64,000 nucleotides of DNA from contig NZ_CP064703.1 in NCBI RefSeq assembly GCF_023101085.1, positions 7,626,001 through 7,690,000 of the forward strand, given 5' to 3'. Below, in pieces: positions 1 to 64,000 of this stretch (its first letter is position 1; each line of letters begins with the position of its first letter). Position numbers and translations under genes: made by a program. The notes beneath the pieces were generated by a model. The model saw nothing but the letters and a program-made list of their open reading frames with translations. It was not told the origin of the DNA and did no database searches. Source of the stretch: Bradyrhizobium sp. 170. Lineage in GTDB: Bacteria; Pseudomonadota; Alphaproteobacteria; Rhizobiales; Xanthobacteraceae.

Positions 1-392
1 CGCTGGGTTATGGCGCGCTCGGCCTGACAGCCGACGGCGGAAACACCTGGTTCCTGCCGCGAATGGTTGGGATACGACGCGCACAAGAGCTGTTCCTGCT
101 CAATCGCCGTCTTACCGCGCAGGAAGCGCTGGACTTCGGGTTGGTGTCGCGTCTGGCATCGAGCGATAGCGTGGAGAGCGAGGCGAACGCCCTCGCCGCC
201 ACACTGGCCGCGGGTCCGACGCGCGCCTTTGGCGCCGTCCGCCGCATGCTGAGGCAGTCATTTGAAACCGGCCTGTCGGATCAGCTCGAAGCTGAAAAAG
301 AATCGATTATCGCGACTAGCCGCAACCGTGACGCGAATGAAGGAATCGCAGCCTTCGTCGCCAAGCGCCGCCCGCAGTTTCGCGGCGATTGA
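1..392 (+). CDS. Enoyl-CoA hydratase/isomerase family protein, 3' part
   Basis: The reading frame is open from the left edge (first full codon at base 3), so the N-terminal half lies outside the window and about 130 residues are visible. The crotonase C-terminal pattern is clear: LTAQEALDFGLVSR, then a helical stretch, then the usual ending FVAKRRPQFRGD. Members hydrate enoyl-CoA or isomerise acyl-CoA double bonds. The catalytic glutamates and the oxyanion-hole loop are not visible, so the exact reaction cannot be given. An internal ATG at 63 lies mid-domain and is not the likely start. Confidence 0.85.
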   Translation, partial: LGYGALGLTADGGNTWFLPRMVGIRRAQELFLLNRRLTAQEALDFGLVSRLASSDSVESEANALAATLAAGPTRAFGAVRRMLRQSFETGLSDQLEAEKESIIATSRNRDANEGIAAFVAKRRPQFRGD

Positions 393-566
393 ACCGACCG
401 AATGGAAAGCAACTCATTTCGCAGCGATCGCTCGGATTCAACCTTCCGGCAGATTCCATAACCGCCCATTACGCGAATACCTGAGTGAGCTGTCTCGCGC
501 GCTACCTGGATCGCGCACAAGCCGAGCTTTCCCGGGCGAATTCATCCGTTCGCGCTACTTTCCTCA

Positions 567-632
567 ATGAGAGCGCTAAAAACGGCCTTCGACCCTGACA
601 ATCTTATGAATCCAGGAAAGCTGATCCTCTAG
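567..632 (+). pseudogene. C-terminal remnant of a FAD-linked oxidase (GlcD/D-lactate dehydrogenase type)
   Basis: The last 21 codons read MRALKTAFDPDNLMNPGKLI plus L and a stop. The pattern K-x-A-x-D-P-x-N-x-x-N-P-G-K is the standard C-terminus of FAD-binding oxidases of the GlcD/DLD family. Nothing upstream in this frame looks like the rest of such a protein, and the enoyl-CoA hydratase ends only 174 bases before it. This is a deletion remnant without function. Confidence 0.6.
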
Positions 633-663
633 GATCGGTACCGCTGGCCACCCTCGGACTGCG

Positions 664-774
664 TCAGATACGGCCTTCGAGGTCGCGGACCATCTTCCGG
701 GCCTCGTCACGCTCCGGCCGGTTACCCAGGATCGCTACGGCTGCGCCGAGCGATGGCATGGTCGCTGCGTTCAC
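664..774 (-). CDS. Small ORF coupled to the Gfo/Idh/MocA gene
   Basis: A 36-codon frame starts with GTG overlapping the TGA stop of the upstream oxidoreductase (GTGA) and ends with TGA. Its product ends GNRPERDEARKMVRDLEGRI, which has normal amino-acid use, but I recognise no family. It may be a genuine coupled micro-ORF or what is left of the next operon gene after a deletion. Apart from this and the oxidase remnant, bases 393-770 hold nothing I can support. Confidence 0.25.
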   Translation of the reverse strand: MNAATMPSLGAAVAILGNRPERDEARKMVRDLEGRI

Positions 775-1922
775 AATTCAACCGGCATCCAGACCCCTCC
801 GGCTGCGCTCGAGCGCAGGACGGCGTCCACCATCGCAACACCGGCAAAGCCATCCTCAATCGTTGGAAAGGTCAGCCCCGGATCGGCAAGGGAAGCGGTA
901 CGACTGGCCACAATAGCTGCGGCCACTTCGGTATAGATCGTCGCGAATGCTTCCAGGTATCCCTCAGGATGGCCGGGTGGAGTACGATTGACGCGCTGAC
1001 CGGCGGCGTTCATGGACGTTGTGCCGCGGCGGATCGACCGTGGTGCTTCACCGAGCGGCGACCAGACGAGAAGGTTCGGCTCTTCCTGTCGCCAGTCCAG
1101 ACCGCCCTTCTCACCGAAGATCCGTAACCGCAACCCGTTATCGTTTCCGGGTGCAACCTGGCTCGCCCACAACGTCCCCCGCGCCCCGTTCCCGTAACGC
1201 AGCAGAATTTGCACGTTGTCATCGACACGGCGGCCCGGCACGAAGATCGTCGTCTCGGCCAGAATCTGCTCAGGCATCATCCCGGTCACGAAGTGCGCCA
1301 GCTGGTATGCATGGGTACCGATGTCGCCGACGCAGCCGCCGGCACCAGCGCGCGCCGGATCGGTACGCCAGTCGGCCTGTTTTTGGCCGGTGACCTCTAG
1401 CGGATCGGCCAACCAATCCTGCGGGTATTCGACCTGCACGATCCGGATCGCGCCGAGTTCGCCGCCCTGAACCATAGCGCGTGCATGGCGGACAAGCGGA
1501 TAACCGGAATAATTATAGGTGACGGCAAATATCAATCCGCTCGTGCGTGCCCTGTCGCGCAAGCGGCGCGCCTCCTCAAGGGTTGTCGTCAACGGTTTGT
1601 CGCAGATGATGTGAACACCCGCATCCAGGAAGGCGTCGGCGACAGGTGCGTGCATATGGTTCGGAGTGACGATCGCAACCGCTTCGATACCGTCGGTTCG
1701 CGCGGCCTCGGCCTGCGCCATGGTCCGAAAGTCAGGATAGGATCGATCGGACTCAAGGCCGATAGCCTCCGCCGATCGGATCGCTTTGTCGGGCGAGGCC
1801 GAAAGCGCCCCAGCCACGAGTTCGTAACGATCGTCCAGGCGCGCGGCGATACGGTGGACGGCGCCGATGAAGGCGCCTTCCCCACCGCCTACCATTCCAA
1901 GTCGAATGCGTGGCTCAGCCAT
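771..1922 (-). CDS. Gfo/Idh/MocA family NAD(P)-dependent oxidoreductase
   Basis: This 383-residue protein starts at the ATG preceded by GGAGCG; the frame stays open further upstream, but those residues are not protein-like. The N-terminal Rossmann fold begins RLGMVGGGEGAFIGAVH, followed by VAIVTPNHMH and the family's EKP-type motif as CDKPLTT. The C-terminal domain carries DIGTHAYQLAHFVTG with the conserved histidine. Enzymes of this family oxidise or reduce sugars, inositols and related polyols. It follows the truncated TIM-barrel isomerase gene by 31 bases, so both were probably one sugar-catabolic operon. The substrate cannot be told from the sequence. Confidence 0.88.
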   Translation of the reverse strand: MAEPRIRLGMVGGGEGAFIGAVHRIAARLDDRYELVAGALSASPDKAIRSAEAIGLESDRSYPDFRTMAQAEAARTDGIEAVAIVTPNHMHAPVADAFLDAGVHIICDKPLTTTLEEARRLRDRARTSGLIFAVTYNYSGYPLVRHARAMVQGGELGAIRIVQVEYPQDWLADPLEVTGQKQADWRTDPARAGAGGCVGDIGTHAYQLAHFVTGMMPEQILAETTIFVPGRRVDDNVQILLRYGNGARGTLWASQVAPGNDNGLRLRIFGEKGGLDWRQEEPNLLVWSPLGEAPRSIRRGTTSMNAAGQRVNRTPPGHPEGYLEAFATIYTEVAAAIVASRTASLADPGLTFPTIEDGFAGVAMVDAVLRSSAAGGVWMPVEL

Positions 1923-1953
1923 GTCGCGCGCTCCTGTCGATTTATTCCGGCGC

Positions 1954-2652
1954 TCAAACGAGGCCCAATGTCCGTCGGATCTGTGTCTCGTCGCTGGTGC
2001 CGCCGGCGAAGTCGTCGAAGGCTCGCTCGGTGACGCGGATGATGTGGTCGCGGATAAAGGCGGCACCTTCGCGCGCGCCGTCCTCCGCGTTCTTCAAACA
2101 GCATTCCCACTCCAGCACCGCCCAGCGGTCGAATCCGATGGCAGCCAGCCGCGAGAAGATCGCCTTGAAGTCAACCTGCCCGTCGCCGAGCGAGCGAAAG
2201 CGCCCGGCGCGATTGATCCAGGGCTGGAAACCCGAGTAGACGCCCTGCCGCCCGGTCGGATTGAACTCCGCATCCTTCACGTGGAAGGCGCGGATGCGCT
2301 CGGCGTAAATGTCGATGAAGGCCAGATAGTCCAATTGCTGCAGGATGAAATGGGACGGATCGTAGTTGATTGCGCAACGCGGGTGCCTGCCAGTGCGCTC
2401 GTAGAACATCTCGAAGGTAACGCCGTCGCATACGTCCTCGCCTGGATGGACCTCGTAGCAGAGGTCGACACCCGCTTCCTCATAGGCATCGAGGATGGGA
2501 CGCCAACGACGCGCGAGTTCGTCGAACGCAGTCTCGATCAGGCCCGGCGGCCGCTGCGGCCAGGGATAAAGGAACGGCCAGGCCAGCGCGCCGGTGAAGC
2601 TCACGCTGCCGGTGAGGCCCAGGCGGCGAGACGCCTGCGCGGCCTTCATCAT
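1954..2652 (-). pseudogene. Sugar phosphate isomerase/epimerase (TIM barrel), N-terminally truncated
   Basis: The 232-residue frame covers the C-terminal two thirds of a xylose-isomerase-like TIM barrel: GALAWPFLYPWPQRP, YEVHPGEDVCDG, INYDPSHFILQ and FHVKDAEF carry the metal-binding His/Glu/Asp pattern. Homologues usually have about 340-350 residues. The same frame continues upstream as about 19 codons that still match the family (RQIWAVD just before MMKAAQ), then meets a TAG at about 2728 with no ATG, GTG or TTG before it. The first 100 or so residues are therefore missing. A GntR-like palindrome lies immediately beyond. Most likely a deletion derivative. Confidence 0.7.
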
Positions 2653-2739
2653 TTGATCTACCGCCCAGATCTGACGTTCGTTCGGTCTGCCCCTGACTGG
2701 GTCGCGTGAGTTCCATCCCTGGTCCTATTGATCTGACCT

Positions 2740-2750
2740 TGGTCAGACCA
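2740..2750. promoter_or_regulatory. GntR/FadR-type palindromic operator candidate
   Basis: TGGTCAGACCA is a perfect odd-length palindrome matching the TGGTnnnACCA form bound by FadR-subfamily GntR regulators. It sits in the 197-base gap between the RidA gene and the truncated isomerase, with further GACC/GGTC half-sites on either side (2734-2739 and 2758-2765). No GntR gene is present in the window. Confidence 0.4.
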
Positions 2751-2849
2751 GTAGGATGACCAGACCATGAGCGTCAAGTCTTTTAATGGCGCAGGGGTAC
2801 GGACCTGCGCCAGCGACTACAGCCCGCTCGGAACGGGCTCGTCGAACGC

Positions 2850-3197
2850 TCAGCCTTTGAGCGCGGTGACCACCACCTCGATCAAGGCGCCGCCACCGAG
2901 GTCGGCTACACCGACCGTTGCGCGCGCGGGCAGGTTGTCGCCGAAGAATTCGGTCCAGGCCGCGTCCATCTCCTTTTTCCTGGAGAGATCCGTCACGAAG
3001 ATCGAGGCGCTGACGACGCGAGACTTGTCCGTTCCCGCCTCCTTCAGATAGCCCGCAATCTTGCCGAGGATGTTGCGGGTCTGCTCGCCCATCGTGGCAC
3101 TGGTGTCGTCGGCGATCGTGCCGCCCACGAATACAAACCCGTTGGCTTCGACAGCGCGATGCATGATCGGCGTGCGGATGTTGCGGATAATGTTCAT
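2850..3197 (-). CDS. RidA family (YjgF/UK114) reactive imine deaminase
   Basis: The 115-residue protein has the full length of the family, from VFVGGTIADD near the N-terminus to the signature LPARATVGVADLGGGALIEV near the C-terminus. The arginine of PARATV corresponds to the residue that binds the substrate carboxylate in active RidA enzymes. RidA trimers hydrolyse enamines and imines released by PLP- or flavin-dependent amine metabolism. Here the gene follows an FAD oxidase gene by 19 bases at the end of an amine-oxidising operon, which suits removal of that operon's imine product. Confidence 0.9.
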   Translation of the reverse strand: MNIIRNIRTPIMHRAVEANGFVFVGGTIADDTSATMGEQTRNILGKIAGYLKEAGTDKSRVVSASIFVTDLSRKKEMDAAWTEFFGDNLPARATVGVADLGGGALIEVVVTALKG

Positions 3198-3216
3198 GAT
3201 GTCCTCATCTTGGGTT

Positions 3217-4338
3217 CTAGGGTGTGGAAGGATGAAAGCGGTCGATGCCGAGCTCGCTGATGCGTGTTTGGGTGCCGCCGTTGACGATAAGCTCCGTCAT
3301 GACGGCGCCGGCGCCGGGGCCGAGCTGGAAGCCATGCAGCGAAAACCCGAATTGGTGGTAGAGCCCGGAGTGTCGAGCGCTCGGGCCGAGCACGGGTAGT
3401 TCGTCGCGCGTCCGCGCCTCGATGCCGGCCCAGGCGCGAACAATGGTGGCGTCGCGGATGACTGGAAAGAGTTCGAAGACCGTGCGGGCGCTCATGGCGA
3501 GGCTGCGCCAGTCCAGCACGGTCTCGTTTCGGTCCTGATCCGGCGTCGCCAGATGCCCGCCACCGATCAGCACCGTACCGTTGGCGAATTGTTTGAAGGA
3601 GAGTTTGCGGCCACGCAGGATCACCACCGGATCGATGAAATGCGGCACGCGGGAGGTGATCATCAGCATCGGCGCCACAGTCTCAACCGGCACCGGCTCG
3701 TCCAGCGCCGCGGCGATACGGCCGGCCCATGCCCCGGCAGCGTTTACGAGTACCGGCGCGACATAGGTGTCGGCACCGACATCCACCAGCCACAGCCCAT
3801 CTTGCTTTCGAATGTTGGTCGCTGCCACGCCCTCACGGACGGTTGCGCCGAGCGCTTCTGCCTTTCGGCGGATCGCGGTGGTGGTTCGGGCCGGATCGGC
3901 CGCGCCATCGCGCCGCGACACCACGCCACCAGGGCAGCTCTCGGCCACCGCCGGCACCAGCCGCCGCAGCTCCGGCCCATCGATCAGCTCCTCGTGGGTG
4001 AAACCGAACGCGTTCAACTCGGCGACGCGCGCGCGACACGCATCGAATTCGGCGTGGTTCTCGGCGACCAGCACCTGGCCGTGGCTTTCGAAGCCGCAGG
4101 CGTCGCCGACCAGCTCTTCGATCCGCTCCCAGATTCCCATCGAGCGGATCGAGAGTGGGATCTCGGCGACATGCCTTGCGAGTTGACGAACGCCACCGGC
4201 ATTCACCCCTGAGGCGTGGCGGCCGGCATAGTCCTTCTCGATCAGCACCGGCTTCATCCCCGCGAGACACAAATGAAGCGCGGTTGAGCATCCGTGGATG
4301 CCGCCACCCACGATGATGGCATCCGCGAGCTTCGTCAT
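3217..4338 (-). CDS. FAD-dependent oxidoreductase, opine/HCN-oxidase B-like (DAO fold)
   Basis: The 373-residue DAO-family flavoprotein begins with the dinucleotide motif AIIVGGGIHGCS, followed by SGVNAGGVRQLARH, and closes with GFSLHGFQLGPGAGA near the C-terminus, as in HcnC, sarcosine oxidase beta and opine oxidase B subunits. It should hold the substrate-oxidising FAD of a multi-subunit oxidase. Its ATG overlaps the stop of the larger flavoprotein gene by four bases (ATGA), which suggests translational coupling and a fixed complex. The exact substrate (opine, N-methyl or D-amino acid, glycine) is not determined. Confidence 0.85.
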   Translation of the reverse strand: MTKLADAIIVGGGIHGCSTALHLCLAGMKPVLIEKDYAGRHASGVNAGGVRQLARHVAEIPLSIRSMGIWERIEELVGDACGFESHGQVLVAENHAEFDACRARVAELNAFGFTHEELIDGPELRRLVPAVAESCPGGVVSRRDGAADPARTTTAIRRKAEALGATVREGVAATNIRKQDGLWLVDVGADTYVAPVLVNAAGAWAGRIAAALDEPVPVETVAPMLMITSRVPHFIDPVVILRGRKLSFKQFANGTVLIGGGHLATPDQDRNETVLDWRSLAMSARTVFELFPVIRDATIVRAWAGIEARTRDELPVLGPSARHSGLYHQFGFSLHGFQLGPGAGAVMTELIVNGGTQTRISELGIDRFHPSTP

Positions 4339-5753
4339 CCGCGCACCACCGCCTGGACGTTGGCCTCCGTCTTCGGCATCGCCGCCAGTTCCGCCAGCGT
4401 GATCGGCTTCACCGGTGCGCGCAGCCGGTAATAGCCGATCTCCTGAGGAGTCCTGTCTCGGGCCTGCGCCATCAGTTCAGTGACGGTCAGGCCGCAAAGC
4501 CGGCCCTGGCAGGGACCCATGCCGGTGCGGCGATAAGCCTTGAGCTGATTGGGACCGGTCGCACCGATCGCGACGGCGTCGAGAATGTCCTTGGCCGATA
4601 CTTCCTCGCAGCGGCAGACGATAGTGTCGCCGGAGGGGACGCGGAACTGCGGCGCCGGACGGAATAGCGTATCGAGAAAGTTGCGGCCGCGCTCGGCCTG
4701 GGCCAGCGATGCTCTGAGGGTTGCCATCGGTGCGAGCTTGGCAGCAGCCGCAGGCGCCAGCGCTTCAACCGCCGCTCGTGCAGCGATACGGCCGCGAACA
4801 ATGGCGGCTTCCGCGCCACCGATCCCAGCACCATCGCCAGCGATCGCGATGCCTTCGACCGACGTGTCGCCGTAGTGATCGAGAACCGGCGACCAGCAGA
4901 GCTGCAGGTCGTCCCAGCGATGATCGATCGCGGCCGCCATCGCGAGATTGACGTTGGGCACCACACCCTGATGCAGCAGCAATAGCTCGGCCGGAATCGT
5001 CTCGCGTCGGCTGCCGGCCGTATAGGTCACCGTTGCAAGCTGGCCGTCGCCGGCAGCAGCGAGTTCGCTCACGCCATTCACCACCGGTACTTTCGCCCGC
5101 ACCTCGCGCATTAGGGCAAGGCCCTTCGCGAAATAGGGCGAGGTCACGAAGGCGAAGGCGTGAGGCAGCGCGGCAAGATAGTTTCGACGTTCGGTCGTAT
5201 CGAGGATGAGGTCGATGTTGCCGCCAAGGCGCAGGATCTGCGCCGCGAGCAGCCAAAGCAGCGGCCCCTGCCCTGCGATCACGGTGCGCCCGTCCGGCAC
5301 CAGCGCCGACGACTTCAGCATCGTTTGCGCCGCACCCGCGGTCATCACGCCCGGAAGGGTCCAGCCGGGAATCGGAAACGGGCGCTCAAGCGCACCCGTC
5401 GCCAGAATCACGCGGCGCGCCTTGACGAGGGACGACGCGCCGCCGATTGACACGCCGGCCTCGAGATGTCGGTCAAGGCTCCAGACGGTCGCGCGCTGGA
5501 TGATCTCGGCGCCGCTCGATCGCACTGCCTCGACAAGATTCGCGCCCGCCCAATAGTCGGCGCCGAGGCGATCGCGTTCCGTCACCGGGGTCGAGGCGAT
5601 GGCGCGCCAGACCTGGCCGCCGGGGCCGGCATTCTCGTCGAGCAGCAGCGTCGACAGGCCAGCCTCGGCTACGGTCGCGGCGGCGGCAAGCCCGGCCGGC
5701 CCTGCCCCGATGACGACGACGTCATAGCTATCGCGCTTGGGAGTCGTGTTCAT
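4335..5753 (-). CDS. NAD(P)/FAD oxidoreductase with BFD-like [2Fe-2S] domain, opine/HCN-oxidase A-like
   Basis: The 472-residue protein starts VVVIGAGPAGLAAA (FAD-binding Rossmann), contains a second dinucleotide site around VIAGQGPLLWLLAA, and ends with a BFD-like iron-sulfur domain whose four cysteines sit in VCRCEE and GPCQGRLCG. This architecture is shared by HcnB, OoxA/NoxA opine oxidases and hydroxyproline/sarcosine oxidase alpha halves. It overlaps its neighbours on both sides by four bases, so the order 2Fe-2S subunit, A subunit, B subunit is one translationally coupled unit. It probably passes electrons from the DAO subunit toward the respiratory chain. Confidence 0.87.
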   Translation of the reverse strand: MNTTPKRDSYDVVVIGAGPAGLAAAATVAEAGLSTLLLDENAGPGGQVWRAIASTPVTERDRLGADYWAGANLVEAVRSSGAEIIQRATVWSLDRHLEAGVSIGGASSLVKARRVILATGALERPFPIPGWTLPGVMTAGAAQTMLKSSALVPDGRTVIAGQGPLLWLLAAQILRLGGNIDLILDTTERRNYLAALPHAFAFVTSPYFAKGLALMREVRAKVPVVNGVSELAAAGDGQLATVTYTAGSRRETIPAELLLLHQGVVPNVNLAMAAAIDHRWDDLQLCWSPVLDHYGDTSVEGIAIAGDGAGIGGAEAAIVRGRIAARAAVEALAPAAAAKLAPMATLRASLAQAERGRNFLDTLFRPAPQFRVPSGDTIVCRCEEVSAKDILDAVAIGATGPNQLKAYRRTGMGPCQGRLCGLTVTELMAQARDRTPQEIGYYRLRAPVKPITLAELAAMPKTEANVQAVVRG

Positions 5754-6046
5754 CGGCCAATCTCCCTTTTGCCCTTCTGGATCTCGATCTGCATGCCCTC
5801 GGCGACAGGCACAAGGCAGCCTTGGCGATTGCCGACGCCATCAATGGTGACGAGGCAGTCGAAGCACACGCCCATCATGCAATAGGGCAAGCGCAGCGCG
5901 CCGCTCACCGCGGTCGCACGGCGCACGTCACGGCCGGAGGCGAGCAGCGCAGCGGAAACAGTATCGCCCTCGCGCGCCTCGACGGCGGTTCCGTCGACGA
6001 GGATGTGCACGGAGCTTCTGCTGTCCTGATCGGATCGTTTGAACAT
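5750..6046 (-). CDS. (2Fe-2S)-binding subunit, HcnA/opine oxidase C-like
   Basis: The 98-residue protein starts at an ATG 10 bases after GAGG. The frame is open further upstream, but that sequence is not ferredoxin-like. The plant-type ferredoxin fold shows VDGTAVEAREGDTVSAALLA and the cluster ligands in YCMMGVCFDCLV plus a later GCLVPV. It is the small electron-transfer subunit that accompanies HcnB/HcnC-type oxidases. Its stop overlaps the next start by four bases. Confidence 0.85.
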   Translation of the reverse strand: MFKRSDQDSRSSVHILVDGTAVEAREGDTVSAALLASGRDVRRATAVSGALRLPYCMMGVCFDCLVTIDGVGNRQGCLVPVAEGMQIEIQKGKREIGR

Positions 6047-6092
6047 GGGGTGCCTCTTCGCCGCCTTCTCGCCCGCTCGGGCCGTGTCGATT

Positions 6093-7232
6093 TCAGTAGT
6101 AGCCGCTGCCTGTCGCGGCATGGTTTGCATCGAAGCGACGGGCCGAGAACGCGCCGACGAGTTCCGGCTCGAGCGCACCCGCCGCGACCATCCGGGCAAT
6201 GTCGAAGGCATGGTTGGAGGCGAGCGTCACACCGGAATGACAGCAGGTGACGAAAGCGCCCGGCGCGCTCTCCGACTGATCGTAGATCGGGAAGCCATCC
6301 TGCGGCATCACGCGGATGCCGGACCAGGTCCGCACGACGTTCAGGCGGGCCAGATGAGGAAACATGCGCTGCGCGCGATCCGCCATCACGGCGCTCACCG
6401 AATGGTTCAGCGTGCGGTCGTCAAGCTGATCCTCCTTGCTATCTCCGATCATCACCGTGCCCTCGTCGGTCTGCCGAATGGTGGTCAGCGGATGCGACAG
6501 AAACGGCATGGTGCGCTCGGTCACCACGATCTGGCCGCGGGTCGGGCCCATCGGCGCCGACAGGCCGACCATCGGTGCGAGCGTCTGGTTGGCGTTGCCG
6601 GCGGAGAGCACGACCTTGCCGGCGCGGATCTCGCCCTGCGATGTCGACAGCCGGAATTCGCCGCCACTCCGGGCGATTGCCGAGACCGACCGCTCTGGAA
6701 AATAGTCGACGCCGAACAACTTCAGCCCGGTGTGGAAGGCGCGGAAGGTGCGCAGTGAATTCACGTGCCCGTCCAGCGGACAGAAGCTGCCACCAGAGAC
6801 CTCGGGACCGATCAGCGGCAGCATCTTTCTGACCTCAGACGCCGACAGCATCTCCATCCTGTAGTCAGCCGCGCCCACCTGGTTGTGCATGCGCGTGACG
6901 AGCTGAGCACGCTGCGCGAACTCGTCTTCGCCCAGCGTCAGGTGAAAGCCGCCATTCTGCTGCAGGGCGACGTCGAGCCTGGTCTGATCTTTCAATTCCG
7001 CGGCGAGCTTGCCCCAGCCTTCGGACGCCCGCACCGTCCAGCCGGTATAGGCCGGCATGCCTAACCCCTTGCTCTGCACCCAGACGAGCGCGAAGTTTGC
7101 CCGCGAGGCGCGCTTGGCGATGTCGCCCTCGTCGAGGACGACGACCTTCTTGCCGAGCCGGCCAAGACCCCAGGCGATAGCGGAGCCAAGCAGGCCGCCG
7201 CCCACGACAGCGACGTCGTATTCCTTTGACAT
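6093..7232 (-). CDS. FAD-dependent amine/D-amino-acid oxidoreductase (DadA/SoxB-like)
   Basis: The 379-residue DAO-family protein has VAVVGGGLLGSAIAWGL at residues 6-22, a mid-region GPTRGQIVVTE, and the C-terminal FAD loop VTCCHSGVTLASNHAFDIA. It is a second DAO-fold enzyme in the operon beside the A/B/C-type oxidase, so it may act on the product or on an alternative substrate. It lies 19 bases after the ABC permease gene and 46 bases before the 2Fe-2S gene, which places it between transport and oxidation functions. Confidence 0.85.
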   Translation of the reverse strand: MSKEYDVAVVGGGLLGSAIAWGLGRLGKKVVVLDEGDIAKRASRANFALVWVQSKGLGMPAYTGWTVRASEGWGKLAAELKDQTRLDVALQQNGGFHLTLGEDEFAQRAQLVTRMHNQVGAADYRMEMLSASEVRKMLPLIGPEVSGGSFCPLDGHVNSLRTFRAFHTGLKLFGVDYFPERSVSAIARSGGEFRLSTSQGEIRAGKVVLSAGNANQTLAPMVGLSAPMGPTRGQIVVTERTMPFLSHPLTTIRQTDEGTVMIGDSKEDQLDDRTLNHSVSAVMADRAQRMFPHLARLNVVRTWSGIRVMPQDGFPIYDQSESAPGAFVTCCHSGVTLASNHAFDIARMVAAGALEPELVGAFSARRFDANHAATGSGYY

Positions 7233-7251
7233 GGGTTTTCCTTGGGTTCTC

Positions 7252-8058
7252 CTAGCGCCCCGGGTCGCTCTTGCCGGCGAGCACGCGGTCGAGCCCGTAG
7301 AAGCGGTCGAGCAGGATCAGGGCGGTCATGGTTATCGCGATCACGCTGGCCGAGACGGAGGTCACCAGCGGATCGATATTGTCCTGGATGTAAAGGAACA
7401 TGCGAACGGGCAGCGTCTCGGTGCCGGGCGTGGCTAGGAAGACGGTCATGGTCAGATCGTCAAAGGACTGAATGAAGGCCAGTGCCCAGCCGCTGATGAC
7501 GCCCGGCAGGATCAGAGGCAGTGTCACGCGGCGGAATAACGTCCAGTCGCCGGCGCCGAGCGAGACCGCGGCCATCTCGATGGAGCGGTCCATGCCGGTC
7601 GCCGCGGCCAGCGTCAGCCGGAGAGCGAATGGAAACACCACCACCACATGAGCGACCAGCAGCCCTGTGAAACTGCCGCCCATGCCGATCGCCGTGAAGA
7701 AGCGCAGGAAGGCGATGCCGAGCACGACATGCGGGATCATCAGCGGCGACAGGAACAACGCTGCGAGGGCGTCGCGGCCGCGGAAGCTATAGCGCGCGAT
7801 CGCAAGCGCCGCCGGCACCGCGAACAGAAGCGCCACCAACGAGGACAGCGCGCCTAACCCGAGGCTCACCCAGAAGGCGTGGACGAACTCGGGATAATTC
7901 GCGATCGCCCTGAACCAGCGCAACGAGAAATTGGTGGTCGGCAGCGACAGGTAGCCCTCGGGCGTGAAAGCGACGAGGCAGACCACCACGATCGGCGCCA
8001 GCATGACGAAGACGAAGATCGTATGGAAGATGAGCGAGAGCGGGCCGTTCGTCCTCAT
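7252..8058 (-). CDS. ABC transporter permease, PotC-like
   Basis: The 268-residue inner-membrane protein has about six hydrophobic helices and the EAA-loop pattern near residues 167-190 (EMAAVSLGAGDWTLFRRVTLP), which contacts the ATPase. The spermidine/putrescine or opine class is suggested by the order binding protein, ATPase, permease, permease. Its start overlaps the previous permease stop by four bases. Confidence 0.88.
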   Translation of the reverse strand: MRTNGPLSLIFHTIFVFVMLAPIVVVCLVAFTPEGYLSLPTTNFSLRWFRAIANYPEFVHAFWVSLGLGALSSLVALLFAVPAALAIARYSFRGRDALAALFLSPLMIPHVVLGIAFLRFFTAIGMGGSFTGLLVAHVVVVFPFALRLTLAAATGMDRSIEMAAVSLGAGDWTLFRRVTLPLILPGVISGWALAFIQSFDDLTMTVFLATPGTETLPVRMFLYIQDNIDPLVTSVSASVIAITMTALILLDRFYGLDRVLAGKSDPGR

Positions 8059-8963
8059 CGGAACACCTCGGCATAGCGTCGCTCGATCAGCGCGTTGCTG
8101 CCGATGACGATCAGCACCAGCGCCACCAGAAGCAGGACCGCCACCGCCGCACCGAGCGGCCAGTTCAGCGTGTTGAGAAACTCGTCATAGGCAAGCGTCG
8201 CCGCGACCTTGAGCCGGCGGCCACCGATGATGGCGGGCGTCGCGAAAGCGCTGGCGGACAGCGAGAACACGATGATCGCGCCCGACAACACGCCCGGCAT
8301 GATCTGCGGCAGCACGATGCGGCGGATGATCGTGAACGAGCTGGCGCCTAGCGACAAAGCGGCGTTCTCGATCTGCGGGTCGACGCGCTGCAGCGCGGCC
8401 CAGACCGACAGCACCATGAACGGCATCATCACATGCGCGAGTGCGATGACGATGCCGGTCTCGGTGAACATGAAAGGCAGCGGCGAGCCGATCAGCCCGA
8501 GCGACATCAGGAACTTGTTGACGAGGCCATTATTGCCGCCGAACAGGAGCGCCCAGCCCAGCGTGCGCGCCACCACCGAAATCAGCAACGGGCCAAGGAT
8601 CACGAGCAGGAAGAAGCTCTTCCAGCGTCCGCTCATGCGGTTGAGGATGTAGGCCTCCGGCGCACCGAGCACGGCGGTGATCAGCGTCGTCAACAGCGCG
8701 ATGCGGAACGTTCGCCAGAACATCTCGGCAAAATAGGGATCGATCGCGATCTCGTGCCAGTTCTTCAGGATGAAGACCGGCTCGATGCCCTTGTACTGGC
8801 CCCAGTCGTGGAACGAGAGCATCACCGTCATGGCGAGCGGAATCACCAGGACACCGACAAACAGCATCAGCGCCGGCGCGGTCAGCATCCACGCCGCGCG
8901 CCCATCGCGCTCGTCTGTCGTTGGTGCAGCGCTCGCCGGAGCCGCATCGACGACCGCGCTCAT
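8055..8963 (-). CDS. ABC transporter permease, PotB-like
   Basis: The 302-residue permease has a longer N-terminus before the first helix (APALMLFVGVLVIPLAMTVM) and the EAA loop NAALSLGASSFTIIRRIVLP around residues 200-220. It pairs with the following permease to form the membrane channel of the importer. Both ends overlap neighbouring genes by four bases, so the ATPase and both permeases are translationally coupled. Confidence 0.88.
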   Translation of the reverse strand: MSAVVDAAPASAAPTTDERDGRAAWMLTAPALMLFVGVLVIPLAMTVMLSFHDWGQYKGIEPVFILKNWHEIAIDPYFAEMFWRTFRIALLTTLITAVLGAPEAYILNRMSGRWKSFFLLVILGPLLISVVARTLGWALLFGGNNGLVNKFLMSLGLIGSPLPFMFTETGIVIALAHVMMPFMVLSVWAALQRVDPQIENAALSLGASSFTIIRRIVLPQIMPGVLSGAIIVFSLSASAFATPAIIGGRRLKVAATLAYDEFLNTLNWPLGAAVAVLLLVALVLIVIGSNALIERRYAEVFR

Positions 8964-10003
8964 GCGGCACCTCCGGCGCGACGCAGGCTCATGTCTTCCG
9001 GCCGCCAGGCGAGCCGAACGGCCTCGCCCTCCGCGGGCTGCGGCTGGCCGTCATTTTGGCGGATCACAATCATGAAGCCGCACTCGCACTCGCACTGGAA
9101 TAGCCAGTGATTGCCCTGGAAGATGCGGGTGACGATCTTCGCCGCGAGCCCCGCATCGCCGAAGCCGATCCGCTCGGGGCGGATGCTGACCGTCACCGGG
9201 CCCGCGAGGCCAGCCGGTGCCGGTGCGCTCCAGGAGCCCGCGATCAGCCGCCCCGGCGTGGCGCTCCGGTCGATGCTCGCGGCGAAATCATTGGTCTTGC
9301 CGAGGAACTGTGACACGAAGGCGGACGCCGGCCGTTCGTAGGTTTCCTGCGGCGTACCGATCTGCTCGATGCGGCCCTGGCTCATCACCACGATCCGGTC
9401 GGACAACGACATCGCCTCGTTCTGGTCGTGGGTGACGAGAATCGTGGTGGTCCCGATATTTCGCTGGATCTGCCGCAGCTCGATCTGCATCTCCTCACGC
9501 AGCTTGGCGTCCAGATTCGACAGCGGCTCATCGAGGAGCAGCACGCTCGGCCGGATTACGAGCGCACGAGCAAGCGCGACGCGTTGCTGCTGACCGCCGG
9601 ACATCCGGCGCGGATAGCGGTCCTCGTAGCCGGCGAGCCCGACCATGGCCAGCGTGGCGCGCACGCGCTCGCGGCACTCGGCCCGCGGCACGCGCCGCAT
9701 CTCAAGGCCAAAGGCGACGTTCTCGGCCGCCGTCATATGCGGGAACAGTGCATAGCTCTGAAATACGATACCGAGCCCGCGCTTCGCCGGCTGCACCGCG
9801 GTCAGGTCGCATCCCTCGAGCCGGATCGCGCCGCGCGAGGGATGCAGAAAGCCCGCGATCATCTGCAGCGTCGTGGTCTTTCCGCATCCCGACGGACCGA
9901 GGAAGGAGACGAATTCGCCCTTGCCAACGGTAAGGCTGAAGTCATCGACAACAGTCTGCGGGCCGAACTGCTTTGCGACACGGTCGAGCTCAAGAAAGGA
10001 CAT
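8960..10003 (-). CDS. ABC transporter ATP-binding protein, PotA-like
   Basis: The 347-residue ATPase starts at ATG-TCC-TTT, preceded by GGAAG; a longer frame reaches 10054 but adds non-homologous residues. Walker A GPSGCGKTTT is near residue 36, the signature [15 protein letters not shown] near 136, Walker B VLLLDEPLSNLDAK near 155, followed by the switch histidine in VTHDQNEA. The C-terminal 100 residues form the TOBE domain typical of the polyamine, iron and sugar import subfamily. Confidence 0.9.
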   Translation of the reverse strand: MSFLELDRVAKQFGPQTVVDDFSLTVGKGEFVSFLGPSGCGKTTTLQMIAGFLHPSRGAIRLEGCDLTAVQPAKRGLGIVFQSYALFPHMTAAENVAFGLEMRRVPRAECRERVRATLAMVGLAGYEDRYPRRMSGGQQQRVALARALVIRPSVLLLDEPLSNLDAKLREEMQIELRQIQRNIGTTTILVTHDQNEAMSLSDRIVVMSQGRIEQIGTPQETYERPASAFVSQFLGKTNDFAASIDRSATPGRLIAGSWSAPAPAGLAGPVTVSIRPERIGFGDAGLAAKIVTRIFQGNHWLFQCECECGFMIVIRQNDGQPQPAEGEAVRLAWRPEDMSLRRAGGAA

Positions 10004-10102
10004 GGATGCTTCCAGGTGCTGCTGTGGTAGAGTTCGATGGTGGGCCTGCGCCATTGCGCGGAGCCATCGCCGAAATCCTGTCCGCCGGCGCCGAGCCTTG
10101 GC

Positions 10103-11134
10103 TCAGCGCTCGACTTCGCGATTCCACCGCTTGGTCCATTCCTCACGCTTGTCGTTGATAACAGTCCAGTCGGGCGTATAGAGTTTTGCGGCGCGATCGC
10201 CGATCGGAGCCATCTTGCCGAGCTCCGGTGGGACCACGACCGACTTCAGTACCGGGCCGTAGCCGTAGTCCTTCAGCAGCACGAGTTGTATTTTCGGCTC
10301 GAGCAGCGTCTTGACGAATGCCGAGGCAAGCGGCGATGCGTTGGGCTTGGTGATCGGACAGGCGGTCGTCAGCAGCGTGGCCGCACCTTCCTTCGGATAG
10401 ACGAAGTCGACGGGGAAGCCGGTGTTGGCGAAGCTCTGGACGCGGGCCGTACCCCACACCGCCAATACGGCCTGGCCGGACTGGAACAGCTCGGTCATCT
10501 TGCCCGGCGAAGGCTCATAGGCCAGCACATTTGGATTGACGTCGGTCTTGATGATCTTGAAGCCGGCGTCGACGTTGGCCTCGCTGCCACCGTTCATCCG
10601 GGCGAGCATCAGCAATGTGTGCAGACCATAGGTGTTGTTGATGGGCGGAATGACCAGTTGCTTCTGATACTTTGGATCCTTGAGATCGTTCCAGGAGGTC
10701 GGCGGCGCCCAGCCCTTCTCGGCGAAGGCTTTGGTGTTGTACATCAAGCCGGTTGCGACCAGGCCAATGCCAACCGCACGGTCGTCCTTGAAGCGTGCGG
10801 CCTCGTAGAGATCGGCAGGAAGGCCTTCGAGCTTGCCGCAGAAGCCCAGCTGGATGGCCTGGTACATCGGACCGTCATCGACGATCGCCACATCGATCTG
10901 CTGGTTGCCCTTCTGGGCTTGCAGCTTGGCAAGCGTGTCCGTCGAATTGCCGGCGACGTATTCAACTTTGACGCCGTTCGCCTTTTCGAACGCCGGGATC
11001 ACCTCGTCGCGGATCGTCTTCTCGAAAGAGCCGCCGTATCCGGCGACATAGAGCGTCTTCTGCTGCGCCAAAGCCGCCGAGGGGGCGAAGGCGAGCGTCG
11101 CGATGGTCGCGGTCACAAGGCCGAGTTGCTTCAT
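10103..11134 (-). CDS. Extracellular solute-binding protein, PotD/opine type
   Basis: The start chosen is the ATG nine bases after GGAGATC, giving 343 residues with a clean Sec signal peptide (KQLGLVTATIATLAFAPS, cleavage after ALA-Q). The mature protein begins KTLYVAGYGGSFEKTIRDEV, typical of spermidine/putrescine and ABC-type 1 binding proteins. It is the first gene of the operon, divergent from the LysR gene, and should capture the amine or opine substrate in the periplasm. Confidence 0.88.
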   Translation of the reverse strand: MKQLGLVTATIATLAFAPSAALAQQKTLYVAGYGGSFEKTIRDEVIPAFEKANGVKVEYVAGNSTDTLAKLQAQKGNQQIDVAIVDDGPMYQAIQLGFCGKLEGLPADLYEAARFKDDRAVGIGLVATGLMYNTKAFAEKGWAPPTSWNDLKDPKYQKQLVIPPINNTYGLHTLLMLARMNGGSEANVDAGFKIIKTDVNPNVLAYEPSPGKMTELFQSGQAVLAVWGTARVQSFANTGFPVDFVYPKEGAATLLTTACPITKPNASPLASAFVKTLLEPKIQLVLLKDYGYGPVLKSVVVPPELGKMAPIGDRAAKLYTPDWTVINDKREEWTKRWNREVER

Positions 11135-11343
11135 TTGGATCGATCTCCAACATCGTTTGCGAGGTGAGCACCCGGAGCGCATCCCCAATTTGACCGGTTC
11201 GAAGCCTTTGAGCGCTTGGGGTTGCTGCGCTGCCTAGAAAACTGGCTGCGTCCAGCCTTGATGAAAAAGATCGCAATCCACGCTTTCACCGTCCAATTAA
11301 TAATGGCACCCTCTTCATGCTGAAATATTATGGATTGGAAAGC

Positions 11344-12264
11344 ATGGCGCGGATCAATTCGCGGCAGGTCGAAGCCTTCCGCGCGATGATGCTGACAGGC
11401 AGTGTGACGGAAGCGGCAAAGCTGATGGCTGTGACGCAGCCGGCCGTAAGCCGGCTGCTGCGCGACTTTCAGGCGCTGCTGAAAATGGAGCTGTTCGAAA
11501 AGCGCGGCACCGGACTGGTGCCGCGGGCTGCCGCGACGGCACTCTACATGGAGGTCGAACGGTCCTTCATTGGCCTCGAACGAATTACCGCAGCAGCCGA
11601 AGAAATCCGCAGCCGTCGGACCGGCACGCTGCGGATCGCGGCCCTGCCGGCGCTGTCCAACGGCTACCTGCCGAGGCTCTCCGGGCGATTTCTGATGGAG
11701 CGGCCGAACCTCAACCTGTCGTTCTTCGGCGTGATCTCACCGATTGTGGTCGACTGGGTGTTGAACAACCAATGTGACATCGGCTTCGCTGAAGTGCCGA
11801 TCGCCCATGCGGGCCTGTCGAGCGTGCGGCTGCCGGCGCCCGCTCGCGTAGCAATTCTGCCCGCCGGCCACCGGCTCGCGGCCAAGACGACGCTGCAGCC
11901 GCGCGATTTCGAAGGCGAGACCTTCGTGTCCCTGACGGCGGGATCGACCGGCCGACATCTGATTGACCAAGCCTTCAATCGCGACGATGTCCGCCGGATT
12001 CTTCGGGTCGAGACCAGCCTGTCCGAAATCATGTGCGGGTTGGTGTCATCTGGACTCGGCGTGGCGATCTGCGACCCCTTTACGGCACAGGAGTTCGAGG
12101 GCCGAGGCGTCGTGGCGCGTCCTTTCTTACCGCGGATCGATTTCGAATTCGCTGCCGTGTTCCCGCCGCAACGCAGTCCTTCGCCAGTGGCCTTGGATCT
12201 GGTGGAGGCCGTGCGGCGGGCGCTGAGCGAGACGAATATCTCAGCCCGAATCGGAACAACATGA
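11344..12264 (+). CDS. LysR family transcriptional regulator
   Basis: The 306-residue regulator has its winged helix-turn-helix at residues 3-62 (FRAMMLTGSVTEAAKLMAVT, then QPAVSRLLRDFQ) and a LysR substrate-binding domain from about 90 onward. The start at MARINSR has GGAAAG seven bases before it; an in-frame upstream ATG at 11317 has no clear ribosome site. It is divergent from the importer/oxidase operon across 209 bases, the usual place for a LysR activator such as the opine regulators OccR and NocR. The inducer is probably the transported substrate. Confidence 0.9.
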   Translation: MARINSRQVEAFRAMMLTGSVTEAAKLMAVTQPAVSRLLRDFQALLKMELFEKRGTGLVPRAAATALYMEVERSFIGLERITAAAEEIRSRRTGTLRIAALPALSNGYLPRLSGRFLMERPNLNLSFFGVISPIVVDWVLNNQCDIGFAEVPIAHAGLSSVRLPAPARVAILPAGHRLAAKTTLQPRDFEGETFVSLTAGSTGRHLIDQAFNRDDVRRILRVETSLSEIMCGLVSSGLGVAICDPFTAQEFEGRGVVARPFLPRIDFEFAAVFPPQRSPSPVALDLVEAVRRALSETNISARIGTT

Positions 12265-12484
12265 ACTTGCGCAATTGTTGAACGGGGCCGTACGGTAGAT
12301 CGCCATGGCGCGATCGAGTGCAGCTTAAGCCTTTCGTCCCGATCGCGCGTATCCCTGTCGCTTTAAGTGCGGAGCTTTGAGAGGTCGACCTTGTCGAGGC
12401 TCTCCACGCCTGCTGACGCCTCACGCGGGCGAAGGCGGGTTTGTGGTACGAATGCTCGTGGAGGCTGAGAAGAGCTGATTTTAT

Positions 12485-12500
12485 TGGTAGCGAGAGAGGG
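12485..12500. repeat. Distal attachment-site repeat (att-left)
   Basis: TGGTAGCGAGAGAGGG is identical to the last 16 bases of the tRNA-Met gene at 47065-47080. It lies in a gene-free stretch 221 bases after the LysR gene and marks the left island end. Bases 12265-12484 are flank with no supported gene. Bases 12501-12750 are the island's left end and carry no gene, but they would encode the tail of the recombinase in a circular form (see findings). Confidence 0.78.
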
Positions 12501-12750
12501 CTACATGCAGTCCCCCACCCAATTCGAGGCTTTGTTTTCAAAGACTTACAGGGCGGCTTGATTCCAGACGCGCCATGAACTTGTCTCAGTTTTGGTGCAC
12601 AGCCCAAGCGGGCTTCCCGTGAGATGGCGAGCGCTCGCCTTCGGAACGTAGCCTGACAGGTGGCCCGCCCAGCCGGGTACGAAAGCGGGTGTGTAGCACC
12701 CCGCCTGTCTTCCCGTGCCACACCGTACACGCCCGGTGTAGTTCGCCACC

Positions 12751-13518
12751 TTAAGGCTCAGGTCGATCAAACCATGAGCCCGGTGGATGATTGGCTATTC
12801 GACGGGCGAAAACTGAAGCGGGCTTCCAGTCTTCCTTTCCGCGCCTGTCGAATAGAACGACTCCTCCTCTGGTGAAATAGGCAGGTCCGGGAATATCGCA
12901 GTCCACCTGCAAGTGGACCGCCCATAGGTCTCCGGTCTCGGGAACCTTGAAGGTTGGCGGCAAATAGGTCACGTGGACCGGATCGTTGGTGATAGCGCAT
13001 CGGCCGCGCTTAAGTAGATCGCCAAGCTTCCCCTGCGCCGTCGTGACGAAATTGAAGTTGGATAGATCATGCAGGAAACGAAGATTTGGGTTCTTCTCTT
13101 CCTCGCTGACCTCACTCGCAACGAGCGATAGAGCGAATGCCTGCCAGCCCAGCTCCATCGGTTTTGCATAGGGTGGCCCAAGTGTCATCGTCCCATCCGA
13201 TGCGACTTCCCAGGTGATCGTATATTCATCCCCTGTTTTTTCGCTGCTGTGTTTGGCCCATGAGAACACTACGACCTCGTCACCGCTGCCAGTCTTGGCG
13301 ACTTCCCACCCTCTCGGAACGAAGTGCGCTACCTTCGAGACCTTGGCGAAGATTTGTTCGGCGGTCTCGCCGTCCTGCGCTCGCCAGTCCTTCTTTACCT
13401 TAGCGACAAGCGTTGGCTCAGCCGCTTGGGCCATCATCGCAGCGAGCACGAACAGGCCTGTCACAATCATCATCGTCAATGACTTGCGGGTGTGCATTTG
13501 CATGGTCCGAACAATCAT
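12751..13518 (-). CDS. Secreted protein of unknown function coupled to a Mrr-type nuclease
   Basis: The 255-residue protein has a Sec signal peptide (hydrophobic run about residues 15-33, ending AQAAEP), so it should be periplasmic. The mature part has no family I recognise; it carries a cysteine pair (GRCAITND and VDCDIPG) that could form a disulfide, and GPAYFTRGGVVLFD near the end. The ATG at 13518 overlaps the TGA of the upstream nuclease gene (ATGA), so the two are translationally coupled. A later start near residue 7 or 9 is possible. Confidence 0.6.
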   Translation of the reverse strand: MIVRTMQMHTRKSLTMMIVTGLFVLAAMMAQAAEPTLVAKVKKDWRAQDGETAEQIFAKVSKVAHFVPRGWEVAKTGSGDEVVVFSWAKHSSEKTGDEYTITWEVASDGTMTLGPPYAKPMELGWQAFALSLVASEVSEEEKNPNLRFLHDLSNFNFVTTAQGKLGDLLKRGRCAITNDPVHVTYLPPTFKVPETGDLWAVHLQVDCDIPGPAYFTRGGVVLFDRRGKEDWKPASVFARRIANHPPGSWFDRPEP

Positions 13519-14465
13519 AAAAATGCTGGAGCCTCAGCGTGCCATCGCACAAGATTATCCATATCAACCAAAACGATTTTCTCCGAAAGCGCGGCGGACT
13601 CTGTCGCCTCCTCCGTAAAAGCGGATGTCGTGACGACGTAACCGCGCAGGGCGTTATGTTCCTCAATGACGCCCTTGAATTGCTGGATAGTGGGTCGACC
13701 GACCTTATTGTCAGTCGAATTTCGCTTGCATTGTACGATCATCAAACCTTCAGGGTGGATGGCAAAGCCATCAACGCCATAGTCATTTGATTTCCGCGTC
13801 GCCCACGACTCAAAGCCCGCAGCTTCGAAGAAGCTCATGGTGTGGCGCTCGAAATGGAAAGGGTCCATGCCGAGCAGATGTTTCCGAAGGGCCAACTCCT
13901 CCACCGGGACGGCAAAACGGGTGGGGTCCATCGGCTGTTCTTTCATCGCAGCCTTCATTTGCGCGCTAGCGCGGCGCAACCGTTCGTCTTGGACTATGAC
14001 GTCAATGATCTCGGCGATATGAGGCCGCGCCTCAGGGTTCGTTACAACAGCCTCGATTATTGAAGTGATGCCCGCCGCACCGAGAAAGATCAGCAACAGC
14101 ACCGGAACCCCAAGAGCACCGCCAAACGCTGCGACACCGGCAGCCTGTCCGCCAACCAATGGAATAGCAGCTAACGTCGCGGGGAGAGCGATCTTCATCG
14201 ACAGCGGAAGGTCAGACTTCCGGTAGTTCGAGACGGCTTCAGAAACGCTTTTCGCAATCGCCACAATGGCGGTTCGTGAACTAATAAGCGCGTTCAGTCT
14301 CTTGAATTTATCAACAGGACTTAGGTTACTCGCGACAACGGTTCGCGACTCGCTTAGCCATTGTATCGCGAGCACACGATCTTCCGCCCGCGTCGTGTGC
14401 TTTATAGCCGACGCAAACCGGCCAACCAGCCATTTCTTGATGCTCCCTGTGATTGTATCGAACAT
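13515..14465 (-). CDS. Membrane-anchored restriction endonuclease-like protein (Mrr_cat)
   Basis: The 316-residue protein has three parts: an N-terminal helical region, a hydrophobic glycine/alanine-rich stretch at about 88-135 that could span the membrane twice, and a C-terminal PD-(D/E)XK Mrr-like domain. In the last part FFEAAGFESWATRKSNDYGV leads to the catalytic aspartate of VDG and then to VQCKR near residue 243. Mrr-type enzymes cut modified or foreign DNA. Coupling to a secreted protein and the membrane segment are unusual for a restriction enzyme. The site is a defence-rich island. Confidence 0.65.
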   Translation of the reverse strand: MFDTITGSIKKWLVGRFASAIKHTTRAEDRVLAIQWLSESRTVVASNLSPVDKFKRLNALISSRTAIVAIAKSVSEAVSNYRKSDLPLSMKIALPATLAAIPLVGGQAAGVAAFGGALGVPVLLLIFLGAAGITSIIEAVVTNPEARPHIAEIIDVIVQDERLRRASAQMKAAMKEQPMDPTRFAVPVEELALRKHLLGMDPFHFERHTMSFFEAAGFESWATRKSNDYGVDGFAIHPEGLMIVQCKRNSTDNKVGRPTIQQFKGVIEEHNALRGYVVTTSAFTEEATESAALSEKIVLVDMDNLVRWHAEAPAFL

Positions 14466-14660
14466 ATTTACTTCCTCGCACTACGAAACACCTTATAGTG
14501 GTATCAAATGACTTAGCCAAGGGGAGCGGGGATGAGGGCAACATTGGGATTGGCGCTGTTAGTTAGCGGGTCTTGTACCGCTCGCTCTTAGGACGCTTCC
14601 GCTGCTAGGACTACCAAAAAGCGCCAAGTGCAGCTATCCTGAAGGTACGGGGCGGATAGA

Positions 14661-15338
14661 ATGGTCTTTGCATTCGGGGATGATCTACACCGAAAGAGTT
14701 GGCCGTTGGCAACTTGGCTCATCTGTTGTTTGGCTACTTCAAGTCTTGTAGCCACGACTTTAATGCCGGAGTTGCGACAACCGTTGATCTTCTTGTTTGG
14801 ATTCATCCCCTTGGAATTCTCAATTCACCCTGCCTTGAACTTCTACAGATTTGTCACCGCTGAATTTATCCACCAGAATCTAACGCACCTCGTGGGAAAC
14901 TTGCTTTTCCTATTTGCCTTCGGCAGAGCGGTCGAAGGGCTAGTTGGCTCAACCGTTTTCGCCGCAGCATTCGTCGGCTTAGGCGCATTGGGTTTTCTCG
15001 GGTCATGGCTGATCAACCCCGCTTCTGCCGTTCCAATCATTGGCAATTCGGGGGCTGTTTCCTTTCTTCTCGGAGGTTATGTTTTAATTTTCCCGAAAGC
15101 GAAGATCAGACTGCTCCCCTTTCTTCGACGGCCTTATCTTAGAGCGTGGTTTTTTGCCGCGATGTGGCTTCTACTGCAGATGGTTGATGTCGTCAGTGTC
15201 GGAGAAGCGGGCAGCGGGATCGCCTATTGGACCCATTTTGCCGGTTTCGTTATTGGCCTTGTTGCTGCAGCCTGCTGGCGCGAGTTTGCCCTAGATACAG
15301 AGCGCATCATTTCCGAGATCAGAGGGGCGTCGTCGTGA
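14661..15338 (+). CDS. Rhomboid family intramembrane serine protease
   Basis: The 225-residue protein has about six transmembrane helices. Three rhomboid motifs are present in order: HLVGN near residue 77 (the HxxxN oxyanion pair), GNSGAVSF near 127 with the catalytic serine of GxSG, and the catalytic histidine in WTHFAGFVIG near 191. Rhomboids cut transmembrane substrates within the bilayer. The next gene begins within the stop of this one (GTGA), so its membrane protein is a candidate partner or substrate. Confidence 0.85.
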   Translation: MVFAFGDDLHRKSWPLATWLICCLATSSLVATTLMPELRQPLIFLFGFIPLEFSIHPALNFYRFVTAEFIHQNLTHLVGNLLFLFAFGRAVEGLVGSTVFAAAFVGLGALGFLGSWLINPASAVPIIGNSGAVSFLLGGYVLIFPKAKIRLLPFLRRPYLRAWFFAAMWLLLQMVDVVSVGEAGSGIAYWTHFAGFVIGLVAAACWREFALDTERIISEIRGASS

Positions 15339-16168
15339 AGGATCTCGCGATTTTCGTTGGCATCGCAATCACCAGTGTTCTTGTTGCCGTTGCAAATGTT
15401 GTGATCGCGAGAATCACCGGTTTCAACGTCTTTAGCTTAAAGATTTGGTTGGTTGTTCCGGTTGGAGCCCTCATAGTCGGAGCCGCAGCCGCGTCTGGCG
15501 GGCTGCTTGCTACTAGACTCTTCCACGCTAAGCCCAATTGGTTCGATGCGGTGATGATGATCGTCTTCGCCGCCATGACGATGCTACTTATTTATTATCT
15601 CGACTACAGCACTATGGTGTTCGAAGACGGACGGAAAATAGCGGACTTAGTCTCCTTCGAACAGTTTGTGAATCTATCGCTGACCACGGCACACATGCGT
15701 GTCGGACGCGGCGCGCGTGACGTAGGTGAGGTAGGACAAGCAGGTTACTGGTTTGCAGTTGCCGAGTTTGTCGGCTTTCTAATTGGTGGCTTTAGCACTT
15801 TCGCATTCGTCAGCTCGATGCCGCGCTGCGTCGTTTGTAGCTCGTATTTGCGCAAGCTAAAAACTAAACGAACTGACGAGTTGCTGGACGATGAAGTCGC
15901 GCCTTTGCTCCAATCACTTCAGCACGGCGATATTGACGCGGTTACTGAATCGCTTGCGTGGAACGCTCCCTCTGGGAGACAGCTTAATAAGAATGATCGA
16001 CGCTGGATTTTGACGTACAACCTTCTGGGCTGCCCTAAGTGTCAAAACGAACAAATCGCCGCGAAAGTCCAAGTTTGTAGCAATGGTAGCGAGTGGACTG
16101 AAATGCCAACCTTAGAGACCCGTCGAAATCTCGCTGATGGGTTTTCTCTTCGGCAAGCATTCTCATAG
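15335..16168 (+). CDS. Multi-pass membrane protein with cytosolic CxxC motifs
   Basis: The GTG start overlaps the rhomboid stop by four bases and is preceded by GAGGGG, giving 277 residues. Hydrophobic segments lie near residues 5-27, 37-60, 67-88 and 137-157. The C-terminal half is soluble and has two separated cysteine pairs, CVVC and CPKC, that may bind zinc. I do not recognise the family. Tight coupling to the rhomboid suggests that the pair works together. Confidence 0.6.
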   Translation: MKDLAIFVGIAITSVLVAVANVVIARITGFNVFSLKIWLVVPVGALIVGAAAASGGLLATRLFHAKPNWFDAVMMIVFAAMTMLLIYYLDYSTMVFEDGRKIADLVSFEQFVNLSLTTAHMRVGRGARDVGEVGQAGYWFAVAEFVGFLIGGFSTFAFVSSMPRCVVCSSYLRKLKTKRTDELLDDEVAPLLQSLQHGDIDAVTESLAWNAPSGRQLNKNDRRWILTYNLLGCPKCQNEQIAAKVQVCSNGSEWTEMPTLETRRNLADGFSLRQAFS

Positions 16169-16217
16169 CCAGTATAAAGCTACAGTACGCGCAGTAACTT
16201 GGAAAGAAACGACCTAA

Positions 16218-16610
16218 TTAGAACTTGGCACCCAGCCGCGGATAGTCTTTCAGTATGGCATCTTGGATGGCGTCAACCTCGATTACAGAATAAAGCTTCT
16301 TGGCCTGCGCCTCGTCGCCAGCGGCCATCAAAAGATTGATTATGAAGTGCAGCGCCGCGTCGCGGTAAAACTCATCTCGCAACTCGCGGGCAAGGTTTGT
16401 CGCCTCAAGAAGCATAGACTGATATCGCTTGAGTTCATACTGACCAAACTCTTCGCGCTGTTCTTCCTCTGAAAAGCCAACAAACGACTCCGCGCTCATT
16501 TTGCCCATCCAGCAGAGGTTCTTGATCTTCACTACCTTCTCTGCTTCGCCGGGAAACTCGTCGCCCTTCTCCAAAGTTGGCTGCTCTGGCTTTTTACCAA
16601 ACCCGAACAT
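16218..16610 (-). CDS. Hypothetical cytosolic protein
   Basis: The 130-residue protein begins MFGFGKKPEQPTLEKG and is highly charged and helical, without signal peptide or membrane segment. SFVGFSEEEQREEFGQYEL and DAALHFIINLLMAAGDE suggest a helical-bundle fold. No family is recognised. The stop codon lies 49 bases from the end of the convergent membrane-protein gene. Confidence 0.5.
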   Translation of the reverse strand: MFGFGKKPEQPTLEKGDEFPGEAEKVVKIKNLCWMGKMSAESFVGFSEEEQREEFGQYELKRYQSMLLEATNLARELRDEFYRDAALHFIINLLMAAGDEAQAKKLYSVIEVDAIQDAILKDYPRLGAKF

Positions 16611-16806
16611 TTGACGCTCCTCTTAGAAATACCGCATCTTACACAACGCTCACGAGACGTCACCCTTTCTGTTTGGCCCGGCGCTCAAACGCTGCTCATC
16701 ACTGTGCGCTCAATCTGCCACGGCAAGTCCTGAAGCCAACGATACACAGCCTGAAGGCTGTGAGGCTTTACGACTTCAAGTTCGCCCGGCCTGCCCGATC
16801 CCTCAA

Positions 16807-17311
16807 TCAGATAAAACGAACCGCACGGCCTTCGCGCTCGAAGCTTCGATCCTTGTCGGCGGAGCGTGCAACGTTATAAGTTATCATTGCATCTTCGATC
16901 TTAGCTCGAAATCTCCGATCATTTTCCCGCTGCATTGAGTTCCGGAGCGTCTCGCTCTCTTTCTCGCTAAAGATCGGCCTCGACGCCTTCGCTTTGACGT
17001 TTCTGAGAATCATAAACTTTGAAATGTTGAGATATCGCTCCTCAACCGCATCTTCGCCGCAACCGTTCGCCGCATCGCTGTAAGGGATAAAATGCCTGAC
17101 GTTCAGCAGATCAAACTCGTCATAGATGGGATAACGTTCCGTTAGAACATCTAGCTCCGCATCAACGCGCGACGATGCCGATGCCGACATTTCGCGCTCG
17201 AACTCCCCTGCCTTGTAGTAGGCCGCGACCATTTTGGCAGGATCATCGCTAACGATGACGTTCGCAAGCTCGCGCCGTAGGACTTCTAGATAACGGGTCT
17301 CGGACTCAAGG
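16807..17311 (-). pseudogene. 3' part of a hypothetical gene split by IS66
   Basis: This frame encodes about 168 mostly charged residues (SETRYLEVLRREL, YPIYDEFDLLNVRHF) and stops at 16807. Its apparent start ATG lies inside the IS66 terminal repeat. Removing the element and one copy of the 8-base duplication joins it in frame to sequence on the far side: ERIR at 19864 onward continues into LESETRYLEVL. The gene is therefore insertionally inactivated. The family is unknown. Confidence 0.7.
17304..17311. repeat. IS66 target-site duplication, left copy
   Basis: ACTCAAGG stands immediately before the IS66 terminal repeat and is repeated exactly at 19856-19863 immediately after the other end. 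Eight bases is the standard IS66 duplication length. The perfect match points to a recent, simple insertion. Confidence 0.92.
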
Positions 17312-17398
17312 GTACGCATCCGACGAGCGCCGTCTTGCCTGACGCGTAGTATTTCGCGAAGCGTGTGACCTTAAGTCTAGCTTTAAGGTCATCAGGCG

Positions 17399-17800
17399 AT
17401 GCGGGTCGAGGTTTTAGGCGGGTTGGAGAGGCGGCGGCGCTGGTCGCAGGATGACAAGGCGCGGATCGTCGAGGAAACGCTGGTACCGGGCGCCAAGGTG
17501 ACAGATGTTGCGCGCCGCAACGGTGTCGCGGCCAGCGTCGTGTTCACCTGGCGCCGCCAGGCCCGGACGGTCGAGAAGGTCGGGACGTGTTTTGCGCCGG
17601 TGCAGATTGCCTTGGCGGTGGAGCCGAGCGCGGAAGAAGCGAAGCCGCTATCCAAGGATGACCGGCGGTTGCAGCCCGTGCCGGCCGCCCGGAACGGATT
17701 GATCGAGATCGATCTTGGCAACCGGCGACGCATCCGGGTGGATGCACAGGTTGACCCCGAGGCGCTGGCGCGGGTCCTCGACGTGCTTGAGCGCCGATGA
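17399..17800 (+). CDS. tnpA: IS66 accessory protein TnpA
   Basis: The 133-residue protein has the helix-turn-helix of IS66 OrfA/TnpA (RRWSQDDKARIVEETLVPGA, then VARRNGVAASVVFTWRRQ). It is needed with TnpB and TnpC for IS66 transposition. Its stop overlaps the tnpB start by four bases. Confidence 0.9.
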   Translation: MRVEVLGGLERRRRWSQDDKARIVEETLVPGAKVTDVARRNGVAASVVFTWRRQARTVEKVGTCFAPVQIALAVEPSAEEAKPLSKDDRRLQPVPAARNGLIEIDLGNRRRIRVDAQVDPEALARVLDVLERR

Positions 17801-18144
17801 TCGCCATACCAGGCAATGTGCGGGTGTGGCTTGCGACCGGCCATACCGATATGCGCCGCGGATTCCCGAGCCTGGCGCGTCTGGTTCAGGAGAGCTTGAA
17901 GCGTGATCCGCACGCTGGTGATCTCTACGTTTTTAGGGGTCGTCGCGGCGACCTGATCAAAATCATTTGGCATGACGGCCAGGGCGCGTGTCTGTTCACG
18001 AAAAGACTGGAGCGCGGCCGATTTTTGTGGCCATCGGTGGCGGACGGCGTTGTCACGATCAGTGTTGCACAACTATCCTATCTCCTGTCCGGAATTGACT
18101 GGCGAATGCCGCAGGCAACCTGGCGTCCGCAGGCTTCCGGATAA
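17797..18144 (+). CDS. tnpB: IS66 accessory protein TnpB
   Basis: The 115-residue protein shows the conserved TnpB sequence VWLATGHTDMRRGFPSLARL and ending LSYLLSGIDWRMPQ. TnpB is required for efficient transposition, and its biochemical role is unclear. It overlaps tnpA by ATGA and precedes tnpC by 69 bases. Confidence 0.93.
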   Translation: MIAIPGNVRVWLATGHTDMRRGFPSLARLVQESLKRDPHAGDLYVFRGRRGDLIKIIWHDGQGACLFTKRLERGRFLWPSVADGVVTISVAQLSYLLSGIDWRMPQATWRPQASG

Positions 18145-18213
18145 GCTGTGGCTTTTTGACTCACGACGGAAATCTAGCGGGATTTTTAGTGGCGAATATG
18201 TTGGATTGTCGTC

Positions 18214-19803
18214 GTGACGACGCCCTCCGATCCGCTTCCCGCCGACCTTGCTGCTGCGCACGCAATGATCCTTGCGCAGCGCGAATTGCTGATGCTGGCA
18301 AAGAGCGAAGTGACCGTGGGCCGCCTGGAAATCGAGCGGCTGAAGCTGATGCTGGCCAAAGCACGGCGCGAACAGTTCGGGCAATCTTCTGAACGCGGCA
18401 AGCTGCTGGTCGAGCAGCTCGAGCTGGCCATCGAGGATCTTGAAGAAACCCAGGCTGAGCAGGAAACCAGGGCCGAGATCGCAGCACCAGAAGCCGCCAA
18501 ACAGAAGCGTGCGCAAAATCCGCGGCTGCCTCGACGTCCCCTGCCGGACAATCTGCCTGTCGAACGTATCGTCGAACCCGCACCTTGCGCGTGTGGCAAG
18601 TGTGGCAGCGAGCGGCTGCACAAGCTTGGCGAGGTGGTGTCGAAGACCCTTGAATGCGAGCCGCGGCGCTGGAAGATCATCGAGCACGTCCGCGAGAAGT
18701 TCTCCTGCCGGGATTGCGAGGCGATCACCGAGGCGCCGGCGCCCTCACATCCGATCCCGCGCGGCTTTGCCGGGCCGAGTTTGCTGGCGATGGTGCTGGT
18801 CAACAAGTTCCTGCTGCATCAGCCGTTGAACCGCCAGAGCAAGACCTATGCTCGGGAAGGGATCGAGATCGATGTCTCGACGCTAGCGGATCGGGTCGGC
18901 GCCTGCGTGGTGGCGCTCGACCCCATTATTGAGGCGATCCGAACTCACGTCATGAGCGCGGAACGCATCCACGCCGATGACACGACGGTGCCCGTACTGG
19001 CGAAACTGAAGACTGTCATCGGCCGGATCTGGACCTACGTTCGCGATGACCGGCCGTTTGGCGGCAAAGACCCACCGGCGGCAGCGTTCCATTACTCGCG
19101 CAGTCGTGCCGGGGAACATCCACAAGGCCATCTTGCCGGCTATGTGGGCCTGATGCAGGCCGATGCCTTTGATGGGTACAACCAGCTCTACAAGGCTCAA
19201 AGGAAGCCGGCGCCGATCCTTGAAGCAGCCTGCTGGAGCCACGGCCGGAGGAAGTTTGTCGACTTGGTGAAACAGGGAGAAGCGCCGATCGCCAGCGAGG
19301 CTGTGCGGCGCATCGATATCCTCTTCGAGATCGAGCGCACCATCAACGGCAAAACGCCGGAGCAGCGGCTTGCCGTGCGCCGCGAACGATCACGGCCACT
19401 CATTGCCGAGCTTGAAATCTGGATGCGCCAGCAGCGAGCGTTGCTCTCCACCAAGAACGATACCGCAAAGGCGATCAACTACCTGCTCAACCGCTGGGCA
19501 GCGTTCACGCGCTTCCTCGACGACGGCCGCGTCTGTCTTACGAACAACGCCGCCGAACGAGCGTTGCGGGGTGTGGCGGTTGGAAGAAGAAACTGGACCT
19601 TTGCCGGTTCGGACGCGGGCGGCCATCGGGCTGCCGCTGTCTATACCTTGATCGAAACTTGCAAGATGAACGACGTCGATCCGCAAGCCTGGCTCGCTGA
19701 CGTGCTGGCCAGGCTTCCAGACCACCCAGCCAACAAAGTCGACGAATTGCTTCCGTGGAATTGGAAGGCGAACCAACGGTCAAAGCCCGCCGTTGCTGCC
19801 TGA
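18214..19803 (+). CDS. tnpC: IS66 transposase TnpC
   Basis: The 529-residue protein carries, in order, an N-terminal leucine-zipper-like region, a four-cysteine zinc finger (CACGKCG and CRDCE around residues 127-171), the catalytic DDE domain beginning ERIHADDTTVPVLAKLK, and the ending ERALRGVAVGRRNWTFAGSD. It catalyses strand transfer of the element. Length and motifs are complete, so the copy is probably active. Confidence 0.95.
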   Translation: MTTPSDPLPADLAAAHAMILAQRELLMLAKSEVTVGRLEIERLKLMLAKARREQFGQSSERGKLLVEQLELAIEDLEETQAEQETRAEIAAPEAAKQKRAQNPRLPRRPLPDNLPVERIVEPAPCACGKCGSERLHKLGEVVSKTLECEPRRWKIIEHVREKFSCRDCEAITEAPAPSHPIPRGFAGPSLLAMVLVNKFLLHQPLNRQSKTYAREGIEIDVSTLADRVGACVVALDPIIEAIRTHVMSAERIHADDTTVPVLAKLKTVIGRIWTYVRDDRPFGGKDPPAAAFHYSRSRAGEHPQGHLAGYVGLMQADAFDGYNQLYKAQRKPAPILEAACWSHGRRKFVDLVKQGEAPIASEAVRRIDILFEIERTINGKTPEQRLAVRRERSRPLIAELEIWMRQQRALLSTKNDTAKAINYLLNRWAAFTRFLDDGRVCLTNNAAERALRGVAVGRRNWTFAGSDAGGHRAAAVYTLIETCKMNDVDPQAWLADVLARLPDHPANKVDELLPWNWKANQRSKPAVAA

Positions 19804-19855
19804 GCGCTTCGCGGATGACCATCGCGCCCGCCTGGGGTGCTGGCCGGATGCGTAC

Positions 19856-20153
19856 ACTCAAGGCGGATGCGTTCGCTTTCGTCCGTGCGCCAAACCAAAA
19901 GCTTTTGCGCGCGTTTATTCGCCGCGCTGGCACCAACGGCGTACCCCCGAACAGGCAAACGACGGCAGTTGACACGACCGAAGTCGAAACGAGATCGGCT
20001 ATGCGGGTAGCCGATTTGCCGGGTGATCCTGAAGTCGAAGCCGTTTACGGTATGGAAGAGGTGTTCGTTTGGCTTCAGGAGTGTCCGCAACAGGTACGGC
20101 GCACCCTCGTATGGTGTTCCATGAACCGCGTCGTAACATAGGGCCGTTCCCAA
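19856..20153 (-). pseudogene. 5' part of the gene split by IS66
   Basis: Reading leftward, this frame ends SAANKRAQKLLVWRTDESER and joins in frame across the excised IS66 to the 16807-17311 segment. The only ATG in frame is at 20153, and the first 60 residues look less protein-like, so the true start is uncertain; TTG-GTT-TGG (LVW) is another possibility. Bases 20154-20226 hold no gene. The right copy of the target duplication is at 19856-19863. Confidence 0.5.
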
Positions 20154-20226
20154 TGGGCCAAGGACAACCCTTTGCTCTTCTCCTACCGTTATACGATTGA
20201 TAGCCGTAGATGATCCACGGTGGCTT

Positions 20227-20679
20227 CTATGAGGCCCTTAGCTTTTCACTCTCCAGACGCTCCAAGAACGCGGCTGCTCGACGCGTATTTCTTTCGATGG
20301 CGAACACTGCAAACAGAAAAGAGGTAGCAAGTGCGCCTGTGACAAATCCGCCAAATGCTCCGAGGATCGCACCGACAGTCGCTGCAAATTTAGAGTCATT
20401 TCCGAGGCTTAACCCGAGCAAATTTAGAATCGATGACGTTAAAGCGCTGGAAAGACTCCCCATCACAGCACCAGCGACAGCAAGGCAAATCACGAATAGA
20501 AGGGCGGCAACCTCTCCAACCCAAATGATTCCACGATGCGCCGCCTTGCTCTCATCAATAACCCTCCGCCCACTGCTATCTACGCGAGGTTTTCCGATCC
20601 ATTCTAGGAGACCCATAGTCAATGGGATAACTAGTAGGAACGGAACCCAGGCCCTAATAAGCTCCATAATATCACGCAT
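20227..20679 (-). CDS. Small three-helix membrane protein
   Basis: The ATG at 20679 follows GGGGAGCAAC, a strong ribosome site, and gives 150 residues; the frame is open further upstream, but without homology. Three hydrophobic segments are visible: WVPFLLVIPLTMGLLEW, IIWVGEVAALLFVICLAVAG and a glycine-rich pair around TVGAILGAFGGFVTGALATS. The C-terminus is charged. The family is not recognised; the size and glycine-zipper helices resemble holin-like or phage-island membrane proteins. Confidence 0.55.
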   Translation of the reverse strand: MRDIMELIRAWVPFLLVIPLTMGLLEWIGKPRVDSSGRRVIDESKAAHRGIIWVGEVAALLFVICLAVAGAVMGSLSSALTSSILNLLGLSLGNDSKFAATVGAILGAFGGFVTGALATSFLFAVFAIERNTRRAAAFLERLESEKLRAS

Positions 20680-20758
20680 GTTGCTCCCCTTTAGGGTTAG
20701 TCCGTAGCCCTTTATATCCCGGAAATCGGGTGAACCATCAGGTACATCCAAACCAGCA

Positions 20759-20866
20759 GTGTTGATACTGCTGTGGGCAGTGTTGGCGCTGCTTCTGACA
20801 GGAAGCGCTCTTGCAAACGATGCGCGCGGACAGGCGAGCGTCATCGACGGCGACTCGACAGTTTAA
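20759..20866 (+). pseudogene. N-terminal remnant of a secreted thermonuclease (SNase-like)
   Basis: From GTG the frame encodes a signal peptide (LILLWAVLALLLTGSALA) followed by GQASVIDGDST and a stop. The phrase G-x-A-x-V-I-D-G-D-T/S is the N-terminal motif of staphylococcal-nuclease-like enzymes, which normally continue for another 100 residues. Here the sequence stops and nothing downstream matches. Bases 20867-21114 hold no gene I can support. Confidence 0.45.
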
Positions 20867-21114
20867 GCGACAAAGCATCAAGACGTTGAAACGGCAGGAA
20901 GACTACAAGGCTCCTCGATTTCAGGATCACCCGGCAATTCGCCTGCCCCGCATCAACACGAACGAACCGCATGCCTTTCGGGACGTGCGGTTCGCTGTGG
21001 TATCGACAAGAATTAATAATCTGCCCTGCTTCTTGTGCCACAGGTAGGTATTGAGAACCGTGTTCCGCGTCACTCCGTCGTAGACGACCATAACTCAGTG
21101 TTGGAATCGTTCCG

Positions 21115-24100
21115 TCATTCGCTGAGTTGACTGGGCCATTGTTCCAGCCCGCTTCTGGCAACCAAGTATATTCCATGATTCCGCGCGCGCTCTTCGGCTG
21201 CCCTTGAAAACCGTTTGGCATTGGTAAGTGCGAAAAGTCGGGTAACGCCCGCGTAGTTCGAACGCGCCCTCAAGAGATTTTCAATTGCTTCGGGCCCACA
21301 GGCACTATTGACATCCTGTTTATGCTTGCATTGCACGATAGCGCGCGCACCTGAAATCCGGTGCGACAAAAGGCCGTCCGCCCCACCATCGTAGGAGCGA
21401 GGTGTCCGATATGCTTCCCAACCCAACCCGACACACCTCCTGAGCGCCCATTCCTCAAAGGCATTGGGTTCCATCATATCGATTTCCGCGACTTCGTTCG
21501 GTTGTGCTATGGGCGTACGTCGCCCCAGCCGCTGGGCGAACCACTTTCGGTCTGCATCGGAATCGACTGGCGGAACTAGCATCCGATTTGAGAGAAGTCG
21601 CTTCTTTTCGAGCAATACATGTAACAGTTCATCAAAGCTGCCGTCGTTGTAAACTGGATGAACGGCCAATGGATAGTAAACGTGGACGTCGCGTTTAGCG
21701 CCGATACGATACACTCTATCGGTACACTGATCTTCAACCGCTGGGTTCCACCAGCGTGAAAGATGGATGACGTGATTAGCGCTTGTAAGCGTTAGCCCCA
21801 CGCCGCCAGCGCGCGGCGACAAAATCATCACGTCGAATGAGCCGATCTCAGACTGAAACGCATCTACTAGGTTCTGTCGCTTTTCTCCGCTCACCTCTCC
21901 GTTGATCTGCATCGGGCGTCGCGCGAGCTTGTATCTCCTTTGGATCATTAATGCGAGATGCTCCTGAAGATCCAGGCTCTCCAGAAAAATCAGGACCTTT
22001 TCGCGCTGAGCCGCGATCTCATCTAGGATCAGGAACGTCTCAGTGAGTCTCGCTGATTGCTCAATAAACGACTTCGGATCAACGATCTCGGTTGCGGGCG
22101 GCCACGTTGGATGGAGAGATACGCCTCGCAAAAAATGCAGAGTTTCAAGGATGGGACCTGATTTGGGCTCTCTCGCCCGAGCGACAATGTCGGAATAGTT
22201 TTGCGCTTGGATCCCTTGCATTAATCGTCGGCGAATATGAATATGCTTCTTCGGAAGCCCATCGAGATGGTCGGCCTTCATTCGTCGCAACACCGGTGCT
22301 GGACCTAGCGCGCTGGGATCAAGCATCGACTTCCGAAGGTTCTCTAACTGAGCTTCGCCATTGGGCTGATAGTCTCTACAAAAACTTTTTAGATCACCGA
22401 GTGTCCCTGGGCTGATGATATCCATAAGGCACCACAAGTCGGCCAATTGATTCTCGATTGGTGTGCCGGTGAGCCCCAGAACGAAATTTGAGTTCAATGT
22501 TTTGGCTGCACGCGTGAGAAGAGAAGACGGGGACTTTATCTTCTGCATCTCATCGAAAACGACGCACGAGAAACGAATAGATGCAAAGCTAAGGTGATAA
22601 TCTCGAAGGGTTTCATAAGTCGTCAGCACCCAATTGGACTGCTGGAGTTCGCGCCGATCCAACGAAGGAAAGCCTCGATTTATATCGTTGCTGCGATCAA
22701 CCTTTAGCACTTTAAGGTGGCGACCGTAGACTCTGCAGACGTTTCCTAGGCCGGGCTCGAATAGATGTGAACCATGTTCCTTCTCCCAGTTAGCCAGCAA
22801 CCCGGTAGGCGCGACGATCAGGATCGGGCCCGCAAACTCGGATGAAGAGATTGTCGAGTTGGTGCCCTCCCGCAACCAAGAGAGAAAAGCGAGTGCTTGG
22901 AGCGTTTTGCCTAGCCCCATGTCGTCTGCAAGCAAACCGCCCGAGTAACCGAGCCGCCACACCTCCTGCAACCAATTCAGACCGCTGAGTTGATGTTTCA
23001 TCAGACTCGGTTTGACCGACGATGGGACACCAAGCTGTAACCTCAATCTCGGCTTCACACTTCTCCGGTAGCCAATCGCATCAAAATTCTCTTCAATAAT
23101 AAGAACATTCTTATGCTCAGCTTCAGGCTCATCTTTTATAGTGGTCGGCGGGGTCTTCTCGTGATCCAAAGTCGGACGAACTAGTCCTACCAAATCACGT
23201 AAAGCTGTTTGGGTCTCTTCCGTGGTCGGGATCCGAGTCTTATCTTTGCCGAACTCTACGTAAGGTTCGCCACTTTTTGCGGCCTCGGTGATTTGCTGAC
23301 GAAGTGGCTCCAATTGTTCCGCCTTCAGAACGACGTACTCACCTCCGATGCGAAGTCCAAATTTTTCGGGAAGCCAATCGTTGGGTTCGCCCTTAATCCA
23401 GGGCAGCACCGGCGGAGACCAGATGCCGACGTCGATTACTCTTGCTGAATATTGCTCCGTCTCAATAAAGAGCTTCTCAATGTCGTCATCCGACAGAGCA
23501 CCCGCCAACGCTTCCTTCAGATAGACTTGCGGCGTTCGAGCGAATCTCTTGCGAGTATCGCTATCCGCCCGCTGCATTTGACGTACGACAGTTAGGCCCT
23601 GTCGTAGTGAAGGATCCAACGTTACGTACACACCACGCTCAATAACGTAGCTCGATTTGCAATCTTCAAATGAACGGAAACGTTCCCTTGCAAATAGGTC
23701 ATTCTGATGAGCAGTAAGCAAGCTCCCCGCTTCATCAATCAAAGCGCCGTCAGTTTCCGCGACAGCCGAAACGGAACGACCAAAAAGTATAGGGTCAAAA
23801 TCAAAGCTCCTGTCGACCGTCCTTAAGCTTAGGGAAAACGCAGTCGCGTGCTGCACACGAAAGCTGTTGAAGTAAGAGTCTATGCGAAGCTGATCTCGCG
23901 GCTCCTGCGGTAACAGGTTCTGTAGCCTTGCGATTGCAGAAAGGTCTCGCCCCTCCGGTCCTAGAGGTTTGGCGGCAAACGAATCAATAGCTTCGATTAA
24001 GCTAAACAGAGGTTCAGGAATTCGGTAGCGTTGATCGTTTACAAGCAAGAAAGCACCGTCGCGCTTCGTTCGATACGGACGATTTCCCTCCCCGATCCAG

Positions 24101-24444
24101 CGGCCAACGATACGGAAATTAGGATCGGTTATAAGATTTTGGGTCTCGACTTGGAGAAGGAGCTTCGTCGCTGGCACCAAGCCAAGACTGAGTGCTTGTG
24201 GTTCAGTCAATCCAGCGAGACTGTGATGATCAACGAAGAGTCCGTCCGCTCTTGGGTCCACCGTATTCTCGGCATTTTCTACCAAAGCCAAGAGCCGCGC
24301 GATGGCCGAAAAGCCTAGGTCAGAAGTCCGGGTTGCCCAATCATCAACGGCTATTGGTGCAGCGCTTCTAAAGGCTCTATTTTCTAGAAGCCGTAAGAAT
24401 ATGCCTCCATCCACGATATCGTATGAAAACTGCATACGTGCCAT
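21115..24444 (-). CDS. zorD: Zorya ZorD: SNF2 helicase with C-terminal Mrr-like nuclease
   Basis: The 1109-residue protein has a long N-terminal region (1-480), a SNF2 ATPase core with Walker A DDMGLGKT near 507, a Walker B variant VFDEMQKIK near 630 and LTGTPIENQLADLWCL, then the helicase C domain with WWNPAVEDQCTDRVYRIGA near 908. The last 120 residues form a PD-(D/E)XK Mrr-like nuclease (DGGADG and IVQCKH near 1036). In type I Zorya, ZorD is the DNA-degrading effector recruited to invading phage DNA. It follows zorC by seven bases and is the last gene of the operon. Confidence 0.9.
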   Translation of the reverse strand: MARMQFSYDIVDGGIFLRLLENRAFRSAAPIAVDDWATRTSDLGFSAIARLLALVENAENTVDPRADGLFVDHHSLAGLTEPQALSLGLVPATKLLLQVETQNLITDPNFRIVGRWIGEGNRPYRTKRDGAFLLVNDQRYRIPEPLFSLIEAIDSFAAKPLGPEGRDLSAIARLQNLLPQEPRDQLRIDSYFNSFRVQHATAFSLSLRTVDRSFDFDPILFGRSVSAVAETDGALIDEAGSLLTAHQNDLFARERFRSFEDCKSSYVIERGVYVTLDPSLRQGLTVVRQMQRADSDTRKRFARTPQVYLKEALAGALSDDDIEKLFIETEQYSARVIDVGIWSPPVLPWIKGEPNDWLPEKFGLRIGGEYVVLKAEQLEPLRQQITEAAKSGEPYVEFGKDKTRIPTTEETQTALRDLVGLVRPTLDHEKTPPTTIKDEPEAEHKNVLIIEENFDAIGYRRSVKPRLRLQLGVPSSVKPSLMKHQLSGLNWLQEVWRLGYSGGLLADDMGLGKTLQALAFLSWLREGTNSTISSSEFAGPILIVAPTGLLANWEKEHGSHLFEPGLGNVCRVYGRHLKVLKVDRSNDINRGFPSLDRRELQQSNWVLTTYETLRDYHLSFASIRFSCVVFDEMQKIKSPSSLLTRAAKTLNSNFVLGLTGTPIENQLADLWCLMDIISPGTLGDLKSFCRDYQPNGEAQLENLRKSMLDPSALGPAPVLRRMKADHLDGLPKKHIHIRRRLMQGIQAQNYSDIVARAREPKSGPILETLHFLRGVSLHPTWPPATEIVDPKSFIEQSARLTETFLILDEIAAQREKVLIFLESLDLQEHLALMIQRRYKLARRPMQINGEVSGEKRQNLVDAFQSEIGSFDVMILSPRAGGVGLTLTSANHVIHLSRWWNPAVEDQCTDRVYRIGAKRDVHVYYPLAVHPVYNDGSFDELLHVLLEKKRLLSNRMLVPPVDSDADRKWFAQRLGRRTPIAQPNEVAEIDMMEPNAFEEWALRRCVGLGWEAYRTPRSYDGGADGLLSHRISGARAIVQCKHKQDVNSACGPEAIENLLRARSNYAGVTRLFALTNAKRFSRAAEERARNHGIYLVARSGLEQWPSQLSE

Positions 24445-24451
24445 CGGACCC

Positions 24452-25840
24452 TCACCGCCTCCTGGAAGGCATGAATTCTATTGTTGACAATCTGAGGCCG
24501 GTGAACCGCCGAATATAACTTTCCGCCCTGCTCTGCCATCCATCGGGGGGAAGGTGAGCGATATCAAAATCAGACCCGGATCGGAGCTCGGTCGCAACAT
24601 AAGACGGTTCGTCAAAGCTCGGTGAGTTTGGGTTCCCTCGTCGCCAGATCCTCAGCTTTCCGTTGTGACTCCAATCAGCGATAGATAATTCGCCGATTTG
24701 CAAAAGTAGAACCGCCTGATCCGTACTGGCGCCACTCAAGCTCGCGAATCGCTTCATAAGGTTGTCGCCCGACTCTGCAGCAATCTGCCTAGCTACAGCC
24801 GCCCCGCTACTCCCAAAGGCTACCCACGCATTGCTTACCCAGCCTTTCTCGATGTAGGCATTCCAAAATGCGCGACGATACTCCCACTGATGTGCGGCCG
24901 CGACTCTATCGACCACCTTTAAGAACTGTTCGAGCGTTGCCTGAGCTAACCATCTAACCATAACCCCGCGTGCAGACTCATCGGTGCCGAGCCATGACCC
25001 ACGGTCGATTCTAGGGTCATTTACAGCGTCCAAAAGAAACTCTTGGATACGTTTGCGGATATCAAGTGGAGGATCTCTGTCAATCCACGGCCAAAGGAGA
25101 GTTTCAACAAGGTTACTTCGGTTGGCCAAGAAAAAGAGCCCCCCGGCGTCATTCCTAACCCACGCGATTGCGCGCTCCACGTCCCGAAGAGTGGGGTTGG
25201 TTTCGAGCCGATCTTGAATTGCTCTTAAACTACTCAGGAAAACGTGGGTGGAAAGACCGGTACCCCAGAGCTGCCCCCTTAAGCCAGCTTTAGCCAAATC
25301 TACTCGCGGCGTCACACTGTCAATGACGGACTGAGCAAGCTCCTGGGGCGCGCGCTCAGAAGTGAAAAACTTGTAAATGCGATGTCGTTCGTTCCATTCC
25401 CACTGGTCATCGTGAGCGGACACTGCCTCTGCTAGGAATGCACCAATGTGCCGAATGCCAGGATGAGCTGGATCGAAATGGACACAGTAACTATGAATGA
25501 GACGCTTCAGAATCATTCGGCTTCGAATTGGACGTATCGCGTCGAAATACTGTTCCAGGAATTTTTGGTCTTCAGCCAACCGTTCGTTGCCTTCAAACAG
25601 ACTACTCGCGGTCAGCCGCATCTCTCTCAACGATAGGTCGGCCAGCGCCCCCTCTTCTGATAATGATCGCAGCTTCAGGTAGAGATGTTCAAAGTCCGCC
25701 GGGTTTACAGCCTGGACTCTCGCATAACGTGTGTCGATAAGCTCGAACGATTTTTCCATAAGCGAATGACGACGCAGCTTGGGTTGTCGCACGATTGATT
25801 TGGTGCGTTTCAGCTCTTCCAATCGTTCGGCCAGATTCAT
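24452..25840 (-). CDS. zorC: Zorya ZorC (EH-signature protein)
   Basis: The 462-residue soluble protein lies between the MotB-like and helicase genes, exactly the position of ZorC in type I Zorya. It is rich in tryptophan and charged helices (WVRNDAGGLFFLANR, AHQWEYRRAFWNAYIEKGWV, AFGSSGAAVARQ), consistent with the EH-signature domain of ZorC. In studied systems ZorC binds DNA and works with ZorD in the cytosol. Its start overlaps the zorB stop by four bases. The assignment rests on context, length and these sequence features. Confidence 0.85.
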   Translation of the reverse strand: MNLAERLEELKRTKSIVRQPKLRRHSLMEKSFELIDTRYARVQAVNPADFEHLYLKLRSLSEEGALADLSLREMRLTASSLFEGNERLAEDQKFLEQYFDAIRPIRSRMILKRLIHSYCVHFDPAHPGIRHIGAFLAEAVSAHDDQWEWNERHRIYKFFTSERAPQELAQSVIDSVTPRVDLAKAGLRGQLWGTGLSTHVFLSSLRAIQDRLETNPTLRDVERAIAWVRNDAGGLFFLANRSNLVETLLWPWIDRDPPLDIRKRIQEFLLDAVNDPRIDRGSWLGTDESARGVMVRWLAQATLEQFLKVVDRVAAAHQWEYRRAFWNAYIEKGWVSNAWVAFGSSGAAVARQIAAESGDNLMKRFASLSGASTDQAVLLLQIGELSIADWSHNGKLRIWRRGNPNSPSFDEPSYVATELRSGSDFDIAHLPPDGWQSRAESYIRRFTGLRLSTIEFMPSRRR

Positions 25841-26838
25841 TGAGACGATCCAGATGATCGTAGGTCGATCCTCTTTTTGGCCACTTCCGCATTTGTAACG
25901 GCCATGAGGATGCGGAGGTCAATACGTCGATTTCGTTGCTTGAATTTATCAAGTGGTTCAGCTTCTGAACGAGCTACGGGACGATACTCTCCATACCCAG
26001 ACACACTGAGAACAGGCTTGCTATCCGGGCTTTTATATTCGCCAAGATCTGGCAACACCTTCAGAAGCTCTCGAAAAGTGCTTGTTGCACGCAATGCCGC
26101 CAAGTCGAGATTATCTTTAGGAGGCAGATTCGCCGGCCTGCGCTGATCGGGTGGATTACTCGGGACGTTTGGCGTCGGGCTTGGCTTGTTCAAAAATGAA
26201 AGTAGAGAGGGACGTTGCTCGCTGGGAATGGTATTTGCCTCGTCCGAACGTTTCCTTATCTGTTGGGTCATTTTGGAATTGGCTGGATTCTTGTAAGGAT
26301 CAGAGTCGGCGTGTCCTTCAATAAAAATGGCTTCAACCTGCGCCCGCGCCTTTTTATTCGGACAGCCGTCAACGTGAGACCGGGAGCCACTAGTGTAACA
26401 GGGCAGTACGATATCCAGTGCGCGTGCAAGCGACTTTAGGGCAACTACCCCTTTTGCGTTTAGGTCCCAACTGGATTTCTCGAAGAGAATTTCCTCTGGA
26501 AATCGCAGAATTCCTTCGTCCTTAATGATGGAAACAATGATGCCCTCCTTCTGAAGTCGGTCTCCGAGATTTTGGAGAATTTCCCATCGAGCGGCTTCAG
26601 AATCTGTTAGTTCGTCAATAAGCGTCTTCTGGCGCTCAGTAACTTCAAGCTGTTCCTCCGTGGCCTTCTCTTGGCGCTGAGTCGCTTGATCCTGCTGCTG
26701 CGTTGCCTGCTGGAAGCGCATAGCGAAGAACATCAACATGATTATAAAAACAAAGAGAAGCCCGATGACCACATCTGTCATCGATGCGAAGTAGCTTTCT
26801 TCGTCCTCGCTATGAATAGCGTTGCGACGCGTACTCAT
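25837..26838 (-). CDS. zorB: Zorya ZorB: MotB-like stator subunit with OmpA domain
   Basis: The 333-residue protein has a short cytosolic N-terminus, a single membrane helix (TDVVIGLLFVFIIMLMFFA) with the ion-binding aspartate at residue 22, a glutamine-rich coiled segment, and a periplasmic OmpA/MotB peptidoglycan-binding domain with FEKSSWDLNAKG and IFIEGHADSDPY. With ZorA it forms a proton-driven rotary motor anchored to the cell wall. The periplasmic domain includes a proline-rich insert around residue 205. It overlaps the zorA stop by one base. Confidence 0.92.
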   Translation of the reverse strand: MSTRRNAIHSEDEESYFASMTDVVIGLLFVFIIMLMFFAMRFQQATQQQDQATQRQEKATEEQLEVTERQKTLIDELTDSEAARWEILQNLGDRLQKEGIIVSIIKDEGILRFPEEILFEKSSWDLNAKGVVALKSLARALDIVLPCYTSGSRSHVDGCPNKKARAQVEAIFIEGHADSDPYKNPANSKMTQQIRKRSDEANTIPSEQRPSLLSFLNKPSPTPNVPSNPPDQRRPANLPPKDNLDLAALRATSTFRELLKVLPDLGEYKSPDSKPVLSVSGYGEYRPVARSEAEPLDKFKQRNRRIDLRILMAVTNAEVAKKRIDLRSSGSSQ

Positions 26839-28964
26839 CAGCTCGGCCTAACGCCGGGATGATTCGTGCCATTCAGACGCAAAGTTATTTGCTCCATAGA
26901 CTGTGCAAATTCGCCAAGGTCATCAATTCCGCCTCCCAATTTATCGACCGCCCCGGAAAGCTTCTCGTCGACCTTCTCAACGAAGGAACTCAAGCCTTCA
27001 AGGTTCTCCTGAACAGATTTGATAATGCGGTCGAGTATGGCCCCCAAATTGTCGTCAACTCCCTTGAAACGACGCTCATAGTTCTGCCACTGCTGAGTCG
27101 TTACCTCCAACGTGTGCTGGAGAAGTTGAGTTATATTGCGGATCTCTACTTGCGCACCTTCAACGGTTTGCTGAGTACTTCCGGTCGCGTCTGCAATGTT
27201 CTTAGAAGCATCGGCAATTAGTCGAGCGCTCTCAGCGAGGGGCGCTCCCGCATCTCGGATAGAACGAGCAGTTCCTGACATGGCATTTCCGGTGTCTTCT
27301 GTGGCCTTAGACAGCTGCCCGAGTGTCCCAACATGCTGGGCTATACCACGTTCAATCTCAGCGATTTTCAAAGATGTACCATCGAGACCGTCCTGAAATC
27401 GGCCGAGGCCGGCAAGAAGCTGGTCGCCCATGCTCGAAAACGCTCTGGCCAACTCCAAGCCAGCACTTGCCACCTCCATACGCGACGTTTCTCCCGCTTC
27501 CGTCGCTGCTTTCGCAATTCGGTTGCTTATCTCGCCAGCCTCGCCAACCAGCTTGCTCGAAATTGCTGCGACGGCCTCTTCAATGCGCGCCGCGGTTCGA
27601 TCTGACGCTTCGTGGAATTTTTCCGTCGCGCGCGAGAGTTCTGCGGCGAAAGCAGCACTTGCCTGCTCTGAGCCGCCCCTCATACGATCCGTGCTATCGC
27701 TCAGCACTTGTGCGATTTTGGTGCTTACCGACTCGAGCGTTGCTGCGGCCGTTTCAATATGTTTGTTTAAAGTGGAGCTTCCACCCTCGACGCTTCGTGC
27801 AGTATTGGACGTTAGCTCTTCGAGTGCCGCCGTCATTGTCGTGATGGCGACCTGCAGATCTTGAGTCGATTTTGCAACGTTCTCCGCTAAACCAGTACCG
27901 CTCTCATTCATCCGACTATTAATATTGTCGATAGACGACCTTAGATCTCCCAGCGTATCAGCGAGACGCTGCATCTGCTCTCCGGTTGCGCCTTGCAGTC
28001 TATCAACAAAGCTGCCGGCCATCTCTCCAATCGCACTCTCACTTTTTGAATTGAGCTTATCAGCGACATCGGTCAGTGCCTGGCCTATAGGGGCCATCGC
28101 CTGCTCAAGCATTTTCGGCAAGGTGGCGGCAAGAGCTTCCTCTATGCGCCGTCCGACGCTGATGGCAACCTCGGTGTTGAAGAGTTTAAGATTCCTAGTC
28201 TGCTCCTTCGCTTCGCGATAGTGATCGAAGGCGATAGACTCCGGCGTCACAAAAAGCACTTTACTCTCAAGGACAGCCGCTAAATTATCGAAGCTGTCCT
28301 CAACCTTGGCCATGCCGTATTTGAGCACGATGGTTAGGAGAATCGAGCCGCCAAGACCCGCGACAGATGTATAGAATTTGAACGACGCGGCATGCAGAAG
28401 ATTCTTTAGCGCGTCTTGACTTGCATCAAGGTCATGAGCGCTATTTAGTGCCTCGGTTGTAAAATAAAGTGCCGTAACAAGTCCCACAAACGTAAGCAGC
28501 AAGCCAACTCCAACAAGCAGATTGGGCATGGCTCGATATAGGGGAAAGCGAAGACCCGCTTCCGACATGTTGAAGTAGTGTTGCGGTCGCTCGGTATTAC
28601 GGATCGCTGTATCGTAATCCGGCTCGTTTCCGGTAGGCTCAATCAACGTTTCCCGAAACTTCTGCCAGGAATGACGAAGATAACCGCTAGCCAACATTCG
28701 TCGTTCGATGTTTGGTAACGCGTCAACAAAAGCGGCTCTACTTACGAGTTTTATCGCTCTGGCTCGCCTGCCGATCTGACCTCTTATGTAGAACGACTCG
28801 ATCAGAAACACGATGGAGATCAATACCGCGACAATCAGAATCGAAGACGCCAGTGCGGGCGCAACGGCATCGTTTTTGAACAGTTGAAACAGTGGAATGA
28901 TTAGGTTGTTGGTCCAGGTTCCCAGATCCAGGAAACTGGGTACTTGATCAAATAGGCCCCCCAT
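26838..28964 (-). CDS. zorA: Zorya ZorA: MotA-like motor subunit with long coiled-coil tail
   Basis: The start at the second of two adjacent ATGs (28964) has AAGGGG six bases before it and gives 708 residues; the frame is open to 29087. Membrane helices are near residues 37-60, 142-168 and 195-215 (LLVGVGLLLTFVGLVTALYF). From about residue 260 to the end is a heptad-rich alpha-helical tail with many A/S/T positions, the intracellular tail that characterises ZorA and distinguishes it from MotA. It is the first gene of the zorABCD operon. Confidence 0.92.
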   Translation of the reverse strand: MGGLFDQVPSFLDLGTWTNNLIIPLFQLFKNDAVAPALASSILIVAVLISIVFLIESFYIRGQIGRRARAIKLVSRAAFVDALPNIERRMLASGYLRHSWQKFRETLIEPTGNEPDYDTAIRNTERPQHYFNMSEAGLRFPLYRAMPNLLVGVGLLLTFVGLVTALYFTTEALNSAHDLDASQDALKNLLHAASFKFYTSVAGLGGSILLTIVLKYGMAKVEDSFDNLAAVLESKVLFVTPESIAFDHYREAKEQTRNLKLFNTEVAISVGRRIEEALAATLPKMLEQAMAPIGQALTDVADKLNSKSESAIGEMAGSFVDRLQGATGEQMQRLADTLGDLRSSIDNINSRMNESGTGLAENVAKSTQDLQVAITTMTAALEELTSNTARSVEGGSSTLNKHIETAAATLESVSTKIAQVLSDSTDRMRGGSEQASAAFAAELSRATEKFHEASDRTAARIEEAVAAISSKLVGEAGEISNRIAKAATEAGETSRMEVASAGLELARAFSSMGDQLLAGLGRFQDGLDGTSLKIAEIERGIAQHVGTLGQLSKATEDTGNAMSGTARSIRDAGAPLAESARLIADASKNIADATGSTQQTVEGAQVEIRNITQLLQHTLEVTTQQWQNYERRFKGVDDNLGAILDRIIKSVQENLEGLSSFVEKVDEKLSGAVDKLGGGIDDLGEFAQSMEQITLRLNGTNHPGVRPS

Positions 28965-29100
28965 CATCCACCCCTTTTCAGTAACCTCCATCTGACATTC
29001 TAACGCCGTAAGGCGTGTGCGTAATTCGATGGGTTCATTGAACGATTTGACGAGCTGCTTCGTGCCCCGTCGACTTCTGTCGAACACGCATAAGCAAACG

Positions 29101-29115
29101 TCAACTGTCAGTTGA
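29101..29115. promoter_or_regulatory. Perfect 15-bp palindrome upstream of zorA
   Basis: TCAACTGTCAGTTGA has two 7-base arms around a central T. It lies 137 bases before the chosen zorA start, in the 473-base gap between zorA and the divergent gene at 29438. A dimeric repressor could bind here. Apart from this site and alternative longer 5' frames of both genes, bases 28965-29437 show nothing I can support. Confidence 0.4.
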
Positions 29116-29437
29116 GTGCTGAGTTACGCCCGGAATCTGTGGCCGGTCAAGCCCCGCAGTTGTCGCCGGAGCGGGCAGAGCGGTCCGACAGGCGCGGCGC
29201 AAAGGCCTACTTTGGTTGCAAATAATGCCGTTTGACGTTTGTGGTCTATTAGACTCTATGGTCAAGCCCGTTGAAATACGGATACACGGTCGGACTTGTA
29301 GAGCCGCCGCCAATCAGTCTATGCGTACTTATGTGAGAGCCCAAGCGGGTCACAGTAAAAGTTGCTCAGACGTTCGCTGTCTTGACGAAATTGGTTCGGC
29401 TCGTGCATGTGACCCGACAAACTTCGCGAGGCGACAC

Positions 29438-30223
29438 GTGAATAAGACCGACGCGACTTCCGATCTCCCGCTTCACGGGCGCATTTCGTGCTCGCTTTGC
29501 CATGGTGAGCCGATCATCTTTGACGAGACCCGCACGCAACGCGCACAAGGGGATTGGCGTATCACAGCCAACCCCCTCGCATGGGGGAATAGCCGTCCAG
29601 AAGTGCTGGTGCTTGGCTTTTCAAAGGGGCCTAGCCAAGCGGGCCCACTGAGAAATACCCCCCACAACGACATACCCTATCGCAAAGGCCGTATGCAGGT
29701 CGGCAAGATATTGTCTCACGTGGGACTCCTGCCTTCAGCCGAACCAAAGTCACTTAAGGCGATGGTTGAACGCGCTCTTGCCGATCCTAATGGTCGATTT
29801 GGCTGGGGCTCACTGATTCGCTGTACTGTCGAACGCTTCGACGCAAATGACCAAAGGTGGGTCGGCAGTGGGGGGATGATTGACCAATTCATGGCGACCG
29901 ATTTCGGAGAGCGCATAGCCGCGAACTGCGCGACGCGATTTCTCCGCAACCTTCCATCACGGACTAAGCTAATAGTGATGTTTGGACTTGGTGCAGGTGG
30001 AAGCTATGTCGCCACGGCTCGCAAATCAATTGAAGCGGCGCGCCCTGGCAGCTGGCGATCACTGAACGAAGTCGCCTATGCGGACGAAACCGTCACGGTA
30101 GTTCACGTTGAGCACTTCGCCTCACAAGGTGCCAACATTCCTAACTGGCTTGGAATAAACGCGCACCCACGTTCACGCCTCGGGTTATTGGCCCGCGAGG
30201 CAGTTGATAGAGCACTTGCATAG
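29438..30223 (+). CDS. Uncharacterised protein, possibly uracil-DNA-glycosylase-like fold
   Basis: The GTG start follows GCGAGG and gives 261 residues. The open frame extends to 29216, but its extra residues look non-coding. A CSLC pair opens the protein, then RPEVLVLGFSKGPSQAGP resembles the first beta-strand and water-activating loop of UDG-superfamily proteins. KLIVMFGLGAGGSY is a second core strand, and VHVEHFASQGANIPNWLG sits where UDGs have their second (HPSP-like) motif. This resemblance is weak and by eye only. The gene is divergent from Zorya and followed by other probable defence genes. Confidence 0.45.
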   Translation: MNKTDATSDLPLHGRISCSLCHGEPIIFDETRTQRAQGDWRITANPLAWGNSRPEVLVLGFSKGPSQAGPLRNTPHNDIPYRKGRMQVGKILSHVGLLPSAEPKSLKAMVERALADPNGRFGWGSLIRCTVERFDANDQRWVGSGGMIDQFMATDFGERIAANCATRFLRNLPSRTKLIVMFGLGAGGSYVATARKSIEAARPGSWRSLNEVAYADETVTVVHVEHFASQGANIPNWLGINAHPRSRLGLLAREAVDRALA

Positions 30224-30273
30224 CGCGGAACCATCGGCGCTGTCTCTTCCAAGCTAGCGGATTAGAACTACAG

Positions 30274-30675
30274 ATGAAGCTTTATCAGGCCAGCGCCACT
30301 ACGAACCGGGGAAGCATTCGCAAGAAGGGCTTACTCTTAGAAGTCCCACCCACGCCGCCCGACTCCGAACGACAACACAGTCCAACGGGCGCCTTTTTCT
30401 TCTGCACTAAACTCCCGAAGGCAACCGCGGGCATCGACGTCTGGGAAGAACTGGATGCCACGGGCCCGAACTTCGTACCCGATGATACCGATATTCCTTT
30501 TGATCCCGAGGATGACAGGTGGGCACTCTACGGACATGAGGTAGTGGACGTTTGGCAGCTTTCGCTTCTTGGTGAGTGGCTGCGCGAAAATCGGCGGGCG
30601 ACTTCCTTCGCACATCAGCCCCGACCAATACCCCTGCCCCGTGCTCAGCTTCGCGCGGCGCAGCGTCGTTCATAA
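30274..30675 (+). CDS. Hypothetical protein
   Basis: The 133-residue protein starts MKLYQASATTNRGSIRKKGL, a beginning like small ADP-ribosyltransferase-type folds (a YxxS/T...I...GL pattern), and continues with GAFFFCTKLPKATAGIDVWE. No catalytic triad can be confirmed. It follows the possible UDG-like gene by 50 bases on the same strand and precedes the GmrSD-like gene by 110 bases, so it may belong to one transcription unit. Confidence 0.4.
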   Translation: MKLYQASATTNRGSIRKKGLLLEVPPTPPDSERQHSPTGAFFFCTKLPKATAGIDVWEELDATGPNFVPDDTDIPFDPEDDRWALYGHEVVDVWQLSLLGEWLRENRRATSFAHQPRPIPLPRAQLRAAQRRS

Positions 30676-30785
30676 GCATTTGACGGGTGAGGCCTTACTC
30701 CCGTTCCACTCTTCTGGTTTCATCCACCAGCCTTCTCGCCTAAAGTCCAAAATAATTAAGATCACATTCTTGAAAGTGAGCCAAA

Positions 30786-32621
30786 GTGAAGGAAATTCGG
30801 GGTGACGCCAAGACCATACGCCAGCTTCTGAACGGCGCAAAGTACGCTATCGATTATTATCAACGCGACTACAAATGGCAAATGAAGCAGGTTCAAGAAC
30901 TACTGGACGATTTGTCCGTGCGATTCCTTGAGGATCACCAAGCTAGTCACGAGCGGTCGCAAGTTGAAAAATACGGGCACTACTTTCTAGGCTCCATCAT
31001 CATCAGCGACCGAGACGGGTTGAAATACATTATCGACGGCCAGCAGCGCCTCACAACCCTAACCCTCCTGCTGATCTATCTTCATAATCTACAAAAGACC
31101 CGGTCGGACCGAGTTCAGGTTTCAGAACTTATTTACTCTGAGAAGTTTTCTCGGAGATCCTTCAATATCGACGTACCCGAACGCAATCCTTGTATGGAGG
31201 CCCTGTTCACCGGCATCTCACTCGATGAGTCGTCCCAGAACGAATCTAATCGCAACATCCTGGGACGGTACGCTGACATAGGCGATCTTTTTCCCGACGA
31301 ACTCAAGACTTCGTCTCTTCCCTACTTTATTGACTGGCTTATTGAAAATGTCCACCTGGTCGAGATCACGGCCTATTCGGACGAGGACGCCTATTCGATA
31401 TTTGAGACGATGAATGACCGAGGACTTTCTCTCACGCCAACAGATATGTTGAAGGGGTATCTACTAGCGAATATCACGGACGAGAGTCGCCGGCTCGTCG
31501 CCGCCAACCTCTGGAAGGCTCGCATCAATGCTCTGGTCGATATTGGAAAGGAGGAGGATTCGGACTGCATAAAGGCGTGGCTGAGGAGTCAGCATGCAAA
31601 CAGTATCCGAGAAAGAAAGCGCGGGGCAGTTCCACAAGACTTCGACAAGATTGGAACGGAATTTCATCGCTGGATTCGAGACAACGAGGAAGCCCTCGGT
31701 CTCAATCATCCGGCCGACTTTGCGACTTTTCTTGAGAAAGATTTCGTCTTCTATGCTCGTCAGTACGAGGCTTTGAGCAAGGCGTCCAAAGCAATTGTCC
31801 CGGGACTTGAGGTCGTACACTACAACGCGAGGCATAATTTCACGCTTCAATTTCCGTTACTACTAGCCCCGCTGAGAAAGGAAGACAGTGAGGCCGCGAT
31901 CCAGACAAAGCTCCGGATTGTGGGCACATTCATCGATATTCTGGTCACGCGGCGAATTTGGAATTCCAGAGCTATCGACTATTCAACGATGCAATATGCG
32001 ATGTTTCTTATCATGCGAGACATACGCGGGAAGACCCCGACAGAACTTGTCAGCATTCTCACCAATAGCCTAAGTCAAGAGCAAGAGACTTTTTCGAGCA
32101 ATGATCGTTTTAGGCTGCACGGAGGAAACGGGAAGCAGATTCATAACGTACTTGCCCGCATGACTGAGTTTGTAGAAGTGGGTTCGGAGATGAAGTCAAA
32201 ATATGGCGATTACATTGTTCGCTCGGGAAAGGGTGCGTACGAGATTGAGCATATATGGGCAAATCATCCCGAGCTTCACAAAGATGAATTTCCAAACGCC
32301 ACCGACTTCGAAGAATACCGAAACCGAATCGGCGGCCTGCTGTTGCTTCCCAAAAGTTTTAACGCCAGCTACGGCGACCTTCCTTATGAAGCAAAGATAG
32401 AACACTACAACACTCAGAACCTGCTCGCGCGCAGTCTTCATGAACTTGCTTATCAACACAACCCTGGCTTTCTTCGCTTTCTTGAAAAGACGAAGCTAGC
32501 TTTCCAAGCCTACAAGTCATTCTCCAAAGCGGAGCTGGATCTGCGCCAAACGCTTTATCAGAGTTTGGCGAAGGCTATCTGGAATCCAGATAGAATTGCC
32601 CTTATTGCTGGTGCAGCATGA
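30786..32621 (+). CDS. GmrSD-like restriction/defence protein (DUF262 + DUF1524)
   Basis: The 611-residue protein starts at GTG. The N-terminal DUF262 domain shows the family hallmark YIIDGQQRLTTLTLLLIYLH near residue 80, a nucleotide-binding and hydrolysing ParB-like motif, preceded by YQRDYKWQMKQVQELLDDL. The C-terminal DUF1524 domain is a His-Me-finger nuclease: YEIEHIWANHPE with the catalytic histidine near residue 487 and NRIGGLLLLPKSFNAS further on. Such fused proteins are type IV-like restriction or anti-phage nucleases. It is intact and lies next to Zorya. Confidence 0.82.
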   Translation: MKEIRGDAKTIRQLLNGAKYAIDYYQRDYKWQMKQVQELLDDLSVRFLEDHQASHERSQVEKYGHYFLGSIIISDRDGLKYIIDGQQRLTTLTLLLIYLHNLQKTRSDRVQVSELIYSEKFSRRSFNIDVPERNPCMEALFTGISLDESSQNESNRNILGRYADIGDLFPDELKTSSLPYFIDWLIENVHLVEITAYSDEDAYSIFETMNDRGLSLTPTDMLKGYLLANITDESRRLVAANLWKARINALVDIGKEEDSDCIKAWLRSQHANSIRERKRGAVPQDFDKIGTEFHRWIRDNEEALGLNHPADFATFLEKDFVFYARQYEALSKASKAIVPGLEVVHYNARHNFTLQFPLLLAPLRKEDSEAAIQTKLRIVGTFIDILVTRRIWNSRAIDYSTMQYAMFLIMRDIRGKTPTELVSILTNSLSQEQETFSSNDRFRLHGGNGKQIHNVLARMTEFVEVGSEMKSKYGDYIVRSGKGAYEIEHIWANHPELHKDEFPNATDFEEYRNRIGGLLLLPKSFNASYGDLPYEAKIEHYNTQNLLARSLHELAYQHNPGFLRFLEKTKLAFQAYKSFSKAELDLRQTLYQSLAKAIWNPDRIALIAGAA

Positions 32622-32754
32622 ATCGCCAGCCGCGCATTCCAAGTACCGCGCGAGTCCCTGGCGCCGGCTGTTTGTGAGCGGAGTTGCCCGGTCTCGTCGA
32701 TAACAAACATCGAATGTCCCATGGCTATTGAGTTGCTTCCAGTGAAATAAGTCA
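32558..32754 (-). pseudogene. Truncated gene fused to the end of the GmrSD-like gene
   Basis: A minus-strand frame starts with GTG overlapping the stop of the hsdS remnant (GTGA) and reads MTYFTGSNSIAMGHSMFVID, with GTG read as M. It then runs antisense into the 3' end of the DUF262 gene, where it has no coding look. It is probably the beginning of the gene that followed hsdS in a type I restriction operon, cut off by the neighbouring insertion. Confidence 0.3.
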
Positions 32755-33701
32755 CCGGACGCCTTTATGACTCGACGTTTCTGCTACGGGCGTTTCTGCC
32801 TTGATCCGCTCCAACAAGGTACTGGCTGGTTCCTCGTTGGAGTCCTGCGACACCAGCTCGCCCTGGAACGCTTTCGCGAGGATGGCTTGATCGAGATGAT
32901 CGATCAATTTGCGGGCGCTCGTCGCCTCGCCCGCGAGGCGGGTGATCTAAACAAAGGCGCTCTCGATGCGTGCAGCCAGCGTGCGTGATCGATGGAAGCG
33001 GTATAGGCTCGCTTCAAATCGGCACCCGAGATCCCATGCTGTCCGGCGGATTTGACGTATCGAGCAAGCCACTCGCGCGATTGTGGTGCAGCACAAACAT
33101 ATTCTACAAATTTTGGATCAGCGGCATCAGTTAAGCGAACGCGGATAAGCTTATCGGGATATGTTGTATCGCTTTCCAAGCCTCTTACCATTCCGTAAAC
33201 ACCAGTGAAATCTGGATTTCCGGTGTATCGCCTGAATAGGAGGTCGTTCTCTTGTAGCAGGGCCGGTTTTGGAACGAGTTCAGTTTTCGGATAGTCACGC
33301 ACATCTCGCAAACTGACGCTCAGCGAGCGCACTGCTGAGATACGAAGAATAGGCAGGCCGGTACCACGGACGGTTTTTTGAGAGACCGTTTCTATCGAGA
33401 GATAGCTCGCCCAAGGGGGTCGCTTGCCCTGAGTCTCGCTTCGCAAGCTCATACGCCCGCGCCAAGATCGATTGCTTATACTTCTCGACCAGTCGGGGAT
33501 GTGGTCGAGATGGCTGCTGGCGCGTCGAGACTTCGCGAACAGGCTGTCGATCCTGGTGACAATCCGATGCTGCTTGGGTAGCGGTGGAACAGGTATCTCT
33601 ATTTTTTTGAGGCGCCCGCCCGAGATGCGCTGTCTAGTCGTTCCTCCGGCCTGTTCGGCTATCGCGTCTCGTACATCCTTGCTGTTCACAAAGTACATCA
33701 A
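32752..33701 (-). pseudogene. hsdS: Decayed type I restriction specificity subunit HsdS
   Basis: Several frames together give an HsdS protein. One frame has the central conserved region (RQRISGGRLKKIEIPVPPLP, then KQHRIVTRIDSLFAK). After a frameshift near 33470 the second target-recognition domain follows (ENDLLFRRYTGNPDFTGVYG, SAGQHGISGADLKR). The C-terminal conserved helix in another frame reads ATSARKLIDHLDQAILAKAF with a TAG where FVW-I would be expected. The first recognition domain is missing. Two or more frame breaks and a nonsense codon make it non-functional. No hsdM or hsdR is present. Confidence 0.75.
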
Positions 33702-33970
33702 CCATCGCGCTAACGCGCCCTCGTGCGAGGAGCGTCACACGAAAACGTCCACGGCGGTAAAATCGCTGGCTGGCCTACGCCAGGGAGAATGCACGCTCGA
33801 CCAAGCGGATCGGGCATTCGAGCAGTAAGCAAGTCGTTCGCGTCGAGAAATGTGCAGTTTAACCGACGAGCTGTCTCCAAATTAACAAATCGGGCAGATC
33901 GGTTCCGAAACTCACCATCTCCAATATCAGCCAGCTGAATAAGGCGAACGTACCCTTAGGGTCTTGATCT

Positions 33971-34245
33971 TTACTTTCGATCCAATCTCCGTCGGTAGTC
34001 AGCGCATCGAGCCCCGCCACCGCGTCCGCCCCCGGTGAGCGCGCGGTTTTTCTTGCTGCGGTATTTGGCGGCCACAGCCGGCGCCTTCTTCCCCTCGCCA
34101 GGCCTGAAGCCAAGGCCACGGATCTCCGCTTCGAGCTGGAGACGCCGTGCGTCCTTGGCGGCGTTCAGGACCGCGGTGATTTCCGGGTAAGCCTAAGCTG
34201 CGCTTCTAAGGGAAGAGCTTTGAAGTCCGCCACGATTTTCACCAT
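33971..34245 (-). pseudogene. H-NS/HvrA-like nucleoid protein, frameshifted (copy 1)
   Basis: The ATG at 34245 is preceded by GGAGGTGGGC. The first frame gives MVKIVADFKALPLEAQLRL, then after a one-base shift the H-NS-like sequence continues EITAVLNAAKDARRLQLEAE and KYRSKKNRALTGGGRGGG before a stop. The DNA-binding loop normally reads TWxGRGxxPxW and is degenerate here. A second related remnant lies at 35071-35345. Bases 33702-33970 hold nothing else I can support. Confidence 0.6.
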
Positions 34246-34331
34246 TGCCCACCTCCAGTTGAGGATGACATAATGCTAATTACTCAAGCGACCCAACGTG
34301 CAAGAGAGGGCGTAAAGCAGGACAACCGATT

Positions 34332-35074
34332 ATGTGGGCGAACGCCATCGGCGGCATCGCACGGATTTGGCGTTACACCGTCGAAAATTTTGCAGCGGCT
34401 CTTTTTGTTATCGGTCTAGTGGCTGCTATCGCGATTCCGGCCGCCATTGACGACTATGCTGATAGATTACACAAGGCTTCCATTCGGCCGTCGGTAGAGC
34501 AACGCGTCAGGGCATTCGCAGTCAGCGACACGGAAGACAAACTAACGGGCTGGCTCAATATAAGTTATCAATCCGTTATGCGCGACGATGAGGAGACCGA
34601 ACTTAAAGTACGCTACGATGGCGACGCCGGTGACTGGCTGCGTAGGCCAAAGGAGAAGAGTCTTCGAAACTGAGCGTAGCCGTAAGATCTGGCAACTTAG
34701 CCATACAGCCAGAGCCTAAAGACTACACTTTCAGCTTGGAACGGATACAACGCTTTCTTTCTGATCAGCGCACTTGGACGATTAGCGCTCAGAAGGCTGG
34801 AGATTGGAAAATCATTGTCCGCCTTGATGCGTCCCAGGGCTTTAAGACCAAGTCAATCTTGGTGAATAGCGTACAACTTGAACAGCACATTGGCGAAGTG
34901 TCGCTGGGCGTAAATGTTTACAAGCCATATCGGTTACCGGAGTTGACCTTAGACTCGTTGAAAGCCGCTGGTGCGATTGCCTCCTTTCTACTGACATTGC
35001 CGATGCTTTCTATTCTTCTGACTTGGTACCTAGAGAAAAAGAAGAAGCGAAAAAGAGCCAAACCCAGACGTTAA
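34332..35074 (+). pseudogene. Two-helix membrane protein with a frameshift
   Basis: The first frame (34332-34673) encodes a membrane helix (FAAALFVIGLVAAIAIPAAI) and the start of a beta-rich domain. The second frame can be read back from 34736 to about 34655 as ESSKLSVAVRSGNLAIQPEP and ends with another helix (SFLLTLPMLSILLTWYLE) and a lysine/arginine tail. The two fit as one protein of about 245 residues with termini in the membrane and an extracytoplasmic beta-domain between. One indel near 34655-34665 separates them. The family is unknown; a sequencing error or recoding is possible. Confidence 0.5.
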
Positions 35075-35345
35075 GCCCATTGACCGATGCAAAACGCCTC
35101 TGGCTTAAGCTTGAGCGATTTCATCGCGTCCCGCATCCACCGCGGCATCGAACCCCTGCCCGTCCAGGTGAGCTAGCGGTCTTTCTTGCTGCGATGGGTT
35201 GGTTTCCGCTTCACGCGAGTTTTCTTGACGCCGATGGCGGGCTCTACTTCCGCGCGGAAAGCCGCTGCATTTCCGCCTTCAGGGCTTTCAGCCGGTCTGC
35301 CTTCGCGCGGTAGTGAATCTTGCCTAGCGCATTCAACAGGGAAGA
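35071..35345 (-). pseudogene. H-NS-like nucleoid protein, decayed (copy 2)
   Basis: Minus-strand frames give the N-terminal coiled-coil (LLNALGKIHYRAKADRLKAL) and, in another frame, the H-NS DNA-binding motif: THRSKKDR, a TAG, then LTWTGRGSMPRWMRDAMKSL and KLKPEAF to a stop at 35071. At least one frameshift and one in-frame stop break it. The C-terminal loop is well preserved, unlike in copy 1. Confidence 0.6.
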
Positions 35346-36340
35346 TTGCTCATCAATGACCCCGCAGTTTGCGCGTGGGTTGAAGGTTTGGTTGCCGCCG
35401 GGCGGATACCGCTCGGCGACGTGGTCTGTAAATCAACAACTGAAATCTCCCCCGATGGTTGCCGAGGATACACTCAATGCCACTTCTTCTGTGGCATCGC
35501 CGGATGGCCAGTTGTCTTGCCCTTGCTGGGTGGCCGAACGACAAGCCGGTCTGGACCGGAAGCTGTCCCTGCCAACCCTTCAGCTATGCTGGACGTGAAA
35601 AAGGCGCAGAAGATGCGCGCCATCTCTGGCCCGCCTTCCACGCCCTCATCCGCCAGTGCCAACCTTCAACGGTGTTTGGAGAGCAAGTTGCGTCGGCTAA
35701 CGGAAGGCTGTGGCTCGCCGCTGTACGCTCTGACTGGAAGCACTCGGCTATGCCGTTGGGGCTGCCGATCTGTGCGTACTGGCGTCGGTGCGCCGCACAT
35801 CCGTCAACGACTGTACTGGGTGGCCAACGCCACTGACGAGCGACAGTCCTTACAGCTACGGACCCGGGCGACGGAGGATTCTGAAATTGGGCGGAGTGGC
35901 TCAAGTAGCGGGGTGGTCGACACCCAAGGCGTGCGACAGCGGCAGAACGGATGCGCTAACGATGGCCCGCTTCAACATGAAAACGAGCCGCTGCAACCTT
36001 ATCGGGGATGCGGGATGGCCGGTTGGGCTACTCCACGAGTGCACGACGGATGCACGGGCACCAGGACGCTGCTCGGGGCGGAGAACGAAGCGAAGCGCAA
36101 GGGCTGGAACAACGAGCTGGGGTAGCGGCCTTTGGGACAATACTGAGTGGATCGACTGCCGAGATGGAAAAGCCCGGCCAATTGAACCCGGAGTTAGCCC
36201 GCTGGCTCATGGGGTATCCGGCAGGGTGGTCCAGCGGTTACGGGAATGCGATTCGTCCCGGAAGCGGCTGCGACGTCCGTGATGGCGGCGGCGAACAACA
36301 ACCAGAGCGAAAGCGCGGCTGCGTGAGAGTTGAAAGCTGA
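35346..36340 (+). pseudogene. Phage-type C5 cytosine DNA methyltransferase, multiply frameshifted
   Basis: Three frames in series match this enzyme. 35346-35510 gives the N-terminus (NDPAVCAWVEGLVAAGRIPL, TQCHFFCGIAGW). 35510-35770 gives LALAGWPNDKPVWTGSCPCQ with the catalytic PCQP motif, RHLWPAFHALI and FGEQVAS. 35788-36282 continues with RPIEPGVSPLAHGV, and a further frame gives LNPELARWLMGYPAGWSS. At least three indels are needed to restore one protein, so no active methyltransferase is made. It probably came with a prophage or island. Confidence 0.75.
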
Positions 36341-36351
36341 TATAAGGCGGA

Positions 36352-36897
36352 ATGCCAATAACCAAACTTGAAGCCGCCCAGCGCCAGCTAGATTGTGCAA
36401 TTCGCCTCTACATCAACAGCGAAGACTTGTTGGCCGTTCATACCTTGTCGCGCGCAGCCTTTCGCGTGCTTTACGACATCTACCCTACACACCGAGGCGA
36501 TGGGTTTTCGACCAACTTGGCGGCGTTCATAGAGGCCACCGGATGGAAGCGGTTTAATGAGGCTGCGAACTTCCTAAAGCATGCTGATAAAGACCCTGCC
36601 GCCCAAACCGATGTCCAAGAAACCGACACTCAAATGGGAATAGGCTTTGGTATCGTTTTGTACCGGCGTCTTACACAGTCATCCAGCCCTGAGATGATGG
36701 CTTTTGATACTTGGATGAAGGCCCTGCATCCTGAAAAGTTCATGATACCGCCCGATCCCGATCCTGACATAGAGCAACTGAGCCGAGAAGGAATCGTAAT
36801 CCTAAAAGCCTCTCCAAGGGAGGCTCAGCTCCTGCTCGCAAAGTCTCTGCTCACCTTTTTCAGGGAGCATCCCTATCCGTCTACGCCATCAGCGTGA
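36352..36897 (+). CDS. Hypothetical protein
   Basis: The 181-residue soluble protein begins MPITKLEAAQRQLDCAIRLY and contains HTLSRAAFRVLYDIYPTHRG, a helical repeat-like region. No signal or membrane segment is seen. I recognise no domain. The frame is intact and has good codon use, 12 bases after the decayed methyltransferase. Confidence 0.55.
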   Translation: MPITKLEAAQRQLDCAIRLYINSEDLLAVHTLSRAAFRVLYDIYPTHRGDGFSTNLAAFIEATGWKRFNEAANFLKHADKDPAAQTDVQETDTQMGIGFGIVLYRRLTQSSSPEMMAFDTWMKALHPEKFMIPPDPDPDIEQLSREGIVILKASPREAQLLLAKSLLTFFREHPYPSTPSA

Positions 36898-36982
36898 CCC
36901 AGTTCACACTCCGTTAGGCAAGACTGGAGCATGCTGGGAACGGAGTGATTTGCTGCAAATTATCTCGCCGGAGGGTGGGACC

Positions 36983-37108
36983 ATGAGCAAGATACAAGAG
37001 CTTCAGGAACAAGCTGCCCGCGCTGAAATGTTGGCGCGCAGCATCATGGACAGCATCACGGTTGAACGGCAGCTGGCTTTTTGCCGCCCAGTGTCAGGCG
37101 GAAATTAG
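36983..37108 (+). pseudogene. Short conserved coiled-coil ORF, frameshifted
   Basis: ATG preceded by GGAGGGTGGG gives MSKIQELQEQAARAEMLARS and a stop after 41 residues. Within a run of five Ts near 37080 the frame seems to have gained a base: dropping one T lets the natural-looking sequence continue as FAAQCQAEIRILKSRSEIAH. It is probably a short soluble protein damaged by a homopolymer indel, or a sequencing error. Confidence 0.4.
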
Positions 37109-37142
37109 GATACTCAAAAGCCGCAGTGAAATCGCGCATAGG

Positions 37143-37268
37143 TTACGCGCGCCGTCGTCCCACCACCGCGGCGATGATGCCGACGATGATGATTGCAGCG
37201 ACGATAGCCCACAGGCCCTCGGCGCTGATATTCACCCCCCAAAAACTCACTAGCAGTTTATCCGACAT
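37143..37268 (-). CDS. 41-residue single-helix membrane microprotein
   Basis: The ATG at 37268 follows GGAGAT by 10 bases. The product MSDKLLVSFWGVNISAEGLW ends with one hydrophobic helix (AIVAAIIIVGIIAAVV) and GRRRA. The arrangement is that of a small inner-membrane protein with a cytosolic basic tail. Bases 37269-37671 show no other supported gene. Confidence 0.45.
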   Translation of the reverse strand: MSDKLLVSFWGVNISAEGLWAIVAAIIIVGIIAAVVGRRRA

Positions 37269-37671
37269 GGCAAAGCATCTCCGTGGCGCGAAACGACATC
37301 GCGCAGCCGATTGACAGTTTGCCTGGGGAAAGCGAGAACCTTCGGTGTTGAGGCGGAGAGTCCTTCGGGATCTCCTCCAGGCGTCGGGCGGTGTTCCGCA
37401 AGAGCACCGTCCGACCACCTTGTAAACACGAGTCGCACAAAGGCGACACGCCGATTCGGCAGTTCTCCCCCATTATACCCGGAAAAATGATCACCCCCGG
37501 CACAAGCGATAAGAGTGTCTTTTTGGTCGCTTTACCGAAAACGGGTAAAATCCAGAGGCTTATGGTGTGGAAAACTAGTCCGGCGCCCCACTTGACATTG
37601 AACAACTATTTTTGCCGACTTTGGGTAATCGCTCGCTGAAATCATGAGCGGACGCAAACCAGACAAAGAAA

Positions 37672-37692
37672 AAGCCCGGATTGCTCCGGGCT
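37672..37692 (-). terminator. Rho-independent terminator
   Basis: AGCCCGGA and TCCGGGCT form an 8-base stem around TTGC. Read on the minus strand the hairpin is followed by TTTTTC, so it terminates the small secreted-protein gene at 37739-38035. Confidence 0.7.
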
Positions 37693-37738
37693 TCATCTTG
37701 CACGGATAGTGGGTGTGGAGCGCCCACTTCTCGCCGGC

Positions 37739-38035
37739 TCACCCTGGCTGACCTCGAATAGTGCCGTCAGGCGTTCGGTGCATGTATTGAAAGGGTGCCG
37801 CCCCACCGCCGCTCTTAGAACTGCCACCGATGCGCGGGCCACTGGTTCCGCCAGGCCAAGGAAACGTGACGCCGAAGCTCCCCGTGCCGTGGTTCTGGTG
37901 AGGGTTAGGCGGAGATTCTACCGGCATGTTCGTATGACCAGGCAACGGCGAATCCGCACGCTGCGCATGTGCATCCGCGATGCCGAAAGCGGCAATGATT
38001 GCAGCGAGAACCATCAGCTTCATAAGATCCGTCAC
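37739..38035 (-). CDS. Small secreted glycine/proline-rich protein
   Basis: The 98-residue product has a signal peptide (LMKLMVLAAIIAAFGIADA, then HAQR) and a mature part rich in G, P, S and H (SPPNPHQNHGTGSFG). GGAGGAGGACAC lies just before the start. It is followed by a terminator hairpin. It is probably periplasmic; the function is unknown. Confidence 0.55.
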   Translation of the reverse strand: MTDLMKLMVLAAIIAAFGIADAHAQRADSPLPGHTNMPVESPPNPHQNHGTGSFGVTFPWPGGTSGPRIGGSSKSGGGAAPFQYMHRTPDGTIRGQPG

Positions 38036-38904
38036 AGTGTCCTCCTCCTTTTTATCGGACGAACGCCCAGAGTTGTCGCTGCCAGTTCAAACGAGGTTCG
38101 AGCGGGGCTTGCGCGATGATGTCGCAGCTATTTACCTGACGCCCGTCCGCTACGCGGACCTTAGACCCCACGCCACCCACCCGGTGGGCGTCTTAAGAGG
38201 CTTGGGGCTAAAGACACGGGGCGACACTGAGACCGAGCCTGGGATGGGTGCCTGCGCCATCCGGAAGGCCAGGAACAGCCGTAGAACGAGTGACACGCAA
38301 TTGACACGCAACACCTGCCCCGCGTTGCATTTTGCTGCTATTTTGCGCCCCCGCCTGCCCCAAATGACGGAAAATCCGCAAACGTTCTCAAGGAGTTCGC
38401 AAAAATGAGATACCTCCACACCATGCTGCGCGATCAAGAGTGAAGGTAATTACTTAAGTGAGCGATCTTCTCGGGGGCGGCGGGTGCCCCCGGTGAGACG
38501 GGGGTGGGCCGAAAGGGACCCACTCTCTTTCTATTGCGGCCGAAAACAGGGCGATGCTGAGGAGGCACTAGGTGCAGCTCAGAACGGCTAGGTATCCTCC
38601 ACAGCGAAAAAATAAATGAGCGGCGATTAAGAGCAATTACGAGCCGTCGAGAAATAGGGCTCGGGCAACACCGCTGACAGTTTTTGGCCGCTTCCGTCGC
38701 GTGTTCATTTACGGTTCGGTCAGTCTGAGCCAATAAAAGCGGTCTTCCGCCCTGAACCGCCACTTCCCATCCAGCCTGGCACCCACGCGAACTCACGACG
38801 TTAGAACGGTTCCGGGTTGAGACCGGCATTCTTCTGGCCACAAATCCGGCGAACACGTTAGCGTCGGCTCTAATTGCGGAAGGCCGCGACATCCGCGGGC
38901 AAGG
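38036..38904. other. Gene-poor stretch
   Basis: Frames on the minus strand at 38150-38437 and 38434-38892 are open, but their products look like low-complexity translation, and neither has a convincing start. A tandem TGACACGCAA-T-TGACACGCAA occurs near 38292-38312. I see no supported gene. Confidence 0.4.
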
Positions 38905-39279
38905 TCAATTTCGACCGTAAGTTACCAGCAGCTCTTCGAACGTCATGGTGACCGAATCGAGAGTCTTACCGGTCAGCGCTTTTGTTAAGGCTCGGCACAT
39001 TGGGCTACTCTCGGAACCGAGCGCTCGGAATTCTTTTACCCTCGCCATCTCTCGAAGCACGCTACCGAGATCGAAGTCCTGCATCGACAAGTCGATGGCA
39101 GTCTCCAACATCAGGAGGACGCGCTCTCTATTCTCCATTTCCTGCCATTGGCGGTACGATGCGCCTATAGGGTCGCTCCACCGGCCATTTCCCTCAGGTG
39201 GGCGCTCGCCTTGCGGCAGCACAAGCACGCCGTGGCTTGCGTTATTGATCCATACAACAGCATCTTTGGCTTTAATCAT
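38905..39279 (-). CDS. Hypothetical protein
   Basis: The ATG at 39279 follows GGAGGTAATA, a near-ideal ribosome site, and gives 124 residues. The sequence (MIKAKDAVVWINNASHGVLV, then RERVLLMLETAIDLSMQD) suggests a small beta-start followed by helices. The family is unknown. It is soluble, with no signal. Confidence 0.55.
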   Translation of the reverse strand: MIKAKDAVVWINNASHGVLVLPQGERPPEGNGRWSDPIGASYRQWQEMENRERVLLMLETAIDLSMQDFDLGSVLREMARVKEFRALGSESSPMCRALTKALTGKTLDSVTMTFEELLVTYGRN

Positions 39280-40034
39280 TATTACCTCCGCTAGTCGCAC
39301 AACGCGCGATCAAGGTAAAAGTTCTAACTCAGATCCCTCCAGCTTCTGAGCGGGGGCGACTTGATAGAGTTGCGGAATGTTCATCAACTTGCCTGAGCCC
39401 CTCCTGCTGGCTTATAGGCGAACGCCTGCGAGGCGGATCGTCGTTCATTCAGTTCACCTCAGGTGAACGGGTCGTCTCCCCGCCTCGGGCCCTGACCAGT
39501 GATGCGACGGCAGTGTGTCCTATTCGTTGCCCCCTCGCGGGACATCGCGCATCTCGCTCCGTTCGAAAGCACCCGAAGGGAAAGCAACGAGGAAGGCTGC
39601 CGGGTCCTGCGCTTTCAGTCGCAGAGACTTGCCAACCCCTTTTCAGATCGGCACGGTTTGCGGATTCGATAGGACAGGCCGCACGCTGTTTCGAGATGAG
39701 AAAAGCCCCACAAGCGTGAGCGCTACACTCTGTAAAAGGACGAGAGGCGAGAATGTTGCGGGCATCCGAAATATTTGGTCAATCGGGCGATGTCCCGTCT
39801 AACGGCGGGCATCGTCCAGTCAGGTCCGCTCAGTGCCGATACCGTTGCGAAAGATCGAAGAACCCTAAAATTCGCGAAGTGATCTTTGAACTTCTCTGCT
39901 GCTGCGTAGCTTTTCAGCGGAGGCATGCTGATGCGAATCTCGGGTAGACGACGCATTAGCTCTTGCCTTCCCGCTAGTTTTAATACAATCATGAGGGATT
40001 CAACCAAAAGTCGTTTTTTTCAGGAGTGATCTGA
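39280..40034. other. Intergenic stretch with a perfect 17-bp palindrome
   Basis: GTTCACCTCAGGTGAAC at 39452-39468 is a perfect palindrome with a single central base, of operator type. A minus-strand frame 39723-39989 (MIVLKLAGRQELMRRLPEIR) could be a small gene, but it has no ribosome site and overlaps the promoter region of the next gene. Nothing else is supported. Confidence 0.35.
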
Positions 40035-41036
40035 ATGCAAAAGATTGCTGCAATCCTAATTCCCATGCTGCTCTACCCCGCGCTCGCCGACGCTCAAACC
40101 GACTGCAATCAGCTCGCTAAAGACACAATTCGAAAGAGCTTTTCTTCGCAAACGTCCGACTACCGAAAGCTGCTATTCTTATCAACGCTTACTCAGATAA
40201 GCACGAAAGAGGCGGGAGAAGCGTTAGCTCATTCAGGCAAGGTTAAGGTTGGACCAATCGAAATAGGGCCGGGCACCTGGAATAAGGACAAGCAGGAAAA
40301 ACTGCGTGAGGAGCTTCAGAAATACCTCAATGTGGAATTGGTACTTCAAAACGCGGAATCCGTCGAGATTACGTCCGGCGATTCAAATTCGAGTAAGAGC
40401 ATTTCAGACTGCATCGCGAGCAACGGCGGCTTTTACGTATCTTTGAATGATTCGGGAAAGGACACGGCCGTTGCTCAGCTTGTATATTTTTCTTACCCGG
40501 GCGGAAAGAAAAGCATTGAGGTACGGGACGTTACGGTTAGGCATGGAAAGCTCGTCGCAGGTTTTAATCCGAAGAGGCGCGTAACACTTCAGGAGCGCGT
40601 TCCGTTGCAGGTCACGATAGACCGACCAAATCCCAAGGAAGACATTACCGTCATCGTTAATACAGATGCTGGGGGGAAATCGGCTTATTTGCCTCCCGCA
40701 GTGCTACCGCCTCCACTGCCTCCAAAGAAAATCCGAGTAGCAATTGAAGCGGCTGATCCGCCAGCGCGCATCACTTCAGGTGGCGGAGGCCGTGGACCTT
40801 TCTGTCAATTGCGCGCCGTCCAAAGCTGCGTCCGGCCGCAACACGGGGGGAAGATCGTTGCGGGAAGCGGAAACGCCAAAATTCTCTATCAAGGGGGCAG
40901 AAGCGGGGTTCGAAGCCCTCGTGAAGTTCCTGAGGAGTATTGTGTTGAGTTTTGGGCGAACACCGGCGCGTGCGAGACCGAGGTAAGCATTACCGGGAAG
41001 GCCGCGGCGATGGAGGAGTACGAGGAGCAGCTCTAG
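40035..41036 (+). CDS. Secreted protein with C-terminal cysteine-rich domain (paralogue A)
   Basis: The 333-residue protein follows AGGAG and has a signal peptide (IAAILIPMLLYPALADA, then QTDC). The middle, about residues 30-220, is a mixed domain with VVSL-type strands, then a proline-rich linker (LPPAVLPPPLPPKK). The last 70 residues begin CVRPQHGGKIVAGSGNAKIL and contain EEYCVEFWANTGACETE. The next gene repeats this terminal domain. The function is unknown; it is probably periplasmic or cell-surface. Confidence 0.6.
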   Translation: MQKIAAILIPMLLYPALADAQTDCNQLAKDTIRKSFSSQTSDYRKLLFLSTLTQISTKEAGEALAHSGKVKVGPIEIGPGTWNKDKQEKLREELQKYLNVELVLQNAESVEITSGDSNSSKSISDCIASNGGFYVSLNDSGKDTAVAQLVYFSYPGGKKSIEVRDVTVRHGKLVAGFNPKRRVTLQERVPLQVTIDRPNPKEDITVIVNTDAGGKSAYLPPAVLPPPLPPKKIRVAIEAADPPARITSGGGGRGPFCQLRAVQSCVRPQHGGKIVAGSGNAKILYQGGRSGVRSPREVPEEYCVEFWANTGACETEVSITGKAAAMEEYEEQL

Positions 41037-41133
41037 CCGCCCCACCCTTCTGAAGGCGCAACAAGAGCACGGCTTCGGCCAGACCGGTTGACGTTAGTTC
41101 GACAGCGGGCAGAAACGCCGAAGAGGATGCCCT

Positions 41134-41544
41134 ATGTCGCGCGGCATGTCTAAAGCAACTCTGGCGGTGGCATTGCACTTATGCTCTGCCGAGGCAGTTC
41201 TGGGTGAGCAAGAGAAATTGCAGAGTCCGACTTCTCCCCGCGGTAATAACATCAAAATTGCAGTCGAATCCGATTCTACACCCCCGATAGCATCGGGCGG
41301 CATTCATGGATGTAACAGTGTGTCTTTCAGCACCTGCGTCCGTCCGCAACATGGGGGAAAGATTATGGTCGGAAGCGGCCATCCGAAAATTGATTATCAA
41401 ATGGGCAGGGCTGGCGCTCGAACCGTCCGAGAAAACGCAGAAGAATATTGCGCTGAATTTTGGGCGAGCACTCCAGTTTGTGGCCAGACGGCAACGATCA
41501 GGGGTAGAGCAGAGGCCATGGAGGAGTATGAGGAAAGCCCGTAG
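41134..41544 (+). CDS. Secreted single-domain protein (paralogue B)
   Basis: The 136-residue protein (preceded by GAGGAT) has a short signal-like N-terminus (SKATLAVALHLCSAEAVLG) and then one domain matching the end of the preceding protein: CVRPQHGGKIMVGSGHPKID, EEYCAEFWASTPVCGQT and the shared ending AMEEYEE. The four cysteines are in equivalent positions. A duplication of the terminal domain best explains the pair. Confidence 0.55.
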   Translation: MSRGMSKATLAVALHLCSAEAVLGEQEKLQSPTSPRGNNIKIAVESDSTPPIASGGIHGCNSVSFSTCVRPQHGGKIMVGSGHPKIDYQMGRAGARTVRENAEEYCAEFWASTPVCGQTATIRGRAEAMEEYEESP

Positions 41545-41641
41545 CGCAAAAATGTACAAGCCCACGCTCCCTTTGATCTAGCGAACGAAAAACAGACATT
41601 GCCGAACACGAGCTCGCAATCCTTAAGCTCCGACCCGGATT

Positions 41642-41659
41642 CCCATCCTTAGGGATGGG
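41642..41659. terminator. Hairpin between convergent genes
   Basis: CCCATCC-TTAG-GGATGGG forms a 7-base stem between the secreted paralogue (plus) and the primase gene (minus). No T-run follows, so it may be a weak bidirectional terminator or part of the repeat-rich region. Confidence 0.3.
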
Positions 41660-41667
41660 GAATCGTC

Positions 41668-41848
41668 CGGCAGTCCAATTTTATGCAACTCGGCGGTTAT
41701 CCGGCACTTTCCGGCGGTCGTCGAGTTCGTCAAATACTTCAATTACTAAACTGCCGAAACGAACTGCCGGGCGACTGCCAACGCCAACTGCCGGATAGAC
41801 TGCCGAGCGAGTGCCGGACAACCGCCATTCGGCAGTCCATCCGGCAGT
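41668..41848. repeat. Iteron-like array of ACTGCCG repeats
   Basis: Six direct copies of ACTGCCG (one ending A, one AGTGCCG) start at 41750, 41763, 41774, 41787, 41799 and 41810, so the spacing is 11-13 bases, about one helix turn. Inverted copies CGGCAGT start at 41668, 41830 and 41842. The array ends 12 bases before the stop of the primase/RepA-like gene. This is the appearance of a replication origin bound by an initiator. Confidence 0.55.
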
Positions 41849-41859
41849 CGTTCCGCCGG

Positions 41860-44052
41860 CTATGCGAGGCGATAGAGCGGCCTTGCCTTGGTGCCCCCGA
41901 CATCAAGACTGCCAGACTTAACGGCTTCCAGGATGTAGCCCTGCACCGTCGAGCGTCTGAGTTCGTCGAGCCCATCGGCGACCCGCCTAGCGTTGACGGC
42001 CTTCCCGATCTCGCCGGATTGAAGCTCGATGCGTCGGGAGGCCGCCGACGGGCTTTCGTCGGCCGCCTTCTGTCGTTGCCCTTCGCGCTCAAACACATCC
42101 AGCACGGCCTGCAAACGATCCTCACGGCGGTCAGACTGATTGATAGTGGGCGCTTCCTCGTCATCGGTAACAGCCATGTCGGGCCCTTGGTACGGCTCGA
42201 CAACGCAGCTCCCGATCTCGTTGCCCCACTTATTGTGTCCGAGCGGGACGTACTTCAGTCGGAACTGCAATTTGAGACTCTTTGTGCCGTCGCGGCTCTT
42301 ATCGACCTTGACGGTCCGCAAGCCCGATTTGTCCTCAACAACATGCAACATCACATCCACGCTCGCCCGAATGGCAAACGAGCCAGCCGTGCTCCCGCTC
42401 CGGTTCTCATGATGGATGACCGCGATACAGATACCGAGTTCGTGCGCCAGCTCTGACAGAGAATCCAATACCGGCTTAGTCGCGGCACTGGTATGTAGAT
42501 CGCCGCTGCCGATCATCCCGATCAAGTTGTCAAGGACAACAAGGTGAACCTTCTGGCCGCTCTGCCCCTCGCTCAGTTCGATCAGCCGCTTCAACTTGCG
42601 AGCCGCCACGGACGGCTTCCCATCGAACGAAGGTAGCTCGAAGGATACGGCGATCCCCTTACCCTCGCCTAGTGGGCGCATCTTATGCAGTGCCGTCAGC
42701 CGCTTCTTGAGACCTTCCTGCCCCTCGCCCGCCACGAGCAACACGTCACCGCGCTCGGTGTTCAGGCCAAAGAACTTTTCGCCCCGCATGACCCGGTCAA
42801 GCATTTCGATTGCAAGAAACGTTTTACCGACGTTCGCATCCGCGTAAATGCAAGCAAGCCCGACCGCCGGCAACAAATTTTCGATCACATCCGGCGCAGG
42901 CGCGAAGTTTTCAAAGATGTTCGTCGAGCGCAGCACGGCGGAGTTTCTCGGCGGTTCGTCCTCGTCGACGACTGCGCCGAACGCTTCGCCGGACGACGGC
43001 TTGGAGAGGCCCTGATTCTTCAGCCACTCGCGAGCGATTTGCCGGTCGTCGTACTCGCCGGACTTCGGCTTCTCGTCGGTGTAGGTGCCAGCGCCTACCC
43101 AATTGGAGAAGAAGATCGACAGCGCAGGCGCAGGCATGTCCGGCCATTCGCGCATGACGTGGCGCGCTGCCAGGAAGCGGTTGGTCGAGCAGTCGGACGA
43201 CGGGTTGTCGTATAGCTCCCTGAACTCCGCGTTCTCTGCGCGCAGCTTTTCGAGATCGTATTCGCCAACATCGGGGTCGAAGTCGTTCTCGTGCTTCTCC
43301 CAATCGGCGTCCTGCAACGCATTGATGGCGTCGCGCTCTTTCGACGGTGACATGTCATCGTTGTGCTCGGCTTGCGAGCCGATCAGATCGCGGATGAACT
43401 CCGGGACTTCGGGAATCGTCTTGTTGACGTACGCGCGCAGGAAGCGCACGAGATCGTCGCGCGTGCCGTAGCTGCGGCCGTCGTCAAGCAGAGAGCCAGG
43501 CGCAACGATCTGTCCGCCTGATCCGCGTACGTCGGTGCCGTAGTTCTTCTTGAGCGCGCCTGCCTTGTTGGTGAAGCTGCGCTCGGGGTCGGCCAGGATG
43601 AAATGCTTACCGTCCGACTTGGTCGGCGAAGCCAGCACGCCCTCCGGCAGGCCGCCGTTCTCTTCCCACAGCGCGGCCATCTTCTCAGGGCCTTGGTCCT
43701 TCGCGTCGGCATCGAGCACGACGAGATTGGACGGGCCGGTCGCAATCGAGGGCACAGCGTCGCGGAATGCGCGCCACATGCGCTTGACGACTTCGGGATC
43801 CTTGGTGGAGCCGACATGAATCGGAGACTTGTCGTCGTGCTCTTCGCGGTACTTCTCAATGGCGGCTGCGCGATCTGCGGGGCTGATTTGGGTGTCGAGC
43901 CGATTGAACATCGGCACCAACGGGGTCTTGCCGCTCGACGGGAACACCGCGACCCCGACCTTAACGAGCATCAAGGCGTTCTCTTTGTTAATGTTCTGCC
44001 GGGCTCGTGTGTTGTCCGGTGCGGACAGCGCAATGACGCTAGACTTGTTCAC
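41860..44052 (-). CDS. Primase/helicase: Prim-Pol domain with RepA-like AAA ATPase
   Basis: The 730-residue protein starts at GTG one base after the preceding gene. Residues 20-220 form a bifunctional primase-polymerase (Prim-Pol) domain: VAVFPSSGKTPLVP, the metal-binding VVLDADAKD, and RGSGGQIVAPGSLLDDG. A KaiC/RepA-type ATPase follows, with a Walker A variant ADANVGKT near residue 405, VLLVAGEG, LVVLDNLIGMIGSGD and the sensor-like VIHHENRSG. Such proteins initiate replication of plasmids, phages and integrative elements. Iteron-like repeats lie just beyond its 3' end. Confidence 0.82.
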   Translation of the reverse strand: MNKSSVIALSAPDNTRARQNINKENALMLVKVGVAVFPSSGKTPLVPMFNRLDTQISPADRAAAIEKYREEHDDKSPIHVGSTKDPEVVKRMWRAFRDAVPSIATGPSNLVVLDADAKDQGPEKMAALWEENGGLPEGVLASPTKSDGKHFILADPERSFTNKAGALKKNYGTDVRGSGGQIVAPGSLLDDGRSYGTRDDLVRFLRAYVNKTIPEVPEFIRDLIGSQAEHNDDMSPSKERDAINALQDADWEKHENDFDPDVGEYDLEKLRAENAEFRELYDNPSSDCSTNRFLAARHVMREWPDMPAPALSIFFSNWVGAGTYTDEKPKSGEYDDRQIAREWLKNQGLSKPSSGEAFGAVVDEDEPPRNSAVLRSTNIFENFAPAPDVIENLLPAVGLACIYADANVGKTFLAIEMLDRVMRGEKFFGLNTERGDVLLVAGEGQEGLKKRLTALHKMRPLGEGKGIAVSFELPSFDGKPSVAARKLKRLIELSEGQSGQKVHLVVLDNLIGMIGSGDLHTSAATKPVLDSLSELAHELGICIAVIHHENRSGSTAGSFAIRASVDVMLHVVEDKSGLRTVKVDKSRDGTKSLKLQFRLKYVPLGHNKWGNEIGSCVVEPYQGPDMAVTDDEEAPTINQSDRREDRLQAVLDVFEREGQRQKAADESPSAASRRIELQSGEIGKAVNARRVADGLDELRRSTVQGYILEAVKSGSLDVGGTKARPLYRLA

Positions 44053-44053
44053 T

Positions 44054-44269
44054 TCAAAATCCTTGGCGATGGAACAAGATGTCCGGGTTGCATGTGCAAT
44101 CGAAACTGTTGTGGGTGCGTTCGGCCTTGCAGCCGGGATCGTGGGCTATGACCATGTGTGTTACGGTCCCCGGCCGGAAAGCTTCGCTAATCGGGACTTG
44201 CGGTAGCGACCGCGCGTACTTGGCAAACGCCTGGGCGTTGCGACGTTGCATCTTTCGGTCAAGGCTCAC
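44054..44269 (-). CDS. Small protein upstream of the primase
   Basis: The GTG at 44269 follows AGGAGGGATC, a strong ribosome site, and gives 71 residues. The product (VSLDRKMQRRNAQAFAKYAR) ends with a cysteine/histidine-rich part (HDPGCKAE, FDCTCNPD) that may bind a metal. It is one base from the primase start, so it is translationally coupled. The family is unknown. Confidence 0.5.
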   Translation of the reverse strand: MSLDRKMQRRNAQAFAKYARSLPQVPISEAFRPGTVTHMVIAHDPGCKAERTHNSFDCTCNPDILFHRQGF

Positions 44270-44270
44270 G

Positions 44271-44438
44271 TTAGATCCCTCCTGTGGTGGCCAGGAGGAG
44301 CACGCGCCCGCGCCGCGAATCGGCGGCCGGGCTACGGTTGGTTTCGCTGGCGTCCTCAATCGCGCCCTTACGAGCAACTTCTTCGTGGTGGTCAAACGGG
44401 TCGTGCGCGGCGGCCGCGGGTTGGTCGGTGATAGGCAT
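44271..44438 (-). CDS. Small ORF in the primase operon
   Basis: A 55-residue frame begins MPITDQPAAAAHDPFDHHEE and stops at TAA, one base before the next GTG start. The next gene's ribosome site lies within its last codons, the usual arrangement of real coupled genes. It was too short to be found by length alone. The function is unknown. Confidence 0.4.
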   Translation of the reverse strand: MPITDQPAAAAHDPFDHHEEVARKGAIEDASETNRSPAADSRRGRVLLLATTGGI

Positions 44439-44530
44439 GATAGGGTCTCAATGGTCGTGAAGCACAGCTCTGCTCGCCGTGCGGCGATGCTGCTGTGTTG
44501 ATGGGATTGTGGAGGGTGTGCCGCGCTGAT

Positions 44531-44779
44531 TTACACCAGCGCGTTGGCCGCACGGCGCGCTTGGGTTTCGCGCTCGGCTTCCGCTTCACGCTCCACATCA
44601 CGGGCGATGATCGCCTTGCGCGCGAAGAGCCGCTTGCCGCCGATGGAAACGGGAGCGGGGATGTCGCCGGTTGCGATCCCGGCGTAAATCCAACTCCGAG
44701 ACGCTCCCGCGTAGCGCTCGGAAATTTCACGGAAGGTCATCCAAGGCGAAGTTGCCGCGGGAGTGTGGGTATCAGACAT
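44531..44779 (-). CDS. AlpA/MerR-like helix-turn-helix regulator
   Basis: The 82-residue protein has the AlpA-type winged helix: MTFREISERYAGASRSWIYA, then PAPVSIGGKRLFARKAI. Such proteins control integrase or replication genes of phages and islands, often just upstream of primase genes. Here it heads the minus-strand set leading to the primase. Confidence 0.75.
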   Translation of the reverse strand: MSDTHTPAATSPWMTFREISERYAGASRSWIYAGIATGDIPAPVSIGGKRLFARKAIIARDVEREAEAERETQARRAANALV

Positions 44780-45308
44780 AGCTCGACTCCATCTTTATGG
44801 ACGCGCGAAGGCATCGGCCGAATCGCCGTCAAAGGACATTCAAAGGGTTGATGGTCGTCTAGACCGGCCAGCGCGGGGTTTCGCACACTGGAGCCGTATC
44901 GGATTTACCCGTCCGCCTCGGCCCCAAAAAGGAGCCGGCAGAATACCCGTCCGATCACGGCTAAACGTTGGGTGGGTGTCCACCCGATTTGATGTATTAA
45001 ATCACAGCCAGTCAGAAAATTGCAATTCGCGGAAGTAACCGACTGGCCCGGCCTTTCTCGGGCAATATCAGCCGGTACGGGCGAAATCTCAACTTACGGA
45101 AGAAAATAGTTGGCCCCCCACTCTGACCTTCCCGGACTTCCGCGAATTGCAATCCTGGCACTCTTCGATTAGACGGGACTGAGAACTCGATTGCTCGCCA
45201 ATCGGGCACCAAAGCAAAACAAAGCAACTCTAACCACAAACCCCATAAGCCCGGTCCGCGTAAGCGGGCCTTTTCAGCTTTTAGCGGACAGGTACTACCC
45301 TGCCCGAC
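44780..45308. other. Intergenic control region with long inverted repeat
   Basis: This gene-free stretch separates the divergent AlpA/primase and recombinase units. ATTGCAATTCGCGGAAGT at 45019-45036 recurs inverted at 45136-45153 without a mismatch. A GGGTGG-GTGT-CCACCC hairpin lies near 44970-44985. No gene is supported. Confidence 0.55.
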
Positions 45309-45500
45309 GTGGTGCTTTGCATGCTTTCTCGGGTGGATTCCTGTGGATCAACTGGCCTTCCGGCCGTCGTGGAGGACTTACCCGGCCCCTCCGGCCAGCG
45401 TAAGCTAGACCCCGATGTCGTCGCGTTCGTCGAGGCTCTGGCCTGGTATGCGGCGCGCAAGGATCATGAGGCCCAATTGGGGGCCACGGGGGAAGGCTGA
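45309..45500 (+). CDS. Small ORF coupled to the serine recombinase
   Basis: The frame ends LDPDVVAFVEALAWYAARKD and its TGA overlaps the recombinase ATG by one base (TGATG), implying coupling. GTG at 45309 is one possible start of 63 residues, and an ATG lies a few codons later. The family is unknown; it may be a recombination directionality or accessory protein. Confidence 0.45.
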   Translation: MVLCMLSRVDSCGSTGLPAVVEDLPGPSGQRKLDPDVVAFVEALAWYAARKDHEAQLGATGEG

Positions 45501-47108
45501 TGCTCCGCGCCGCAATCTACGCTCGCTACTCAAGCGACCAGCAGTCCGATAAATCCGTTGAGGATCAGATCGCGCTTTGTCGCGAACTGTGCCAGCGCGA
45601 GGGCTTCAGTGTGGTCGCGACATTCAGCGACCGCGCTATCTCGGGTGCATCGGTCATCAATCGGCCGGGCTATCAGAGCTTGATGCGCGCTGCGGAAGCC
45701 AAGGGCTTTGACGTGCTTGTGGCGGAAGACATGGACCGCGTTTTCCGCGATCAGGGCGACTACCATCACGCCCGGAAGCGCCTCGATCATCACGGCATCA
45801 CCATCCACACGGCAACCGGCAGGGTCGGGAAGCTGGATGGTGCTCTTCGCGCGCTGATGGGGGAAATGTACATCGATAATCTGCGGCTGCACGTCATTCG
45901 CGGACTTGAAGGCGTGGTGCGGTCCGGCAGGCATGCAGGCGGCAAGGCATACGGCTATCGGCCTGTGCTCGGCCGTCCAGGTGAGCTTGAGATTGTGGAA
46001 GGACAAGCCGAGGTCGTCCGGCGCATCTTCAAGGAATTTGCGCAAGGCAAAACGGCGCGCGACATTGCAGGCAGTTTGAACGCCGACAAGATCGAACCGC
46101 CGAGCGGGCTGCGCTGGAATGCCTCAACAATCTACGGCAACGTTCAGCGCGGCAACGGTATCTTGCTGAACGAAGTTTATGTCGGGCAGATCGTTTGGAA
46201 TAAGGTGACGATGGTCAAAGACCCGTCAACCGGCAAGCGGCTCTCACGACCGAATCCAGCCGCGAAGCATCGACGCGCACCTGCCCCCCATCTCCGTATC
46301 GTCGACGACAAAACATGGGCTGCCGCACAGGCGCGGCGTCGTACGCCTTCAGACACGAAGCCGAAGTTCCGCGTTGCGCGACTATTGAGCGGGCTTCTCC
46401 GCTGTCCGACGTGTGGCGGCGGCATGGGGTCGGTCGGCCTGCATCGTGGTGAGCCTCGGCGTGCAGTGCTCGACGTATCGCGAGAGTGGGTCCTGCACGA
46501 ATAGCCGCATGGTCAACCGCAACAAGATTGAAGCCGCCGTGCTTGATGGTCTCCGCGAAGTGCTTAACGACCAAGATTACTTCAAGGTCTATCTGAAGAC
46601 ATACAATGACGAACGCACGAGGCTCGCCCGTGGCGCTGTCAAGGACCGCGCAAATCTGGAACGCCGAATCGGAGAGATTAAGCGCGAGCTAGACCGGATT
46701 TGGGATGCGATTGCAAAGCTCGGCGCGGACCCTGCGAGCGTTGCTGAACGACTTAGAGCCCTAGCGGCGGAAAAGTCCTCGGTCGCCCAACAGCTCGCGG
46801 CGGCCGAAGACAAGAAGAAGACGGTTTCGATCCATCCGGCCGCGATCAACAACTATCTGAAAGACGTTGCGGCGATGCGCGAGGCGCTAGACGACGAAGA
46901 CGCTGCCGAGCGACCGGAACTGATCGCACCGTTGCGACGGTTGATCCATAGCGTCGTGGTGCATGCCGAGCCCGGCGTGAAGGGCTTCGAGGTCGAAATC
47001 AAAGGGCGTTTGCAGGAACTTCTAGGCGCTCCGTTCCTCACCCGTTCTGTGGGTGGGGGACTAGTGGTAGCGAGAGAGGGACTCGAACCCCCGACCCCAG
47101 GATTATGA
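45500..47108 (+). pseudogene. Large serine recombinase, frameshifted; 3' end lies in tRNA-Met
   Basis: Residues 1-150 are the resolvase catalytic domain (RAAIYARYSSDQQSDKSVED with the nucleophile serine, and SDRAISGASVINRPGYQSLM). The recombinase DNA-binding domain follows (GKAYGYRPVLG, ARDIAGSLNADKIEPPSGLR), then a zinc ribbon starting CPTCGG. Near 46460-46470 the frame shifts by one base and continues as QCSTYRESGSCTNSRMVNRN with the long coiled-coil and C-terminal part. Restored length is about 536 residues. The last codons run through the tRNA 3' end and give REGLEPPTPGL. Confidence 0.85.
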
Positions 47109-47141
47109 TTCCCGTGCTCTAACCAGCTGAGCTACCTCGCC
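47065..47141 (-). tRNA. tRNA-Met (anticodon CAT)
   Basis: On the minus strand GGCGAGG-TA-GCTC starts the acceptor and D stems. The anticodon stem/loop is CGGGA-ATCATAA-TCCTG with anticodon CAT, and the T arm contains GGTTCGAGTC. The gene ends CTCGCTACCA, with CCA encoded. The 77-base gene is intact and is an elongator-type tRNA-Met. Its last 16 bases are the island attachment core. Confidence 0.93.
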
Positions 47142-47256
47142 ACGGTTCACCTTCGCGGCACACCATACCGCATTCGCGAACGCGCGGCATATAAGGAGTG
47201 GGTTAAGGGCCTGTCAAGCAAAGCCGGCGGTCCAGCCAACCGCCTGCGAAATAGCG

Positions 47257-47625
47257 CTATTTCGGCCGGATTGTCGGGTCGCCGCCGGGGCTGCCGGGCG
47301 GCGGAATCACCGGCGTCTTGCCGCCGTTCGGCGGCGCAGGCGCGTGCATTTCGGGATCGACGCCTGGGGGCGGACACAATACGCCGTCCGAGCGGGCAAG
47401 CTTGTCGCCGAGCGGCTCGACTCGCTGACCGGTGGTTGTTCCCTCGGGAGCCTTCTCGCCGGGCTTCGGCAATGGCTGCATAGGCGCGCAATCGGCGGCG
47501 CGCTGCGGCGATGGCGGCGCGGTCTGGGCCGGCGGTGTGGTCGGACCCGGCGGGGCCTGTGCCGCCGCCACGTCAGCGGCTGCCATCAACACACATGAGA
47601 GAAGAAGTGCGCGTTTCATTGCCAT
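47257..47625 (-). CDS. Secreted proline-rich protein
   Basis: The 122-residue protein has a signal peptide (MAMKRALLLSCVLMAAADVA, cleavage before QAPPG) and a mature part rich in proline, with two cysteines (ADCAPM, VLCPPP). No domain is recognised. It is probably periplasmic or outer-membrane associated. It lies outside the island, next to the tRNA. Confidence 0.6.
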   Translation of the reverse strand: MAMKRALLLSCVLMAAADVAAAQAPPGPTTPPAQTAPPSPQRAADCAPMQPLPKPGEKAPEGTTTGQRVEPLGDKLARSDGVLCPPPGVDPEMHAPAPPNGGKTPVIPPPGSPGGDPTIRPK

Positions 47626-47765
47626 GCAGGGGAAACGGCCTGCACTTGCGGAGGTTCCGCAGTCAAACTGTCGCTTTTTTGTTTGACGCGTTTTCCTAAC
47701 GCGAAACCGGGCTCCACCCCCGGATCAAGTCCGAGGGACTGCTTCGCTCGAAAACGCTATTTGCT

Positions 47766-48404
47766 TCACGATTTCCGAAAACGAATCAGCGAAAAATGTC
47801 CCATCGGCGGCATCGGACGCCGCTCGGTCAGGGTGACGCCGCCATGCTTGGCGGCCCAGTTGGTCAGACGTTCCCATGGGAATTCCGGCCGCCAGCCGAG
47901 CCGCCGCGCCAGTGGCGCGAACGCCAGCTCGAACATGCGGCGCGGGCCGCTTTCGGCGCCGATATGATTGACCAGAATGAGCTCGCCGCCGGGTTTCAGG
48001 ACGCGGATGAAATCATCCAGCGTGCGCTCCGGATCCGGCACCGCCGTGATGACATATTGCGCCACCACCGCATCGAAAAACGAATCCGGAAACGCCAGGT
48101 TCTTGGCGTCCATCACCGCAAGGGTTTCGACATTGGTCAGGCCGAACTCGCGCACGCGCTTGAGCGCCCGCCGCAGCATCGGTTCGGAAATGTCGACGCC
48201 GCATAATTTCGTGTTGCGCGAATATTCAGACAGCGAGAGCCCGGTGCCGACGCCGACGTCGAGAACGCGTCCGCCGATCTTGTCGGCTTCCGCGATGGTC
48301 GACCGGCGGCCCTCGTCGAATACCTTGCCGAACACGAGATCGTAGACCGGCGCCCAGCGCTCATAAGCCTTTTCGACCCCCTCGCGGTCGATGTCCCCAG
48401 CCAT
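47766..48404 (-). CDS. pmtA: Phosphatidylethanolamine N-methyltransferase PmtA
   Basis: The 212-residue class I SAM-dependent methyltransferase has motif I VLDVGVGTGLSLS near residue 47, VDISEPML, and LKPGGELILVNHIG. Size, the early YERWAPVYDLVFGKVF and the ending MGHFSLIRF match the Rhodobacter/Bradyrhizobium-type PmtA that methylates phosphatidylethanolamine toward phosphatidylcholine. The gene is 21 bases after mnmA on the same strand, an arrangement I associate with Bradyrhizobium. Confidence 0.8.
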   Translation of the reverse strand: MAGDIDREGVEKAYERWAPVYDLVFGKVFDEGRRSTIAEADKIGGRVLDVGVGTGLSLSEYSRNTKLCGVDISEPMLRRALKRVREFGLTNVETLAVMDAKNLAFPDSFFDAVVAQYVITAVPDPERTLDDFIRVLKPGGELILVNHIGAESGPRRMFELAFAPLARRLGWRPEFPWERLTNWAAKHGGVTLTERRPMPPMGHFSLIRFRKS

Positions 48405-48425
48405 TCCCTCTGCCCCGATTTTTTC

Positions 48426-49625
48426 TTAACTGCGCATCACCTCGGCGAGTGGCGCGGTCGTTTGCTGCGCCCCTGCCCTCGCCGCCGCAATCGTTGCGGT
48501 CGCGCTCTTGATGAATCCGCCGCCGAGCACGCGTGCCTGTCCCGCCGGCGCATCGTAGAACACGCAGGCCTGGCCGGGTGAAACGCCCTCTTCGCCGGCC
48601 ACGAGTTCGACCTCATAACCGCCGTCGACCGCGCGCAACCAGGCCGGCTGCGGCGCGCGCGTCGAGCGCACGCGCACGAACATCTCGATGCCGTCGCCGA
48701 TGACGCGGTCCAGCAGCCCGTCGCCGATCCAGTTGACGTCACGCAGGCGGATGCGATCCATCCGCAATGCCTCGCGCGGCCCCACCACGACGCGGCGGCT
48801 GGCCGCATCGAGCTTGACGACATAGAGCGGCGCGCCGGCCGCGATGCCCAGTCCCTTGCGCTGGCCGACGGTGAAATGAACGATGCCCTGATGCCGGCCA
48901 ATCGTACGGCCTTCGAGATCAACGATGTCGCCGGGCTCGATCGCGCCGGGCTTGAGGCGGCCGATGATGTCGGTGTAGCGCCCGGTCGGCACGAAGCAGA
49001 TGTCCTGGCTGTCCTGCTTGTCGGCGACTTCGAGACCGAATCGCCGCGCAAGTTCGCGCGCCTGCGGCTTGGTCATGTCGCCGAGCGGAAAGCGTAGATA
49101 ATCGAGCTGCTCGCGCGTGGTCGCGAACAGGAAATAGCTCTGGTCGCGATCGGCATCGGCAGCGCACACCAGCGTGCGCGATCCGTCGCCGAGGCGGCGC
49201 GAGGCGACATAGTGTCCGGTCGCGAGCGCACTCGCGCCGAGTTCGCGCGCGGTCGCCAACAGATCGCGAAACTTGACCGAGCGGTTGCACTCGATGCAGG
49301 GCACTGGCGTTTCGCCGAGCGCGTAGCTGTCGGCAAAATTGTCGATCACGGATTCGCGGAAGCGGCTTTCATAGTCGAGCACGTAATGCGGAATGCCGAT
49401 CCGCTCGGCGACGTTGCGGGCGTCGTGGATGTCGCGGCCGGCGCAGCAGGCGCCCTTGCGATGGGTGGCCGCGCCATGGTCGTAAAGCTGCAGCGTGATC
49501 CCGACCACGTCGTAGCCCTCGGACTTCAGCAAGGCAGCCGTCACCGAGGAGTCGACGCCGCCAGACATGGCGACCACGATCCGTGTGTCCTGCGGACGGC
49601 CTTCGAGATCCAGACTGTTTCGCAT
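48426..49625 (-). CDS. mnmA: tRNA-specific 2-thiouridylase MnmA
   Basis: The 399-residue enzyme has the PP-loop ATP pyrophosphatase motif [10 protein letters not shown] near residue 20, the catalytic cysteine of [14 protein letters not shown] near 117, and the second cysteine in [14 protein letters not shown] near 208. It thiolates the wobble uridine of Lys, Glu and Gln tRNAs. The start at [15 protein letters not shown] matches the usual N-terminus; upstream in-frame ATGs at 49637 and 49652 are alternatives. Confidence 0.95.
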
Positions 49626-49915
49626 GCCAGAGGTCATCGACTTCCATCGCAAGCTACGCGGCTCGCGGACAGGGTTAAAAAGCCTTTTTATTGTAAGGCC
49701 TTAGGGCATCATTCGGCCATACCGGGCCGGATCGGACGCCGCTCTTTAATATAGGCCGTATTGGCGCGAGGCAATCAGCCGATCGCCATTTTGGAGTGTG
49801 TCCAGGACGGCAAATCTTGCCGCCGGGCAGAAAAGGGGGTTGCGATCATGCTCCGAAATTTGGCTGCCAGTCGTGTAAGTATTTGAAATTACATGATATT
49901 TTTTGTCCCGCCGAG

Positions 49916-49931
49916 TGGCCCGGTCCTTGCT
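49916..49931 (+). promoter_or_regulatory. Sigma-54 promoter of the flagellar operon
   Basis: TGGCCCGGTCCTTGCT matches the -24/-12 consensus TGGCAC-N5-TTGC with correct spacing and one mismatch in the conserved bases. It is 35 bases before the fliK start. The sigma-54 activator FlbD is encoded at the end of the same cluster. The rest of 49626-49915 holds no gene. Confidence 0.7.
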
Positions 49932-49966
49932 GAATAATAGCCGAGAGCTCAGCGCGAGGGTTACCC

Positions 49967-51679
49967 GTGGTTAGTGTCACGTCAGAAGTATCGGCAAACG
50001 CATCTTTTCAGAACGCGGCGGCGAGATCCGCCCGGCCGGATTCCGAGCCGTCAGCCAGAAACGACAGCTTCGCGGCACTGGTCGACAGCAACACGGCCGC
50101 CAACAACAACGACAATCGCGCCCAGGACAACGCGCCCGCCCCGCGCCGCGCCGACGATGCGCAAGCCGCGTCCGATAACCGCTCGCGCGACAATGCTGCC
50201 GCATCGGACAAGGTCGCGCGCAACGATTCGAATGATCGCAACGCCGCGGCCAAAGCACAAAGCGACAAGGCACGCAGCGACAAGGCACGCGACGACGGCA
50301 AAATCGACAGCAACGCCGATACCGATACCGAAACCAAGACCGATACCGACAAGGCCGCGTCGGCCCGCGGCGCCAAATCGAAGTCCGACGCGCCGAAGTC
50401 CGATGGGACGAAGTCCGACGAGACGACGCAAGGCTCTTCCACCGACGCTTCCCCGGTAATCGATCAGGCCGAGACGAAGCAGGATGGAACGGTCGTGGTG
50501 ACGGCCGACGCCGTTGCCATTGCCATCCCGACTGCCGCAACGCCGGCGGCGACAGCTCCCGCGACACAAGCAACCGACAAGGCGACCGCACCGCTTGCCA
50601 TCGCAGCGGCAGCGATCGCAGCCTCCGCTTCGCTCGCCGCCGAGACCGCGCCGGCCGCTCCCGCCGCTGAAGCCACCGAGGCCATCGTAACCCAGCCCGC
50701 AACCGCGAACGCCGCGCAAGCCGACGGCGGCGCCAAGACCAGCGCGCAAGGCGCGGTCGGCCAGGCCGTCAGCGCCCAGGTCACATCCGCCGATCCATCC
50801 ATCGCAACCAGTATTGCTCAGGCCGCTTCAGCGATCGCGGCGACGCCCGCCGCCACCAAAGCCGGCGCGCAACTCAAGAACCCCGATCTCGCCAGGAAGG
50901 GCGTCACGACGGCAGTCGAGCAGGCCGGCACCACCGACACCGCCGCGCCTGCAACGCCTGCCGCTGATACCATCGTGCCCGCCGTCACGGCGCCGACCGA
51001 AGCCGCGGGCAAGCCGAAGTCCGAGAATGGCATCGTCGACGCGGTGAAGGCCGACGCGTCAGGCAATTCCATCACGCCGCCGGCCGCCAACGCGCATGCC
51101 CACGCGCATCTTGCTGCCCCTGATATTAGCCAGACGCCGGTCAATTCCTCCGGCAACGGCCTGCAGGCCGCCGGCGCGATCCAGACGCAGCAACCGGCTT
51201 CCACCACGACGCCGGCAACCGCTGCCCAACTCACCGCCACGGCTGCCGCAAGCGCGCCGGTGCCGGTGAGCGGACTTGCGATGGAAATCGCCGCGTCTGC
51301 CAAGAGCGGCAAGACCCGCTTCGAAATCCGGCTCGATCCCGCCGAACTCGGCCGCATCGATGTCCGCATCGATATCGACCGCCACGGCCAGGTGACGTCG
51401 CATCTGACGGTCGAGCGGCCGGAAACGCTGTCGATGCTGCGCCAGGATGCCAACCAGTTGCAGCGCGCACTCGACAATGCCGGGCTCTCGACCGGCAATG
51501 GCGGCCTGCAATTCAGCCTGCGCGACCAGTCTTCGCAGGGCCAGAACGACGGCAACCAGTCCAATCCCAACGCGCATCGCCTCGTCGTCAGCGAGGAAGA
51601 CAGCGTGCCGGCCGTCGTCGCCGGCCGCAACTATGGCCGCATGCTCGGTGCGAGCGGCGGCGTCGACATCAGGGTTTAA
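49967..51679 (+). CDS. fliK: Flagellar hook-length control protein FliK
   Basis: The 570-residue protein starts at GTG after GAGGG. Most of it is low-complexity A/T/D/K/N-rich sequence, as expected of the molecular-ruler part. The C-terminal 130 residues contain the hook-length domain: KTRFEIRLDPAELGRIDVRI, LTVERPETLSMLRQD, QRALDNAGL and LQFSLRDQ. FliK stops hook growth and switches export specificity. It is the first gene after the sigma-54 site. Confidence 0.88.
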   Translation: MVSVTSEVSANASFQNAAARSARPDSEPSARNDSFAALVDSNTAANNNDNRAQDNAPAPRRADDAQAASDNRSRDNAAASDKVARNDSNDRNAAAKAQSDKARSDKARDDGKIDSNADTDTETKTDTDKAASARGAKSKSDAPKSDGTKSDETTQGSSTDASPVIDQAETKQDGTVVVTADAVAIAIPTAATPAATAPATQATDKATAPLAIAAAAIAASASLAAETAPAAPAAEATEAIVTQPATANAAQADGGAKTSAQGAVGQAVSAQVTSADPSIATSIAQAASAIAATPAATKAGAQLKNPDLARKGVTTAVEQAGTTDTAAPATPAADTIVPAVTAPTEAAGKPKSENGIVDAVKADASGNSITPPAANAHAHAHLAAPDISQTPVNSSGNGLQAAGAIQTQQPASTTTPATAAQLTATAAASAPVPVSGLAMEIAASAKSGKTRFEIRLDPAELGRIDVRIDIDRHGQVTSHLTVERPETLSMLRQDANQLQRALDNAGLSTGNGGLQFSLRDQSSQGQNDGNQSNPNAHRLVVSEEDSVPAVVAGRNYGRMLGASGGVDIRV

Positions 51680-51690
51680 GGGAGAGCGCC

Positions 51691-52386
51691 ATGGCAGTTG
51701 ATGCAACCATGCCGACGACGGTCGTCTCGGCGCCCGGGACCGGTACCGCCACGAGCAACAAGACCGCTTCGGAAAAGACGACGGGAATTGCGGATAATTT
51801 CCAGACCTTTCTGACGCTGCTGACCACGCAGCTCCAGCACCAGAATCCGATGGATCCGCTCGACACCAACCAGTTCACCCAGCAGCTCGTGCAGTTTGCC
51901 GGCATCGAGCAGCAGCTCAAGTCGAACGAACAGTTGAAGTCGCTGGTGGAGATCGAAAAGAGTGCGCAGGCGACGCAGGCGCTGGTCTATGTCGGCAACA
52001 CGGTCGCCGTCGATGGCAGCAAGGCACAGTTCGACAAATCTGCGACCTGGAATTTTAAATCCGAGAAAGACACCTCCGCAACGATCACGATCACCAATTC
52101 GGCCGGACAGACCGCCTATACCGGGTCCTATACGTTGAAACAGGGTGGCTCCAGCTTCGTCTGGGACGGCAAGGGTAATGATGGCGTGCAGTGGCCGGCC
52201 GGTACCTACACCTTGACCGCCACCGGCAAGGACAGCTCCGGCAACAACGTGGCGATCTCCACCGAAGTCCAGGGCATCGTCGATTCAGTCGATCTCAGCG
52301 CCTCCCCGCCACTGCTGTCGATCGGCGGCCAGAGCTACACCACCGACAAGATCAAGCGCGTGGTCCGTCCGAGCACCTCCAGCTAG
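51691..52386 (+). CDS. flgD: Flagellar hook-capping protein FlgD
   Basis: The 231-residue protein has the FlgD N-terminal motif FQTFLTLLTTQLQHQNPMDP (about residues 36-55) followed by NQFTQQLVQFAGIEQQLKSN and the beta-rich C-terminal domain (FVWDGKGNDGVQWPAGTYTL). FlgD caps the growing hook. It lies 11 bases after fliK and is surely cotranscribed. Confidence 0.93.
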   Translation: MAVDATMPTTVVSAPGTGTATSNKTASEKTTGIADNFQTFLTLLTTQLQHQNPMDPLDTNQFTQQLVQFAGIEQQLKSNEQLKSLVEIEKSAQATQALVYVGNTVAVDGSKAQFDKSATWNFKSEKDTSATITITNSAGQTAYTGSYTLKQGGSSFVWDGKGNDGVQWPAGTYTLTATGKDSSGNNVAISTEVQGIVDSVDLSASPPLLSIGGQSYTTDKIKRVVRPSTSS

Positions 52387-52590
52387 CCCAACGCTCGCAT
52401 CGTTTGATCCGCCACTTCCGGTCCGGCAATCCCTGATTGTACGCAAAAGCGTCACAGGGAACCCGGGGCCGACGTATTTTCCGTCATTTTCAAGGAGATT
52501 CGTATTGAAGCCGTAGGCTTAGGCAATTTTTAAGCCGGCAGGCGTAGGTTGTCATGGTGAGTTCAGTGGTTGAGAGTTTGTGAGTACGCC

Positions 52591-52866
52591 ATGACAGAAC
52601 CCCATCGCCCGAGGGTAAAATACGTCATCGGGCCTGACGGCAGTCCGTTAACAATTGCCGACTTGCCCGCGCCCGGTACCAAACGGTGGGTCATCCGCCG
52701 CAAGGCCGAAGTCGTTGCGGCGGTCCGTGGTGGCCTGCTCTCCCTCGAGGAGGCCTGCAGCCGCTATACGCTGACCGTCGACGAGTTCCTGTCCTGGCAG
52801 TTTTCCATCGATCAGCATGGTCTGGCAGGCTTGCGGACCACCCGGATCCAGCAATATCGGCAGTAA
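52591..52866 (+). CDS. sciP: CtrA inhibitor SciP (DUF1153)
   Basis: The 91-residue protein starts MTEPHRPRVKYVIGPDGSPL and carries the helix-turn-helix-like DUF1153 domain (VRGGLLSLEEACSRYTLTVD, FLSWQFSIDQHGLAGLR). In Caulobacter SciP binds CtrA at its target promoters and blocks RNA polymerase. Here it lies in the flagellar cluster, just before the CtrA-like site of fliF. It is followed by a strong terminator. Confidence 0.87.
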   Translation: MTEPHRPRVKYVIGPDGSPLTIADLPAPGTKRWVIRRKAEVVAAVRGGLLSLEEACSRYTLTVDEFLSWQFSIDQHGLAGLRTTRIQQYRQ

Positions 52867-52894
52867 ACTCTCCCGAACCGAAAGATTTGATGAA

Positions 52895-52927
52895 AACCGG
52901 CTTCGTTTTGCGAAGCCGGTTTTTTTC
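52895..52927 (+). terminator. Rho-independent terminator after sciP
   Basis: AACCGGCTTCG-TTTTG-CGAAGCCGGTT followed by TTTTT is a long GC-rich hairpin with a T-run. It separates fliK-flgD-sciP from the fliF operon, so fliF needs its own promoter. Confidence 0.93.
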
Positions 52928-52951
52928 ATGCCGGAACTATTCGCGGCGGCT

Positions 52952-52969
52952 TTAACGGTTGTTAACCAT
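52952..52969 (+). promoter_or_regulatory. CtrA-like binding site upstream of fliF
   Basis: TTAACGGTTGTTAACCAT has two TTAA half-sites, the second being the full TTAACCAT form common in CtrA boxes. The spacing is six bases rather than the usual seven. It lies 68 bases before the fliF start, after the sciP terminator. Confidence 0.5.
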
Positions 52970-53036
52970 ATGGAAACCATCCCCTAGGCAATAATTGCCC
53001 AGTCGGTCCCTCGGGCCGAATCCCTGGGGGCGGTTG

Positions 53037-54659
53037 GTGCAAAGTCTCGTTGCTTTCCTGAGAGGCCTCGGTGCGGCAAGGCTGATGGCCATGGTTGCGG
53101 TGACGACCGCGCTGATCGGCTTCTTCGCCTTCGTCATCATGCGCGTCACGACGCCGCAGATGACCACCTTGTTCACCGACCTCACTACCGAAGATTCCTC
53201 CAGCATCATCAAGGATCTGGAGCGCCAGGCGATCCCGTTCGAGCTGCGCAACGAAGGCGCGGTCATCATGGTGCCGAAGGACAAGGTCACGCGGCTGCGG
53301 ATGAAGCTGGCCGAAAGCAACCTGCCCAAGGGCGGCGGCGTCGGCTACGAGATTTTCGACAAGTCCGACGCGCTCGGCACCACGAGCTTCGTCCAGAACA
53401 TCAACCATCTGCGCGCGCTGGAGGGCGAACTCTCCCGCACCATCCGCGCCATCGACCGCATCCAGGCCGCCCGCGTCCATCTGGTGCTGCCGGAACGGCC
53501 CTTGTTCGCGCGCGAGGCGCCGGAGCCGTCGGCCTCGATCGTGGTGCGGGTGCGCGGCAGCCTCGAACCGCAGCAGATCCGCGCCATCCGCCATGTCGTC
53601 GCCTCCGCCGTCAACGGATTGAAGCCGCAGCGGGTGTCGATCGTCGACGAAGCCGGCCGGCTGCTGGCTGACGGCGCCGGCAAGGAAGCCGATATCGCCG
53701 TCGGCGAAGAGCGCCGCACGGCCTTCGAGAAGCGCATGCGCAACGAGGTCGAGGCGATCGTCTCCTCGGTGGTCGGCCAGGGCCGCGCCCGCGTCCAGCT
53801 CACCGCCGACTTCGACTACAACAAGGTTACCCAGACCTCGGACAAGTTCGATCCGGAGGGCCGCGTGCTGCGCTCCACGCAGACCCGCGAGGAATCGTCG
53901 CTGACCGCCGAGAACAACGGCCAGGTGACGGTCAACAACGAACTGCCCAACAATCAGGCCAACACCACCGGGCCTGCGGCCCGCGACCAGAGCAAGAAGA
54001 GCGAAGAGACCAACAATTACGAGATTTCCCGCACCACCAAGACCGAGGTCACCGAGGCCGGACGGGTCAACCGGATCTCGGTCGCGGTGCTGGTCGACGG
54101 CGCCTATACCAAGAACGAAAAAGGCGAAATGGTCTATCAGGACCGCAGCAAGGAACAGCTCGACCGCATCGCCACCCTGGTTCGCTCGGCGATCGGCTTC
54201 GACCAGAAGCGCGGCGACCAGGTCGAGGTCGTCAATCTTCGCTTTGCCGAAGCGCCGGCCGTGCCAGCGGTCGTTGAGCCGACCGGCCTTCTCGGCATGC
54301 TGCAGTTCACCAAGGATGACGTCATGTATGTCATCGAGCTCGGCGTCATGATGCTGCTCGGCCTCGTGGTGTTGTTCATGGTGATCCGTCCGCTGGTCAA
54401 GCGCATCCTGGCTGCCGAAGTCATTCCCGCGCAGCCCGAACCGGCGCTCGCTTTGACCGACGGCACGCATGCCGAACTCGGTCCCGGCCAGGCGCTGATT
54501 GCCGGCACCAGCGGCACCGCCCAATTGATCGACGTCGCCCAGGTTCAGGGCCAGGTCCACGCGCAGGCCGTGCACCGGGTCGGCGAACTGGCCGAACGCA
54601 ATCCGAACGAAACCGCCTCCATCGTTCGCCAATGGCTCAGCGAACCCGTCGAGAACTGA
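53037..54659 (+). CDS. fliF: Flagellar MS-ring protein FliF
   Basis: The GTG at 53037 follows GGGGGCGG and gives 540 residues; TTG at 53034 or 52995 are other in-frame options. A first membrane helix is near residues 15-40 ([19 protein letters not shown]), then come the ring-building motifs ([35 protein letters not shown]), a low-complexity asparagine-rich loop, and a second helix ([19 protein letters not shown]). The end binds FliG. FliF forms the membrane base of the rotor and type III export gate. Confidence 0.95.
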
Positions 54660-54660
54660 C

Positions 54661-55746
54661 ATGGCTGCCGTACCGCAAACCTCAAACGCCAACGACATCA
54701 CCACCGTCATCTCGGCGCTGGCGAGCCGCCAGGCAAGCCGGCCCAAGGGCAAGCCGCTGAGCGGCCCGAAGCGCGCCGCCATCCTGATGCTGGCGCTGGG
54801 CGAGCAATATGGCGGCAAGGTCTGGGGACTGCTCGACGACGACGAGGTACGCGAACTGTCGATTCATATGTCGACGCTCGGCACAGTCGAGGCCGACATC
54901 GTGGAAGACCTGCTGCTCGAATTCGTTTCGCGGATGTCGGCCTCCGGCGCCCTGATGGGCACCTTCGACGCCACCGAACGGCTGTTGCAGCAATATCTGC
55001 CGTCCGAGCGCGTCACCGGCATCATGGACGAAATTCGCGGGCCCGCCGGCCGCAACATGTGGGAGAAGCTCTCCAACGTGCAGGAAGAGGTGCTCGCCAA
55101 CTACCTCAAGAACGAATACCCGCAGACCATCGCGGTGGTGCTGTCGAAACTGAAGCCGGAGCACGCCGCCCGCGTGCTGGCGATCCTGCCCGAGGATCTC
55201 GCGCTCGACGTGGTCGGCCGCATGCTGAAGATGGAAGCGGTGCAGAAGGAAGTCATCGAGCGCGTCGAGCAGACGCTGCGCACCGAATTCATGTCCAATC
55301 TCTCGCAGACCCGCCGCCGCGACGCCCACGAGGTGATGGCCGAAATCTTCAACAATTTCGACCGCCAGACCGAGACCCGCTTCATCACCTCGCTGGAAGA
55401 GGAAAACCGCGAATCCGCCGAGCGCATCAAGGCGCTGATGTTCACCTTCGACGATTTGATCAAGCTCGACTCCGCCTCGGCGCAGACGCTGATGCGCAAT
55501 GTCGACAAGGACAAGCTCGGCATCGCGCTGAAAAGCGCCAATGAGGAGGTGCGTGCCTTCTTCCTCGGCAACATGTCCTCGCGCGCCGGCAAGATGCTGA
55601 TGGACGACATGGCCGCGATGGGACCGGTGCGCTTACGCGATGTCGACGAGGCGCAGGCGCTGCTCGTCAACCTTGCCAAGGACATGGCCGCCAGGGGCGA
55701 AATCACGCTGACCAAGAACCGCGCCGACGACGAGCTGGTGTACTGA
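54661..55746 (+). CDS. fliG: Flagellar motor switch protein FliG
   Basis: The 361-residue protein has the N-terminal FliF-binding region ([20 protein letters not shown]), the middle domain with [20 protein letters not shown], and the C-terminal torque domain with [20 protein letters not shown] and [14 protein letters not shown] residues. It is one base from fliF. Its stop overlaps the fliH start by one base. Confidence 0.95.
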
Positions 55747-56372
55747 TGGCCGCGCCCGCAAAATTCCTGTTCGACACGGACTTCGCGGCGCCGGACAAGG
55801 CGCGCGAGCGTGCGGCAACGGCCACCGAGATCGCGCAGAAGATCGCCGAGGCCGAGGCACGTGCCTACCGCGCCGGCTACGAGGCGGCCCAGCACGAGGC
55901 CAGGGTGGAGAGCGACCGCCGCTCGGCGCTGGCGCTGGAAGAGATCGGCATCACCATCCGCGGCATCGCCACGCGTTTCTCCGGCATCGAGGCCAAAATG
56001 GAGACCGAGGCCGTCGAAGTCGCGGTCGCGGTGGCGCGCAAGCTGTGCAGCGAGCTGATCGTCCGCGAACCGCTCGGCGAGATCATGGCGCTGGTCAGCG
56101 ACTGCTTCTCGCATCTGGTCGCCACCCCGCATCTCGTCGTCCGCATCAACGACCAGCTCTACGAGGCCGCCCGCGAGAAGATCGAACGGCAGGCAGCCCA
56201 GAGCGGCTTCGAGGGCCGGCTGGTGATCCTGGCCGAGCCCGGCATCGCAACCGGCGACTGCCGGATCGAATGGGCCGACGGTGGCGTGGTGCTGGAACGC
56301 GCGGCCATCGAAGTGAAGATCAGCGAACTCGTCGGGCGCTATCTGGCGTCCCGCGATCAGGCCGGAACGTAA
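55746..56372 (+). CDS. fliH: Flagellar export ATPase regulator FliH
   Basis: The 208-residue protein has an N-terminal helical part (KIAEAEARAYRAGYEAAQHE, with A/E-rich heptads) and a C-terminal V-ATPase-E-like domain (LVVRINDQLYEAAREKIERQ, then GDCRIEWADGGVVLERAAIE). FliH links the ATPase FliI to FliN at the C-ring. Its position between fliG and fliN supports the call. Confidence 0.85.
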   Translation: MAAPAKFLFDTDFAAPDKARERAATATEIAQKIAEAEARAYRAGYEAAQHEARVESDRRSALALEEIGITIRGIATRFSGIEAKMETEAVEVAVAVARKLCSELIVREPLGEIMALVSDCFSHLVATPHLVVRINDQLYEAAREKIERQAAQSGFEGRLVILAEPGIATGDCRIEWADGGVVLERAAIEVKISELVGRYLASRDQAGT

Positions 56373-56391
56373 AGGCCATGAGGACTGAACC

Positions 56392-56742
56392 ATGAGTGAC
56401 ACCGACGCACAGGTACCGTTGCCCGATCTCAACGCCGCGGACGCCCCGCCGATCGACGATCTCGCCTACAACGAGGACGAACAGGCCTCGCGCATCGCGG
56501 CCGACCTCGAGGCCGTGTTCGACGTACCGGTGCAGGTCTCGGCCGTGCTCGGCCGCTCCAAGATGGACGTCGGCGAACTGTTGAAGCTCGGCCCCGGCAC
56601 CGTGCTCGAACTGGACCGTCGCGTCGGCGAGGCCATCGACATCTACGTCAACAACCGCCTGGTGGCGCGTGGCGAGGTCGTGCTGGTGGAAGACAAGCTC
56701 GGCGTCACCATGACGGAAATCATCAAGGCGGAACGCAGCTAA
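56392..56742 (+). CDS. fliN: Flagellar motor switch protein FliN
   Basis: The 116-residue protein has an acidic N-terminal segment and the SpoA/FliN domain: VFDVPVQVSAVLGRSKMDVG, LLKLGPGTVLELDRRVGEAI, then VARGEVVLVEDKLGVTMTEI. FliN makes the outer part of the C-ring and binds CheY-P and FliH. It lies 19 bases after fliH. Confidence 0.95.
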   Translation: MSDTDAQVPLPDLNAADAPPIDDLAYNEDEQASRIAADLEAVFDVPVQVSAVLGRSKMDVGELLKLGPGTVLELDRRVGEAIDIYVNNRLVARGEVVLVEDKLGVTMTEIIKAERS

Positions 56743-56797
56743 CAATTTTGGCGACACGCGCCGCGAACGGCGCGAACAGACGAACAGGAGATAAAAA

Positions 56798-58177
<1,380 letters not shown>

Positions 58178-58194
58178 GCCGATCCCTTCCGCCG

Positions 58195-58311
58195 TCATTG
58201 CCTGCGACAAACGCGAAGCGTTTGCGCAAGGGAGCGAAACGACGAAGCAATCCATCTATCCGTTATGCCGAAGGATGGATTGCTTCGCTACGCTCGCAAT
58301 GACGTGGAAAG
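58195..58311. repeat. REP-like palindromic intergenic repeat
   Basis: CGTCATTGC at 58195 and GCAATGACG at 58304 bound a large inverted repeat whose core is GAAGCAATCCATC/GATGGATTGCTTCG (about 58245-58287). It lies between the convergent flbD and small membrane-protein genes and is of a type dispersed in Bradyrhizobium intergenic DNA. Confidence 0.65.
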
Positions 58312-58467
58312 AGCGGAATAGCTCGGCGCGTCGGGCTTCCGGAAAATGTGAATGGGATCGCCGGGCTGCAGATCGCGCCCGGTGAAAACCGCATAGGCAT
58401 AAAGCGCGAGATAGGCGATCGCGACCGCGCCGACTGCGTAAAATGCCCAGGTTGCGAGACGCTTCAT
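58288..58467 (-). CDS. 59-residue single-helix membrane protein
   Basis: ATG at 58467 to TAG at 58288 encodes MKRLATWAFYAVGAVAIAYL followed by ALYAYAVFTGRDLQPGDPIH and a short tail. There is one N-terminal membrane helix with a positively charged start and a conserved-looking periplasmic segment. The last codons lie inside the REP-like repeat. The function is unknown. Confidence 0.5.
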   Translation of the reverse strand: MKRLATWAFYAVGAVAIAYLALYAYAVFTGRDLQPGDPIHIFRKPDAPSYSALSTSLRA

Positions 58468-58537
58468 TCGCCGGGTTTAGATCGGACGCGGCAAAAAAGC
58501 CAGCCCGGAAGGGCCGGACAACCGCGGAGCGCTCCCG

Positions 58538-59056
58538 TCAGACCTTCCGTGCGGTTTTCCGCGCCGGTACGCTGACCTCGGCAAGCTTCATCGCATCCTC
58601 ATCCTGATCGATGGCGACATACCGCCCCTGCCAATAGGCCAGCGCCGCGGTGCGCGTTGACACCGCAACATCCAGCACTCGGCCGATGACGATCGCGTGC
58701 GAGTGCCGCTCGACGATATCCTCGACCTCGCAGTCGACCGCCGCCAGGCTGCCTACGAGCAGCGGCACACCGGACGCGCACGTCATCCACCGGGCGCCGG
58801 CAAAGCGGTCGGCACCCCTCAGCCCGCCCTTGCCGGTAAACCGCTCGGCGATATCGATCTGGTCCGACGTCAGGATGTTGACGCCGAAAAAGCCGTAGCG
58901 CTTCACCAGCGGCCAGGAAGAGGCCTCCCGGTTGATGCTGACGATCAAGGCCGGCGGATCGACCGACAGTGACGATACCGAGGTAACTGTCATGCCCGAG
59001 ATATCCCGGCCCCTGCCTGCGGTGATAACGCTGACGCCACCCGTCAAGTGGCGCAT
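58538..59056 (-). CDS. Flavin reductase domain protein (SsuE-like role)
   Basis: From the ATG at 59056 the frame gives 172 residues: MRHLTGGVSVITAGRGRDIS, MTVTSVSSLSVDPPALIVSI and the flavin-binding region typical of HpaC-like reductases. The family's conserved DFRNAM at the N-terminus is present in frame upstream (IDPEVSAGDFRNAM), but that stretch has no start codon and runs back to the stop of the ssuB gene in the same frame. An ATG at 59121 is out of frame by one base. A 5' indel or a shortened start is likely. It would supply FMNH2 to SsuD. Confidence 0.78.
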   Translation of the reverse strand: MRHLTGGVSVITAGRGRDISGMTVTSVSSLSVDPPALIVSINREASSWPLVKRYGFFGVNILTSDQIDIAERFTGKGGLRGADRFAGARWMTCASGVPLLVGSLAAVDCEVEDIVERHSHAIVIGRVLDVAVSTRTAALAYWQGRYVAIDQDEDAMKLAEVSVPARKTARKV

Positions 59057-59128
59057 CGCGTTGCGAAAGTCGCCGGCGGAAACCTCGGGATCGATCGGCG
59101 CGGACGGACAATAAGGTTCATCGGCACC

Positions 59129-59974
59129 TCACAGGTCGGAAGTATCTTCCGTACCTTCCAGCAGATTTTTCAGGATGGCGCCTTCCAGCGCCGCCAGTTC
59201 GACCGACCCGCGCTGCCGCGGACGCGGAACATCGACGCTGAAATCCTCCGCGACGCGGCCGTCTTCGATCACCAGCACGCGGTCGGCCAGGGCCACGGCC
59301 TCGGCGACGTCGTGCGTCACCAGGATCGCGGTAAAGCCCTGATCGTGCCAGACCCGTTCGAGCAGCCGCTGCATCGAAATGCGCGTCAACGCGTCGAGCG
59401 CACCAAGCGGCTCGTCGAAGGCGAGCACGCGCGGCTGGCTGACCAGCGCGCGGGCGAGCGCGACGCGCTGCTTCTGCCCGCCTGACAGGACCGCCGGCCA
59501 CTGCGACCGCTTGTCGGCGAGACCAACCTCAACCAGTGCGCTCTCGGCGCGGGCCTGCGCACCGGCCGAGTTTCGTTCGCGTCCGAGTCCGACCTCGACG
59601 TTCGACAGCACCCGTGCCCACGGCAACAGCCGTGGCTCCTGGAACATGACCCGGACGTCCTCAGGGCGCGCATCCTCGCCGAGGCTGATCGTGCCGGCGG
59701 TGGCGGTCTCGAGGCCTGCAATCAGCCGGAGCAATGTGCTCTTGCCGCAGCCGCTGCGGCCGACGATCGCAACCGACTGGCCAGCGGGAATGTGCAGGTC
59801 GATGCCGCGCAGCACCTCGTTATCGCCGAACGATTTGCGCAAATCACGGATGGTCAGTGAAAGGCCGCGAGACGCGGTTCTGGGGCCGCGGCGCGCAAAG
59901 CGCGCCTGCTCGATGATCTCGGCGCGGCCGAGAGGCTCGGCGTCCGACAGACGGAAACGAAGGGCTTCTTGCAT
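59129..59974 (-). CDS. ssuB: Sulfonate ABC transporter ATP-binding protein SsuB
   Basis: The 281-residue ATPase has Walker [12 protein letters not shown] near residue 74, signature [15 protein letters not shown] near 163, Walker [17 protein letters not shown] near 183 and the histidine of VTHDVAEA. The sequence groups with the nitrate/taurine/sulfonate importers. The N-terminus is about 35 residues longer than the core. It follows the permease gene by nine bases. Confidence 0.88.
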
Positions 59975-59983
59975 TACTTGTCC

Positions 59984-60790
59984 TCAATGTTTCTGGAAGG
60001 CCGGATGCCAGGACAGCGTCAGCCGTTCCAGCGCGCGTGACGCGCTGTCGGCCAGCTTTCCGAGCAGTGCATAGATGAGGATCGACAGCACCACGACATC
60101 GATCAGCATGAACTCGCGCGCCTGCATCGCCATGTAACCGAGGCCCGATGACGCGGCGATGGTTTCGGCCACGATCAAGGTCAGCCACATGATGCCGAGC
60201 GCGAAGCGCAGGCCGACGAAGATCGACGGCAAGGCGCCCGGGAATATCACCCGGCGGAACAATTCGCCGTCGGTCATGCCATAGATGCGGCCCATTTCGA
60301 TCAATTGCGGATCGACGGTGCGGATGCCGTGCAATGTGTTCAGATAGATCGGGAAGAACACGCCGAGCGCGACCAGGAACAGTTTTGCGGATTCATCGAT
60401 CCCGAACCACAGGATGACGAGCGGGATCAGCGCCAGATGCGGGATGTTGCGCACCATCTGCAGCGTCGTATCGGTCAGCTTGCTGGAGAGCTGCGACAGG
60501 CCGTTGGCGAGGCCAAAGGAGAAGCCGATGCTGCCTCCGATCAAAAATCCGATGCTGGCGCGCCAGAAGCTGACCCAGATGTTGCGGGCCAGCTCGCCTG
60601 ACAGCAGGAGCTTCCATCCCGCCAGCGCGACGTCGCTCGGCGCCGGCAGCACGCGTGCGGACACGAAGCCGGTGACGCAGGCAAGCTGCCATATCAGGAT
60701 GATTGCGAGCGGCACGATCCACGGGATCAAGCCGTCGATCCGCGGCAGTTTCGGTGCACTGACGCGCGAAAAACTGTCGATGAGACTCAT
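59984..60790 (-). CDS. ssuC: Sulfonate ABC transporter permease SsuC
   Basis: The 268-residue protein has six membrane helices and the EAA motif [20 protein letters not shown] near residues 165-185. [16 protein letters not shown] precedes the first core helices, as in SsuC/TauC. Its start overlaps the ssuD stop by four bases. Confidence 0.9.
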
Positions 60791-61953
60791 GATTGCCCTG
60801 CCTGTTTTTGCGGACGGTATTCATTGCCGATGGTTTCGCCGAACGGCCCGGTGTTGAGGCGGATCGGCGTCACGTTGTTTGGCTGCGCCAGCGACAGCAG
60901 CGGGAACACCAGCTCGGCGAAGCGATAGGCCTCCTCCAGATGCGGGTAGCCGGACATGATGAAAGTATCGATGCCGATATCCTGATATTCCCTGATCCGC
61001 GCCGCGACGGTTTCGGGATCGCCAACCAATGCAGTGCCCGCGCCGCCGCGCACCAGGCCGACGCCGGCCCAGAGATTGGGGCTGATCTCAAGCTTGTCGC
61101 GGCGGCCGCCGTGCAACTGCGCCATGCGCTGCTGGCCGACTGAATCCATACGCGAGAAGATCTTCTGCGCCGAAGCGACCGTTTCGTCGGTGACATGCTG
61201 GATCAGTTCGTCCGCTGCCTTCCAGGCTTCCGAATTGGTCTCGCGCACGATCACATGCAGGCGAATGCCGAACGAGAGCTTTCGCCCGCGTGCCGCGGCA
61301 GCGGCTTTCACCCGGTTGACCTTCTCGGCGACCTGCGCCGGTGGTTCGCCCCAGGTTAAATATTTGTCGACGGTGTCGACGGCGACGTCGATGCCGGCGT
61401 CCGACGATCCGCCGAAATAGAGCGGCGGCCGCGGCGACTGCACCGGCTGGAACAGCAACCTGCCATCCTCGATGCGGATGTGCTTGCCCTCGACATTGAC
61501 AGTCTTGCCCGCCAGAAGGTCGCTATAGACGTTGAGGAACTCGCGCGTCACCTCGTAGCGCTCGTCATGCGAGAGGAAGACGCCGTCGCCCTTGTTCTCG
61601 GTGGGGTCGCCGCCGGTGACGACGTTGATCAGCAGGCGCCCGTTCGATACCCGGTCGAGCGTCGCCGTCATGCGCGCAGCGACGCTTGGCGACTGTAGTC
61701 CGGGCCGAACAGCCACGAGATAACGCAGCCGCTCGGTCCATGGCGCCACCGCCGAGGCCGTCACCCAGGAATCCTCGCAGCTTCGCCCGGTCGGCAGCAG
61801 CACGCCGAAATAGCCGAGCTGGTCCGCAGCCTGCGCGATCTGGCGCAGGTAATTGAAGTTCACCTCGCGTCCGCCCGTCGTGGTGCCGAGATAACGGCCG
61901 TCGCCATGCGTCGGCAGGAACCAGAGGATGTTGGCGCTTTGTTGCGTGCTCAC
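60787..61953 (-). CDS. ssuD: FMNH2-dependent alkanesulfonate monooxygenase SsuD
   Basis: The 388-residue luciferase-like TIM-barrel enzyme has [20 protein letters not shown] at the N-terminus, [35 protein letters not shown] and [20 protein letters not shown] near the end. It cleaves C-S bonds of alkanesulfonates to an aldehyde and sulfite with O2 and reduced FMN. Its start overlaps the binding-protein stop by four bases. Confidence 0.95.
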
Positions 61954-62912
61954 GATCCGGACCTCCGGGCCACGTCAGAAATCTTGATTTGTTTTGGAAA
62001 AAGCCCGAGTGCGAAGAACGCGTCCGCAACCTGTTGCTGGTCGTTGATCACGCTTTCGGTGATCGGCTTGATGCCGTAGGACTGTCGCTTGAGCGCGACT
62101 TCGACGACGGGCACGGAAAGCCCGATCGCAGGTGCAAGCTGCTCGGCGACGGCATGGATGTCGCCCTTGGCCCAATCGTCGACCTCGCTGAGCTGAGCGA
62201 GCACGAGATCGATGATCTTCGGATCGCTCTCCACTAACTTCTTCGATGAGAAGTAGAACTGGTAGTTCGCGACGATGCCGGCGCCGTCGGCGAGCGTGCG
62301 CGCGCCGGTGGCGGCTTCGGCGGCGGCCTGGAACGGATCCCAGATCACCCAGGCATCGACCGCGCCGCGCTCGAACGCCGCACGCGCGTCGGCCGGGGCG
62401 AGAAACACCGGCTCGATCTCGGAATATTTGACGCCGGCCTTCTCCAGCGCCTTCACCAGCAGATAGTGAACGTTGGAGCCCTTGTTCAGCGCGACCTTCT
62501 TGCCTTTCAGCTCGGCGACGGAGTTCAGCTTGCTGTCCTTCGGTACCAGGATCGCCTCGCCCTTCGGGGCCGGCGGCTCATAGGCGACGTACTGGATCGG
62601 TGCGCCCGCGGCTTGGGCAAAGATCGGCGGCGCTTCGCCGGTGTTGCCGAAATCGATCGCGCCGACATTGAGCGCTTCGAGCAGCGGCGGACCGGACGGA
62701 AACTCCGTCCACAGCACCTTGTAGCCGGCGGCCTTCAGCTTCTCTTCCAGAGTACCCTTGCTCTTGAGCAGCACCAGCTTGCCGTATTTCTGGAAGCCGA
62801 TGCGAACCACCTTGTCTTGCTTGTCTTGGCCGTAGGAAGCGCCGACGGTCGCGGCGACCATGCTGATCGACAGCACGGCGCCGGCGAGCAAGCGTTGAAT
62901 CAAACGCGTCAT
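61950..62912 (-). CDS. ssuA: Sulfonate ABC transporter binding protein SsuA (second copy)
   Basis: The 320-residue protein has a Sec signal peptide ([20 protein letters not shown]) and mature motifs of Ssu[41 protein letters not shown], and [12 protein letters not shown]. It captures aliphatic sulfonates in the periplasm. It overlaps ssuD by four bases, so it is the copy fixed to the operon. Confidence 0.9.
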
Positions 62913-62934
62913 GAGTTATTTCCTTTGTTGGAAT

Positions 62935-63882
62935 TCAGCTTTGGGTATGGCGCCAGACGATGTCGCGCACGGCGATCGGCCTCGGGATCAGCCCGAGCTT
63001 GTGGAAGCGATCGGCGACCGCCTGCTGCGTCGTGACAATCTCGGCGGTGACCGGGCCGATCAGGAATGACGCGCGGTTGGCGGCGACGGTCTGGACCTCG
63101 AGCGGCACGCCGGTGACCGTGGCGAGCGCGCTGGCGACCTCGGCGCGATTGGCCTCGGCCCAGCGCGCGGCCTCCCCCAGGCCGTCGATCACCTCGCGGG
63201 TTTCCCGCACATGGGTGTTCGCGAAATCACGGTTGGCGAGGTAGAACGAATTGGTCTTGGCCACTTCATAGGCGTTGACGAGAATCCGGCCGTTCTGGCG
63301 CTTCTCGCCGATCGCAAAATATGGATCCCAGACCGCCCACGCCTCGATGCTGCCATTGGCGAACGCCGGCCCTGCATCGGGCGGCGTCAGATAGACCGGC
63401 GTGATATCCTCATAGGTCAGCCCGGCTTTCTCCAGCGTGGCGATCACCACGTTATGCGCACTGCTGCCCTTGGTGAATCCGACGCGCTTGCCCTTCAGGT
63501 CGGCAATGCTGCGAATGCCGGAATTGGCGGGAACGAGAATGCCCTGCCCGTTGGTGATCGGCGATCCCGCGACATAAACGATATTGGCATTGGCAGCCTG
63601 CGCGAAGATCGGCGGTGTATCGCCGACCGCGCCGAAATCGACGCTGCCGGTGCTCATGGCTTCCAGCAAGGGCGGCCCCGACGTGAACTCGATCCACTTG
63701 ACGCCGATTTGCTTGCCGGCGAACCGTTTCTCCAGCACAGCCTGCTGCCGCGCGATCACCAGCACGCCGGTCTTCTGGTAACCGATACGGACTTCCTTAA
63801 GGGATGCTTGCGCCTGCGCGCGCGACGACAGCGCAGCAATTGCGCCTCCAAACGACAATCCGAGAAACTCCCGACGTCTCAT
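62935..63882 (-). CDS. SsuA-like sulfonate binding protein (first copy, Tat-type leader)
   Basis: The ATG at 63882 follows AGGAGATATGGA and gives 315 residues beginning MRRREFLGLSFGGAIAALSS, a twin-arginine-like leader; an earlier ATG at 63903 is less well placed. The mature part repeats the SsuA motifs ([52 protein letters not shown]). It is a paralogue of the next gene with a different export leader, 22 bases upstream of it. Bases 63904-64000 are the start of the promoter region. Confidence 0.85.
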   Translation of the reverse strand: MRRREFLGLSFGGAIAALSSRAQAQASLKEVRIGYQKTGVLVIARQQAVLEKRFAGKQIGVKWIEFTSGPPLLEAMSTGSVDFGAVGDTPPIFAQAANANIVYVAGSPITNGQGILVPANSGIRSIADLKGKRVGFTKGSSAHNVVIATLEKAGLTYEDITPVYLTPPDAGPAFANGSIEAWAVWDPYFAIGEKRQNGRILVNAYEVAKTNSFYLANRDFANTHVRETREVIDGLGEAARWAEANRAEVASALATVTGVPLEVQTVAANRASFLIGPVTAEIVTTQQAVADRFHKLGLIPRPIAVRDIVWRHTQS

Positions 63883-64000
63883 TCCATATCTCCTGACGAT
63901 CATGCGCGCGACGCGGCGCGATCATGCGATGTCAGAATGATGGGACCGACCATCGAAGCTGTCGAGCGCCTGAAAGAAATAACGATGCGCGTTCTATCAT

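Follow-up and report, generated by a model that had tools for sequence, protein, structure and literature searches.

A 34.6-kb Zorya-bearing island at the 3' end of a tRNA-Met gene in Bradyrhizobium, very probably inserted by its own large serine recombinase

Genes and borders of the locus

The window analysed here is a stretch of 64,000 nucleotides from Bradyrhizobium sp. 170. On its minus strand, at 47065–47141, it contains an intact tRNA-Met (CAU) gene (ARAGORN; Rfam RF00005, 61.7 bits), the last 16 nucleotides of which, CCA included, form the 16-mer TGGTAGCGAGAGAGGG. Exact copies of this sequence occupy 12485–12500 and 47065–47080, just as the original prediction had it. No further copy is present in the window when up to two mismatches are allowed (0.01 expected; none of 100 shuffles gave two copies), and a search of the whole genome (9,195,219 bp, up to one mismatch) returned the same two sites alone, which disposes of the objection, foreseen in that prediction, that the 16-mer might be a common dispersed sequence. 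The arrangement is that of a tRNA-borne island, the 3' end of the tRNA gene being repeated in direct orientation at the opposite border, and the interior has the foreign composition that had been remarked upon, its GC content being 55.3% as against 64.1% at 1–12264 and 64.2% to the right of 47141. The 16-mer is the common core of two attachment sites, attL (12485–12500, plus strand) and attR (47065–47080, plus strand), the latter being the 3' end of the target tRNA gene itself, and the island extends over 34,580 bp, from 12485 to 47064.

Directly adjoining tRNA-Met is the gene for an integrase of the large serine recombinase (LSR) class (45500–47108, plus strand), the 3' end of which runs through attR. 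The frame at 45500–46504 matches the Pfam families PF00239 Resolvase (2.4e-22) and then PF07508 Recombinase (7.5e-22), as in the N-terminal part of an LSR, and a different frame, 46413–47108, matches Zn_ribbon_recom with 22.3 bits, under the cut-off of 25.3. The nearest sibling gene, in genome G024, is open over 538 codons, and the DNA alignment with it places the break of the window frame at ~46.55 kb, in the zinc-ribbon region; the zinc ribbon and C-terminal region do not share a single intact frame in the window copy. Since the frame is open in the siblings G024 and G102, the window gene is a broken member of the LSR class. Its best NCBIfam match is CcrB (87.7 of 900 bits, far under the cut-off), and no second match to the LSR query was found in its own genome at E<=1e-60. 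The frame break is possibly a sequencing error; taken at face value, it suggests that the island is probably stranded and could not now move by its own enzyme, mobilisation in trans aside.

Between these borders lie a complete defence system and further defence genes, which bears out what had been predicted of the cargo. The type I Zorya genes zorA, zorB, zorC and zorD are adjacent on the minus strand from 29087 down to 21115, encoding ZorA (MotA/ExbB/TolQ-like; 26838–29087; PADLOC ZorA1, 2.6e-98), ZorB (MotB-like; 25837–26838; ZorB1, 8.4e-75), ZorC (24452–25840; ZorC1, 9.5e-101; Pfam EH_Signature) and ZorD, an SNF2 helicase with an Mrr-like nuclease (21115–24444; ZorD1, E=0; Pfam SNF2-rel_dom, Helicase_C and Mrr_cat). 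The restriction genes comprise an Mrr-type endonuclease (13515–14465, minus strand; Pfam Mrr_cat, 6.9e-28; PADLOC PDC-S02 and mREase_IV), a GmrSD-type protein (30786–32621, plus strand; Pfam GmrSD_N and GmrSD_C; PADLOC HEC-06, 4.4e-38) and part of the specificity subunit (HsdS) of a type I system (32904–33701, minus strand; PADLOC Specificity_I), which covers only positions 114–154 of the 168 in the Pfam Methylase_S profile. There are also an IS66-family transposase gene (18214–19803, plus strand; Pfam DDE_Tnp_IS66) and a methyltransferase-like stretch at 35346–36125.

Nearer to the LSR gene are two backbone genes on the minus strand, one for a Prim-Pol/AAA replication protein (41860–44052; Pfam Prim-Pol and AAA_25), with 41% identity to a protein of the G024 island, and a small open reading frame (ORF; 44054–44395), 51% identical over 73 amino acids to its counterpart in the same place in G024 and without an NCBIfam or Pfam family match. 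These two and the LSR are what the island has in common with the G024 element; the other island ORFs tested against G024 gave no tblastn match at E<=1e-6. Among 10 large frames of the G024 island, the single PADLOC match at E<=1e-10 was a methyltransferase, and this family of elements is thus not solely a vehicle for defence. A Pfam scan of 28 island ORFs found no relaxase or conjugation gene of the kind that would mark an integrative and conjugative or mobilisable element (ICE or IME), and neither the Pfam matches of the same ORFs nor a comparison of 10 island proteins with PHROGs yielded structural phage genes indicative of a prophage.

On the left, the last core gene encodes a LysR-type regulator (11317–12264, plus strand; Pfam LysR_substrate/HTH_1) that is conserved in relatives, and homology to the relatives compared stops within it, at 12224–12236. 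It is followed at 12264–12410, on the minus strand, by a fragment of a tyrosine integrase gene, all or most of which shows 82–87% DNA identity to the middle of tyrosine integrase genes in G254, G183, G044 and G073; the G254 reading frame has a Phage_integrase match and lies about 3 kb from the tRNA-Met of that genome. Some part of 12238–12500 was matched in 9 of 265 genomes of the genus, our own included (E<=0.001), and the 17 bases preceding the core, together with the core, resemble the flank of tRNA-Met in G006 (33 bp, 94%). The fragment at 12264–12410 is, from these similarities, probably what remains of an earlier island at this tRNA locus; we infer the same origin for 12411–12484, in which case the whole of 12264–12484 would be debris left at this site. 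On the right, homology begins at 47053–47065 in the relatives compared, except in G024, where it extends over the integrase too. The expectation that both flanks are core chromosome therefore holds on the right but fails for the ~220 bp before 12485, and because these contain the tyrosine integrase piece, the left border of the core lies at ~12264 and not at 12484.

Attachment-site symmetry and sites in related genomes

The left end of the island is itself a conserved piece of DNA. The island half of attL (12485–12567, plus strand) recurs in other genomes beside unrelated flanks: 12484–12567 of the window is found twice in G024 with 86–87% identity, 32 and 36 kb from the tRNA-Met there, and 12485–12557 is found in G017 with 85% identity, 4.5 kb from that genome's other core copy. 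Beyond the core, none of these copies has flanks that match the window, which places the left border at 12485 without any need of an empty site.

A joined attP was built in silico from the right end of the island, the core and the left end. It has perfect inverted arms of 13 bp centred on the core, the left arm being AGTCCCCCACCCA (12509–12521, plus strand) and the right arm, its reverse complement, TGGGTGGGGGACT (47050–47062, plus strand), with the same right end in G024. Arms of 13 or more arose in 2 of 200,000 shuffles, and 1 of 200,000 random pairs of 30-mers from the island reached 13. Known attP sites of large serine integrases are about 50 bp long with inverted arms, and long arms symmetric about the core are the pattern of an LSR attP, which is what we find here about a short core. 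Together with the left ends in the siblings, this symmetry agrees with the proposal that the two 16-mers mark the ends of an island of 34.6 kb.

The same centre recurs in related elements. Among 16 genomes searched for a second core copy (up to one mismatch), one lay near the LSR in four only, namely G024 (two copies), G102, G227 and G017; the symmetry test left out the genomes that lack one, in some cases because contigs end. In all six joined pairs, from five elements including our own (G000), the best centre lies between positions 11 and 12 of the core. Matched arm pairs, out of 14, number 12 in G000, G024b, G017 and G227 and 13 in G102, with equally good joins in 4, 2, 15, 1 and 0 of 20,000 shuffles, respectively; the second G024 join (G024a) is weak, with 9 of 14 pairs, equalled by 1379 of 20,000 shuffles. 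From the symmetry centre the crossover is predicted at 47075–47076, corresponding to 12495–12496 at attL. The two core copies differ at positions 2 and 15 in G227 and at position 15 in G102, and these mismatches bracket the crossover, so that exchange would have occurred between the mismatched positions.

An empty site joining 12484 directly to tRNA-Met, which the original prediction had called for, was not found in the 265 genomes of the genus. Searched with the left flank (E<=1e-60), 18 genomes matched, our own among them, and the 17 others were viewed in longer stretches, some cut short by the end of a contig; a tRNA-Met within about 1.5 kb was absent from all 18 loci and also from 22 loci in another comparison of relatives. 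In G022 and G250 less than 100 kb separates the LysR gene from tRNA-Met, and the space between is taken up by other DNA (19.7 kb and about 75 kb, respectively); G250 has a longer piece of tRNA-Met close to the same LysR gene. In G005 and G008 the distance is about 190–200 kb and tRNA-Met is on the other side of LysR; a block beside LysR in G005 was considered as core DNA lost from our genome and rejected, as it is found elsewhere in G000. Several draft genomes have the two genes on separate contigs and so permit no judgement. The DNA flanking the G024 element on the outside has matches at scattered places in 101 of the 265 genomes, and a tRNA gene was within the stretch at none of 15 loci examined.

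Empty sites were found for a sibling. The element in G102, whose LSR is about 60% identical to that of the window and whose core copies are 19.5 kb apart, is bordered on the left by a gene of the glyoxalase type rather than by a mobile gene, so that this site looks like ordinary chromosome. A search of the 265 genomes with 811 bp from beyond its left border matched 32 and returned 12 loci, of which we examined the 11 other than G102 itself. At three of these (G021, G098 and G171) the match continues past the junction into a complete tRNA-Met; at four it stops inside the core (L241–L244) and at four before the junction. G021 has a second tRNA-Met on the far side, 0.65 kb away, and this locus therefore has a history of its own.

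Routes of insertion

We consider it very likely that the island owes its position in the elongator tRNA-Met gene, at the 3' end, to its own LSR. We propose that the site had probably hosted an island of a tyrosine integrase at an earlier time, the fragment persisting between the LysR gene and attL being its remnant. The incoming element would have carried an attP in which the 13-bp inverted arms flank a core identical to the last 16 nucleotides of the tRNA, and a crossover driven by the LSR near core positions 11–12 would have left one core copy at either end, so that the tRNA keeps its full 3' end with CCA. In this way the type I Zorya system, the restriction genes and the Prim-Pol replication gene would have been delivered together; with the integrase frame now broken, the island is probably fixed unless moved by an enzyme in trans. 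Because the likely enzyme is an LSR, the repeat, rightly predicted to be an island border, would more exactly be a serine-integrase common core, a point that the prediction did not contain.

Had a tyrosine integrase inserted the island instead, as is the case for most islands at tRNA genes, the LSR would be a passenger and the 16-mer the usual repeat that such integrases leave there, a history for which one could cite the tyrosine integrase fragment just beyond attL and the integrase gene that G254 has about 3 kb from its tRNA-Met. However, the fragment falls outside the repeat, the Pfam scan of 28 island ORFs revealed no tyrosine integrase, and the conserved end begins at the core and accompanies the LSR in both G024 and G017. 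Since inverted arms of such length, placed symmetrically around the core, also fit the attP sites of LSRs, and related LSRs are found repeatedly at tRNA-Met, we regard this origin as highly improbable. We give almost no credence to the idea that the repeat arose by chance or rearrangement, with the 16-mer at 12485 a leftover tRNA piece of some unrelated event and the real border elsewhere. The gene fragment next to it at 12264–12410 and, in G250, the longer piece of tRNA-Met close to this LysR gene may be consistent with such an event, but 83 bp from the core onwards form a conserved element end, the ends in the siblings contradict a chance reading and shuffles fall well short of the symmetry seen with the far end.

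An unlikely but more tenable view is that at least two elements, nested or in tandem, share a common outer repeat, so that the 34.6 kb would not be one transferable unit. The two tandem left ends in G024 show that stacking of elements does happen, and an IS66 element lies inside the island, as does part of an HsdS gene; against this, a third core copy is absent from the window (up to two mismatches) and it is the two outermost ends that pair by symmetry. Insertion as one unit by the LSR remains our preferred account, supported by the uniqueness of the repeat, the position of the LSR beside tRNA-Met, the symmetric arms, the recurring left end, the backbone genes in common with G024, the many related LSRs at tRNA-Met and the empty sites of the G102 element. 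Against it count the failure to find an empty site for this island, the weak G024a join, the presence of a second core copy near the LSR in only 4 of 16 genomes, the 10 of 30 best LSR loci that lack a full tRNA-Met in the stretch examined, the G017 element with no tRNA called by ARAGORN, and the broken frame of the LSR itself.

The recombinase family and known systems

Relatives of the LSR, sought with its N-terminal frame (E<=1e-60), occur in 99 of the 265 genomes, and we examined the neighbourhoods of the best 30 loci among those listed, that of the window included. At 20 of these 30 a tRNA-Met called by ARAGORN adjoins the LSR, and by sequence 13 belong to one type and seven to another, which we take to be the elongator and the initiator, respectively. 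The other 10 have no full tRNA-Met in the stretch examined: L130 has a 53-nt piece of the initiator, L114 a weak 27-nt match to the elongator and L103 (in G017) a core at both ends with no tRNA called by ARAGORN, and the remaining seven gave no convincing match to either tRNA there. In a tree of the N-terminal LSR sequences, the eight initiator-linked LSRs, L130 counted among them, form one group with support of 100/100, and the elongator label requires six changes. Searches by tblastn of phage and plasmid collections returned no match above 61% identity, the best plasmid match being NZ_CP121651.1 (Bradyrhizobium sp. CB82, 900,293 bp). We hypothesise, with fair assurance, that the genus has an LSR clade specialised on tRNA-Met, one lineage using the initiator and others the elongator, that, in the manner of tyrosine integrases, leaves the tRNA 3' end restored and serves as a vehicle for swappable, partly anti-phage cargo.

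In the accessible portions of the literature, serine integrases of mycobacteriophages are reported to avoid tRNA genes, and those of streptococcal ICEs target rumA and other protein genes (PMC4701971). We found no description of this LSR family in the partial coverage of serine integrases at tRNA genes available to us, and nothing about tRNA targets in the available part of PMC12924846; the island databases of PMC12424338 and PMC12884075 may contain such elements. From this survey the LSR class is known and its tRNA-Met target looks unusual, and we make no claim that it is unreported. If such a specialised clade exists, it would break the rule reported for mycobacteriophages. The island suggests convergence, with a mechanistically different class of enzyme acting on the tRNA 3' end site that tyrosine integrases also use. 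As related LSRs with predicted attP/attB pairs stand at two tRNA-Met genes, the acquisition of a tRNA target by LSRs is directly testable; these enzymes could become tools for inserting DNA at tRNA genes, and exact borders are now available for an island bearing Zorya.

Compared with known type I Zorya, the adjacent zorABCD genes of the window, matched by the PADLOC type I models, show nothing unusual. Like the large serine integrases of phages and cassettes (phiC31, Bxb1 and Ccr type), the LSR has Resolvase, Recombinase and zinc-ribbon domains, and its joined attP, with inverted arms, measures about 50 bp; what sets it apart is a common core of 16 bp and an attB that overlaps the 3' end of a tRNA gene. 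Mesorhizobium belongs to the same bacterial order as the host of the window. In the available part of a survey of its ICEs and IMEs, serine integrases are present in 6 of 79 elements and tRNA-Met is among the sites, a site thus shared with the window, without a stated link between the two (PMC8627217). Islands and ICEs of tyrosine integrases, as described in PMC8092301 and PMC9262239, insert at the 3' end of tRNA genes, restore the tRNA and leave a direct repeat at both ends, all of which holds for the window island; in contrast, its enzyme belongs to an unrelated class and the arms of its attP are symmetric.

Further genes within the island

Between Zorya and the GmrSD-type gene the island carries two open reading frames (window 29216-30675) without a match in Pfam or NCBIfam. 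It also contains a partial HsdS (window 32904-33701) and a stretch resembling a DNA methyltransferase (window 35346-36125), which are perhaps the remains of a restriction-modification system. One segment of this low-GC island is itself GC-rich (window 17001-20000, 60-61% GC) and includes an IS66-family transposase.

tRNA-Met genes in related genomes

An initiator-type tRNA-Met is the site of a related group of large serine recombinases (loci L118-L122, L125, L129 and L130), and these initiator-linked enzymes cluster as one group in the recombinase tree. In the sibling-bearing genome G227 (L104, L196) the tRNA-Met adjoining the recombinase has TAG where the others have TGG, that is, its encoded CCA end is changed, on the element side, and this tRNA may need 3'-end repair. 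Another genome, G021 (L237), has two tRNA-Met genes about 0.65 kb apart, the second of which lies past the glyoxalase-type gene and is a relic of a past duplication or insertion event. At a single tRNA-Met of G024 (L057/L188; 4006919, 4039141, 4043036), two left ends of the island's element type lie in tandem and are stacked insertions.

The LysR locus in relatives

In G250 (L089; G250:C1:836466) a piece of about 55 nt from the 3' part of tRNA-Met lies about 0.83 kb from the homologue of the LysR regulator gene, and about 75 kb separate it from the full tRNA-Met; this stretch is probably a separate, different island that occupies the same locus. Near the LysR homologue there is a tRNA-Tyr in G024 (L078) and a tRNA-Lys in G217 (L084), and thus the junction past LysR varies widely among relatives.
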